64,000 bases of DNA from positions 3,416,297-3,480,296 of the forward strand of contig OZ025872.1 of NCBI GenBank assembly GCA_964019415.1. Direction: 5' to 3'. The stretch's first letter is position 1. Every line of letters begins with the position of its first letter. The position numbers and the translations under genes were made by a program. Below, piece after piece: positions 1 through 64,000 of this stretch. Below the pieces are notes generated by a model that searched no databases, was not told the origin of the DNA, and worked only from the letters and a program-made list of their open reading frames with translations. Origin of the DNA: Ianthella basta (Eukaryota; Porifera; Demospongiae; Verongiida; Ianthellidae).

Positions 1-144
1 CCACTTTAAACAATGGCCAAATCTCCAATTTCAGCAACAATGGATAACACAAGTATTCTATGTCTTAGCACATTTTCTGCACCTTCAAAGAGAGCTCTTC
101 AGAAGTTCTATTTGTGTACATGTGCAGCACATCAGCACACTCAC

Positions 145-2282
145 CTCTGCTCCTTCAACTGGACAGAACCACACTTGGTGGCTTTTCAAGTATTTTTGGC
201 GCTCAGAAGAAATATTGCAGGCAATGCTGTCCCCAATTCGGATGGCCAAGTGGGTAGGGCGGACCTCACAGGGGCATGTGAAGCCATAAACGGTAGCTGC
301 CTTATCAGTGAATTTGGAACCGAATACTGATCGGGTGGACGCTCGGATTGCCTCTTCGAATGTGGATCGAACTTCGCTGCAGTATTCATGCAGCTTAGCT
401 GCACTGCATCTCGTGTGAATGGAGACCCTGGGGGTGATAGTGATGTATCCAGGACATTCACCAATGGATACGTCCAATTCCTTCCATCGAAACTGTATGG
501 CCAAACGAGTGCTCTTCTCTGGAATCACCTGCCAATCTTCCTTCTTGGCTAGCTCCACTGCTAGGAGGGTGAAGATGCCTCGTGGAAGATCTTGGGTCGA
601 GACAAAGGAATTCTTTAGATATCTGAAAGCCACTAGCAGAGGAGCCACGCTGTCTGGTGTAGGTTCTTGTGAAACCTTTGAAGGAAGAGCTGCTGGCATG
701 AAATAATCAACTGCAGTAGCACCAGGCGGTGATAAGCAGGCTGTTACACCAAGGTGGCACAGGCAGTGTAGTAGCCACACTGGGTCCACCTCCTTGAGGA
801 TGCCCAGCTCATTGAAAAGGCCTTCATCCAAGGTAAGGATGCCTGTCTTCTTAAATGTTTTGGCCGCCATGCACTTTGGAGTCTCAATGAACTGTATCAC
901 AAGGAGCTTTGACACTTCCTGTAGGAACACGCTATTGTCTGTGCAGACTGTGTCGGAGACATCAGTGTGATCAATGAAAGTGAAGACTCCAAGGGAGTGA
1001 AACAGCAGCAGAAGGCTACGGAATTCGTGACTTCGGTCGGCTGAACTAATGCACTTCAGCTCACAGGCATGCTCCAATAGCTCAGCAAATGGGAAGAACT
1101 TCTGAGGAATCTTTCGGGTCACCATTTCAAAGTGAAACCATCCTATGGGTATCTTGGTTTTCAGGGCACCATTGGAATGGGAAAGGACCACACGGAGATC
1201 ATCAATGCTGGCCTGGTCTTCTTGTGTGCGCTGTGAGGCTTCAACGTGCTGCATATTATTCACGAGGAAGAATAGCTGACCATCAGAATTGGGGACAATG
1301 TGGGAATAATACGGCTTTTTCTCAAGCAGCTCGATACGCTTGGAAATCTTAGCAGCTGCTGCAGTGGCAGTAATGCCCATCTTCATTAACTGATCTTTGA
1401 ATGTGCCGACTAGAACTGTGCGGAATGTCGGAAGTCGGATATTCATTGGTAGTGCACCCGCATTGCTGGATACCTTGTATGCCAAGGTCTGGACGCTGGA
1501 AAGAGATCGCAGTGTCATTCCCCAAACTGTCTCCGAACTCACCATTGCTGTCACCTCTGTGGATGCATTTGGTCGGTACGTGATAGGTACTGGCTGATCA
1601 AGGTCTAGGGCTGCATTGAACACGTGCACATAAGTGCATGGCATATCCAACAACAGGGGAAGGACATCTTGAAAGCTTGGTTGACCACCGGTGTCAAGCA
1701 AGTGGACGAACCTGGCACCATTCAGTCGCAATTCTTCCTCTAGACCTGCATCGAGGTCGTGAATGAGGCTTGAGTGTGCTTCAAGGAATTGGGTGGTTGG
1801 AATAGAAGAAAGTATGGGATGGGGCAGGTCTCCTGCTTTGGGACTTACTTTTTCACGAGACGTACGAGAGGGAATATCACTGGTAACATCAGATCCATCG
1901 ATTTTCATCATTGGTGGTTTAGGTTTGGCACGGTGGTCTTCTGGAGGATCCTTCGGTACTGCTGCAGTGACGTGGTACTGGCGGCTGAGGCAGGATGACC
2001 TGATAGAGCAGGCCATCTTCTCATCAGAGAGCGGCAGCCAGACTGAGGTTCCTTCAACTGCATACTTCTCTGCCGAAATGGAGACAACTTCTGGCTTTGC
2101 CATGACAGGTGTGCTGATCTTAACTTCTTTTGGCTTGTTGTGCACCAAGAGGTGCTTCAAGCAGGATTTGCCTGTGGCAGGTGGGCCCATTATAATGTTA
2201 CGGTTGATAGCGACATGTACAGATCCCTGCTTCTCCACTGCCTCCTCATAGTCAGGTAGCCATGAGGGTGGTTTCTGAAGTG
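145..2282 (-). CDS. Roc-like GTPase plus COR-like exon
   Basis: A single 2,138-bp open exon of about 712 codons. Counting from the exon start, GPPATGKS (P-loop) is near residue 33, DTGGQPSFQDVLPLLL near 197 (G3/switch II) and VGTFKDQ near 292 (G4 position, with GTFKD instead of NKxD). The P-loop and G3 are separated by an unusually long insert of about 160 residues. The segments LLLFHSLGVFTF (near 424) and YFMPAALP (near 527) match the pattern of COR domains, as does NSVFLQEVSKLLV between them. Near the end, a Cys/His-containing segment (FTCPCEV ... SHQVWF) may be a further small domain. The acceptor CATTACAG precedes the exon at 2282. Reading frame, length and motifs make this the best supported coding exon of the window. 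GTP binding is inferred from the motifs. Confidence 0.85.
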
Positions 2283-3667
2283 CTGTAATGAACAAGAAGG
2301 GACACACAATTTAGACAAATCATTTATCAGTATACATGCACACATGAGACAAGCAGCTATAACACCATGCAGGGTACTGTGGTAGGATACAGCTGTTAGC
2401 GGGTGATTGGAAATATGTGCACACGGAAAACTGCTTTCTTGCACCCTTCCAAGTGTGAGTTATTGCATCCATCAAACAAATGGAGCCATGACTGATCAAA
2501 CACATGTCCATACTGAGTACACAGTGCATGTAATTAACTGTATGGCAATGAATCACACAAAACATAAACCAAATCAATGCTTACTAGGTGCATGCCCAGC
2601 TATGCCCAGGAGCCACTTTGCAGTGTCAATGTCACCTTCATTAACAGCTTTGCGTACTGTGTCATCAGCGAGTGCACCTGTAGAAGTCCAAGAGGAGTAA
2701 CACTTCACTGTTAACTGACAACATTCCAACAACAACACTGGAATGTGCAAGGATTCAGCTAGCTCTGAGGTATATAGGCCTTCTGAGGTGACAGGTGGCA
2801 GGTGTCAACTGCTACCTGTCACCTGTCAGCTGCATGCTATTGAGCATTGGAAGTAAGGACAACTGTAGAGTGTGACCTTTCTACTGACTCTTCTAATGAC
2901 ATTGCAGTTAACCCAATCTTCTCAAACTAGAGTAAAATCACATTTCTGAAGTTCACAGCACACGTACACACAGGTGTATTAGAGATTGGTACACCAAACC
3001 ACATCAACCAAGAAACACTCATGCTTTGTGGCACATTAATTAGTCACACTTCAGTAAGTTTTCACTCTCTCAAAGACTATATGACAACTATAAAAATTAA
3101 GGACGTACAGTCATGCATGTAAATGAGCAGGGTTTTAAATTTGGGTCGTCAGTTGCTGACTCAGGTTATCAAAGGACTTCAAGTAATAGCCAAGCCATGG
3201 AACATATACCAGTAGGTGAATGGTAACGTGGTCATGTGGGGGTAAGGTCATACTGTGTGGCCACATTAATGCCACACCAATTGAATGGAAGCACACTCAC
3301 CCTTTTCAAGCAAGAGCTTCGCGACGTTCAAATGGTCTCCCTCTAGGGCTAGAAGGAGGGGAGTCGCTCCTACTCCTTTGGTGGTGGCACTCTGCTGCAG
3401 GAAACAAAGCAGGAGGTAACAGGACAAGGTGGAGTGGGGGAATGCTATCATAATCACATGGCACATGATATAAGTGAACAACTGATTACTGGCTAGGAAC
3501 AGAGAATGCATCGACAGGTGTCTTGCCAAACAGCCATTAATGTGACCTACTTGCACTTTCACATACTCATAACATAACCTTTGACCTTCACACAACAAAA
3601 CTGTCTATTAGCCACACAGACATGCGCACGCACGCACGCAGGCACGCACGAACACACACACATTCAC

Positions 3668-3739
<72 letters not shown>

Positions 3740-5374
3740 TGATGTGATCGTTGGGACTTAAGTGGAGCTGGTTGATAACCAGCTCCACCACGTCCACATG
3801 GCCCTCCTTCGCTGCCCAATGCAGCATGTTGAGGCCATTGTTGTCGATACTGTCAATCAGGGATGCCATCTTTGGAGCTATGTGGTGAATGGTATGGCCA
3901 TGACCACCCGCTGCAGCTAGGTGCAGAGCATTCCGTCCACCCTACATAAAGAGAATGTATAGCATTTGACCACATGACTGGCATAGGATGGACATGTGCC
4001 TTACAAAACAGAACAGAAGACAGTGAAATAAACATGTGCCAAGGGAACAAACGAGACATGTGACTGATCATGAATTGTAGAGATCAATGAAGGCTTATGT
4101 TGACACTGTTTGGGTTACAGGAGGCTGGCTGTTACAGACAAGTGGTTGTATTATACAGTGACCACTATGGTACAGGTCCACTGTACTACCAGTTATAGAT
4201 GTCAATACAGTGTAAGTGAGGCACAACAGTGACAGTTGGGGGACTCTCCCATTCTCTAGCTTCTACCCCCTAGTTCTCATTAGTGCCCTCTCTTCACCAC
4301 ATGAACTAATGAGCAGTAGGGGTTGTGGCTAGACTAAGCCACCCTGTGAGACCTCAGCCTCACACCTTGGTCAATAACACATGGGATCAATTGTCACTTA
4401 CATTGTCCACATCTGTCACTGAGCAGTGGTACTTATCCATTAGAACATCAATAAAGGCATTGCGACCACAGAATGCTGCCATCAACAGAGGTGTCCTGCC
4501 CCACTGCAGGAACACAGCAGAGACAACAACAAGAGTGGAAGGGAATGTAAGGAGAGCATACACCACTGGTCATCACACATAATGTGGCTTTGAGGTGCCT
4601 GCAACACATTACGGTACATACTGGACTCAGCACACATGATACCAACATGCTGTTTAATTATCTAATCCAGGGAAGCCCACTCAATTCAAACCCACTTCAC
4701 AGCCTACAACACTTAGTCACATGCATGCACTCTCATCACACAACACACAACACACCACGGGTCCCAATGCACATTGCAAGACACCTCATGATATAACACA
4801 TACACTCACCTTGTTACGTGCAGTAAGGTCTGCATTGTACTCATCAATAAGAGCCTTGGCCACTTCCACATGGCCTTCCTGAGCTGCACAGTGCAGTGGA
4901 GAGAACCCATCCTTGTCAGTGCTCTGAAGAAGCGTCGCCATCTTGGGTGCAAGGTAACGAAGTGTGTCAACATGACCACCTAGTGCAGCACAGTGCAGAG
5001 CATTGCCTCCATCCTACATAAAGAAAAGACAAACAACTGAAGACATGACTGCTACAGAAGTGGACACACACTATTCATGTACATGATGGATGTGTCACCT
5101 CATGCCTCTTAAAGGACAAACAGTCTACTGTAACAGTGGCTATGTACTAAGATAGCATGCAGAGTGGGGAGCATCAGAGCACATTAGGAGAAAGACAATG
5201 TAAAAGAGGTACAAGGAAACATACTATGTCTGCTATAGATCAAAGCTGAAACAACACTCCACCAATGTGACTCACTTTGTCCTGTGCATCTATAGGACAA
5301 CCCTGACCCAACAATTCTTGCAGTCTGGCGATATCTCCTGCTCCTGCTGCAAACAGAATACATAGCTCCAGCCC
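145..5374 (-). CDS. ANK-Roc-COR (ROCO-type) protein gene, 3' end outside window
   Basis: Seven minus-strand exons (5276-5374, 4810-5013, 4402-4503, 3738-3941, 3301-3394, 2585-2677, 145-2282) have AG acceptors and GT donors, and all junction phases agree: phase 0 for the ankyrin exons, phase 1 at the two junctions before the big exon. The product starts with about six ankyrin repeats (protein-binding scaffold), then a Walker A GPPATGKS, a G3-like DTGGQ, a VGTFKD segment at the G4 position, and a COR-like region. This order recalls ROCO proteins and DAPK-type proteins; no kinase is visible. The last exon ends at a GTGAGT donor at 144-139, so more protein lies left of base 1. The first exon may begin earlier: an in-frame ATG at 5420-5422 opens it without an intron. 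Alternatively, the ankyrin exons at 7858-18183 join in phase 0 and the gene is much longer. Likely a cytosolic signalling scaffold (family inference). Confidence 0.8.
2585..2677 (-). CDS. Exon linking ankyrin repeats to the Roc region
   Basis: A 93-bp exon with acceptor TTCTACAG and donor GTAAGC. It enters with 2 bases and leaves with 1, matching the exons on both sides. It encodes ALADDTVRKAVNEGDIDTAK, the first half of an ankyrin-like helix pair, followed by a short linker. Confidence 0.7.
2787..2823. repeat. Intronic perfect-stem hairpin
   Basis: The arms 2787-2801 and 2809-2823 pair over 15 bp with one G-T pair (GGTGACAGGTGGCAG against CTGCTACCTGTCACC) and a 7-nt loop. It lies in the intron between exons 2585-2677 and 3301-3394. 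Confidence 0.7.
3301..3394 (-). CDS. Ankyrin-repeat exon
   Basis: Encodes GATPLLLALEGDHLNVAKLL, a canonical ankyrin helix-turn-helix. The acceptor is in CTGCAGCAG, so the start may be 3394 or 3391. The donor GTGAGT follows 3301. It ends in phase 1, which the next exon restores as Gly. Confidence 0.75.
3663..3737. repeat. (CA)n microsatellite abutting an exon
   Basis: A nearly pure CA tract directly adjoining the exon that ends at 3738. On the gene strand it reads GT repeats and supplies the 5' splice site. Confidence 0.95.
3738..3941 (-). CDS. Double ankyrin-repeat exon with donor inside a (GT)n tract
   Basis: 204 bp (68 codons, phase 0). The first repeat has GGRNALHLAAAGGHGHTI and the second LNMLHWAAKEGHVDVVEL. 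Its length matches the 204-bp exons at 4810-5013 and 8709-8912. The donor GTGTGT is simply the start of the adjoining CA/GT microsatellite at about 3663-3737. Confidence 0.8.
4402..4503 (-). CDS. Ankyrin-repeat exon
   Basis: 102 bp (34 codons, phase 0), with acceptor CTGCAG and donor GTAAGT. Encodes WGRTPLLMAAFCGRNAFIDV and ends in VTDVDN. It is the counterpart of the 34-codon exon at 7858-7959, which also begins with GRTP. Confidence 0.8.
4810..5013 (-). CDS. Double ankyrin-repeat exon
   Basis: 204 bp, phase 0, with acceptor TTATGTAG and donor GTGAGT. It encodes two repeats ([20 protein letters not shown] and FSPLHCAAQEGHVEVAKAL). The exon and its flanking intron sequence are duplicated at 8709-8912 with a constant offset of 3,899 bp. 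Confidence 0.85.
5276..5374 (-). CDS. Ankyrin exon of the N-terminal type
   Basis: 99 bp (33 codons, phase 0), with acceptor TGTACAG and donor GTGAGT. Encodes AGDIARLQELLGQGCPIDAQ. This resembles the exon at 18085-18183 ([18 protein letters not shown]), a type that often starts ankyrin arrays. In the same frame an ATG lies at 5420-5422, so this may be the first coding exon of its gene. Confidence 0.7.
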
Positions 5375-5422
5375 CTGTACAGGAGACACAATGGTAGTGT
5401 CATCAAATACTGACGGAAACAT

Positions 5423-7857
<2,435 letters not shown>

Positions 7858-7959
7858 CTTCTCAGCGTCACCCGGGTCACAACCATACTGGTCAATGAGA
7901 ATGCGCTGTAGACCTGTGTGTCCCGCTGCTTGAGCTACCTGCACAGGTGTCCTGCCCAA
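7858..7959 (-). CDS. Ankyrin-repeat exon
   Basis: 102 bp (34 codons, phase 0), with acceptor CTGCAG and donor GTGAGT. Encodes [20 protein letters not shown], then [12 protein letters not shown] somewhat diverged repeat, related to the exon at 4402-4503. Confidence 0.7.
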
Positions 7960-10900
7960 CTGCAGGAAGTAGAGATGGATACACAAGAGTGATAGAGAGA
8001 ATGCAAGGCTGACAGATCACTGAACAATAATATTAGGACACAACTTGGGGTTTGTGAATCCACCCCAAATCCATCCACCCTTACGTATGTAGTACCTATA
8101 CTTCTTTCACATGTATATACGTACTTCCCATGAGATACACAGCTGCACGGCTGTATCTTTGGAGGATAATTCACAGGTCTAGCACAAACGCACACACACA
8201 AGCGCATTTTCATACATATTGTGGTTAAGTTTGTGTGCACACTGAAAGCATTCAGGCTGCAATTTTACGAGTACAAATTAAATGTTAAGGAAATATCAAT
8301 GGGGATAGTTCACAATACCACTGGCCTGTGTGTACTGGTGAAATTAAGCTGTTGTAACGCCATAATCCAAAGAATAGTAGTTATTGCAATCAGGGCTAAC
8401 ATGCAGTTGATGCCATAATATCTCACGATCACAAATCAAATGGAGTCTTGAGTCTTGTACTATCACTTATAGACAACATGGATACTAATAGTGTGGCCTG
8501 GTCTATTCATAGTCTGTCTTGGGTGAGGGGATCAGTTGCTATGTACTAGCAATCAAAGAAGCCAGATTGCATTGCATGACCAAGGTATTGACTTCTAGTT
8601 AATGATGGTTTCGGCCAACCATTGAAATTTGCAGTTTAACAGCACACAACCAACTACGGGCCCTAATGCACATTGCAAGATACCTTGCAGTATAACACAT
8701 ACACTCACCTTGTCACGTGCAGTAAGGCCTGCATTGTACTCATCAATTAGAACTTTGGCCACTTCCACATGTCCTTTTTGAGCTGCACAGTGCAGCAGAG
8801 AGGATCCTATCTCGGTAGTGCTATGAAGAAGTTCCTCCATCTTTGGTGCTAGATAACGAAGGGTGTCAACATGACCACCTAGCGCAGCACGGTGCAGAGC
8901 ATTGCTTCCATTCTACATAAAGGAATGGCAAACAACTGAAGACATGACTGCTACAGGAGTGGACACACACTATTCATGTACATGATGGATGTGTCACTTC
9001 ATGCCTCTTAAAGGACACACAGTCTACTGTAACAGTGGCTATGTACTAGGATAGCATGCAGAGTGGGGAGCATCAGAGCACATTAGGAGAAGGACAATGT
9101 AAACCATGACACTGTAGCATTAGGTAAAAACAGTCTTCTCCTCAGAAAATACTGTAGTTAAAGAAGGGGCATGTGCTTGACATGTGAGGACTGGCTAGTG
9201 GATGGTGGAGTGTGGGAGAGGGGGTCAGCTTCCTTTGCACAGCACAGTAGAGAGGGTGCATGGAGAGTCTTGTGACACAGAATGTAATGCATGCAAGCCA
9301 AAAACACATGACTAGTGGTACCTTTCAAGGAGGGTACAGTGCCATGTTTATAGCCTAAAGGAGAGTCCTTTGGTAGCAAGAAGGATTCTTTACCCTTCAA
9401 AAACAGCCTAGAGAAAACACTGGTGCAAAATTAAGTTTCCTCTGAGCTAAAGATGCCTCTCTAATGAGTACATGCAGTGCCTACTGTTCCAAATACATAG
9501 AAATGTATACAAAACTCCCTCTGAAATAAGGACACCTCTCTAATGAGGACAGTGCCTACTGTTCCAGCTACATAGAGATGTGCATACACTACCTCTGAAA
9601 CAAGGACAACTCTCTAATGAGGACGGCACCTATACTATCCCAAATACATAAGATAATCCTTAAATGCACTTCTAGTACCCTGTGCTCGTGGCAACCAATG
9701 TAAATAATAGTTTTAGAAAGTAAAATCATCTTAGGAATCTCTTAATGCCTAAGACAAGAAAGTCATAATGGTTTAAACATGGGAATGTGGTGATATGGCA
9801 TGTTTAATAAACTAAACTTGTCTTAGGCATTTTACACTGCTTAACTGAGAAAGAGCAGTGGATGCCAAAGCACCTTAGTGCCGTCATCCCTACCAAGAAA
9901 TAACCTATCCCATTCACAGTGAAACACCCCATGCCAATGACCTAGAACTCGATTATTAGAGAGGACAAACCGTGCCTATTGTCGAAGTGATAAAGAGCTG
10001 TGAACTAAACTACATCTATAATATAATAAGTGCATCTTTCTAATTAGGGCACTTGGGACTGTTCTAAGCTGTCTTAAGGTAACCACAGTCAAGAGATCTA
10101 TGGCACAGTGAGGTAATACCTGATTGACACACTTAAAGCAGCCACTTGACCATCTTGTTAGGTTTCACTTTGCATTCCATGGTTAAAACATGGGCATGCA
10201 GGCATTATCACACACAGAGTACTCTGTACACCCTAGTGACTCAGTGTTTTATCTGACACAACACCCTTGTCTCTGTGACCAAACTATGGGTGAGCGCACT
10301 CCGTTTTAGAACTAGAATGGTACCTGTCAGTATTTTCGAGAGAGGGGCAGGCATTGTTGTGCAGACCATCTCTGATATACAATGGATTGGGGAAATGCCT
10401 TTCCATCATCTGATCTGAGCACAATTGCCCCATGGCCCTTAACCAACGGGTTGCCCTTCCATCTCTGAACTTGTGTATACACACACAATACAATGCACTC
10501 AGAATGTAAACACTGTTTTCCATACATACGTACCATGGGAAATACTTCTTTTATGCCTTGACTGTAATTATAACCTCGTGGCTTGGGATTTTGTATGCCT
10601 AAAGAGGTTCTTGATTCCCTAATTGTGATTACACGCCAAGGCTTGGTAAGCTATATGCTGTAATGTCCTTGTGCCATAGATTACATTATTAAACAGCCTA
10701 TCACAATTTCAGTAGAACGTCCTTTTATAGGACACCCTGAAATCCTGTCTAATGAGGAAAGTGCCTTTGAACCCATTCCAGTTACATAAAGATGTATACA
10801 CAACTAACTCACCAAAATAAGAAAACCTCTCTAATCAGGGCACTTGAGACTGTCTCAAAGCTCTATATACTACTATTCTACGTTTGCACATGCTTCAAAC

Positions 10901-13900
10901 GAAGATCGGAGCACGTGCGAACCTATCTTTCCCATAATTTATTTATGTGATCGAGTGCAGAACACAAAAGTCAATCGGGACTAGAAACCCTAAAACCACT
11001 GTATGTGGTCTAAGTCCGTATCCCTATAGCAACAGTTCCAGGCAGTATGGATGAAGATTGAAGGGGTATTCACCGCGTACAGTTTGGAATGAATCACGGT
11101 TGCTTAGCACCAGGGCAGACAAAGGCAGTGCTTGGTTACAGGTACAAATATTAGGGGATTGAGTTCAAGGTAGAATGTATCCATAGAAATAATTAGAATC
11201 AGTGATTATACTACAACCCCCACAAATGGAATTGGTTACTGTATACCCCGGCCTTCCACCAACTTGTTGTACTGTTCTACTCGAGTTCCAGGTACATAAC
11301 TTCCTCAGACAGTGAATGGGAGCATATATATACGTAGCATGGGTGAGGTTCAGTGGTTTACATATTTGAGATTCTTTGATTAATATTGAACATTAGACTC
11401 TCACACCCACGAGCAAATTAAATGCAAAGCTGCATGGAAACACCACCTGTGCTCAGGCACTTGTCACCCCCAGGACTTGGCATATTACACATCATAATGA
11501 AACAGTCATGCTTATGTCTTGTTCATGACATTGATAGCTTGTCATAGTGGAATGCATACCTACTTATTCAAAACACCATCAAAATCAGGAACCTCTCTAA
11601 TCAGATCAGAGCCAACTGTCCTGCTACAAAGGCTTGCAAACAAATCTACCTTTGAAAATACTACCTTTGTAATCAGGACAGTTGAATCCTTTCCAGAATA
11701 CAATGGACCATGTCACTGTAGTGAGTGCACAGCATACAAGTGTAGAATAGTGAGGAAATGTGCACTTGCTATATGACCACGCCTAATTGAGTAACTAGTT
11801 ATTGTATGAGCCAGCAAGGCCATACTTCAAACTCCATAATCTGCAGAACTGTGTATAACTGGGTCACTATACAATAGCGCAATAGTGCAATTACAAACAC
11901 CTAGTTTACCACACTAAAGGCAGCTAGTTGCCCAACCTGTTAGGCCACACTTTACATTCCACTACACAAGGAAATTATCAAAAGAAAAGCTGCCACACTG
12001 AGCACTAGAAAATGTTGTCCCAGCTACATAGAGATTAGTACAATACTATCTCTGAAATAAGGACACCTGTCTAATGAGGACAGTGCCTACTGTCACCACT
12101 ACATGGAGATGAGCACAACTCTACTTCTGAAATACGGGCACCTCTCTAATGAGGACAACTGCAGCCTTCCCTCAGTGCTCAGATTTGAAGGCACTATGTT
12201 ACTGTAGTGCACACCATGCACATTTAGAGGGAGGAATCACATACTGAAGGACCAGACTAAATTATTATTTATGTACAATCACTAGCTCCTAGTGCCTTAG
12301 GTAGGGTGTCCTACTGTATGGGTTTCCACGCCCACTGTGGTAGGTTACATAAGTAGTGGTCAGAACACTGACATTCAGGTATTATGACATATACAATACA
12401 CTGCACACCCTTGGGACTCAGCATTCTATATAATATGCCATAACACTTTTGTGTCTGTGATGGAACTATGGGTGAGCCACTCTATTTCAGAGGCTGAGGG
12501 GCACTTGTCAGTCGTGTGTGTGTAGGAGGGGCATGCATTGTTAGGCAGACAATCTCTTTCATACAATGGGTTGTGGGAGTGCCCTTCCATCATGTGACCT
12601 GAGTGCAATTGCCCCATGGACTACAACAACAGGTTGCCCTTCCACTTCTGAAGATTTAGTGCACGCATGCACACAGTACAATGTGCTCAGAATACACACA
12701 CTGTTTGCCGCACATACCATGGGAAACACTCCTTTTAAGCTTGGCTCATATAGCACAGTAGTGATTGCTCAAATATTACCACAGAATTTACACCTGTCTC
12801 CAGGCACTTCACCCCCCCAAAGCTTGGCATACTATATCCTGTATTGTCCTTATGCCATGTCTTCCATTTTTAAAGAGCCTATGCCACAATTACAGTGAAA
12901 TCCCCATGTAAAAGACTCCCCATAATCCGCTCTAATGAGGACAGTGCCTTTGAATCTGTTCCAGTTACATAATGATGCATACAATAACTACGCAACTCAA
13001 AAATAACGAAACCTCTCTAATCAGGGCACTTGAGACTGTCCCAAAGATCGAACTGTCCAAAGGTATCCACAATGTATAAAGAGAAATACTTATGTACAAC
13101 AGTGAGGAAAGTCCAACTGCCCTTGGGCACTTTGTGCTAGTGTACTTACATTGGTTTGTTCCTTGACGCTGCTTCCATTGGCCAACAGATACTTGACAAT
13201 ATCAGAGTGGCCCTTCTGTGCAGCAATCAGAAGAGGAGTGAAGCCGTTCTGTATATGAAGAGAAGGAGATACAATATATAGTGATGGGAACTATATAACA
13301 TGTCTACTAGCGTACCACATACAGTAAACTGGTGTACATCTACAGAGTGGGATGAGAGACATAATCAGTAAATCAAACCAAGCTACAACCCTAACCCTCT
13401 GAAATATTGATACTTGTCTAATGAGGACAGTGCCTACTGTCCCATCTACATGGAGATGTGCACAACTCTACTTCTGAAATACAGGCACCTCTCTAATGAG
13501 GACAACTGCAGCCTTCCCTCAGTGCTCAGATTGGAAGGCACTGTGTTACTGTAGTGCACACCATGCTAATTTAGAGGGAGGAATCACATACTGAAGGACC
13601 ACACATAATTATTTATGCACAATCACTAGCTCCTAGTGCCTTAGGCAGGGTGTCCTACTGTATGGGTTTCCACGCCCACTGTGGTAGGTTACATAAGTAG
13701 TGGTCAGAACACTGACATGCAGGTATTATGACATATACAATACACTGCACACCACTGGGACTCAGCATTCTATATAATATGCCATAACACTTTTGTGTCT
13801 GTGATGAAACTATGGGTGAGCACACTCTATTTCAGAGGCAGAGGAGTACTTGTCAGTTGTGTGTGTGTAGGAGTGGCATGCATTGTTAGGCAGACAATCT

Positions 13901-15739
13901 CTTTCATACAATGGGTTGTGGGAATGCCTTTCCATCATGTGACCTGAGTGCAATTGCCCCATGGACCACAACAACAGGTTGCCCTTCCACTTCTGAAGAT
14001 TTAGTGCACACTTGCACACAGTACAATGTGCTCAGAATACACACACTGTTTGCCACACACACATACCATGGGAAACACTCCCTTTAAGCATGGCTCATAT
14101 AGCACAGTAGTGATTGCTCAAATATTACCATAGAATTTACACTTGTCTTCAGGCACTTCACACCCCCAAGGTTTGGCATACTATATCCTGTATTGCCCTT
14201 ATGCCGTGTCTTCCATTTTTAAAGAGACTATGCCACAATTACAGTGAAATCCCCATGTAAAAGACTCCCTGTAATCCACTCTAATGAGGACAGTACCTTT
14301 GAATCTGTTCCAGTTACATAGTGATGCATACAATAACTACGCAACTCGAAAATAAGGAAACCTCTCTAATCAGGGCACTTGAGACTGTGCCAAAGCTCGA
14401 ACTGTCCAAAGGTATCCACAATGTATGAAGAGAAATATATATGTACAACAGTGAGGAAAATCCAACTGCCCTTGGGCACTTTGTGCTAATGTACTTACAT
14501 TGCTTTGTTCCTTTACACTGCTTCCATTAGCCAACAGATACTGGAGAATATCAGAGTGGCCTTCCTGAGCAGCAATCAGAAGAGGAGTGAAGCTGTCCTG
14601 TATATGAAGAGGAGATACGATATATAGTGATGGGAACTATATGACATGTCTACTAGCGTACCACATACAGTAAACTTGTGTACATCTACAGAGTGGCATG
14701 AGAGACATAATGAGTAAATCAAACCAAGCTACAACCCTAACCCTCGGAAATATTGATACTTGTCTAATGAGGACAGTGCCTACTGTCCCATCTACATGGA
14801 GATGTGCACAACTCTATTTCTGAAATAAAGGCACCTCTCTGATGAGGACAACTGCAGCCTTCCCTCAGTGTTCAGATTTGAAGGCACCATGTTACTGTAG
14901 TGCACACCATGCAATTTAGAGGGAGGAATCACATACAGAAGGACCACACTAAATTATTTATGCACAATCACTAGCTCCTAGTGCCTTAGGCAGGGTGTCC
15001 TACTGTATGGGTTTCCACGCCCACTGTGGTAGGTTACATAAGTAGTGGTCAGAACACTGACATGCAGGTATTATGACATATACAATACACTGCACACCTT
15101 AGACTCAGCATTCTATATGCAATAACCATAGATACTCGCCCCGTATAAAAGATTTCCAGTAATCCTCTCTAATGACGACAGTGCCTTTAAATCTGTTCCA
15201 ATTAGTATAATGATGCATACAATAACTAACTCTAAAATAAGGAAACCTCTGTAATCAGGGCACGTGACACTATCCCAAAGCTGATACTGTCCAAAGGCAT
15301 TCACAATGTATGAAGAGGAATATGCCACATTTTTGTACAGTGTGCAAATGTACAGCAGTGAGGAAAATTCAACTGCCCTTGGGCACTTTGTGCTAGTGTA
15401 CTTACTTTGGTTTGTTCCTTGACGCTGCTTCCATTAGCCAAAAAATACTGTACGATATCAAAGTGGCCTTGCTGAGCAGCAATGTAAAGTGGAGTGCTGC
15501 CGTTCTGTATATGAAGTGAAGGAGATACAATGTATAGTGATGGGGACTATATAACATGTCTACTAGTACCAAATAAACTGGTATATATTTACAGAGTACC
15601 TATACACCAGTTACATACAACATACTGCCACACACCATGCATACACTGCCATCAGTCTGGGGTCTGCTACTACTGGAACTACATGACTGTGGCATACATG
15701 CATGCCAAACGTGCATACACACACACTCACACACCCACA

Positions 15740-15778
<39 letters not shown>

Positions 15779-18183
15779 CAATTCACCCAAACATTCAATG
15801 ACACTTGTAGTATGCATGGCCCTCACCTTATTCCTGTGGAGGACGTCAGCACCATAGACCTCACAAAGCAGCCGAACTAGATCTGTGTGTCCATTGTAAG
15901 TTGCACACAACAGGGCTGTCCAGCCATACTGAAGGAAGGGTATAAAATTGGACTGAACACCAAGTGTGTGCTTGTATGACATAGATAAAGAGTAACATCC
16001 AATGTAAACAATAGTAGAGTACTGTACTAATGAGATGCATAAAATACCAATCAGTAACCATCTGTATAGAGAAATAATCCACCCACACTCACAAACACCC
16101 ACACACTATTTGCACACTCATACCTATGCCCTTCTGCTGAGTAGTGTGCAGGATTTGAAAAGGGGGTTACACTCTAGAAGAAATGTGTGAAGGAATTTAT
16201 TCCCACCCAATGTCATCACAAAATGGAAGATTATGTAAATGGTCATGCACGCACACTGGAACCACTGGAATAGAGTGACAAAGCTATAAAAATGATGCTT
16301 CCACCCCACAATAGAGCCTTGGACTAGTACTACTGCAAAACCATCAGGGTGTTAATTTGATGCACACACAAACCTTGGAAGGGGGCCGTATCAACCCGAT
16401 GCCTCCCCTCACCCACCCTCCCTGTGTACAGGCCTGAATTACCTGTTGCTTGTGGTAGTGATGCTACAATGGTCCAGACCTGGGCATGTGCCCAATGATG
16501 TGGGCATTATGGCATATACTGTGCTCTACACTTGTTTTTGGTACTTCACTCCTCAAATCTTGGCATTCAGCATGCCATAACAATTGGTGACCATGCACTC
16601 ATACACTGTGGACGTCTTTCATCATAAAATCGACAGGTGGGTCAACACAAATTAGAATGGGAACCCAAACAGAGCATTGGGCACTGGCTTACTTCATAGG
16701 TCTTTGTGCCATGACACCCTGACTTCCTCTCTAATGAGGACAATGGCTCCTCTCCCAACTAAATGTAGAGGTGTTTACATCTACTTTTAAATGATATACC
16801 TTTCTCGTCAGGACGTCCCTGTCTAAACCAGAATAGAGATGATTGCTTTGGCCTACAAATACCCGTACACAGTTTGCACATTTATGTGACAAAGAGATGC
16901 AAATAGAACTACATCTATAATAAGTGCATCTCTCTAATCAGGGTATTTGGGACTGTTCCAAGCTGTCCTAATGGTACCCAGAGTTGAGAGGATCTTTATA
17001 TGGCACATTGGTACTACCCGAATGCCACACTCAAAAGCAGCCAGTTGACCATCTTGCTAAGCTGCACTTCACTTTCCATGACATTTGACGGACGGTTTAC
17101 TCTGGAACACAAATGTACGTACATGCTCCTACATAAGAAATGTTTTACAACACTGCCTTCAGTCTACTTACATAGCTCTCTTCCTCAACACTTCTTCCTT
17201 TAGCCAAAAGATGACATTTGAGGGTTTAAACTGGAAAACATGCTTCTAGGAAAGGTTTTACATGAGAGGACAACACCTCCTTGACTCTACTTACATTGTC
17301 TTCTTCTTCAACACTGCTTCCATTTGCCAAAAGGAAAGAAGCCACCTCTGTGTGGCCCTTCAGTGCTGCCAACGTAAGTGAAACGTCATCAACTTGCGCA
17401 CGAATCAAAACAGAAAAAAATCGATGGGGAGTGACGTGTCTACTAGTGTACCACACGAACAAAGAATTGCAAACAAATCTATCTTTGAAATAAAACTACC
17501 TTTGTAATCAGGACAGTTGAATCACTTCCAGAATACTAAGAACCATGTCACTGTAGTGAGTACACAGCACACAAGTGTAGAATACCGTAATACCAGAAAG
17601 AGTTTGTGGACGGCCCACAACCGTATACGGATAGAGACATAAATAATAATATTTTATATAGCTAAGTCTACACAGTCTCCACACGCACGAGGTATGGTCT
17701 CTATGAGGCCTTGTTTTATGTATTGATTATATAGCACCTTGGTAAATGTTCCTAATTATGGTCACCTGTTGCTGATGGCAACAGATACTATATAATGGTT
17801 CAGAAGTGGGAAGGTGGCCTGATGAGCCTCAGAAGTGTGCGTTATGGCACATAATGTACACTTGACTTTGGCCAATTCACACACCCAGATCATATATTAA
17901 TGTCTGTGTACCATGCCTTCCATTAAATAGCCATAATTACAGTGGAGCCTCCTTGCAATGGACACCCTGAATTCCTCTTATTGAGAACAGTACCCATTGT
18001 ACCATAATGCACAAACTACTCCTAAGCTTAATGAATACTCCTCTCTAATGAGGACTTGCTGTAATGTGTGCAAGTGCAGTTTACCTCATCTTTCACATCC
18101 ACTGGGAGTCCCTGCCCAAGGAGCTCCTTCACTTTGGCTATGTCTCCGTCTAGGGCTGCATCCAACAATTCCTCCTCCATCTC
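7858..18183 (-). CDS. Upstream ankyrin-repeat exon series (same gene or a second ANK gene)
   Basis: Eight minus-strand ankyrin exons lie at 18085-18183, 17295-17392, 15827-15928, 15406-15504, 14499-14597, 13150-13248, 8709-8912 and 7858-7959. All except 17295-17392 are multiples of three and phase 0, so most can be joined in any order without a frameshift. The set begins with an [18 protein letters not shown] segment that includes a possible ATG start. No Roc/COR exon of its own was found between 7858 and 5374. The series therefore either continues into the exons at 5374-145 as one large gene, or belongs to a neighbouring gene whose 3' part is lost or unrecognised. Introns are full of a dispersed repeat with CTAATGAGGACA. 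Confidence 0.6.
8709..8912 (-). CDS. Double ankyrin-repeat exon (duplicate of 4810-5013)
   Basis: 204 bp, phase 0, with acceptor TTATGTAG and donor GTGAGT. Contains [19 protein letters not shown] and [19 protein letters not shown]. About 200 bp of upstream intron and about 70 bp of downstream intron are also shared with the 4810-5013 copy. Confidence 0.8.
8913..13149. repeat. Intron filled with dispersed repeats (CTAATGAGGACA family)
   Basis: No coding exon was recognised. The signature CTCTCTAATGAGGACAG occurs repeatedly (near 9471, 9540, 9614, 10750, 12072 and 12148), spaced about 70 bp apart within clusters. Related TAATCAGGGCAC units lie near 10045 and 10832. A longer block at about 10100-10870 is similar to 12000-13070, 13380-14440 and 14740-15300, so it is a large repeated unit rather than unique intron. 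Confidence 0.65.
13150..13248 (-). CDS. Ankyrin-repeat exon, tandem copy 1
   Basis: 99 bp (33 codons, phase 0), with acceptor TATACAG and donor GTAAGT. Encodes [20 protein letters not shown], then [13 protein letters not shown]. Near-identical copies lie at 14499-14597 and 15406-15504. Confidence 0.8.
14499..14597 (-). CDS. Ankyrin-repeat exon, tandem copy 2
   Basis: 99 bp, phase 0. Encodes [20 protein letters not shown], then [13 protein letters not shown]. The flanking intron repeats with a period of about 1,346 bp relative to copy 1. Confidence 0.8.
15406..15504 (-). CDS. Ankyrin-repeat exon, tandem copy 3
   Basis: 99 bp, phase 0, with acceptor TATACAG and donor GTAAGT. Encodes [20 protein letters not shown], then [13 protein letters not shown]. 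The shared intron between this and copy 2 is shorter (about 0.9 kb spacing). Confidence 0.8.
15717..15776. repeat. (CA)n microsatellite
   Basis: A CA tract with a few interruptions in the intron beside the exon at 15827-15928. Confidence 0.9.
15827..15928 (-). CDS. Ankyrin-repeat exon
   Basis: 102 bp (34 codons, phase 0), with acceptor CCTTCAG and donor GTGAGG. Encodes [20 protein letters not shown], then [17 protein letters not shown] microsatellite lies about 50 bp into the following intron. Confidence 0.75.
15929..17294. other. Intron, no gene recognised
   Basis: Holds diverged pieces of the same dispersed repeat (TAATGAGGACAA near 16733, TAATCAGGGTAT near 16937). Nothing with ankyrin or other recognisable coding character was seen. 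Confidence 0.5.
17295..17392 (-). CDS. Degenerate ankyrin-repeat exon, odd length
   Basis: 98 bp between the only visible AG acceptor (CGCAAG) and the donor GTAAGT. This is not a multiple of three, unlike every sibling exon. The frame encodes [20 protein letters not shown], and one residue seems missing before it compared with sister repeats. Either another acceptor is used, or the exon is decayed and skipped. Confidence 0.5.
17393..18084. other. Intron, no gene recognised
   Basis: Contains another copy of the dispersed repeat near 18049 and a segment (17478-17575) similar to 11645-11750. No coding signal. Confidence 0.5.
18085..18183 (-). CDS. First ankyrin exon of the series
   Basis: 99 bp, phase 0, with acceptor ATACAG and donor GTAAAC. 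Encodes [20 protein letters not shown], then [13 protein letters not shown]. The Met at codon 2 could be the start if the AG is not used. No ankyrin exon was found further upstream. Confidence 0.7.
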
Positions 18184-19314
18184 CTGTATGATGCACACAG
18201 CAACACAGTTCATGACCACATACCAATATCTCATAGACCTTACACCAGTCTACTGGCTATGTACTCTAACCACATGTGCACACCACCCAGCCGAACCCAT
18301 GGTGTACCGTATAGGTTAAGCTAAAATGGGGGAGCTTGAAACTAGGGCAACTTGAACTGGATGAGATCATCAGCTGACGAAGGCCTACATGGCCGAAACA
18401 CCCTGAGTTACTGTGAATTTCTGCTATGCAAGTGCTTGAGCAATTACCCACAGCTACAATACGTCCTACGTAGCAATGAGTCTCTACGCTATCATAGTCT
18501 AGATAGGTAGACCTCTCCCACTTTGGGTATTTAGACAATGGACCAAAGCATGTACGCATAGATACCAGGTATTGAGAGGGTCTAGCATGCTAGAATAGTG
18601 AGGTCACACACAGGAAGGTGGGTAGTGCCTGTGGACCTGCCTCTGTACAAACTGTCACTTGTCTGTTAGGTGTGATACTATGAATAATGGTACAGACCAA
18701 TGAATACACTTAACACCTGGCACTTAACCCAAGGTGGTGTCTCACCTACACACCCACATTCCTACTTCACTACACTACAGTGGCAGCACCTTCATATTAC
18801 TGATCAGTTCAGTTGTCAGTGATCTGAAGACATTGTACTAGTTTACTGGCTGCTCTTAACCATGAACCACCTCACTTAGCATAGCACTATACAGAGCTCC
18901 CAATACACAGGGATAGTGAAGACCACTTAGTCACTGTAGCAAACAGTTAGGATATACACTGGGGGTATTTGGGATGTGATATAGAGTGACATCACACTGT
19001 ACAGAAACTGTTAGGCGTAAGAAGGCAGATTTCTCCAAGACGTATGAGGAGAGATTGCTAGTTCAGATCATGTAGAAATTACCTCTATCCTGTTATGACA
19101 GGGAGTGCATGATGGCTTCATTCGTTTCTTTAGTGAGGATTTCCAACTGATAGCTCGATCAGTGAAATGTGTACGAGGTTGATACCATGAACTGTAGTTA
19201 TCACACCTTGTCCGGTACACATTAGTGCCAGAAGTCAGCCATCAAAAGCTCTTTACTCTAGTAAATTTCATTGTCCAAGTCAGTTCTGCAACCTGCCCAA
19301 TTACTTCCGTTTAG
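18184..19314. other. Intergenic stretch with one hammerhead-core-like motif
   Basis: No coding exon was recognised. It holds the CTGACGA-stem-GAAA motif at 18374-18398 and otherwise no repeat I can name. It probably separates the ankyrin gene from the segment around 20 kb. Confidence 0.45.
18374..18398 (+). other. Hammerhead-core-like motif 1
   Basis: CTGACGA, then a GGCC/GGCC stem with loop TACAT, then GAAA. Just upstream, CTG-ATGA / TCAT-CAG (18356-18373) could form a short stem I hairpin. No correctly placed UH cleavage dinucleotide was found, so activity is doubtful. Such cores occur in Penelope-like elements and related retroelements (known), and this may be a relic of one. Confidence 0.35.
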
Positions 19315-19453
19315 TGAGGCTGATCGACAGGCGCTCGTAAGCTTCACAGCGCTACTCGACAGATTCAACGCTTCAGTAGAGTTCATTGTACCAATCCTCC
19401 CTTACTGTAAGGGTTGCTTCAGGACTTCATCGAAACGGCGACTTTTTGCTGAG
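19315..19453 (+). CDS. Candidate exon, function unknown
   Basis: Open stretch of 139 bp with an AG acceptor (CCGTTTAG) and a GTAACG donor. Encodes EADRQALVSFTALLDRF and continues with a Cys/Arg-rich part. I recognise no family, and no partner exon was found. It could be chance. Confidence 0.2.
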
Positions 19454-19587
19454 GTAACGTATCAAAGTGCGACTTAAACAGAAGATATCCTTGAACGTCT
19501 CCATTATCTTTGTAATGCTAACACCTTCTGCCAAAGATTTTACTTGTAGGGGGGTCGTAACAGACTAGGTTTGGTTACGCTGCGTTA

Positions 19588-20063
19588 TCAAAAGGGTTTC
19601 GCTGTTCTTCGTTGAGTGCGAGTTGCCTTTGAGGCTATGCATGAGGATGGTCCTGTCATGGGAGACCTTGGCGCGGACGCCAACGGCTTGTTGACATCAA
19701 CGGCTTGTGGCCGCAAAAGGTCTTCGCTATCACTGTAAGCACAAATGCCACACAGTGACACGGATGCATAAGCTAACCAGTTCCATCCTGAAGCAATTGG
19801 AAGAATTCTTGTTTGGTACCAACACACTTAGCCCACGAAACATTGTACAGTCAGTTAAAGGTTATTTCTAGCAGTTCATTAGAAAGAAGTGGACAGTCAC
19901 CCAATCCTACAATCACTTGATTATACAGGAGTGCACCTACCTGGTACCTCAACACCACAGTGGCAGGAAGACTCAGAGATCGAACGCCGACTGAGAAGAA
20001 CAGACGCGCGGGGAGCACTTTGGTATTTAAAGAATGCTGTAATGACGTCATGAATACCTGCAC
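19588..20063 (-). CDS. Candidate small minus-strand gene next to a promoter-like region
   Basis: An ATG at 20063 opens a 41-residue stretch (KVLPARLFFSVGVRSLSLPA) rich in Arg, Ser and Leu with no acidic residue, like a mitochondrial presequence. It ends at a CCAG/GTAGGT donor near 19941. A second open frame (about 19827-19588) has a hydrophobic WNWLAYASVSLCGICAY followed by a polar tail and a stop. The two parts do not join in phase with the splice sites I see, so the model is weak. Confidence 0.25.
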
Positions 20064-20120
20064 TCATAAACGCATGTCAGAAATGGACCACGCTCGGGTA
20101 AATTTTTGGCCAGCATGCGC
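20043..20120. promoter_or_regulatory. Promoter-like segment with CRE and NRF1-like motifs
   Basis: A perfect TGACGTCA (CREB/ATF palindrome) lies at 20043-20050 and GCATGCGC (core of the NRF1 site) at 20113-20120. The segment sits 50-130 bp before the Cab45-like first exon, in a locally CpG-rich part. It could serve both that gene and a minus-strand gene. Confidence 0.4.
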
Positions 20121-20170
20121 GTTTCTCTTCGTTTTCGTTTGTAGACAAGGTTAATATTGTCCAGTGGACT

Positions 20171-20393
20171 ACGAAGCTAGAGTTTGTTTTGCTCCTTCTG
20201 TTCCTCCCGGCCTTCTTGGCCTACCCTCGTCCTGCTGGGGAAGAGGGGAACGAGGAGGACAAGCCAGAAGGTACAGACGACGGAGAGGAGGAGGAGGAGG
20301 AGAATAAAGACGAACTGGAAGACAAAGAGTTGTCTGCTCGAGACCACATTGCTGGCGTGTCGCTGGATCGAGCGGGACGGTCACCTGAACACG
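20171..20393 (+). pseudogene. Cab45-like exon 1 (signal peptide, acidic linker)
   Basis: Begins ACG AAG CTA GAG TTT. The hydrophobic core VLLLFLPAFLA is followed by a Glu/Asp-rich stretch and the DHIAGVSLDR motif. The donor is G/GTCAGT, phase 1. No in-frame ATG exists between the TGA at 20051 and this point. Confidence 0.5.
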
Positions 20394-20930
20394 GTCAGTA
20401 TGTGTATGTATGTTATGTGTGTGTGAGTGGATGAGTTTTGTGTACTGTATGTGTACTGTATTTGTTATGTGCATGTCTGTTTTGGACGTATTTGAGTGTG
20501 TCCCTCGGCGTGTGTATTCTGTAGTCACCATGTTCTCAGAGATTGTTAGTGACTGGACGTAGGAAACACAAGATACTCTGTTAAGTTCTCTAATCCTCTT
20601 CATGTTCCCCATATGTGTACATGAACACACACATGCAACCCCTCCCACCCCCCTCCGTCCCCCCTCCCATGCACACGCGGCCAAGTACTCTCAGACAGAA
20701 GGACCAACTGTCCCTCTGAGACTTCTCTTGTGCTGTTTAGTGCCTTCCCTTTTCCATGTCCTCCTTACAACAGTTACTGTTAGTTGTTGAGTGTAGTGAT
20801 TGTCCTGTTAGCAGTTTGTGTGACCTTCTGTCCAATGCCCTACATCAGTCCTTAGTAAGATGTGGTGTCTGCTGTTACAGTTGGTGTGCTTGTGACTGTG
20901 TGTGTTTGTATGTATACTTGCACTTGTGCA

Positions 20931-20934
<4 letters not shown>

Positions 20935-20992
<58 letters not shown>

Positions 20993-21060
20993 TGTGTGTG
21001 TGTGCGTGTGTGTGTGTGTGTGTGTGTGCATGTTTGTGTGTGTGTGCATGTTTGTGTGTG
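20935..21060. repeat. (GT)n microsatellite
   Basis: A GT tract with scattered interruptions in the intron between Cab45-like exons 1 and 2. Confidence 0.95.
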
Positions 21061-21137
21061 GGGGGGAGCAAGTTTGGTTTGTGTCATTCCCGTTGCCAAC
21101 TTGCATGTTTCAGGCTACTCATCCCCTCCCCCCATCA

Positions 21138-21250
21138 TTTCTCACTCACTCCCCTCCCCCTATCCTTTCTCACTCACTTCCCTCCCCCTATTCTTTCTCA
21201 CTCACTCCCCTCCCCCCATCCTTTCTCACTCCCCCCCCTCCCCTCTCCTC
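21138..21250 (+). repeat. 28-bp pyrimidine minisatellite before a splice acceptor
   Basis: TTTCTCACTCACT starts at 21138, 21166 and 21194, with a variant at 21222; the period is exactly 28 bp. The units are almost purely C/T and run into the acceptor at 21258. Confidence 0.85.
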
Positions 21251-21258
21251 TCTCACAG

Positions 21259-21381
21259 ATGGTGTCACTGGCTGAAGACCTCATCAAGGCACTGGACAGT
21301 AACCATGACCAGAGCCTCAGTGAGGAGGAGTTCATCACTTACTACTCCAAGAAGATGGGACACATGTACACCAAGAACAAG
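21259..21381 (+). pseudogene. Cab45-like exon 2 (EF-hand)
   Basis: 41 codons. The EF loop is D-S-N-H-D-Q-S-L-S-E-E-E, with Asp at 1 and 5, Asn at 3 and Glu at 12, so it looks able to bind calcium. The acceptor follows a long pyrimidine minisatellite; the donor is AAG/GTACTG, phase 0. Confidence 0.55.
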
Positions 21382-21663
21382 GTACTGCACTGACTCCACC
21401 TGTACATGTGGACCACTCTACAAAATGCTTATTCCTTGCATTTTTATTATTCATCTAATCCACTTCAGTTTTAAGTGTATTCATTAGTATGTCACATGAC
21501 TGTCACGTGATACATGTCACATTCCCATCATTGTGCCTACTACTATTAAATCTGTAGTGACTGCTAAAGTTCAGTGGTAATCATTTCATGAAAGATTCAG
21601 TTAATTCTGGTCACTACAGTTTACAACTGGTAACTCTCCTCCTCTCAACTCCCTCCTTTGTAG

Positions 21664-21782
21664 GATAAGCAGAGTGAGTTGGAGCGCTGGCGTCGCACCT
21701 TCCATAAGGCCATTGATGCCAGTGGAGATGACCACTAATGTACGAACCTGATCAGCCAGGAAAGACTGATGGAGATGGCAAG
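21664..21782 (+). pseudogene. Cab45-like exon 3 with in-frame stop
   Basis: Acceptor CTTTGTAG. Encodes DKQSELERWRRTFHKAIDAS, then GDDH, then TAA, after which the frame continues as an EF-hand-like helix LISQERLMEMA to a donor G/GTGTGT. The stop falls in the middle of the EF loop, so it would remove the second hand. Confidence 0.5.
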
Positions 21783-22063
21783 GTGTGTTGTGTGTGTTCT
21801 GTCTGACACTGTGTTTGGTGTGTGTGTGTTTTGTGTTTTGTGTAGTACCCACACAAGGTGCCTTTACATGTGTCTATTTTGTGTGTGTGTTGTGTAGTGT
21901 CCATGTATACATGTGTATGTGTCATGTATGTGTCATGTATGTATGTACATATTAGTCCCACACAAGCTCCCATCCTGTCTATGTACATGCCTATGTACCA
22001 GGTGCCAGGTGATGAGACACACACAACACAGTGGATGCATTCCTGAGTGAGACAGAGTTGTCG

Positions 22064-22547
22064 GTATGTGTCCTTCATTAACAGCTTTAAATGTAAATCA
22101 CCTCGGCGACATGCAGCCTTGAAATGGAATTGGTAAGCTTTACTGCATGTGCGTACATTTGTGTTTGTGTGTGTGAGCATGTACATGTATGTGTGTACAT
22201 ACTTTGTGGATGAAGTGTCAGTGTATTGGTGTATGTGTGTGTGAGTATTTTACAGGTGAGTGACAGTGCATGTGTGTGTGTGTCTGTTTGAGCATATCAT
22301 ATGGTTTAGTGTCAGCACTGCACTGAAGAGGGCCACTAGCCCGAAACAGGTGATCCTACCAAAGGAGTACCCAATGGCATTTGAAGTGCTATCTGGGTAT
22401 ACCTTTGGTTGGGACACTTGTCTGCAGTTAGACACACTGTAATGTATGGCTATGTGCATTTGTGGGCTTGGATGAGTTTACAAGTGTTTCTGTGTGACCG
22501 TCATCTTCTTGGGTTTCTCCTTGCTTATGTTTCCTTCACCCTTTCAC
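22064..22547. other. Non-coding, one short open stretch
   Basis: Apart from the hammerhead-like motif, only a brief open stretch (22085-22135, FKCKSPRRHAALKWNW) catches the eye. I cannot assign it and it is too short to support a gene. Confidence 0.35.
22323..22346 (+). other. Hammerhead-core-like motif 2
   Basis: CTGAAGA, then a GGGC/GCCC stem with loop CACTA, then GAAA. It has the same layout as the motif at 18374 but a different stem sequence that preserves pairing. No convincing stem III with a UH cleavage site was found. Confidence 0.35.
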
Positions 22548-22681
22548 CTGGACTGTGTCGGAAAAGGTGTCAGATGACCGCTCTAGGGCTGGTAGGGGCG
22601 CTGGTGGACACGTGGTCCTCTGCCACTCCTGCGTCTCCTTGGGCAGGCGGGAAACCGATGAAGAGTGGGAAGGAGCGCGGG
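22548..22681 (-). CDS. Candidate exon, Ser/Pro-rich, function unknown
   Basis: A 134-bp GC-rich stretch flanked by GAGCAG and CAG/GTGAAAG on the minus strand. It is open in a frame ending in phase 0 and encodes SRLPKETQEWQRTTCPPAPL. I recognise no family. The opposite strand is also open, so the strand is uncertain. Confidence 0.25.
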
Positions 22682-22689
22682 CTGCTCCC

Positions 22690-23100
22690 CTAGAGGACTG
22701 CATTGATCACTTGCAACACACATGTACAGTATACATGTGACCTGCATGACCTTTGACCTTTGAACCTGGCTCAGTACTTCAGATATGTGAAACAACATCC
22801 AACCTCTGTATATGCAGCTGTTCAGTGCTTAACAAGTGACTTCATATTAACCAAATCACATGAATGTTTCGTATACAGCAAAGCAAATTTATAAAAGCAT
22901 GCAAAATCGTAATACAAAATAAAATAAAAATAATGACAAATTCCACTGTGTCATTCATATAGGTAGTGACACGTATCTGTTGAGTCAATTAAACTGAGCT
23001 TTCATGTTCCTACAAGAGTGACAATAATAGGAGAGAGGGTCACAGCACACTGCCATGACAAATACATCAACCACACTCACAACTACACATGCAATTGCAC
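22690..23100. other. No feature seen
   Basis: A/T-rich, with an AAAATAAAATAAAAATAATG run at 22917. No coding or repeat signal I can support. Confidence 0.4.
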
Positions 23101-23194
23101 AGTTGCAAACATGGATGTAGCTACAGTGTAGTAGACACACAAACACACACACGTACCCTCATGCACACACGTACACACACACCCCACATGTACC

Positions 23195-23241
23195 CTCATG
23201 CACACACACACATACACAGACACACAGACACACACACACAT

Positions 23242-23312
<71 letters not shown>
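23195..23312. repeat. (CA)n microsatellite
   Basis: A CA tract, first interrupted by GA and TG, then pure from about 23240. It directly precedes a dispersed repeat copy. Confidence 0.95.
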
Positions 23313-23313
<1 letters not shown>

Positions 23314-23501
23314 CACGTGTATATATGATCCTGGCAAGGGCCTGGCCATGCCAGAATGTACAGTGTGTGTGTGGATGAATGCACAATTGTTGATCTTTGA
23401 CTGGTTCTTGCGGAAAACCAGAAGCCAAGGGGCCAGACTGGGAGACTGCTCTTTGACGACTTCTTGCTAATTCACTTTAGTCATTGAAGCCCTAGTCCTG
23501 A
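23314..23501 (+). repeat. Dispersed repeat R1, copy 1
   Basis: Starts CACGTGTATATA right after a CA tract and contains GGCAAGGGCCTGGCCATGCC and TTGCGGAAAACCAGAAGCCA. It is nearly identical to 25726-25906 (offset 2,412 bp until a small indel near the end). Confidence 0.8.
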
Positions 23502-23638
23502 ATGGCTTCTTTCCTGCTATTGGATGGACGTCATTAGCTGCCACATACCTATACTGCAATGAGACTGATGCATGCGCAGATCACAACCCATAACATGCAC
23601 TCACATGTAGATACGTATATACTCAATTAGCATATATG

Positions 23639-23654
23639 CCCCCCCCCCCCCCCA
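23639..23654. repeat. Poly-C tract
   Basis: A run of about 15 C followed by a short CA tract. Confidence 0.9.
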
Positions 23655-23897
23655 CACACATACACACACACTATCCATCCATCCATGTTCTGCCTTCACT
23701 TGGCCACATCCAGTAGAACAAATGACTGGGGTGGGGGGAGGATATCAATGCTGGTGAAATGACTCTACCCTTCCACCCCAAACACTTGGATTTCTGTTAC
23801 ATGCACGACTTCACGTGATTCTTAAGGCCTTGCTTCTTGTACTGCCCTGTATATATTATAGCTTCAGTAAATATACAGCTGTATAAGCTAACAGTAT

Positions 23898-23899
<2 letters not shown>

Positions 23900-23953
<54 letters not shown>
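23900..23953. repeat. (GT)n microsatellite
   Basis: A pure TG tract immediately before the GTGTGA/TCACAC palindrome cluster. Confidence 0.95.
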
Positions 23954-23954
<1 letters not shown>

Positions 23955-23966
23955 TTACACTGTTAA

Positions 23967-24066
23967 ACTGGTGTGACCGTCACACCAGTCAGTGCTCACA
24001 CTCAGGGTGTGATTAGTCACACCGTTACTTTAGTGTGACATCCACACTGACACCAGTGTTCACACT
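23967..24066. promoter_or_regulatory. Cluster of GGTGTGA palindromes (T-box-like half-sites)
   Basis: ACTGGTGTGAC and its exact reverse complement meet around one base (23967-23989). GGTGTGA-TTAG-TCACACC follows at 24006-24023, and AGTGTGA ... TCACACT near 24032-24066. GGTGTGA is the core of T-box half-sites (known). A palindromic mobile-element end is the main alternative. Confidence 0.35.
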
Positions 24067-24463
24067 GTTGTTCACAGTCATCATTCTGACAGATGAAGAA
24101 AAGTATTTCATGCACACAAAAATAAGACTTTACTGTGAATCCTACAAGATCTAATGACAGTATAAATAAGTACATAGCTACCTTGGCCATAGCTTAGCCT
24201 GATGGCATATTATGTACAGTGGGAGGACCTCCTCAAACCGAGTATGCTATTAAATTGTGTTTTAATGTACAAGTACAGTGAAGTACGTAGTTGTGTTGCC
24301 AACAACACTCGTACCAGTTGATATGCTGTGTACCATGTATACTCAAATTCCCAAAGTAGTGTCCAGATCTGCAGTGAAATGTACCAGGGCACAGTGGCTT
24401 TCATTTAGACTAAGTTAATGTTACCTGAAGCCAATGTATTACCTTCCCTGGCCCTCATGATAG

Positions 24464-24593
24464 CATGGCAAAGTCATCCCAATCATGCCACTTTGGGGGT
24501 GGAGTTGCCATGGCCCACATGATGAGTGGCCGACTGGACCAGGCACTGCTACATGCCACAATGGTCAAAGCACTTGCAGCTCATAGCAGCGTG
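24464..24593 (+). CDS. Candidate exon, function unknown
   Basis: Open from an ATG at 24465 (HMMSGRLDQALLHATMVKAL), flanked by CATGATAG and G/GTACCC. The opposite strand is also partly open. No family recognised. Confidence 0.15.
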
Positions 24594-24934
24594 GTACCCA
24601 CACGCACACTCACACCCAAACACCCATGTACAACACAACACACACAACATGTACACACATCAGTACAGGTGAACATCTGTTGAAATACAGTGGGAGTCTA
24701 GAAACACATACAGTAATCAGAGAGTGAAGCGCAATATGTACTGGCTCCATACAATGGTCTAGTGAACACACTGCAGTGCTCAAGAGAACATGTATGGACA
24801 TGCATGCTCTTAAGGACATGTCCACACATCACACTGTAGGTATGAATGCAGTATTGAAAGTGCATGATATGCACCCCACCAGTCCCACGTGTACTGTGAG
24901 TTAATGTAAGCATTCACATTCCACTCACACACAC

Positions 24935-25024
24935 ATGTTGTATTTTGAAGTTGATGTGTGTCCCAGTTGGCATGGTAACCTCCTGATGGATCACAGAGAA
25001 CACATTTGCATATGTTTGAGAGTG
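24935..25024 (-). CDS. Candidate exon, function unknown
   Basis: 90 bp (30 codons) between TTTGGAG and CAT/GTGTGT on the minus strand. Encodes SQTYANVFSVIHQEVTMPTG, then THINFKIQH. The composition is protein-like, but I recognise no family. Its neighbours in phase were not found. Confidence 0.25.
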
Positions 25025-25500
25025 CTCCAAACAAAGCGAAGTGAACACACCCGCAGAGGATAGAAGATCTGATGGTATAGGGATTGGTGTAGGTGGGGAG
25101 ATTCACAGGTACGTAAGTGTTTATGTGTGTGCATGTGTTGGTAAGCATCACCTTTATTTAGGAGAGGCAGCAAAAACCTCCCCCTCACTCCACACACACC
25201 TAGTTGTTGTTCTCCCTCACAAGGGAGAGGAGGTGCACACATCTTATCTGGAACATGTGGTATTGGTATGGTAGTGGAATCACTGACAATATATCACATT
25301 ACATGATATGTCACTCTAGAATGTGAGGTGATGGAGGGGAATGCAGCCAGTTATCTGTCACAGCGATAGGAGGAAAACCAGAAGCCATGTAACAACTACT
25401 CCCCCACACATACCAGCTAGGTCCTACAATGAACTGCCAAACAGCACACTTGTGATGATGTTTCTGGTTAATAGGAGGACAGCAGCACATAATTGCAATA
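25025..25500. other. No gene recognised
   Basis: Mixed sequence without a supported exon or a repeat, apart from the short R1 fragment at 25371. Confidence 0.4.
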
Positions 25501-25529
25501 CATTCTTAAGGAGATAGCACACAGTAGTA

Positions 25530-25564
25530 GGGGGCTGGGGATGGGGGCTGGGGTGTGGGAGGGG
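25530..25564 (+). other. G-quadruplex-prone G-runs
   Basis: Five runs of four or five G and one GGG within 35 bases, with loops CT, AT, CT, TGT and A. A strong G4 candidate on the plus strand by the usual G3+N1-7 rule. Confidence 0.75.
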
Positions 25565-25644
25565 ATAGGATAGTGCAAAGGTATTGAAGGGAAGGGAAAG
25601 AGTGCCGATAGTGAGAGGACGCACACCACATGCATACACACCAA

Positions 25645-25649
<5 letters not shown>

Positions 25650-25723
<74 letters not shown>
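25650..25723. repeat. (CA)n microsatellite
   Basis: A pure CA tract ending at R1 copy 2. Confidence 0.95.
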
Positions 25724-25725
<2 letters not shown>

Positions 25726-25728
<3 letters not shown>

Positions 25729-25906
25729 GTGTATATACGATCCTGGCAAGGGCCTGGCCATGCCAGAATGTACACTGTGTGTGTGGATGAATGCACAATT
25801 GTTGATCTTTGACTGGTTCTTGCGGAAAACCAGAAGCCAAGGGGCCAGACTGGGAGACTGCTCTTTGATGAATAATTCATTTAAGTCCTTGAAGCCCTAG
25901 TCCTGA
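25726..25906 (+). repeat. Dispersed repeat R1, copy 2
   Basis: The same sequence as 23314-23501, also placed directly after a CA microsatellite. A short third piece (GGAAAACCAGAAGCCATG) is at 25371. Confidence 0.8.
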
Positions 25907-25910
25907 TAGA

Positions 25911-26065
25911 TATGTGTACAAACTACCAAACAAGAACACCTGTCTAATCAGACCACTCAAGGCAGTCCATAACTCTTATGTCACCATATTTCCACTACAC
26001 ATACACACTCATACTGAAGGGTAGTCTCACACACACACACACACACCTCCAACCAACCTCTGGTG
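25911..26065 (+). repeat. Dispersed repeat R2, copy 1
   Basis: Begins GTACAAACTACCAAACAAGA and includes CACCTGTCTAATCAGACCAC and CATACTGAAGGGTAGTCTCA, ending in a short CA tract plus CCTCCAACCAACCTC. It matches 49614-49763 with few differences. It belongs to the wider TAATGAGG/TAATCAGA repeat family. Confidence 0.8.
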
Positions 26066-26081
26066 ACAGCTTCTCCTTCAC

Positions 26082-26155
26082 CTTCCTTCAGATGGTCTGC
26101 TGTTGATGTTTGGACAGACATCAGTGTCTATAGCCACCTCACAGTACTCCTCAGA
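26082..26155 (-). CDS. Candidate exon, function unknown
   Basis: 74 bp between GTCCAG and AAG/GTGAAG on the minus strand. Encodes SEEYCEVAIDTDVCPNINSR. No family recognised; it may be chance. Confidence 0.2.
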
Positions 26156-26265
26156 CTGGACACGTTGTCATGGCTACACTGGTCATGATCTCAGTAAAGA
26201 AAAGAGTGATTGATGATATACAGTGATAGGGCAGAACTGTATGGACATGTGTGCATGGCTTGAGT

Positions 26266-26271
26266 ACACAC

Positions 26272-26316
<45 letters not shown>

Positions 26317-26320
26317 CACA

Positions 26321-26396
<76 letters not shown>

Positions 26397-26418
26397 CACG
26401 CATACACACACACACATA
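26266..26418. repeat. (CA)n microsatellite with CG and TA interruptions
   Basis: A long CA tract interrupted by CG and TA dinucleotides. Confidence 0.95.
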
Positions 26419-26426
26419 TCCAACAA

Positions 26427-27100
26427 AACTAGTTATCCTCACTTGAGAATACGTCCCAACTTGAACAAGATGTCATCGATCAAGTGCACAAAGAACCCAA
26501 CAGATAGTCAGCACCGGCGCTCATGATTTATTAGAGGGGGAACCATTTTGGTTGTGTTTTGGCTCCACGAAGGTCATACTGTAATTAAAGGGGAAGCTAT
26601 ATTTGGTATGACAACCCAACACGCTCACACACACTCACACACATGCAGTACAAGATACCTCTAGTTCTCTGTCAGTATCACTCGTCTGTCAAATACTCAC
26701 ACACACAAAGTATGTAACAGCAACATCAGTGTCACCATTGTCATCATAATAATCACCATTGTCAATAATGTTGTCATTGTCATGATCAACATCAATCGTC
26801 ACCGTCACAATCATCACTGCCATCATCACCATCAACACCAACACACACAGGACTACAGCACACACTCACATACATACTGAGTTTGCACATTTGAGGACTC
26901 GTAAGAAAGAACAAACAACTTGTGTTGGTAATTGAGAGACAGTAGAACAAAATGATCCTCTTGTTTTGTTAGAGGACAGGCCACAAGTGAGTGCACTGAC
27001 TTGTCCTTTGTGCTGTGTGTGCTGGGACAGAGTAGGACTCTACAACTGACAACCACGACTGAGGGCCTTCTGGTCTGTTGTACAAGTTCACCTCACATAC
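26427..27100. other. No gene recognised
   Basis: Apart from the ATC repeat, nothing with splice-flanked coding potential was found. Confidence 0.4.
26715..26840. repeat. Degenerate ATC/CAT trinucleotide repeat
   Basis: Imperfect runs of ATCACC, TTGTCA and ATCATC over about 125 bp, without a reading frame of interest. Confidence 0.7.
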
Positions 27101-28035
<935 letters not shown>

Positions 28036-28168
28036 GTTGAGTGAGGACATCACGTCCATCATGTCTACTGTTGAGCTGTTACTTGTATACAGGCAAGGAA
28101 TTTTAGTACACAGTAAAATGTATAAACCGACTACATTCACATGCAAACCCACTGACAGGTGGCAGCTT

Positions 28169-28360
28169 CTCCTTCACTGTGCTGCATATTACTCTCAAGA
28201 AAGAATAGCTGACCATCGGACAAATTGGGGACAATGTGAGAATAATATGGCTTTTTCCCTAGCAGCTCGATTTGTTTGGAAATCTTAGCATCTACTGCTG
28301 CGGTAACGCCCATCTTCATTAAACTGTCATTAATTGTGCCAACCAGATTTGTGTGGAACT
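28169..28360 (-). pseudogene. Fragment of the Roc exon
   Basis: Encodes LVGTINDSLMKMGVTAAVDA, then KKPYYSHIVPN and DGQLFFLESNMQH, closely matching the segment after the G4 position in the exon at 145-2282 (VGTFKDQLMKMGITAT ... KKPYYSHIVPNSDGQLFF). Only this slice is present, with an extra residue before SDGQ and no P-loop or G3. It is either a broken copy or one exon of a paralogue. It lies between block A and block B. Confidence 0.7.
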
Positions 28361-28372
28361 TCAGAAATAAAA

Positions 28373-28858
28373 GACACTTGCAAGCATAGAGTGAGCCCGA
28401 GACAGGTGACTTCGTACAGAGGACAGCAGCGACCAAAAGAACACACAATGAAGGTAGGTGAGCAATATACGTAGGTGGTCGACAGTGGGAAATTACTATA
28501 CACAGAAAGTCACCACTGCATGAGCAAACCTGGTGTATTAGTATCAAACGTACACAAGTTTTAGGATGCAAACTCAAGAGAAAGAATGCCAATTAACAGC
28601 CACCATCCTCAACATGAATGTTGTGAGCAATTATCTCAGAGAGGCCCTACACATGAATGTTCCACCATTGTTGTATACACTACATGGCAGTGTGGTCACT
28701 GTCTTTACTATACAACTGCACCAAACCTCCATATGAAAGGGACAGATTAACGGGTTTTGTGGAGATCCTCTGAGCGGCACAGATTATTATCTAGAACAAA
28801 CAAACACACTAACATTGGTGCATTATAGTAAGACTCACTGAAGGCTTGGCAGAAGGAA
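28373..28858. repeat. Block B, copy 1
   Basis: Matches 49944-50428 with a few substitutions and small indels. It begins GACACTTGCAAGCA and runs up to the 58-bp minisatellite. An open frame of about 75 codons on the minus strand is shared by both copies but resembles nothing I know. Confidence 0.85.
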
Positions 28859-28862
28859 GGTA

Positions 28863-29027
28863 TGTATAGGGAGGACTGACTCACATGTTACACTGAGTAC
28901 CCTATAGAGTAGTCTGACTACGTATAGGGAGGACTGACTCACATGTTACACTGAGTACCCTATAGAGTAGTCTGACTATGTATAGGGAGGACTGACTCAC
29001 ATGTTACATTGAGTACCCTATAGAGTA
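28863..29027. repeat. 58-bp minisatellite, 3 copies
   Basis: TATAGGGAGGACTGACTC starts at 28865, 28923 and 28981, an exact 58-bp period. It runs straight into the 34-bp array. Confidence 0.95.
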
Positions 29028-32000
29028 GTAAATAGGCAGTGTGCTAGGGGACACCACGTATTAAATGGGCAGTGTGCTAGGGGGACATCACGTATTAAAT
29101 GGGCAGTGTGCTAGGTGGACACCACGTATTAAATGGGCAGTGTTCTAGGGGGACACCACGTATGATATGGGCAGTTTGCTAGGGGGACACCACGTATTAA
29201 ATGGGGAGTGTGCTAGGGGGACACTACGTATTAAATGGGCAGCGTACTACAGGGACACCGCGTATTAAATGGGCAATTTGCTAGGGGGACACCACGTATT
29301 AAATGGGGAGTGTGCTAGGGGGACACTACGTATTAAATGGGCAGTGTGCTAGGGGTACACTACGTATTAAATGGGCAGTGTACTAGGGGGACACCACGTA
29401 TTAAATGGGGAGTTTGCTAGGGGGACACCACGTATTAAGTGGGCAGTTTGCTAGGGGGACACCACGTATTAAATGGGCAGTGTGCTGGGGGGACACTACG
29501 TATTAAATGGGCAGTGTCCTAGGGGGACACTACGTAATAAATGGGCAGTGTCCTAGGGGGACACCACGTAATAAATGGGCAGTGTCCTAGGGGGACACTA
29601 CGTATGAAATGGGCAGTGTGCTAGGGGTACACTACGTATTAAATGGGCAGTGTACTAGGGGGACACCGCGTATTAAATGGGCAATTTGCTAGGGGGACAC
29701 CACGTATTAAATGGGGAGTGTACTAGGGGGACACTACGTATTAAATGGGCAGTGGACTAGGGGGACACCGCGTATTAAAAGGGGAGTGTGCTAGGGGGAC
29801 ACTATGTATTAAATGGGCAGTGTGCTAGGGGGACACCACGTATTAAATGGGCAGTGTACTAGGGGGACACCACGTATTAAATGGGCAGTGTACTAGGGGG
29901 ACACCACGTATTAAATGGGCAGTGTCCTAGGGGGACACTACGTATTAAATGGGCAGTGTACTAGGGGGACACCACGTATTAAATGGGGAGTTTGCTAGGG
30001 GGACACTACGTATCAAATGGGCAGTGTACTTGGGGGACACAACGTATTAAATGGGCAGTTTGCTAGGGGGACACTACGTATTAAATGGGGAGTGTGCTAG
30101 GGGGACACCACGTATTAAATGGGCAGTGTACTAGGGGGACACTACGTATTAAATGGGCAGTGGACTAGGGGGACACTACGTATTAAATGGGGAGTGTACT
30201 AGGGGGACACTACGTATTAAATGGGCAGTGGACTAGGGGGACACCGCGTATTAAATGGGGAGTGTGCTAGGGGGACACTATGTATTAAATGGGCAGTGTG
30301 CTAGGGGGACACCACGTATTAAATGGGCAGTGTACTAGGGGGACACCACGTATTAAATAGGCAGTGTACTAGGGGGACACCACGTATTAAATGGGCAGTG
30401 TCCTAGGGGGACACTACGTATTAAATGGGCAGTGTACGAGGGGGACACCACGAATTAAATGGGCTGTTTGCTAGGGGGACACCACGTATTAAATGGGAAG
30501 TGTGCTAGGGGGACACCGCGTATTCAATGGGCAATTTGCTAGGGGGACACTACGTATTAAATGGGCAGTGTGCTAGGGGGACACCACGTACTTAAATGGG
30601 CAGTGTACTAGGGGGACACGACGTATTAAATGGAGAGTTTGCTAGGGGGACACTACGTATTAAATGGGGAGTGTGCTAGGGGGACACCACGTATTAAATG
30701 GGCCGTGTGCTAGGGGGACACTACGTATTAAATGGGCAGTGTACTAGGGGGACACCAGGTATTAAATGGGGAGTTTGCTAGGGGGACACTACGTATTAAA
30801 TGGGCAGTGTACTAGGGGACACTACGTATTAAATGGGCAGTTTGCTAGGGGGACACCACGTATTAAATGGGGAGTGTCCTAGGGGGACACTACGTATTAA
30901 ATGAGCAGTGTCCAAGGGGGACACCACGTATTAAATGGGCAGTGTCCTAGGGGGACACTACATATTAAATGGGCAGTGTACTAGGGGGACACCGCGTATT
31001 AAATGGGGAGTGTGCTAGGGGGACTCTACGTATTAAATGGGCAGTGTACTAGGGGGACACCACGTATTAAATGGGCAGTTTGCTAGGGGGACACTACGTA
31101 TTAAATGGGGAGTGTGCTAGTGGGACACCACGTATTAAATGGGCAGTGTCCTAGGGTGACACCACGTATTAAATGGGCAGTGTCCTAGGGGGACACCACT
31201 TATTAAATGGGCAGTGTGCTAGAGGGACACCACGTATTAAATGGAGAGTGTGCTAGGGGGACACCACGTATTAAATGGGCAGTGTACTAGGTGGACACCA
31301 CGTATTAAATGGGCAGTGTGCTAGGTGGACACCACGTATTAAATGGGCAGTGTGCTAGGTGGACACCACGTATTAAATGGGCAGTGTACTAGGGGGATAA
31401 CCACGTATTAAATGAGCAGTGTGCTAGGGGGACACTACGTATGAAATGGGCAGTGTACTAGGGGGACACCACGTATTAAATGGGCAGTGTGCTAGGTGGA
31501 CACCACGTATTAAATGGGCAGTGTTCTAGGGGGACACCACGTATGATATGGGCAGTTTGCTAGGGGGACACCACGTATTAAATGGGGAGTGTGCTAGGGG
31601 GACACTACGTATTAAATGGGCAGCGTACTACAGGGACACCGCGTATTAAATGGGCAATTTGCTAGGGGGACACCACGTATTAAATGGGGAGTGTGCTAGG
31701 GGGACACTACGTATTAAATGGGCAGTGTGCTAGGGGTACACTACGTATTAAATGGGCAGTGTACTAGGGGGACACCACGTATTAAATGGGGAGTTTGCTA
31801 GGGGGACACCACGTATTAAGTGGGCAGTTTGCTAGGGGGACACCACGTATTAAATGGGCAGTGTGCTGGGGGGACACTACGTATTAAATGGGCAGTGTCC
31901 TAGGGGGACACTACGTAATAAATGGGCAGTGTCCTAGGGGGACACCACGTAATAAATGGGCAGTGTCCTAGGGGGACACTACGTATGAAATGGGCAGTGT

Positions 32001-35000
32001 GCTAGGGGTACACTACGTATTAAATGGGCAGTGTACTAGGGGGACACCGCGTATTAAATGGGCAATTTGCTAGGGGGACACCACGTATTAAATGGGGAGT
32101 GTACTAGGGGGACACTACGTATTAAATGGGCAGTGGACTAGGGGGACACCGCGTATTAAAAGGGGAGTGTGCTAGGGGGACACTATGTATTAAATGGGCA
32201 GTGTGCTAGGGGGACACCACGTATTAAATGGGCAGTGTACTAGGGGGACACCACGTATTAAATGGGCAGTGTACTAGGGGGACACCACGTATTAAATGGG
32301 CAGTGTCCTAGGGGGACACTACGTATTAAATGGGCAGTGTACTAGGGGGACACCACGTATTAAATGGGGAGTTTGCTAGGGGGACACTACGTATCAAATG
32401 GGCAGTGTACTTGGGGGACACAACGTATTAAATGGGCAGTTTGCTAGGGGGACACTACGTATTAAATGGGGAGTGTGCTAGGGGGACACCACGTATTAAA
32501 TGGGCAGTGTACTAGGGGGACACTACGTATTAAATGGGCAGTGGACTAGGGGGACACTACGTATTAAATGGGGAGTGTACTAGGGGGACACTACGTATTA
32601 AATGGGCAGTGGACTAGGGGGACACCGCGTATTAAATGGGGAGTGTGCTAGGGGGACACTATGTATTAAATGGGCAGTGTGCTAGGGGGACACCACGTAT
32701 TAAATGGGCAGTGTACTAGGGGGACACCACGTATTAAATAGGCAGTGTACTAGGGGGACACCACGTATTAAATGGGCAGTGTCCTAGGGGGACACTACGT
32801 ATTAAATGGGCAGTGTACGAGGGGGACACCACGAATTAAATGGGCTGTTTGCTAGGGGGACACCACGTATTAAATGGGAAGTGTGCTAGGGGGACACCGC
32901 GTATTCAATGGGCAATTTGCTAGGGGGACACTACGTATTAAATGGGCAGTGTGCTAGGGGGACACCACGTACTTAAATGGGCAGTGTACTAGGGGGACAC
33001 GACGTATTAAATGGAGAGTTTGCTAGGGGGACACTACGTATTAAATGGGGAGTGTGCTAGGGGGACACCACGTATTAAATGGGCCGTGTGCTAGGGGGAC
33101 ACTACGTATTAAATGGGCAGTGTACTAGGGGGACACCAGGTATTAAATGGGGAGTTTGCTAGGGGGACACTACGTATTAAATGGGCAGTGTACTAGGGGA
33201 CACTACGTATTAAATGGGCAGTTTGCTAGGGGGACACCACGTATTAAATGGGGAGTGTCCTAGGGGGACACTACGTATTAAATGAGCAGTGTCCAAGGGG
33301 GACACCACGTATTAAATGGGCAGTGTCCTAGGGGGACACTACATATTAAATGGGCAGTGTACTAGGGGGACACCGCGTATTAAATGGGGAGTGTGCTAGG
33401 GGGACTCTACGTATTAAATGGGCAGTGTACTAGGGGGACACCACGTATTAAATGGGCAGTTTGCTAGGGGGACACTACGTATTAAATGGGGAGTGTGCTA
33501 GTGGGACACCACGTATTAAATGGGCAGTGTCCTAGGGTGACACCACGTATTAAATGGGCAGTGTCCTAGGGGGACACCACTTATTAAATGGGCAGTGTGC
33601 TAGAGGGACACCACGTATTAAATGGAGAGTGTGCTAGGGGGACACCACGTATTAAATGGGCAGTGTACTAGGTGGACACCACGTATTAAATGGGCAGTGT
33701 GCTAGGTGGACACCACGTATTAAATGGGCAGTGTGCTAGGTGGACACCACGTATTAAATGGGCAGTGTACTAGGGGGATAACCACGTATTAAATGAGCAG
33801 TGTGCTAGGGGGACACTACGTATGAAATGGGCAGTGTACTAGGGGGACACCACGTATTAAATGGGCAGTGTGCTAGGGGGACACTACGTATGAAATGGGC
33901 AGTGTTCTAGGGGGACACCACGTATTAAATTGGCAGTGTGCTAGGGGGACACTACGTATGAAATGGGCAGTGTGCTAGGGGGACACTACGTATTAAATGG
34001 GCAGTGTGCTAGGGGACACTACGTATTAAATGGGCAGTGTACTAGGGAGACACCGCGTATTAAATGGGCAATTTGCTACGGGGACACCACGTATTAAATG
34101 GGCAGTGTACTAGGGGGACACCACGTATTAAATGGGGAGTTTGCTAGGGGGACACTACGTATTAAATGGGCAGTGTACTAGGGGGACACCACGTATTAAA
34201 TGGGCAGTTTGCTAGGGGGACACCACGTATTAAATGGCGAGTGTACTAGGGGGACACTACGTATTAAATAGGCAGTGTGCTAGGGGGACACTACGTATTA
34301 AAAGGGCAGTGTACTAGGGGGACACCACGTATTAAATGGGGAGTTTGCTAGGGAGACACTACGTATTAAATGGGCAGTGTACTAGGGGGACACCACGTAT
34401 TAAATGGGCAGTGTCCTAGGTGGACACCACGTATTAAATGGGCAGTGTCCTAGGTGGACACCACGTATTAAATGGGCAGTGTCGTAGGGGGACACCACGT
34501 AATAAATGGGTAGTGTGCTAGGGGGACACCACGTATTAAATGGGTATTGTACTAGGTGGACACTACGTATTAAATGGGCAGTGTACTAGGGAGACACCAC
34601 GTATTAAATGGGCAGTGTACTAGGTGGACACTACGCATGAAATGGGCAGTGTACTAGGGGGACACCACGTATTAAATGGGCAGTGTGCTAGGGGGACACC
34701 ACGTATTAAATGGGCAGTGTTCTAGGGGGACACCACGTATTAAATGGGTAGTGTCCTAGGGGGACACCATGTATTAAATGGGCAGTGTTCCAGGTGGACA
34801 CCACGTATTAAATGGGCAGTGTGCTAGGGGGACATCACATATTAAATAGACAGTGTGCTAGGGGGACACCACGTATTAAATGGGCAGTATACTAGGGGGA
34901 CACCACGTATTAAATGGGCAGTGTACTAGGTGGACACTACGTATGAAATGGGCAGTGTACTAGGGGGACACCACGTATTAAATGGGCAGTGTGCTAGGGG

Positions 35001-38000
35001 GACACCACGTATTAAATGGGCAGTGTTCTAGGGGGACACCACGTATTAAATGGGTAGTGTCCTAGGGGGACACCATGTATTAAATGGGCAGTGTTCTAGG
35101 CGGACACCACGTATTAAATGGGTAGTGTCCTAGGGGGACACCATGTATTAAATGGGCAGTGTCCTAGGGGGACACCATGTATTAAATAGACAGTGTACTA
35201 GGGGGACACTACGTATTAAATGGGCAGTGTACTGGGGAGACACCACGTATTAAATAGGCAGTGCACTGGGGAGACACTACGTATTAAATGGGCAGTGTGC
35301 TAGGGGTACACTACGTATTAAATGGGCAGTGTACTAGGGGGACACCACGTATTAAATGGGGAGTTTGCTAGGGGGACAACACGTATTTAGTGGGCAGTTT
35401 GCTAGGGGGACACCACGTATTAAATGGGCAGTGTGCTGGGGGGACACTACGTATTAAATGGGCAGTGTCCTAGGGGGACACTACGTAATAAATGGGCAGT
35501 GTCCTAGGGGGACACCACGTAATAAATGGGCAGTGTCCTAGGGGGACACTACGTATGAAATGGGCAGTGTGCTAGGGGTACACTACGTATTAAATGGGGA
35601 GTGTACTAGGGGGACACCGCGTATTAAATGGGCAAATTGCTAGGGGGACACCACGTATTAAATGGGGAGTGTACTAGGGGGACACTACGTATTAAATGGG
35701 CAGTGGACTAGGGGAACACCGCGTATTAAAAGGGGAGTGTGCTAGGGGGACACTATGTATTAAATGGGCAGTGTGCTAGGGGGACACCACGTATTAAATG
35801 GGCAGTGTACTAGGGGGACACCACGTATTAAATGGGCAGTGTACTAGGGGGACACCACGTATTAAATGGGCAGTGTCCTAGGGGGACACTACGTATTAAA
35901 TGGGCAGTGTACTAGGGGGACACCACGTATTAAATGGGGAGTTTGCTAGGGGGACACTACGTATCAAATGGGCAGTGTACTTGGGGGACACAACGTATTA
36001 ATAGGGCAGTTTGCTAGGGGGACACTACGTATTAAATGGGGAGTGTGCTAGGGGGACACCACGTATTAAATGGGGAGTGTATTAGGGGGACACTACGTAT
36101 TAAATGAGCAGTGGACTAGGGGGACACTACGTATTAAATGGGGAGTGTACTAGGGGGACACTACGTATTAAATGGGCAGTGGACTAGGGGGACACCGCGT
36201 ATTAAATGGGGAGTGTGCTAGGGGGACACTATGTATTAAATGGGCAGTGTGCTAGGGGGACACCACGTATTAAATGGGCAGTGCACTAGGGGGACACCAC
36301 GTATTAAATAGGCAGTGTACTAGGGGACACCACGTATTAAATGGGCAGTGTCCTAGGGGGACACTACATATTAAATGGGCAGTGTACTAGGGGGACATCA
36401 CGTATTAAATGGGGAGTTTGCTAGGGGGACACTACGTATCAAATGGGCAGTGTACTTGGGGGACACAATGTATTAAATGGGCAGTTTGCTAGGGGGACAC
36501 TACGTATTAAATGGGCAGTGTCCTAGGGGGACACCACGTATTAAATGGGGAGTTTGCTAGGGGGACACCACGTATTAAATGGGCAGTGTCCTAGGGGGAC
36601 ACCACGTATTAAATGGGGAGTTTGCTAGGGGGACACAACGCATTAAATGGGCAGTTTGCTAGGGGGACACAACGTATTAAATGGGGAGTGTGCTAGGGGG
36701 ACACCACGTATTAAATGGGCAGTTTGCTAGGGGGACACAACGTATTAAATGGGGAGTGTGCTAGGGGGACACAACGTTTTAAATGGGCAGTGCACTAGGG
36801 GGACACCACGTATTAAATGGGCAGTGTGCTAGGGGGACAGCACGTATTAAATGGGCAGTGTCCTAGGGGGACAGCACGTATTAAATGGGCAGTTTGCTAG
36901 GGGGACACCACGTATTAAATGGGCAGTGTGCTAGGGGGACAGCACGTATTAAATGGGCAGTGTCCTAGGGGGACAGCACGTATTAAATGGGCAGTTTGCT
37001 AGGGAGACACCACGTATTAAATGGGGAGTGTGCTAGGGGGACACCACGTATTAAATGGGCAGTGTGCTAGGGGGACACTACGTATTAAATGGGCAGTGTA
37101 CTAGGGGGACAGCACATATTAAATGGGCAGTTTGCTAGGGGGCCAGCACGTATTAAATGGGCAGTTTGCTAGGGGGACAGCACGTATTAAATGGGCAGTT
37201 TGCTAGGGGGACACAACGTATTAAATGGGGAGTGTGCTAGGGGGACACCACGTATTAAATGGGCAGTTTGCTAGGGGGACACCACGTATTAAATGGGGAG
37301 TGTGCTAGGGGGACACTACGTTTTAAATGGGCAGTGCACTAGGGGGACACCACGTATTAAATGGGCAGTGTGCTAGGGGGACAGCACGTATTAAATGGGC
37401 AGTGTCCTAGGGGGACAGCACGTATTAAATGGGCAGTGTCCTAGGGGGACAGCACGTATTAAATGGGCAGTTTGCTAGGGGGACACCACGTATTAAATGG
37501 GCAGTGTGCTAGGGGGACAGCACGTATTAAATGGGCAGTGTCCTAGGGGGACAGCACGTATTAAATGGGCAGTTTGCTAGGGAGACACCACGTATTAAAT
37601 GGGGAGTGTGCTAGGGGGACACCACGTATTAAATGGGCAGTGTGCTAGGGGGACACTACGTATTAAATGGGCAGTGTACTAGGGGGACAGCACATATTAA
37701 ATGGGCAGTTTGCTAGGGGGCCAGCACGTATTAAATGGGCAGTTTGCTAGGGGGACAGCACGTATTAAATGGGCAGTTTGCTAGGGGGACAGCACGTATT
37801 AAATGGGCAGTGTCCTAGGGGGACAGCACGTATTAAATGGGCAGTTTGCTAGGGGGACAGTACGTAATAAATGGGCAGTGTGCTAGGGGGACACTACGTA
37901 TTAAATGGGGAGTGTACTAGGGGGACACCACGTATTAAATGGGCAGTGTGCTAGGGGGACACCACGTATTAAATGGGCAGTGTCCTAGGGGGACGCACGT

Positions 38001-41000
38001 ATTAAATGGGCAGTTTGCTAGGGGGACACCACGTATTAAATGGGCAGTGTGCTAGGGGGAAACCACGTATTAAATGGGCAGTGTACTAGGGGGACACCAC
38101 GTATTAAATGGGCAGTGTGCTAGGGGGACACTACGTATTAAATGGGCAGTGTTCTAGGGGGACACTACGTATTAAATGGGCAATGTACTAGGGGGACACC
38201 ATGTATTAAATGGGGAGTGTGCTAGGGGGACACTACGTATTAAATGGGGAGTGTACTAGGGGGACACCACGTATTAAATGGGCAGTGTGCGAGGGGGACA
38301 CCACGTATTAAATGGGCAGTGTGCTAGAGGGACACCACGTATTAAATGGGCAGTGTGCTAGGGGGACACCACGTATTAAATAGGGAGTTTGCTAGGGGGA
38401 CACTACGTATTAAACGGGCAGTGTGCTAGGGGGACACCACTTATTAAATGGAGAGTTTGCTAGGGGGACACTACGTATTAAATGGGCAGTGTACTAGGGG
38501 GACACCACGTATTAAATGGGCAGTGTGCTAGGGGGACACCACGTATTAAATGGGCATTGTGCTAGAGGGACACCACGTATTAAATGGGGAGTTTGCTAGG
38601 GGGACACCACGTATTAAATGGGCAGTGTACTAGGGGGACACCACGTATTAAATGGGCAGTGTACTAGGGGGACACCGCGTATTAAATGAGCAGTGTTTTA
38701 GGGGGACACTACGTATTAAATGGGGAGTGTGCTAGGGGGACACCACATATTAAATGGGGAGTTTACTAGGGGGACACTACGTATTAAATGGGCAGTGGAC
38801 TAGGGGGACACTACGTATTAAATGGGGAGTGTACTAGGGGGACACTACGTATTAAATGGGCAGTGGACTAGGGGGACACCGCGTATTAAATGGGGAGTGT
38901 GCTAGGGGGACACTATGTATTAAATGGGCAGTGTGCTAGGGGGACACCACGTATTAAATGGGCAGTGTACTAGGGGGACACCACGTATTAAATAGGCAGT
39001 GTACTAGGGGGACACCACGTATTAAATGGGCAGTGTGCTAGGGGGACACCACGTATTAAATGGGCAGTGTCCTAGGGGGACAGTACGTATTAAATGGGCA
39101 GTTTGCTAGGGGGACACCACGTATTAAATGGGCAGTGTGCTAGGGGGACACCACGTATTAAATGGGCAGTGTACTAGGGGGACACTACGTATTAAATGGG
39201 GAGTGTGCTAGGGGGACACCACGTATTAAATGGGGAGTGTACTAGGGGACACTACGTATTAAATGGGGAGTGTACTAGGGGGACACTACGTATTAAATGG
39301 GGAGTGTACTAGGGGGACACTACGTATTAAATGGGCAGTGGACTAGGGGAACACCGCGTATTAAATGGGGAGTGTGCTAGGGGGACACTATGTATTAAAT
39401 GGGCAGTGTGCTAGGGGGACACCACGTATTAAATGGGCAGTGTACTAGGGGGACACCACGTATTAAATAGGCAGTGTACTAGGGGGACACAACGTATTAA
39501 ATGGGCAGTTTGCTAGGGGGACACCACGTATTAAATGGGCAGTGTCCTAGGGGGACACCACGTATTAAATGGGGAGTTTGCTAGGGGGACACCACGTATT
39601 AAATGGGCAGTGTCCTAGGGGGACACCACGTATTAAATGGGGAGTTTGCTAGGGGGACACAACGCATTAAATGGGCAGTTTGCTAGGGGGACACAACGTA
39701 TTAAATGGGGAGTGTGCTAGGGGGACACCATGTATTAAATGGGGAGTGTGCTAGGGGGACACTACGTATTAAATGGGCAGTACACTAGGGGGACACCACG
39801 TATTAAATGGGCAATGTTCTAGGGGGACAGCACGTATTAAATGGGCAGTGTCCTAGGGGGACAGCACGTATTAAATGGGCAGTTTGCTAGGGGGACACCA
39901 CGTATTAAATGGGCAGTGTGCTAGGGGGACAGCACGTATTAAATGGGCAGTGTCCTAGGGGGACAGCACGTATTAAATGGGCAGTTTGCTAGGGAGATAC
40001 CACGTATTAAATGGGCAGTGTGCTAGGGGGACACCACGTATTAAATGGGCAGTGTACTAGGGGGACACCGCGTATTAAATGGGCAGTGTACTAGGGGGAC
40101 ACCACGTATTAAATGGGGAGTGTGCTAGGGGGACACTACGTATGAAATGGGCAGTGTTCTAGTGGGATAACCACGTATTAAATGGGCAGTGTGCTAGGGG
40201 GACACTACGTATGAAATGGGCAGTGTGCTAGGGGGACACTACGTATTAAATGGGCAGTGTACTAGGTGGACACTACGTATGAAATGGGCAGTGTACCAGG
40301 GGGACACTACGTATTAAATGGGGAGTGTGCTAGGGGGACACCACATATTAAATGGGCAGTGTGCTAGGGGGACACCACGTAATAAATGGGCAGTGTTCTA
40401 GGGGGACACCACGTATTAAATGTGTAGTGTCCTAGGGGGACACCATGTATTAAATGGGCAGTGTTCTAGGGGGACACCACGTATTAAATGGGCAGTGTAC
40501 TAGGGGGACACCGCGTATTAAATGGGCAGTGTACTAGGGGGACACCACGTATTAAATGGGGAGTGTGCTAGGGGGACACTACGTATGAAATGGGCAGTGT
40601 TCTAGTGGGATAACCACGTATTAAATGGGCAGTGTACTAGGGGGACACCGCGTATTAAATGGGCAGTGTACTAGGGGGACACCACGTATTAAATGGGGAG
40701 TGTGCTAGGGGGACACTACGTATGAAATGGGCAGTGCGCTAGGGGGACACTATGTATTAAATGGGCAGTGTACTAGGTGGACACTACGTATGAAATGGGC
40801 AGTGTACTAGGGGGACACCACGTATTAAATGGGGAGTTTGCTAGGGGGACACTACGTATCAATAGGGCAGTGTACTTGGGGGACACAACGTATTAAATGG
40901 GCAGTGTGCTAGGGGGACACCACGTATTAAATGGGCAGTGTACTAGGGGGACACCGCGTATTAAATGGGCAGTGTACTAGGGGGACACCACGTATTAAAT

Positions 41001-44000
41001 GGGGAGTGTGCTAGGGGGACACTACGTATGAAATGGGCAGTGTTCTAGTGGGATAACCACGTATTAAATGGGCAGTGTGCTAGGGGGACACTATGTATGA
41101 AATGGGCAGTGTGCTAGGGGGACACTACGTATTAAATGGGCAGTGTACTAGGTGGACACTACGTATTAAATGGGCAGTGGACTAGGGGGACACCGCGTAT
41201 TAAATGGGGAGTGTGCTAGGGGGACACTATGTATTAAATGGGCAGTGTGCTAGGGGGACACCACGTATTAAATGGGCAGTGTACTAGGGGGACACCACGT
41301 ATTAAATAGGCAGTGTACTAGGGGGACACCACGTATTAAATGGGCAGTGTGCTAGGGGGACACCACGTATTAAATGGGCAGTGTCCTAGGGGGACACCAC
41401 GTATTAAATGGGGAGTTTGCTAGGGGGACACCACGTATTAAATGGGCAGTGTGCTAGGGGGACACCACGTATTAAATGGGCAGTGTACTAGGGGGACACT
41501 ACGTATTAAATGGGGAGTGTGCTAGGGGGACACCACGTATTAAATGGGGAGTGTACTAGGGGGACACTACGTATTAAATGGGGAGTGTACTAGGGGGACA
41601 CCACGTATTAAATGGGGAGTGTACTAGGTGGACACCACGTATTAAATGGGGAGTGTACTAGGGGGACACTACGTATTAAATGGGGAGTGTACTAGGGGGA
41701 CACTACGTATTAAATGGGCAGTGGACTAGGGGGACACCGCGTATTAAATGGGGAGTGTGCTAGGGGGACACTATGTATTAAATGGGCAGTGTGCTAGGGG
41801 GACACCACGTATTAAATGGGCAGTGTACTAGGGGGACACCACGTATTAAATAGGCAGTGTACTAGGGGGACACCACGTACTAAATGGGCAGTGTCTTAGG
41901 GGGACACTACGTATTAAATGGGCAGTGTACTAGGGGGACACCACGTATTAAATGGGGAGTTTGCTAGGGGGACACTACGTATCAAATGGGCAGTGTACTT
42001 GGGGGACACAACGTATTAAATGGGCAGTTTGCTAGGGGGACACTACGTATTAAATGGGCAGTGTCCTAGGGGGACACCACGTATTAAATGGGGAGTTTGC
42101 TAGGGGGACACCACGTATTAAATGGGCAGTGTCCTAGGGGGACACCACGTATTAAATGGGGAGTTTGCTAGGGGGACACAACGCATTAAATGGGCAGTTT
42201 GCTAGGGGGACACAACGTATTAAATGGGGAGTGTGCTAGGGGGACACCATGTATTAAATGGGGAGTGTGCTAGGGGGACACTACGTATTAAATGGGCAGT
42301 GTACTAGGGGGACACTACGTATGAAATGGGCAGTGTACTAGGGGGACACCACATATTAAATGGGCAGTGTGCTAGGGGGACACCACGTAATAAATGGGCA
42401 GTGTTCTAGGGGGACACCACGTATTAAATGTGTAGTGTCCCAGGGGGACACCATGTATTAAATGGGCAGTGTTCCAGGGGGACACCACGTATTAAATGGG
42501 CAGTGTCCTAGGGGGACACTACGTATTAAATGGGCAGTGTACTAGGGGGACACCACGTATTAAATGGGCAGTGGACTAGGGGGACACCACGTATTAAATG
42601 GGCAGTTTGTAGGGGGACACCACGTATTAAATGGCGAGTGTGCTAGGAGGACACCACGTATTAAATGGGCAGTGTCCTAGTTGGACACCACGTAATAAAT
42701 GGGCAATTTGCTATGGGGACACCGCGTTTTAAATGGGCAATTTGCTAGGGGGACACCACGTTATAAATGGGGAGTGTACTAGGGGGACACTACGTATTAA
42801 ATGGGCAGTGGACTAGGGGGACACTACGTATTAAATGGGGAGTGTACTAGGGGGACACTACGTATTAAATGGGCAGTGGACTAGGGGGACACCGCGTATT
42901 AAATGGGGAGTGTGGTAGGGGGACACTATGTATTAAATGGGCAGTGTGCTAGGGGGACACCACGTATTAAATGGGCAGTGTACTAGGGGGACACCACGTA
43001 TTAAATAGGCAGTGTACTAGGGGGACACCACGTATTAAATGGGCAGTGTCCTAGGGGGACACTACGTATTAAATGGGCAGTGTACTAGGGGGACACCACG
43101 TATTAAATGGGGAGTTTGCTAGGGGGACACTACGTATCAAATGGGCAGTGTACTTGGGGGACACAACGTATTAAATGGGCAGTTTGCTAGGGGGACACCA
43201 CGTATTAAATGGGCAGTGTCCTAGGGGGACACCACGTATTAAATGGGGAGTTTGCTAGGGGGACACCACGTATTAAATGGGCAGTGTCCTAGGGGGACAC
43301 CACGTATTAAATGGGGAGTTTGCTAGGGGGACACAACGCATTAAATGGGCAGTTTGCTAGGAGGACACAACGTATTAAATGGGGAGTGTGCTAGGGGGAC
43401 ACCATGTATTAAATGGGGAGTGTGCTAGGGGGACACTACGTATTAAATGGGCAGTACACTAGGGGTACACCACGTATTAAATGGGCAGTGTGCTAGGGGG
43501 ACACCACGTATTAAATGGGCAGTGTCCTAGGGGGACAGCACGTATTAAATGGGCAGTTTGCTAGGGGGACACCACGTATTAAATGGGCAGTGTGCTAGGG
43601 GGACAGCACGTATTAAATGGGCAGTGTCCTAGGGGGACAGCACGTATTAAATGGGCAGTTTGCTAGGGAGACACCACGTATTAAATGGGCAGTGTGCTAG
43701 GGGGACACCACGTATTAAATGGGCAGTGTACTAGGGGGACACCACGTATTAAATGGGCAGTTTGCTAGGGGGACACCACGTATTAAATGGGCAGTGTACT
43801 AGGGGGACACCGCATATTAAAGGGGCAATTTGCTAGGGGGACACCACGTATTAAATGGGGAGTTTGCTAGGGGGACACTACGTATTAAATGGGGAGTTTG
43901 CTAGGGGGACACTACGTATTAAATGGGCAGTGTACTAGGGGGACACCGCGTATTAAATGGGCAGTTTGCTAGGGGGACACCACGTATTAAATGGGGAGTG

Positions 44001-47000
44001 TGCTAGGGGGACACCAAGTATTAAATGGGCAGTGTCCTAGGGGGACACCACGTATTAAATGGGCAGTGTACTAGGTGGACACCACGTAATAAAAGGGCAG
44101 TTTGCTAGGGGGACACCACGTATTAAATGGGCAGTTTGTTAGGCGGACACCATGTATTAAATGGGCAGTGTCCTAGGTGGACACCACGTATTAAATGGGC
44201 AGTGTTCTAGGTGGAAACTACGTATTAAATGGGCAGTGTATTTGGGGGACACCACGTATTAAATGTGCAGTTTGCTAGGGGGACACCACGTATTAAATGG
44301 GTAGTGTACTAGGGGGACACCACGTATTAAATGGGTAGTGTCCTAGGGTGACACCACGTATTAAATGGGCAGTGTCCTAGGGGGACACCACGTATTAAAT
44401 GGGCAGTGTACTAGGGGGACACCACGTATTAAATGGGGAGTGTGCTAGGTGGACACCACGTATTAAATGGGCAGTGTCCTAGGGGGACACCACGTATTAA
44501 ATGGGTAGTTTGCTAGGGGGACACCACGTATTAAATGGGGAGTGTGCTAGGGGGACACCACGTATTAAATGGGGAGTGTGCTAGGGGGACACCACGTATT
44601 AAATGGGCAGTGTACTAGGGGGACATCGCGTATTAAATGGGCAATTTGCTAGGGGGACACCACGTATTAAATGGGGAGTATGCTAGGGGGACACCACGTA
44701 TTAAATGGGGAGTGTACTAGGGGGACATCGCGTATTAAATGGGCAATTTGCTAGGGGGACACCACGTATTAAATGGGGAGTGTGCTAGGGGGACACTGCG
44801 TATTAAATGGGCAGTGTCCTAGCGGGACACCACGTATTAAATGGGGAGTGTGCTAGGGGGACACCACGTATTAAATGGGCAGTGTACTAGGGGGACACCA
44901 CGTATTAAATGGGGAGTGTGCTAGGGGGACACGACGTATTAAATGGGCAGTGTGCTAGGGGGACACCACGTATTAAATGGGCAGTTTGCTAGGGGGACAC
45001 CACGTATTAAATGGGGAGTGTTCTAGGGGGACACCACGTATTAAATGGGGAGTGTACTAGGGGGACACCACGTATTAAATGGGCAGTGTGCTAGGGGGAC
45101 ACCACGTATTAAATGGGGAGTGTGCTAGGGGGACACGACGTATTAAATGGGCAGTGTGCTAGGGGGACGCCGCGTATTAAATGGGCACTTTGCTAGGGGG
45201 ACACCACGTATTAAATGGGGAGTGTGCTAGGGGGACACTACGTATTAAATGGGCAGTGTACTAGGGGGGCACCGCGTATTAAATGGGCACTTTGCTAGGG
45301 GGGCACCACGTATTAAATGGGGAGTGTGCTAGGGGGACACTACGTATTAAATGGGCAGTGTACTAGGGGGACACCGCGTATAAAATGGGCAATTTGCTAG
45401 GGGGACACCACGTATTAAATGGGGAGTGTCCTAGTGGGGACACCACGTATTAAATGGGCAGTGTCCTAGGGGGACACCACGTATTAAATGGGCAGTTTGC
45501 TAGGGGGACACTACGTATTAAATGGGGAGTGTACTAGGGGGACACCACGTATTAAATGGGGAGTGTACTAGGGGGACACCACGTATTAAATGGGCAGTGT
45601 GCTAGGGGGATACCACGTATTAAATGGGGAGTGTGCTAGGGGGACACGACGTATTAAATGGGCAGTGTGCTAGGGGGACGCCGCGTATTAAATGGGCACT
45701 TTGCTAGGGGGACACCACGTATTAAATGGGGAGTGTGCTAGGGGGACAGCACGTATTAAATGGGCACTTTGCTAGGGGGGCACCACGTATTAAATGGGGA
45801 GTGTCCTAGTGGGGACACCACGTATTAAATGGGCAGTGTCCTAGGGGGACACCACGTATTAAATGGGCAGTTTGCTAGGGGGACACTACGTATTAAATGG
45901 GCAGTGTACTAGGGGGACACCACGTATTAAATGGGGAGTTTGCTAGGGGGACACTACGTATTAAATGGGCAGTGTACTAGGGGGACACCACATATTAAAT
46001 GGGCAGTTTGCTAGGGGGACACCACGTATTAAATGGGGAGTGTGCCAGGGGGACACCGCGTATTAAATTGGCAGTGTACTAGGGGACACCACGTATTAAA
46101 TGGGCAGTGTCCTAGCGGGACACCACGTATTAAATGGGGAGTGTGCTAGGGGGACACCACGTATTAAATGGGCAGTGTACTAGGGGGACACCACGTATTA
46201 AATGGGCAGTGTGCTAGGGGGACTCCACGTATTAAATGGGGAGTGTGCTAGGGGGACACTACGTATTAAATGGGCAGTGTACTAGGGGGACACCGCGTAT
46301 TAAATGGGCAGTGTGCTAGGGGGACACCACGTATTAAATGGGCAGTGTACTAGGGGGACACCACGTATTAAATGGGGAGTGTGCTAGGGGGACACCACGT
46401 ATTAAATGGGCAGTGCACTAGGGGGACACCACGTATTAAATGGGCAGTTTGCTAGGGGGACACCACGTATTAAATGGGGAGTGTGCTAGGGGGACACCGC
46501 GTATTAAATTGGCAGTGTACTAGGGGACACCACGTATTAAATGGGCAGTGTCCTAGCGGGACACCACGTATTAAATGGGGAGTGTGCTAGGAGGACACCA
46601 CGTATTAAATGGGCAGTGTACTAGGGGGACACCACGTATTAAATGGGCAGTGTGCTAGGGGGACACCACGTATTAAATGGGGAGTGTGCTAGGGGGACAC
46701 TACGTATTAAATGGGCAGTGTACTAGGGGGACACCGCGTATTAAATGGGCAGTGTGCTAGGGGGGACACCACGTATTAAATGGGCAGTGTACTAGGGGGA
46801 CACCACGTATTAAATGGGGAGTGTGCTAGGGGGACACTACGTATTAAATGGGCAGTGTACTAGGGGGACACCGCGTATTAAATGGGCAATTTGCTAGGGG
46901 GACACCACGTATTAAATGGGGAGTGTCCTAGTGGGGACACCACGTATTAAATGGGCAGTGTGCTAGGTGGGCACCACTTATTAAATGGGCAGTGTCCTAG

Positions 47001-47259
47001 GGGGACACCACGTATTAAATGGGCAGTGTACTAGGGGGACACTACGTATTAAATGGGCAGTGTCCTAGGGGGACACCACGTATTAAATGGTAGTGTCCTA
47101 GGGGGACACTACGTATTAAATGGGCAGTGTCCTAGGGGGACACTACGTATTAAATGGGCAGTGTACTAGGTGGACACCACGTATTAAATGGACAGTGTAC
47201 TAGGGGGACACCACGTATTAAATCGGCAGTGTACTAGGTGGACACCACGTATTTAATGG
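29028..47259. repeat. 34-bp satellite array 1, about 536 monomers
   Basis: Head-to-tail units of 34 bp. Each has a TATTAAATGG(G/C)(C/G)AG block, a variable GT(G/A/C)C or TTTGC, then CTAGGGGGACAC and a variable junction (CACG, TACG, AACG, CGCG, or AGCACG) that carries the main CpG. Monomers differ by substitutions; indels are rare (for example GGGATAACC variants). With period 34 and stops in every frame (TAA in ATTAAAT, TAG in CTAGG) it has no coding potential. G-runs lie only on the plus strand. Array edges are abrupt: the 58-bp minisatellite on the left and block A on the right. Confidence 0.98.
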
Positions 47260-47260
47260 T

Positions 47261-48107
47261 AGCTGTGGGGTGGGTTGTACAAATGTGTGAGGTGCAGTGC
47301 TAACAGCTAGACTCCATAGTGACAAAGATTACACACTAGCCCCAGGTGGTGGGACATCTTTGGGCTATATCACACAAGGGAGCACTCTTTACAGACATAT
47401 GAGACAGAAGGTGTGTTGTGTGTGTGTGTGTGTGTGCTCAACTTAGTACACACAAAAGTTGCAAAATAACAAAGGTAAGGAGAGTGGGAGAGCACAGACA
47501 GGGTCAGGACAACTGACCCAAACAGAACATGGCTGTAACAGGCTTTGAATACACTTGATAGACACCACTCAATTCCCAAGAGGTTACAAACAAACTTCAA
47601 AGAGTCCACTCTTAGATAAAGTTTACCAAACACTTGACCACATTTGTCACCTCTGTGCAGAGCTGAGGTCAAAGGCACTGCCTCCTATCAACCATGCACA
47701 CTGCGACAAGAGTCTTTGTGCAGGCAAGTAAAGAAGGATGAGGGGACGTGCTGAGAGAGACAAGGATCATGACAGGCTTTAGCTCCACTCAAAGAGGTTC
47801 TGATGGAAGCTCTTCTGTGTGAAAACTATGACCATACACAAGTGGTAGCCACTTTCAGTGAGTCAGTAACTTCTTTAAAGTGCTCTCGGAGAACTGCATT
47901 CCAACTTAACCCATGTCATGGCACATTCTGTAATGTACGTATGTCACAACTGTTCAAAGCAGGGGACTTTTGTAACCTAGGATACGGGAAGGTGTTTGTA
48001 AGAGTTGCAACATCTCCCATTGGTCTACTCTGAGGTAATGAGGAACAGCAGGTTTGGAAGGTACGTAAGATTGTGCAACCATTGTAATCTGATTGGTGCA
48101 TGTGACA
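47261..48107. repeat. Block A, copy 2
   Basis: Follows the last, altered satellite monomer (ATTTAATGGT). Nearly identical to 62473-63319 and more diverged from 27101-28035. It leads directly into the CKAP5-like exon at 48128, so it is probably intron or downstream sequence of that gene. Confidence 0.9.
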
Positions 48108-48127
48108 ATGTGTTGATTTGTTCTCAC

Positions 48128-48263
48128 CAAATCTCTGTCGAGAGTTCTTTGACTTGAGTCCATCTGCCACGTACCCAAACAGTTTGGGTGGAGCATAGAA
48201 GCAGCAGATCTGGTCAAACAGAGCACGAACCTCCTTGCGAACTGCATCCTTCGCATCGCCACT
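48128..48263 (-). CDS. CKAP5-like exon c
   Basis: 136 bp, acceptor CCTCCAG, donor G/GTGAGA. Encodes SGDAKDAVRKEVRALFDQIC, then CFYAPPKLFGYVADGLKSKN and SRQRF. The next expected exon (a CLEELG-like continuation) is not found downstream. Confidence 0.85.
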
Positions 48264-48665
48264 CTGGAGGTGGTAAGGAGGGGAATTCCCCAGCAACATT
48301 ACAGTTTAAACAAGCCAGAAGCACATAAAGACTGCACAACAGAGATGTGATGCCTTCTACAATTGCCAAATTGCTCACTCTCCAGTGTGCATACGTACCT
48401 TTATGACAAGGAAGGGTAAGAAAGCTGTTGCCTCAAAGTCACTCATCCGGTACTTCTCCTTGATGAGGAGGGCAAAGAGGGAGGAGAGGAACTCGAGGCA
48501 CTTTAGGTTCACTGTGGTGTTGGTGTCACAGAACCTGGGAGGGGAGGAGGGGAGAGGGAGAAGGATCAAGGGAGGGTCTACCATATTAGAGACACACATG
48601 GGAATAGATATACTGCAAATGAAAGACACTTGTACATGGGTTATGTGTGTGTGTGTGTGTGTGTG

Positions 48666-48697
<32 letters not shown>

Positions 48698-48800
48698 GTG
48701 TGTGTGTGTATCTGTGCACATCCCCTCACCTCAGAGTCACCCATTTGAGCAGGAGGTCCACACATGCAGTGGCCTCTGCCCCATACTGAGCACTACCACT
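48128..48800 (-). CDS. CKAP5/XMAP215-like TOG-domain gene fragment, copy 1
   Basis: CKAP5 (chTOG) proteins are microtubule polymerases that bind tubulin through TOG domains. Three minus-strand exons match the fourth TOG domain: 48730-48800 (ends LLLKWVTL), 48399-48534 (FCDTNTTV ... FLVIK) and 48128-48263 (SGDAKDAVRKEVRALF ... DGLKSKNSRQR). Phases agree: exon 1 ends in phase 2 and rebuilds Arg with the first G of exon 2, and exon 2 ends in phase 0. LKWVTLRFCDTNTTV and KSKNSRQR are hallmark segments of this region. The 5' part is cut by the assembly gap, and the 3' part, which should lie to the left, is not seen because block A and the satellite follow. It may be a fragment, or the array may lie in a giant intron. 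Confidence 0.8.
48399..48534 (-). CDS. CKAP5-like exon b
   Basis: 136 bp, acceptor CTCCCAG, donor AAG/GTACGT. Encodes FCDTNTTVNLKCLEFLSSLF, then ALLIKEKYRMSDFEATAFLP and FLVIK, in line with the TOG HEAT-repeat helices of CKAP5. Confidence 0.85.
48642..48714. repeat. (GT)n microsatellite in CKAP5-like intron
   Basis: A GT tract with GG and GC interruptions. The second copy at 63856-63925 is pure where this one has GG, which accounts for the 1-bp offset change. Confidence 0.9.
48730..48800 (-). CDS. CKAP5-like exon a (truncated by gap)
   Basis: Donor CTGAG/GTGAGG. Encodes ATACVDLLLKWVTL. The upstream boundary is lost in the N run. Confidence 0.75.
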
Positions 48801-49000
48801 NNNNNNNNNNNNNNNNNNNNNNNNNNNNNNNNNNNNNNNNNNNNNNNNNNNNNNNNNNNNNNNNNNNNNNNNNNNNNNNNNNNNNNNNNNNNNNNNNNNN
48901 NNNNNNNNNNNNNNNNNNNNNNNNNNNNNNNNNNNNNNNNNNNNNNNNNNNNNNNNNNNNNNNNNNNNNNNNNNNNNNNNNNNNNNNNNNNNNNNNNNNN
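48801..49000. other. Assembly gap, 200 N
   Basis: Exactly 200 N, a typical placeholder size, so the true distance is unknown. Confidence 1.
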
Positions 49001-49943
49001 CAGGCACACACACACACACAGTCGTGCACACGCAACCATCCCTCCCACAACCATTGGAAACATGCCATCTGTAAGATGCTAAATTGCATAAGTTTAGCTA
49101 TTATTAATGTGAGTCTAGCTATAGCCATACTGTTTACTAACTGATCTCATGAATGTGAAGAGTGGACGCCATGTTCATCTTATGATAGGTGCTATGGGTC
49201 ACCTGGCACTTTAGGTGTATGACTGCACTGCAGCCAAGACATATCATGTGAGCCCCCAGCAGCAGCAGCAGCAGCAGCCAACTGGACCACACTGTACATA
49301 GCCTAGAGCACACAGGAGTGGATGAGTAGGCACATAATGAGATTCATGACAAGCTCTGGGACTGGACCACCATGAAGTTCCTAAACCATGAATATGATTA
49401 ACTGTAGGGTGGTGACCAGATGGTCATGTGAGCTTATGTCAGCATTCCAGTAGTGGGTTACTGGTGGAGTGCATGAGAGTTAGGAGACAAAGGCTAGGAG
49501 GTTGTACAGGCCATAGCTGAGCCTACATTGTGCTGAAGAGTTAAAAGGAAATAAGGGCACCTCCCTAATGAGGGCAGCCGACTGTCCCAACTACATACAT
49601 AACTATGTACATGGACGTGTGTACAAACTACCAAACAAGAACACCTGTCTAATCAGACCACTCAATGCAGTCCATAACTGTCGTGTCACCATATTTCCAC
49701 TACACATATACACCCATACTGAAGGGTAGTCTCACATACACACACACACCTCCAGCCAACCTCAGAGGACAGCAGCAACCAAAAGAATGCACAATGACAC
49801 TTATGACCTTCCCTCACCTCCCTCACCCCCCTCCATCCCTTCCCTTCCCCAGTACATAGAGATGTGCACAAAACTACCTTGGAAATAAGGACACCTCTCT
49901 AATGAGGACAGTGCCTACTATCCTTACTTGTTTGGAAACAATA
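49001..49943. other. Non-coding stretch with dispersed repeats
   Basis: Holds (CAG)7 at 49257-49277, repeat R2 copy 2, and CTAATGAGG units near 49566 and 49902. A small piece (AGAGGACAGCAGCAACC, near 49762) also occurs in block B. No coding exon was recognised. It does not match the left flank of block B copy 1. Confidence 0.6.
49614..49763 (+). repeat. Dispersed repeat R2, copy 2
   Basis: Matches 25911-26065, including the same short CA tract and CCTCC(A)GCCAACCTC end. Confidence 0.8.
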
Positions 49944-50428
49944 GACACTTGCAAGCACAGAGTGAGCCCGAGACGGGCGACTTCGTACAGAGGACAGCAG
50001 CAACCAAAAGAACACACAATGAAGGTAGGTGAGCAATATACGTAGGTGGTTGACAGTGGGAAATTATTATACGCAGACAGTCACCACTGCATGAGCAAAC
50101 CTGGTGTATTAGTATCAAACGTACACAAGTTTTAGGATGCAAAATCAAGAGAAAGAATGCCAGTTAACAGCCACCATCCTCAACATGAATGTTGCGAGCA
50201 ATTATCTCAGAGAGACCCTACACATGAATGTTCCACCATTGTTGTATACACTACATGGCAGTGTGGTCACTGTCTTTACAACTGCACCAAACCTCCATAT
50301 GAAAGGGACAGATAAACAGGTTTTGTGGAGATCCTCTGAGCGGCACAGATTATTATCTAGAACAAACAAACACACTAACATTGGTGCATTATAGTAAGAG
50401 TCACTGAAGGCTTGGCAGAAGGAAGGTA
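49944..50428. repeat. Block B, copy 2
   Basis: Collinear with 28373-28858. Marks the left edge of the second duplicated unit. Confidence 0.85.
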
Positions 50429-50768
50429 TGTATAGGGAGGACTGACTCACATGTTACACTGAGTACCCTATAGAGTAGTCTGACTACGTATAGGGAGGAC
50501 TGACTCACATGTTACACTGAGTACCCTATAGAGTAGTCTGACTACGTATAGGGAGGACTGACTCACATGTTACACTGAGTACCCTATAGAGTAGTCTGAC
50601 TACGTATAGGGAGGACTGACTCACATGTTACACTGAGTACCGTATAGAGTAGTCTGACTATGTATAGGGAGGACTGACTCACATGTTACATTGAGTACCC
50701 TATAGAGTAGTCTGACTATGTATAGGGAGGACTGACTCACATGTTACATTGAGTACCCTATAGAGTAG
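50429..50768. repeat. 58-bp minisatellite, 6 copies
   Basis: Starts at 50431, 50489, 50547, 50605, 50663 and 50721. The same unit as at 28863 but with three more copies. Confidence 0.95.
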
Positions 50769-53700
50769 TAAATAGGCAGTGTGCTAGAAGACACCACGTA
50801 TTAAATGGGCAGTGTGCTAGGGGGACATCACGTATTAAATGGGCAGTGTGCTAGGGGGACACCACGTATTAAATGGGCAGTGTTCTAGGGGGACACCACG
50901 TATGAAATGGGCAGTGTGCTAGGGGGACACCACGTATTAAATGGGGAGTGTGCTAGAGGGGACACTACGTATTAAATGGGCAGCGTACTAGAGGGACACC
51001 GCGTATTAAATGGGCAATTTGCTAGGGGGACACCACGTATTAAATGGGGAGTGTGCTAGGGGGACACTACGTATTAAATGGGCAGTGTGCTAGGGGTACA
51101 CTACGTATTAAATGGGCAGTGTACTAGGGGGACACCACGTATTAAATGGGGAGTTTGCTAGGGGGACACTACGTATCAAATGGGCAGTGTACTTGGGGGA
51201 CACAACGTATTAATAGGGCAGTTTGCTAGGGGGACACTACGTATTAAATGGGGAGTGTGCTAGGGGGACACCACGTATTAAATGGGGAGTGTATTAGGGG
51301 GACACTACGTATTAAATGAGCAGTGGACTAGGGGGACACTACGTATTAAATGGGGAGTGTACTAGGGGGACACTACGTATTAAATGGGCAGTGGACTAGG
51401 GGGACACCGCGTATTAAATGGGGAGTGTGCTAGGGGGACACTATGTATTAAATGGGCAGTGTGCTAGGGGGACACCACGTATTAAATGGGCAGTGCACTA
51501 GGGGGACACCACGTATTAAATAGGCAGTGTACTAGGGGACACCACGTATTAAATGGGCAGTGTCCTAGGGGGACACTACATATTAAATGGGCAGTGTACT
51601 AGGGGGACATCACGTATTAAATGGGGAGTTTGCTAGGGGGACACTACGTATCAAATGGGCAGTGTACTTGGGGGACACAATGTATTAAATGGGCAGTTTG
51701 CTAGGGGGACACTACGTATTAAATGGGCAGTGTCCTAGGGGGACACCACGTATTAAATGGGGAGTTTGCTAGGGGGACACCACGTATTAAATGGGCAGTG
51801 TCCTAGGGGGACACCACGTATTAAATGGGGAGTTTGCTAGGGGGACACAACGCATTAAATGGGCAGTTTGCTAGGGGGACACAACGTATTAAATGGGGAG
51901 TGTGCTAGGGGGACACCACGTATTAAATGGGCAGTTTGCTAGGGGGACACAACGTATTAAATGGGGAGTGTGCTAGGGGGACACAACGTTTTAAATGGGC
52001 AGTGCACTAGGGGGACACCACGTATTAAATGGGCAGTGTGCTAGGGGGACAGCACGTATTAAATGGGCAGTGTCCTAGGGGGACAGCACGTATTAAATGG
52101 GCAGTTTGCTAGGGGGACACCACGTATTAAATGGGCAGTGTGCTAGGGGGACAGCACGTATTAAATGGGCAGTGTCCTAGGGGGACAGCACGTATTAAAT
52201 GGGCAGTTTGCTAGGGAGACACCACGTATTAAATGGGGAGTGTGCTAGGGGGACACCACGTATTAAATGGGCAGTGTGCTAGGGGGACACTACGTATTAA
52301 ATGGGCAGTGTACTAGGGGGACAGCACATATTAAATGGGCAGTTTGCTAGGGGGCCAGCACGTATTAAATGGGCAGTTTGCTAGGGGGACAGCACGTATT
52401 AAATGGGCAGTTTGCTAGGGGGACACAACGTATTAAATGGGGAGTGTGCTAGGGGGACACCACGTATTAAATGGGCAGTTTGCTAGGGGGACACCACGTA
52501 TTAAATGGGGAGTGTGCTAGGGGGACACTACGTTTTAAATGGGCAGTGCACTAGGGGGACACCACGTATTAAATGGGCAGTGTGCTAGGGGGACAGCACG
52601 TATTAAATGGGCAGTGTCCTAGGGGGACAGCACGTATTAAATGGGCAGTGTCCTAGGGGGACAGCACGTATTAAATGGGCAGTTTGCTAGGGGGACACCA
52701 CGTATTAAATGGGCAGTGTGCTAGGGGGACAGCACGTATTAAATGGGCAGTGTCCTAGGGGGACAGCACGTATTAAATGGGCAGTTTGCTAGGGAGACAC
52801 CACGTATTAAATGGGGAGTGTGCTAGGGGGACACCACGTATTAAATGGGCAGTGTGCTAGGGGGACACTACGTATTAAATGGGCAGTGTACTAGGGGGAC
52901 AGCACATATTAAATGGGCAGTTTGCTAGGGGGCCAGCACGTATTAAATGGGCAGTTTGCTAGGGGGACAGCACGTATTAAATGGGCAGTTTGCTAGGGGG
53001 ACAGCACGTATTAAATGGGCAGTGTCCTAGGGGGACAGCACGTATTAAATGGGCAGTTTGCTAGGGGGACAGTACGTAATAAATGGGCAGTGTGCTAGGG
53101 GGACACTACGTATTAAATGGGGAGTGTACTAGGGGGACACCACGTATTAAATGGGCAGTGTGCTAGGGGGACACCACGTATTAAATGGGCAGTGTCCTAG
53201 GGGGACGCACGTATTAAATGGGCAGTTTGCTAGGGGGACACCACGTATTAAATGGGCAGTGTGCTAGGGGGAAACCACGTATTAAATGGGCAGTGTACTA
53301 GGGGGACACCACGTATTAAATGGGCAGTGTGCTAGGGGGACACTACGTATTAAATGGGCAGTGTTCTAGGGGGACACTACGTATTAAATGGGCAATGTAC
53401 TAGGGGGACACCATGTATTAAATGGGGAGTGTGCTAGGGGGACACTACGTATTAAATGGGGAGTGTACTAGGGGGACACCACGTATTAAATGGGCAGTGT
53501 GCGAGGGGGACACCACGTATTAAATGGGCAGTGTGCTAGAGGGACACCACGTATTAAATGGGCAGTGTGCTAGGGGGACACCACGTATTAAATAGGGAGT
53601 TTGCTAGGGGGACACTACGTATTAAACGGGCAGTGTGCTAGGGGGACACCACTTATTAAATGGAGAGTTTGCTAGGGGGACACTACGTATTAAATGGGCA

Positions 53701-56700
53701 GTGTACTAGGGGGACACCACGTATTAAATGGGCAGTGTGCTAGGGGGACACCACGTATTAAATGGGCATTGTGCTAGAGGGACACCACGTATTAAATGGG
53801 GAGTTTGCTAGGGGGACACCACGTATTAAATGGGCAGTGTACTAGGGGGACACCACGTATTAAATGGGCAGTGTACTAGGGGGACACCGCGTATTAAATG
53901 AGCAGTGTTTTAGGGGGACACTACGTATTAAATGGGGAGTGTGCTAGGGGGACACCACATATTAAATGGGGAGTTTACTAGGGGGACACTACGTATTAAA
54001 TGGGCAGTGGACTAGGGGGACACTACGTATTAAATGGGGAGTGTACTAGGGGGACACTACGTATTAAATGGGCAGTGGACTAGGGGGACACCGCGTATTA
54101 AATGGGGAGTGTGCTAGGGGGACACTATGTATTAAATGGGCAGTGTGCTAGGGGGACACCACGTATTAAATGGGCAGTGTACTAGGGGGACACCACGTAT
54201 TAAATAGGCAGTGTACTAGGGGGACACCACGTATTAAATGGGCAGTGTGCTAGGGGGACACCACGTATTAAATGGGCAGTGTCCTAGGGGGACAGTACGT
54301 ATTAAATGGGCAGTTTGCTAGGGGGACACCACGTATTAAATGGGCAGTGTGCTAGGGGGACACCACGTATTAAATGGGCAGTGTACTAGGGGGACACTAC
54401 GTATTAAATGGGGAGTGTGCTAGGGGGACACCACGTATTAAATGGGGAGTGTACTAGGGGACACTACGTATTAAATGGGGAGTGTACTAGGGGGACACTA
54501 CGTATTAAATGGGGAGTGTACTAGGGGGACACTACGTATTAAATGGGCAGTGGACTAGGGGAACACCGCGTATTAAATGGGGAGTGTGCTAGGGGGACAC
54601 TATGTATTAAATGGGCAGTGTGCTAGGGGGACACCACGTATTAAATGGGCAGTGTACTAGGGGGACACCACGTATTAAATAGGCAGTGTACTAGGGGGAC
54701 ACAACGTATTAAATGGGCAGTTTGCTAGGGGGACACCACGTATTAAATGGGCAGTGTCCTAGGGGGACACCACGTATTAAATGGGGAGTTTGCTAGGGGG
54801 ACACCACGTATTAAATGGGCAGTGTCCTAGGGGGACACCACGTATTAAATGGGGAGTTTGCTAGGGGGACACAACGCATTAAATGGGCAGTTTGCTAGGG
54901 GGACACAACGTATTAAATGGGGAGTGTGCTAGGGGGACACCATGTATTAAATGGGGAGTGTGCTAGGGGGACACTACGTATTAAATGGGCAGTACACTAG
55001 GGGGACACCACGTATTAAATGGGCAATGTTCTAGGGGGACAGCACGTATTAAATGGGCAGTGTCCTAGGGGGACAGCACGTATTAAATGGGCAGTTTGCT
55101 AGGGGGACACCACGTATTAAATGGGCAGTGTGCTAGGGGGACAGCACGTATTAAATGGGCAGTGTCCTAGGGGGACAGCACGTATTAAATGGGCAGTTTG
55201 CTAGGGAGATACCACGTATTAAATGGGCAGTGTGCTAGGGGGACACCACGTATTAAATGGGCAGTGTACTAGGGGGACACCGCGTATTAAATGGGCAGTG
55301 TACTAGGGGGACACCACGTATTAAATGGGGAGTGTGCTAGGGGGACACTACGTATGAAATGGGCAGTGTTCTAGTGGGATAACCACGTATTAAATGGGCA
55401 GTGTGCTAGGGGGACACTACGTATGAAATGGGCAGTGTGCTAGGGGGACACTACGTATTAAATGGGCAGTGTACTAGGTGGACACTACGTATGAAATGGG
55501 CAGTGTACCAGGGGGACACTACGTATTAAATGGGGAGTGTGCTAGGGGGACACCACATATTAAATGGGCAGTGTGCTAGGGGGACACCACGTAATAAATG
55601 GGCAGTGTTCTAGGGGGACACCACGTATTAAATGTGTAGTGTCCTAGGGGGACACCATGTATTAAATGGGCAGTGTTCTAGGGGGACACCACGTATTAAA
55701 TGGGCAGTGTACTAGGGGGACACCGCGTATTAAATGGGCAGTGTACTAGGGGGACACCACGTATTAAATGGGGAGTGTGCTAGGGGGACACTACGTATGA
55801 AATGGGCAGTGTTCTAGTGGGATAACCACGTATTAAATGGGCAGTGTACTAGGGGGACACCGCGTATTAAATGGGCAGTGTACTAGGGGGACACCACGTA
55901 TTAAATGGGGAGTGTGCTAGGGGGACACTACGTATGAAATGGGCAGTGCGCTAGGGGGACACTATGTATTAAATGGGCAGTGTACTAGGTGGACACTACG
56001 TATGAAATGGGCAGTGTACTAGGGGGACACCACGTATTAAATGGGGAGTTTGCTAGGGGGACACTACGTATCAATAGGGCAGTGTACTTGGGGGACACAA
56101 CGTATTAAATGGGCAGTGTGCTAGGGGGACACCACGTATTAAATGGGCAGTGTACTAGGGGGACACCGCGTATTAAATGGGCAGTGTACTAGGGGGACAC
56201 CACGTATTAAATGGGGAGTGTGCTAGGGGGACACTACGTATGAAATGGGCAGTGTTCTAGTGGGATAACCACGTATTAAATGGGCAGTGTGCTAGGGGGA
56301 CACTATGTATGAAATGGGCAGTGTGCTAGGGGGACACTACGTATTAAATGGGCAGTGTACTAGGTGGACACTACGTATTAAATGGGCAGTGGACTAGGGG
56401 GACACCGCGTATTAAATGGGGAGTGTGCTAGGGGGACACTATGTATTAAATGGGCAGTGTGCTAGGGGGACACCACGTATTAAATGGGCAGTGTACTAGG
56501 GGGACACCACGTATTAAATAGGCAGTGTACTAGGGGGACACCACGTATTAAATGGGCAGTGTGCTAGGGGGACACCACGTATTAAATGGGCAGTGTCCTA
56601 GGGGGACACCACGTATTAAATGGGGAGTTTGCTAGGGGGACACCACGTATTAAATGGGCAGTGTGCTAGGGGGACACCACGTATTAAATGGGCAGTGTAC

Positions 56701-59700
56701 TAGGGGGACACTACGTATTAAATGGGGAGTGTGCTAGGGGGACACCACGTATTAAATGGGGAGTGTACTAGGGGGACACTACGTATTAAATGGGGAGTGT
56801 ACTAGGGGGACACCACGTATTAAATGGGGAGTGTACTAGGTGGACACCACGTATTAAATGGGGAGTGTACTAGGGGGACACTACGTATTAAATGGGGAGT
56901 GTACTAGGGGGACACTACGTATTAAATGGGCAGTGGACTAGGGGGACACCGCGTATTAAATGGGGAGTGTGCTAGGGGGACACTATGTATTAAATGGGCA
57001 GTGTGCTAGGGGGACACCACGTATTAAATGGGCAGTGTACTAGGGGGACACCACGTATTAAATAGGCAGTGTACTAGGGGGACACCACGTACTAAATGGG
57101 CAGTGTCTTAGGGGGACACTACGTATTAAATGGGCAGTGTACTAGGGGGACACCACGTATTAAATGGGGAGTTTGCTAGGGGGACACTACGTATCAAATG
57201 GGCAGTGTACTTGGGGGACACAACGTATTAAATGGGCAGTTTGCTAGGGGGACACTACGTATTAAATGGGCAGTGTCCTAGGGGGACACCACGTATTAAA
57301 TGGGGAGTTTGCTAGGGGGACACCACGTATTAAATGGGCAGTGTCCTAGGGGGACACCACGTATTAAATGGGGAGTTTGCTAGGGGGACACAACGCATTA
57401 AATGGGCAGTTTGCTAGGGGGACACAACGTATTAAATGGGGAGTGTGCTAGGGGGACACCATGTATTAAATGGGGAGTGTGCTAGGGGGACACTACGTAT
57501 TAAATGGGCAGTGTACTAGGGGGACACTACGTATGAAATGGGCAGTGTACTAGGGGGACACCACATATTAAATGGGCAGTGTGCTAGGGGGACACCACGT
57601 AATAAATGGGCAGTGTTCTAGGGGGACACCACGTATTAAATGTGTAGTGTCCCAGGGGGACACCATGTATTAAATGGGCAGTGTTCCAGGGGGACACCAC
57701 GTATTAAATGGGCAGTGTCCTAGGGGGACACTACGTATTAAATGGGCAGTGTACTAGGGGGACACCACGTATTAAATGGGCAGTGGACTAGGGGGACACC
57801 ACGTATTAAATGGGCAGTTTGTAGGGGGACACCACGTATTAAATGGCGAGTGTGCTAGGAGGACACCACGTATTAAATGGGCAGTGTCCTAGTTGGACAC
57901 CACGTAATAAATGGGCAATTTGCTATGGGGACACCGCGTTTTAAATGGGCAATTTGCTAGGGGGACACCACGTTATAAATGGGGAGTGTACTAGGGGGAC
58001 ACTACGTATTAAATGGGCAGTGGACTAGGGGGACACTACGTATTAAATGGGGAGTGTACTAGGGGGACACTACGTATTAAATGGGCAGTGGACTAGGGGG
58101 ACACCGCGTATTAAATGGGGAGTGTGGTAGGGGGACACTATGTATTAAATGGGCAGTGTGCTAGGGGGACACCACGTATTAAATGGGCAGTGTACTAGGG
58201 GGACACCACGTATTAAATAGGCAGTGTACTAGGGGGACACCACGTATTAAATGGGCAGTGTCCTAGGGGGACACTACGTATTAAATGGGCAGTGTACTAG
58301 GGGGACACCACGTATTAAATGGGGAGTTTGCTAGGGGGACACTACGTATCAAATGGGCAGTGTACTTGGGGGACACAACGTATTAAATGGGCAGTTTGCT
58401 AGGGGGACACCACGTATTAAATGGGCAGTGTCCTAGGGGGACACCACGTATTAAATGGGGAGTTTGCTAGGGGGACACCACGTATTAAATGGGCAGTGTC
58501 CTAGGGGGACACCACGTATTAAATGGGGAGTTTGCTAGGGGGACACAACGCATTAAATGGGCAGTTTGCTAGGAGGACACAACGTATTAAATGGGGAGTG
58601 TGCTAGGGGGACACCATGTATTAAATGGGGAGTGTGCTAGGGGGACACTACGTATTAAATGGGCAGTACACTAGGGGTACACCACGTATTAAATGGGCAG
58701 TGTGCTAGGGGGACACCACGTATTAAATGGGCAGTGTCCTAGGGGGACAGCACGTATTAAATGGGCAGTTTGCTAGGGGGACACCACGTATTAAATGGGC
58801 AGTGTGCTAGGGGGACAGCACGTATTAAATGGGCAGTGTCCTAGGGGGACAGCACGTATTAAATGGGCAGTTTGCTAGGGAGACACCACGTATTAAATGG
58901 GCAGTGTGCTAGGGGGACACCACGTATTAAATGGGCAGTGTACTAGGGGGACACCACGTATTAAATGGGCAGTTTGCTAGGGGGACACCACGTATTAAAT
59001 GGGCAGTGTACTAGGGGGACACCGCATATTAAAGGGGCAATTTGCTAGGGGGACACCACGTATTAAATGGGGAGTTTGCTAGGGGGACACTACGTATTAA
59101 ATGGGGAGTTTGCTAGGGGGACACTACGTATTAAATGGGCAGTGTACTAGGGGGACACCGCGTATTAAATGGGCAGTTTGCTAGGGGGACACCACGTATT
59201 AAATGGGGAGTGTGCTAGGGGGACACCAAGTATTAAATGGGCAGTGTCCTAGGGGGACACCACGTATTAAATGGGCAGTGTACTAGGTGGACACCACGTA
59301 ATAAAAGGGCAGTTTGCTAGGGGGACACCACGTATTAAATGGGCAGTTTGTTAGGCGGACACCATGTATTAAATGGGCAGTGTCCTAGGTGGACACCACG
59401 TATTAAATGGGCAGTGTTCTAGGTGGAAACTACGTATTAAATGGGCAGTGTATTTGGGGGACACCACGTATTAAATGTGCAGTTTGCTAGGGGGACACCA
59501 CGTATTAAATGGGTAGTGTACTAGGGGGACACCACGTATTAAATGGGTAGTGTCCTAGGGTGACACCACGTATTAAATGGGCAGTGTCCTAGGGGGACAC
59601 CACGTATTAAATGGGCAGTGTACTAGGGGGACACCACGTATTAAATGGGGAGTGTGCTAGGTGGACACCACGTATTAAATGGGCAGTGTCCTAGGGGGAC

Positions 59701-62471
59701 ACCACGTATTAAATGGGTAGTTTGCTAGGGGGACACCACGTATTAAATGGGGAGTGTGCTAGGGGGACACCACGTATTAAATGGGGAGTGTGCTAGGGGG
59801 ACACCACGTATTAAATGGGCAGTGTACTAGGGGGACATCGCGTATTAAATGGGCAATTTGCTAGGGGGACACCACGTATTAAATGGGGAGTATGCTAGGG
59901 GGACACCACGTATTAAATGGGGAGTGTACTAGGGGGACATCGCGTATTAAATGGGCAATTTGCTAGGGGGACACCACGTATTAAATGGGGAGTGTGCTAG
60001 GGGGACACTGCGTATTAAATGGGCAGTGTCCTAGCGGGACACCACGTATTAAATGGGGAGTGTGCTAGGGGGACACCACGTATTAAATGGGCAGTGTACT
60101 AGGGGGACACCACGTATTAAATGGGGAGTGTGCTAGGGGGACACGACGTATTAAATGGGCAGTGTGCTAGGGGGACACCACGTATTAAATGGGCAGTTTG
60201 CTAGGGGGACACCACGTATTAAATGGGGAGTGTTCTAGGGGGACACCACGTATTAAATGGGGAGTGTACTAGGGGGACACCACGTATTAAATGGGCAGTG
60301 TGCTAGGGGGACACCACGTATTAAATGGGGAGTGTGCTAGGGGGACACGACGTATTAAATGGGCAGTGTGCTAGGGGGACGCCGCGTATTAAATGGGCAC
60401 TTTGCTAGGGGGACACCACGTATTAAATGGGGAGTGTGCTAGGGGGACACTACGTATTAAATGGGCAGTGTACTAGGGGGGCACCGCGTATTAAATGGGC
60501 ACTTTGCTAGGGGGGCACCACGTATTAAATGGGGAGTGTGCTAGGGGGACACTACGTATTAAATGGGCAGTGTACTAGGGGGACACCGCGTATAAAATGG
60601 GCAATTTGCTAGGGGGACACCACGTATTAAATGGGGAGTGTCCTAGTGGGGACACCACGTATTAAATGGGCAGTGTCCTAGGGGGACACCACGTATTAAA
60701 TGGGCAGTTTGCTAGGGGGACACTACGTATTAAATGGGGAGTGTACTAGGGGGACACCACGTATTAAATGGGGAGTGTACTAGGGGGACACCACGTATTA
60801 AATGGGCAGTGTGCTAGGGGGATACCACGTATTAAATGGGGAGTGTGCTAGGGGGACACGACGTATTAAATGGGCAGTGTGCTAGGGGGACGCCGCGTAT
60901 TAAATGGGCACTTTGCTAGGGGGACACCACGTATTAAATGGGGAGTGTGCTAGGGGGACAGCACGTATTAAATGGGCACTTTGCTAGGGGGGCACCACGT
61001 ATTAAATGGGGAGTGTCCTAGTGGGGACACCACGTATTAAATGGGCAGTGTCCTAGGGGGACACCACGTATTAAATGGGCAGTTTGCTAGGGGGACACTA
61101 CGTATTAAATGGGCAGTGTACTAGGGGGACACCACGTATTAAATGGGGAGTTTGCTAGGGGGACACTACGTATTAAATGGGCAGTGTACTAGGGGGACAC
61201 CACATATTAAATGGGCAGTTTGCTAGGGGGACACCACGTATTAAATGGGGAGTGTGCCAGGGGGACACCGCGTATTAAATTGGCAGTGTACTAGGGGACA
61301 CCACGTATTAAATGGGCAGTGTCCTAGCGGGACACCACGTATTAAATGGGGAGTGTGCTAGGGGGACACCACGTATTAAATGGGCAGTGTACTAGGGGGA
61401 CACCACGTATTAAATGGGCAGTGTGCTAGGGGGACTCCACGTATTAAATGGGGAGTGTGCTAGGGGGACACTACGTATTAAATGGGCAGTGTACTAGGGG
61501 GACACCGCGTATTAAATGGGCAGTGTGCTAGGGGGACACCACGTATTAAATGGGCAGTGTACTAGGGGGACACCACGTATTAAATGGGGAGTGTGCTAGG
61601 GGGACACCACGTATTAAATGGGCAGTGCACTAGGGGGACACCACGTATTAAATGGGCAGTTTGCTAGGGGGACACCACGTATTAAATGGGGAGTGTGCTA
61701 GGGGGACACCGCGTATTAAATTGGCAGTGTACTAGGGGACACCACGTATTAAATGGGCAGTGTCCTAGCGGGACACCACGTATTAAATGGGGAGTGTGCT
61801 AGGAGGACACCACGTATTAAATGGGCAGTGTACTAGGGGGACACCACGTATTAAATGGGCAGTGTGCTAGGGGGACACCACGTATTAAATGGGGAGTGTG
61901 CTAGGGGGACACTACGTATTAAATGGGCAGTGTACTAGGGGGACACCGCGTATTAAATGGGCAGTGTGCTAGGGGGGACACCACGTATTAAATGGGCAGT
62001 GTACTAGGGGGACACCACGTATTAAATGGGGAGTGTGCTAGGGGGACACTACGTATTAAATGGGCAGTGTACTAGGGGGACACCGCGTATTAAATGGGCA
62101 ATTTGCTAGGGGGACACCACGTATTAAATGGGGAGTGTCCTAGTGGGGACACCACGTATTAAATGGGCAGTGTGCTAGGTGGGCACCACTTATTAAATGG
62201 GCAGTGTCCTAGGGGGACACCACGTATTAAATGGGCAGTGTACTAGGGGGACACTACGTATTAAATGGGCAGTGTCCTAGGGGGACACCACGTATTAAAT
62301 GGTAGTGTCCTAGGGGGACACTACGTATTAAATGGGCAGTGTCCTAGGGGGACACTACGTATTAAATGGGCAGTGTACTAGGTGGACACCACGTATTAAA
62401 TGGACAGTGTACTAGGGGGACACCACGTATTAAATCGGCAGTGTACTAGGTGGACACCACGTATTTAATGG
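50769..62471. repeat. 34-bp satellite array 2, about 344 monomers
   Basis: The same monomer as array 1. The left end (50769 to about 51160) follows array 1 from 29028 with offset about 21,741. From there to the right end it follows array 1 from about 35,950 with offset 15,212. It thus equals array 1 minus an in-register 6,529 bp. It ends in the same altered monomer before block A. Confidence 0.98.
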
Positions 62472-62472
62472 T

Positions 62473-63319
62473 AGCTGTGGGGTGGGTTGTACAAATGTGT
62501 GAGGTGCAGTGCTAACAGCTAGACTCCATAGTGACAAAGATTACACACTAGCCCCAGGTGGTGGGACATCTTTGGGCTATATCACACAAGGGAGCACTCT
62601 TTACAGACATATGAGACAGAAGGTGTGTTGTGTGTGTGTGTGTGTGTGCTCAACTTAGTACACACAAAAGTTGCAAAATAACAAAGGTAAGGAGAGTGGG
62701 AGAGCACAGACAGGGTCAGGACAACTGACCCAAACAGAACATGGCTGTAACAGGCTTTGAATACACTTGATAGACACCACTCAATTCCCAAGAGGTTACA
62801 AACAAACTTCAAAGAGTCCACTCTTAGATAAAGTTTACCAAACACTTGACCACATTTGTCACCTCTGTGCAGAGCTGAGGTCAAAGGCACTGCCTCCTAT
62901 CAACCATGCACACTGCGACAAGAGTCTTTGTGCAGGCAAGTAAAGAAGGATGAGGGGACGTGCTGAGAGAGACAAGGATCATGACAGGCTTTAGCTCCAC
63001 TCAAAGAGGTTCTGATGGAAGCTCTTCTGTGTGAAAACTATGACCATACACAAGTGGTAGCCACTTTCAGTGAGTCAGTAACTTCTTTAAAGTGCTCTCG
63101 GAGAACTGCATTCCAACTTAACCCATGTCATGGCACATTCTGTAATGTACGTATGTCACAACTGTTCAAAGCAGGGGACTTTTGTAACCTAGGATACGGG
63201 AAGGTGTTTGTAAGAGTTGCAACATCTCCCATTGGTCTACTCTGAGGTAATGAGGAACAGCAGGTTTGGAAGGTACGTAAGATTGTGCAACCATTGTAAT
63301 CTGATTGGTGCATGTGACA
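62473..63319. repeat. Block A, copy 3
   Basis: Identical, as far as read, to 47261-48107 at offset 15,212. Confidence 0.9.
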
Positions 63320-63339
63320 ATGTGTTGATTTGTTCTCAC

Positions 63340-63853
63340 CAAATCTCTGTCGAGAGTTCTTTGACTTGAGTCCATCTGCCACGTACCCAAACAGTTTGGG
63401 TGGAGCATAGAAGCAGCAGATCTGGTCAAACAGAGCACGAACCTCCTTGCGAACTGCATCCTTCGCATCGCCACTCTGGAGGTGGTAAGGAGGGGAATTC
63501 CCCAGCAACATTACAGTTTAAACAAGCCAGAAGCACATAAAGACTGCACAACAGAGATGTGATGCCTTCTACAATTGCCAAATTGCTCACTCTCCAGTGT
63601 GCATACGTACCTTTATGACAAGGAAGGGTAAGAAAGCTGTTGCCTCAAAGTCACTCATCCGGTACTTCTCCTTGATGAGGAGGGCAAAGAGGGAGGAGAG
63701 GAACTCGAGGCACTTTAGGTTCACTGTGGTGTTGGTGTCACAGAACCTGGGAGGGGAGGAGGGGAGAGGGAGAAGGATCAAGGGAGGGTCTACCATATTA
63801 GAGACACACATGGGAATAGATATACTGCAAATGAAAGACACTTGTACATGGGT

Positions 63854-63908
<55 letters not shown>

Positions 63909-64000
63909 GTGTGTGTGTGTATCTGTGCACATCCCCTCACCTCAGAGTCACCCATTTGAGCAGGAGGTCCACACATGCAGTGGCCTCTGCCCCATACTGA
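63340..64000 (-). CDS. CKAP5/XMAP215-like TOG-domain gene fragment, copy 2
   Basis: The same three exons as copy 1 at 63941-64000 (cut by the window end), 63611-63746 and 63340-63475, with identical splice sites and protein sequence as far as read. The reading frame is intact in both copies, which fits a very recent duplication or two assembled versions of one locus. The gene should continue 5' beyond base 64000. Confidence 0.8.
63856..63925. repeat. (GT)n microsatellite
   Basis: The counterpart of the tract at 48642, between exons a and b of the second CKAP5-like copy. Confidence 0.9.

Follow-up and report, generated by a model that had tools for sequence, protein, structure and literature searches.

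Almost half of a 64,000-bp stretch of the Ianthella basta genome, which is the window analysed here and lies on contig OZ025872.1 (C5), consists of copies of a 34-bp sequence arranged in two blocks. The question is what kind of repeat these arrays represent and why two blocks of them stand side by side. Together, the blocks cover 29,927 of the 64,000 bases, and TRF reported them in the 64-kb window as a single period-34 row at 29025-62471. A direct scan found 877 monomer starts, with 838 of the 876 spacings between them exactly 34 bp; the others are 33 or 35 bp (35 cases), 67 bp (two cases), and the gap between the blocks (one case). Splitting yielded 536 monomers in block 1 and 343 in block 2. 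At an identity of at least 24/34, scans detected no monomer on the reverse strand of the window, none outside the blocks, and none in three shuffles. These results confirm the first-pass annotation, which was made from the letters alone and described a two-block 34-bp satellite filling about half of the window. It overstated the presence of a core in nearly every unit, as 628 exact copies of the core CTAGGGGGACAC were counted against 877 monomers (72%), while the CpG that it described at the monomer junctions is present at 489 of 535 junctions in block 1. Features that it missed are the 200-N gap, the identity of the two blocks, the 58-bp leaders, and the duplication of 70 monomers (Table 1).

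Table 1. Positions of the arrays, their flanks, and the duplicated and shared tracts in the 64-kb window.
Feature	Position	Strand	Basis
58-bp tandem repeat, 2.9 copies, leader of block 1	28864..29029	+	TRF, sequence
34-bp array, block 1: 536 monomers, 187 distinct	29025..47250	+	TRF, monomer split
Exact tandem duplication of 70 monomers, period 2,381 bp, within block 1	29092..33853	+	70 identical monomers in a row at lag 70; end coordinate inferred from lag
12,780-bp tract covering part of block 1 plus 3' flank, 0 mismatches to 51098-63877	35886..48665	+	Sequence comparison
3' flank of block 1; identity with that of block 2 is 99.94%	47251..48800	+	Sequence comparison
CKAP5-like TOG-domain exon fragment, 45 aa	48132..48266	-	PDB match: CKAP5-A E 2.3e-8, Mini spindles 2.4e-8
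200-N run between the two pieces	48801..49000		Sequence
2,172-bp match to left end of array Y (C5:3212700-3214871), which lies 253 kb upstream	49001..51172	+	0 mismatches
58-bp tandem repeat, 5.9 copies, leader of block 2	50430..50769	+	TRF, sequence
34-bp array, block 2: 343 monomers; 129/133 distinct monomers also in block 1	50770..62470	+	TRF, monomer split
12,780-bp tract covering part of block 2 plus 3' flank, 0 mismatches to 35886-48665	51098..63877	+	Sequence comparison
75-bp switch interval within the array, common to both parent loci	51098..51172	+	Overlap of two identical tracts
3' flank of block 2, then 5,000 N from window end	62471..64000	+	Sequence comparison
Second copy of TOG exon fragment, inside duplicated tract	63344..63478	-	Same translated ORF

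Both blocks were recovered, but they are not independent observations, since nearly all of block 2 exactly repeats the 3' part of block 1. Depending on the splitting, 333 or 334 consecutive monomers of the 343 in block 2 are those of block 1 again, which illustrates how a scaffolded genome can count a repeat block twice. Block 2 lies on a piece of 15,000 bp bounded by the 200-N run and a 5,000-N run. This piece is a near-complete mosaic, in which 2,172 bp identical to the Y locus pass, over 75 common bp, into a 12,780-bp tract identical to the block 1 locus. The left flank of block 2 shows 100% identity with Y against 91.6% with block 1; for its right flank, the values are 100% with block 1 against 97.2% with Y. 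The same kind of left/right discordance was found at a second array on C5 (rev1), whose left flank is 98.0-98.2% identical to arrays Q and P and to block 1 (91.8% to Y) and whose right flank is 98.7% identical to Y (96.8% to block 1). Two of the eight loci having both flanks are thus discordant, in comparisons over 560 and 900 bp. A single array is assumed to lie between the two junctions of rev1 and of Q, which were read at their ends.

Assembly redundancy or a very recent unequal exchange would explain the mosaic piece. The right-hand 12.8 kb of the 15-kb piece most likely is DNA of the block 1 locus that was entered twice in the assembly, rather than a real tandem copy. In homologous position, the ends of both pieces agree to within 11 bp, and their 3' flanks differ by a single 1-bp change in a TG run. 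The tracts were not literally pasted, because this difference exists. Redundancy is what we infer here, as a very recent real duplication would predict the identical sequence.

Such a duplication would be the product of unequal crossing over between Y and block 1 in the parent or an ancestor only generations ago, with block 1 and the hybrid both present on the chromosome. The exact mosaic with its in-phase 75-bp switch, the flank discordance, and the long run of 32 monomers that Q and block 1 likewise have in common are consistent with it. It is nevertheless the less probable reading, as there are 0 differences in 12,780 bp against 11 in 1,441 bp (99.24% identity to block 1) in the next closest paralogous tail, that of Q. 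Furthermore, Y as the parent of the left part lies 253 kb upstream and is not adjacent, and the pieces are separated by an N run and stop at almost the same base. Among the 15 pairs of six C5 arrays, the monomer runs in common amount to 334 for block 1 and block 2, 32 for Q and block 1, 11 for Y and block 2, and at most 7 for the other 12 pairs.

The hybrid piece may also be a chimera made in the library or the assembly, by template switching or by a wrong path taken at the 75-bp identity, without any biological exchange. This is one route to redundancy, and it overlaps with the redundant-copy explanation. Both halves match loci of the same assembly without allelic differences, and the piece length of 15,000 bp is near that of one long read. 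On its own, this origin is unlikely, since rev1 is discordant independently of it; for the same reason, exchange across the arrays seems to occur anyway. For a simple mis-join based on overlaps, 75 bp is a short length, and therefore a real or a library-made junction molecule is favoured. In a stronger version, the arrays would be active exchange hotspots that alter how many copies of the gene segment C5 carries. The 15-kb piece would then be a live junction molecule, either an allele or a somatic product of the sequenced animal, formed by recombination of Y with block 1 inside the 75 bp, with loss or doubling of the ~237 kb between them. This version is doubtful. If the junction is real, it provides, at base resolution, an example of exchange mediated by a minisatellite within an amplified region, and the assembly also contains both parents.

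The 34-bp unit has many relatives elsewhere in the genome. A 31-nt pattern of the unit matched 15,333 genomic sites within 2 mismatches (0 for the reversed-pattern control), and exact cores number 17,010 genome-wide (control 19). Leader junctions within 3 mismatches were found at 11 sites, of which 10 are on C5, including the two of the window, and one is on C78, while all seven array ends are on C5. The 34-bp arrays are distributed over 1.9-3.5 Mb of C5, with reversed orientation at 1.9-2.35 Mb, and other sequence separates them. Arrays sharing the core were read on C2, C3, C5, and C8, and the matches listed include sites on further contigs. Core spacings are 23, 28, and 30 bp on C2 and 29/30 bp on C8, each unit beating all 500 shuffles. 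A 3-kb sample of C8 is a 29/30-bp array from end to end with 93% matches, and this 30-mer has 1,191 sites within 2 mismatches (control 0); among the matches listed, the 29/30-bp minisatellite also has sites on C3, C10, C12, and C17. The 34-mer aligns to the C8 30-mer with a score of 45, compared with 18.5 for the best of 500 shuffles, and the alignment contains one 4-bp gap and 2 substitutions. The 34-bp monomer is thus the 29/30-bp minisatellite with a 4-bp insertion, and the descent probably ran from 30 to 34. By sequence relationship, the 34-bp unit is not an orphan but one branch of a related repeat family on several chromosomes. The unit and its 30-bp relative suggest an ordered series in the spread of one minisatellite core over several chromosomes. 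Four 11-mers of the unit returned no satellite report by title among the full-text literature matches listed, one 27-nt stretch of it had 0 exact matches in IMG/VR, and none of 4,227 RNA families reached the gathering score. A selection argument from stronger conservation of core than spacer in the C2 arrays was dropped, because units of three types are combined in the columns of the spacer.

Taken together, the arrays probably belong to a regional subfamily of 34-bp minisatellites that resides where a segment of C5 has been amplified and that is turned over by misaligned exchange, with block 2 as a redundant copy. A 29/30-bp ancestor of the GTCCTAGGGGGACACTATTAAATGGGTGGT type would have gained 4 bp (CACG) to form the 34-bp unit. 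The C5 segment, composed of the 58-bp leader, the 34-bp array, and the 3' flank with the CKAP5-like exon piece, has been copied many times, and each copy carries its own array. Misaligned exchange would make these arrays grow, shrink, and homogenise. The 15-kb piece links the left end of Y with the right-hand part of block 1 over the 75 bp of array that they have in common. The recent expansion proposed by the first-pass annotation gains support from the exact block duplication inside block 1 and from the exact monomer runs common to arrays. Gene function is unnecessary to account for them.

A centromeric satellite, with core-sharing arrays marking the centromeres of many chromosomes, would fit a single core family with sites on many contigs and the spread over 1.9-3.5 Mb of C5. 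A satellite of that kind forms one CENP-A-bound array region per chromosome. The reading is very improbable, as the C3 sites of the 34- or 30-bp type (at least five among the matches listed, at 2.99, 3.08, 5.94, 11.26, and 12.99 Mb) would be too many for a single centromere, and the C5 arrays are tens of kb long with other sequence between them. Array lengths on C5 are ~2.8-33 kb by paired junctions, the longest being Q, which was read at its ends only; the term megarray was too strong for them. A classical heterochromatic satellite extends uninterrupted over hundreds of kb or more, although longer arrays than the tens of kb assembled here may be collapsed.

The short arrays and scattered sites are also consistent with internal repeats of a mobile element. 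One 6-unit array (C2:5.14 Mb) even lies inside an ORF that we take to be a Penelope-like reverse transcriptase, for which no family match was obtained. The array entered this ORF, because four relatives of it lack the 34-mer and their alignments come to within 0-10 bp of the array; this speaks against the element as carrier. CGTATT at the array junction is kept in one of the four relatives, and insertion by microhomology is a guess. In a comparison of the 400-bp flanks of five loci at E 0.01, only a 38-bp match of 76% and a 14-bp match appeared, each of them in one and the same pair of 3' flanks, and no conserved Helitron or Helentron ends were found in these otherwise unlike flanks. A transposon-borne origin is consequently hardly credible. 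In the Pacific oyster, satellite-like repeats are reported to be carried by Helentrons (PMC7492417). Many scattered arrays with related units are a common feature of both systems, but the 34-bp arrays have no common element ends at the five loci.

The G-runs were correctly placed on one strand by the first-pass annotation (in block 1, G5+ 457 vs C5+ 0, and G3+ 1,007 vs C3+ 1), and the array rows have a GC skew of +0.32 to +0.40. From such runs, it had predicted a transcript prone to R-loops or G-quadruplexes, and this part gained no support. Block 1 contains no canonical G4 motif (four G3+ runs, loops 1-7) and none with loops up to 12; 1,760 overlapping G4-like starts appear only when loops up to 20 are permitted. 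Folding of the 34-mer does not exceed that of shuffles on either strand (z -0.13, +1.08). The nearby exon piece is on the minus strand, from which the RNA would be C-rich, and the arrays at 1.9-2.35 Mb of C5 are reversed. A G-rich transcribed element acting through such structures is therefore extremely unlikely. A dimer of the 30-mer gives better folding than shuffles do (z -3.28), in contrast to a dimer of the 34-mer (z -0.13). A core kept by selection as a hairpin is therefore unsupported.

The location beside gene exons gained support from the CKAP5-like TOG pieces of 45 aa, which sit ~0.9 kb 3' of each block and match PDB entries at E 2.3e-8, with no Pfam family for that ORF. A 741-aa ORF at 85-2310 has no Pfam family at E 5, and its best PDB match is at E 0.1. 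In Tribolium, TCAST satellite-like elements are reported in euchromatin in association with genes, and TCAST also makes up 35% of the genome as the main satellite of the pericentromeric regions (PMC3411249). Gene-associated satellite-type repeats outside heterochromatin are similar to the present arrays, whereas no heterochromatic parent was identified here.

The unit of 34 bp, the arrays of ~2.8-33 kb, and the separate loci sharing a core with other spacers are the features of a shared-core minisatellite. Hypervariable minisatellites of the Jeffreys type have units of 10-60 bp in interstitial kilobase arrays, and their loci have a common short core, differing spacers, and internal block duplications. 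The C5 arrays resemble them in all these respects. In contrast, the core here is GTCCTAGGGGGACA, which presumably differs from the human minisatellite core, and copy number follows segmental duplication.

The first-pass annotation described a head-to-tail array of 34-bp monomers, and a direct scan of the window bore this out, with a spacing of 34 bp in 838 of 876 monomer spacings. At 24/34 identity, no unit was found on the opposite strand, elsewhere in the window outside the two blocks, or in three shuffles. The consensus of the unit is GTATTAAATGGGCAGTGTGCTAGGGGGACACCAC, from which monomers 34 bp long diverge by a mean of 5.5–6.6% in each of six arrays on the same contig (C5, OZ025872.1), of which the window covers 3416297–3480296. 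The monomer split also revealed an internal 70-monomer duplication in block 1, a fresh case of array growth that was probably caused by misaligned exchange.

Extent of the two 34-bp arrays in window coordinates
Feature	Position	Method
Block 1, 34-bp unit	29025–47250	TRF, direct scan and monomer split
Block 2, 34-bp unit	50770–62470	TRF, direct scan and monomer split

Block 2 lies in a 15,000-bp piece enclosed by a 200-N run at 48801–49000 and a run of 5,000 N that starts directly past the last base of the window. This piece is a mosaic. Its first 2,172 bp are identical to C5:3212700–3214871, the left end of another C5 array, Y, while 51098–63877 is identical to 35886–48665, that is, to block 1 and its flank, across 12,780 bp. 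The Y-identical and block-1-identical tracts overlap by 75 bp within the array. Past the 12,780-bp identity, a TG run differs by 1 bp between the flanks of blocks 1 and 2; both pieces stop within 11 bp of one homologous base. The sequence past the 5,000 N gave one 160-bp match at 76% to the flank of the paralogous C5 array Q, and otherwise no continuation.

Fifteen pairs among six C5 arrays (Y, Z, R and blocks 1 and 2 whole; Q by its first 8 kb) were compared for consecutive monomers in common. Blocks 1 and 2 have 334, Q and block 1 have 32, and Y and block 2 have 11; the remaining 12 pairs have at most seven. When the final 43–44 monomers of five other arrays were separately compared with block 1, the runs in common were 19 (P), 7 (Q), 2 (Z), 2 (R) and 1 (Y). 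The tails of Q and block 1 are 99.24% identical across 1,441 bp, so the closest paralogue still carries about one difference per 130 bp, against zero between the two blocks in 12,780 bp. Sequence this alike suggests that one stretch of DNA was seen twice, or that exchange took place only generations ago. We favour the reading that block 2 is redundant in the assembly, to which a library chimera would be one route; a real duplication comes second.

Left flanks (560 bp, ten loci) and right flanks (900 bp, eight loci) of the arrays were also compared. The right-flank set omits the array rev2, whose right junction was not found, and the leader-junction locus C78, for which no right flank was fetched. 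On the left, Y, R and block 2 are 97.5–100% identical, and Z, Q, P, block 1, C78 and rev1 are 96.2–98.8% identical, with 90.7–92.5% between these groups; rev2 falls outside both, at 91.1–93.9% to all others. On the right, block 1, block 2 and Q form one group (99.5–100%) and Y, R and rev1 another (98.5–98.7%), with Z and P outside both. Left and right membership differs for block 2 and rev1, with no clear switch at the other six of the eight loci, a pattern from short flanks that supports putative exchange inside arrays, with rev1 and Q each assumed to be one array between both junctions.

A 58-bp repeat precedes each block, with 2.9 copies at block 1 and 5.9 at block 2 (TRF). The flank after each block holds a 45-aa minus-strand piece resembling TOG domains (CKAP5, E 2.3e-8; Mini spindles, E 2.4e-8), although the ORF containing it has no Pfam family even at E 5. 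An ankyrin repeat was detected besides this exon piece, and the two together suggest an animal genome. The segment at 27339–28034, upstream of block 1, is 96.7% identical to 47411–48106 in the 3' flank, which means that parts of the copied segment are duplicated within it. Among the 40 of 71 candidates that were scored, the longer matches to the 3' flank on C5 are minus-strand at 1.89–2.35 Mb and plus-strand at 3.21–3.48 Mb and 7.85–8.0 Mb; this strand pattern reads as a large inverted arrangement, either real or a product of scaffolding. A 741-aa open frame at 85–2310 (minus strand) shows P-loop-like and DTGGQ motifs by eye, with no Pfam family at E 5 and no convincing PDB match, and a fragment resembling it lies at 28137–28592.

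Across the genome (209 Mb, 96 contigs), a 31-nt pattern with at most two mismatches found 15,333 sites (6,854 forward, 8,479 reverse; control 0), 796 of them in the window; the 100 matches listed fall on contigs C2, C3 and C5. A rarer variant occurs at seven places, five on C3 and two on C5, and a single place, on C3, has more than three perfect consensus units in a row. In a partial map, C5 arrays lie on the minus strand at 1.94–2.35 Mb and the plus strand at 3.21–3.48 Mb. C3 has an array at 2.992–3.012 Mb, of which the ends alone were read; others, at 3.080 and 12.989 Mb, are smaller. About six units into the first, the array is split by some 1 kb of non-array sequence (about 3700–4665 of C3:2989000–2996999), probably a later insert. 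Irregular C2 arrays at 6.95 and 7.17 Mb have 23-, 28- and 30-bp spacings and the core GTCCTAGGGGGACA in common; their low unit identity suggests that they are older.

Alignment of the 30-mer GTCCTAGGGGGACACTATTAAATGGGTGGT with the 34-mer needs one 4-bp gap and leaves two substitutions. At up to two mismatches the 30-mer has 1,191 sites (control 0), on C3, C8, C10, C12 and C17 among the 100 matches listed, and a 3-kb sample of C8 is a 29/30-bp array from end to end. A C2-type 30-mer has 646 sites at up to three mismatches (control 0), and the matches listed add C2, C6, C13, C20, C21 and C53. In the simplest account, a core-sharing minisatellite would have spread over the genome, and one subfamily would have gained CACG, probably lengthening from 30 to 34 bp, which would have produced the CpG noticed in the first pass. 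A C5 segment carrying this subfamily would then have been copied many times, and the array in each copy would have grown and been homogenised, presumably by misaligned exchange.

Nothing in the sequence points to a function of the 34-bp arrays. The G4-prone transcript proposed by the first-pass annotation found no backing, as block 1 contains no canonical G4 motif. Neither strand of the 34-mer exceeds shuffles in folding; a 30-mer dimer folds better than shuffles (z −3.28). Because the CKAP5-like piece is on the minus strand, RNA of its gene would be C-rich. No Rfam family reached gathering score. CpG observed/expected is 0.56 in block 1, and its monomer junctions read CG in 489 cases against 25 TG and 11 CA, which gives no marked sign of decay of the junction CpG.

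Two further features were seen on C2. A 76–77-bp tandem repeat (9039–10000 of C2:7163500–7173499) directly adjoins an irregular core-sharing array, and a 76-bp repeat is also close to the 6.95-Mb array. Elsewhere, a six-unit 34-bp array (about 1481–1684 of C2:5140533–5143544) breaks a reverse-transcriptase-like ORF; CGTATT is common to ORF and unit at the junction and is kept there in one of four relatives.
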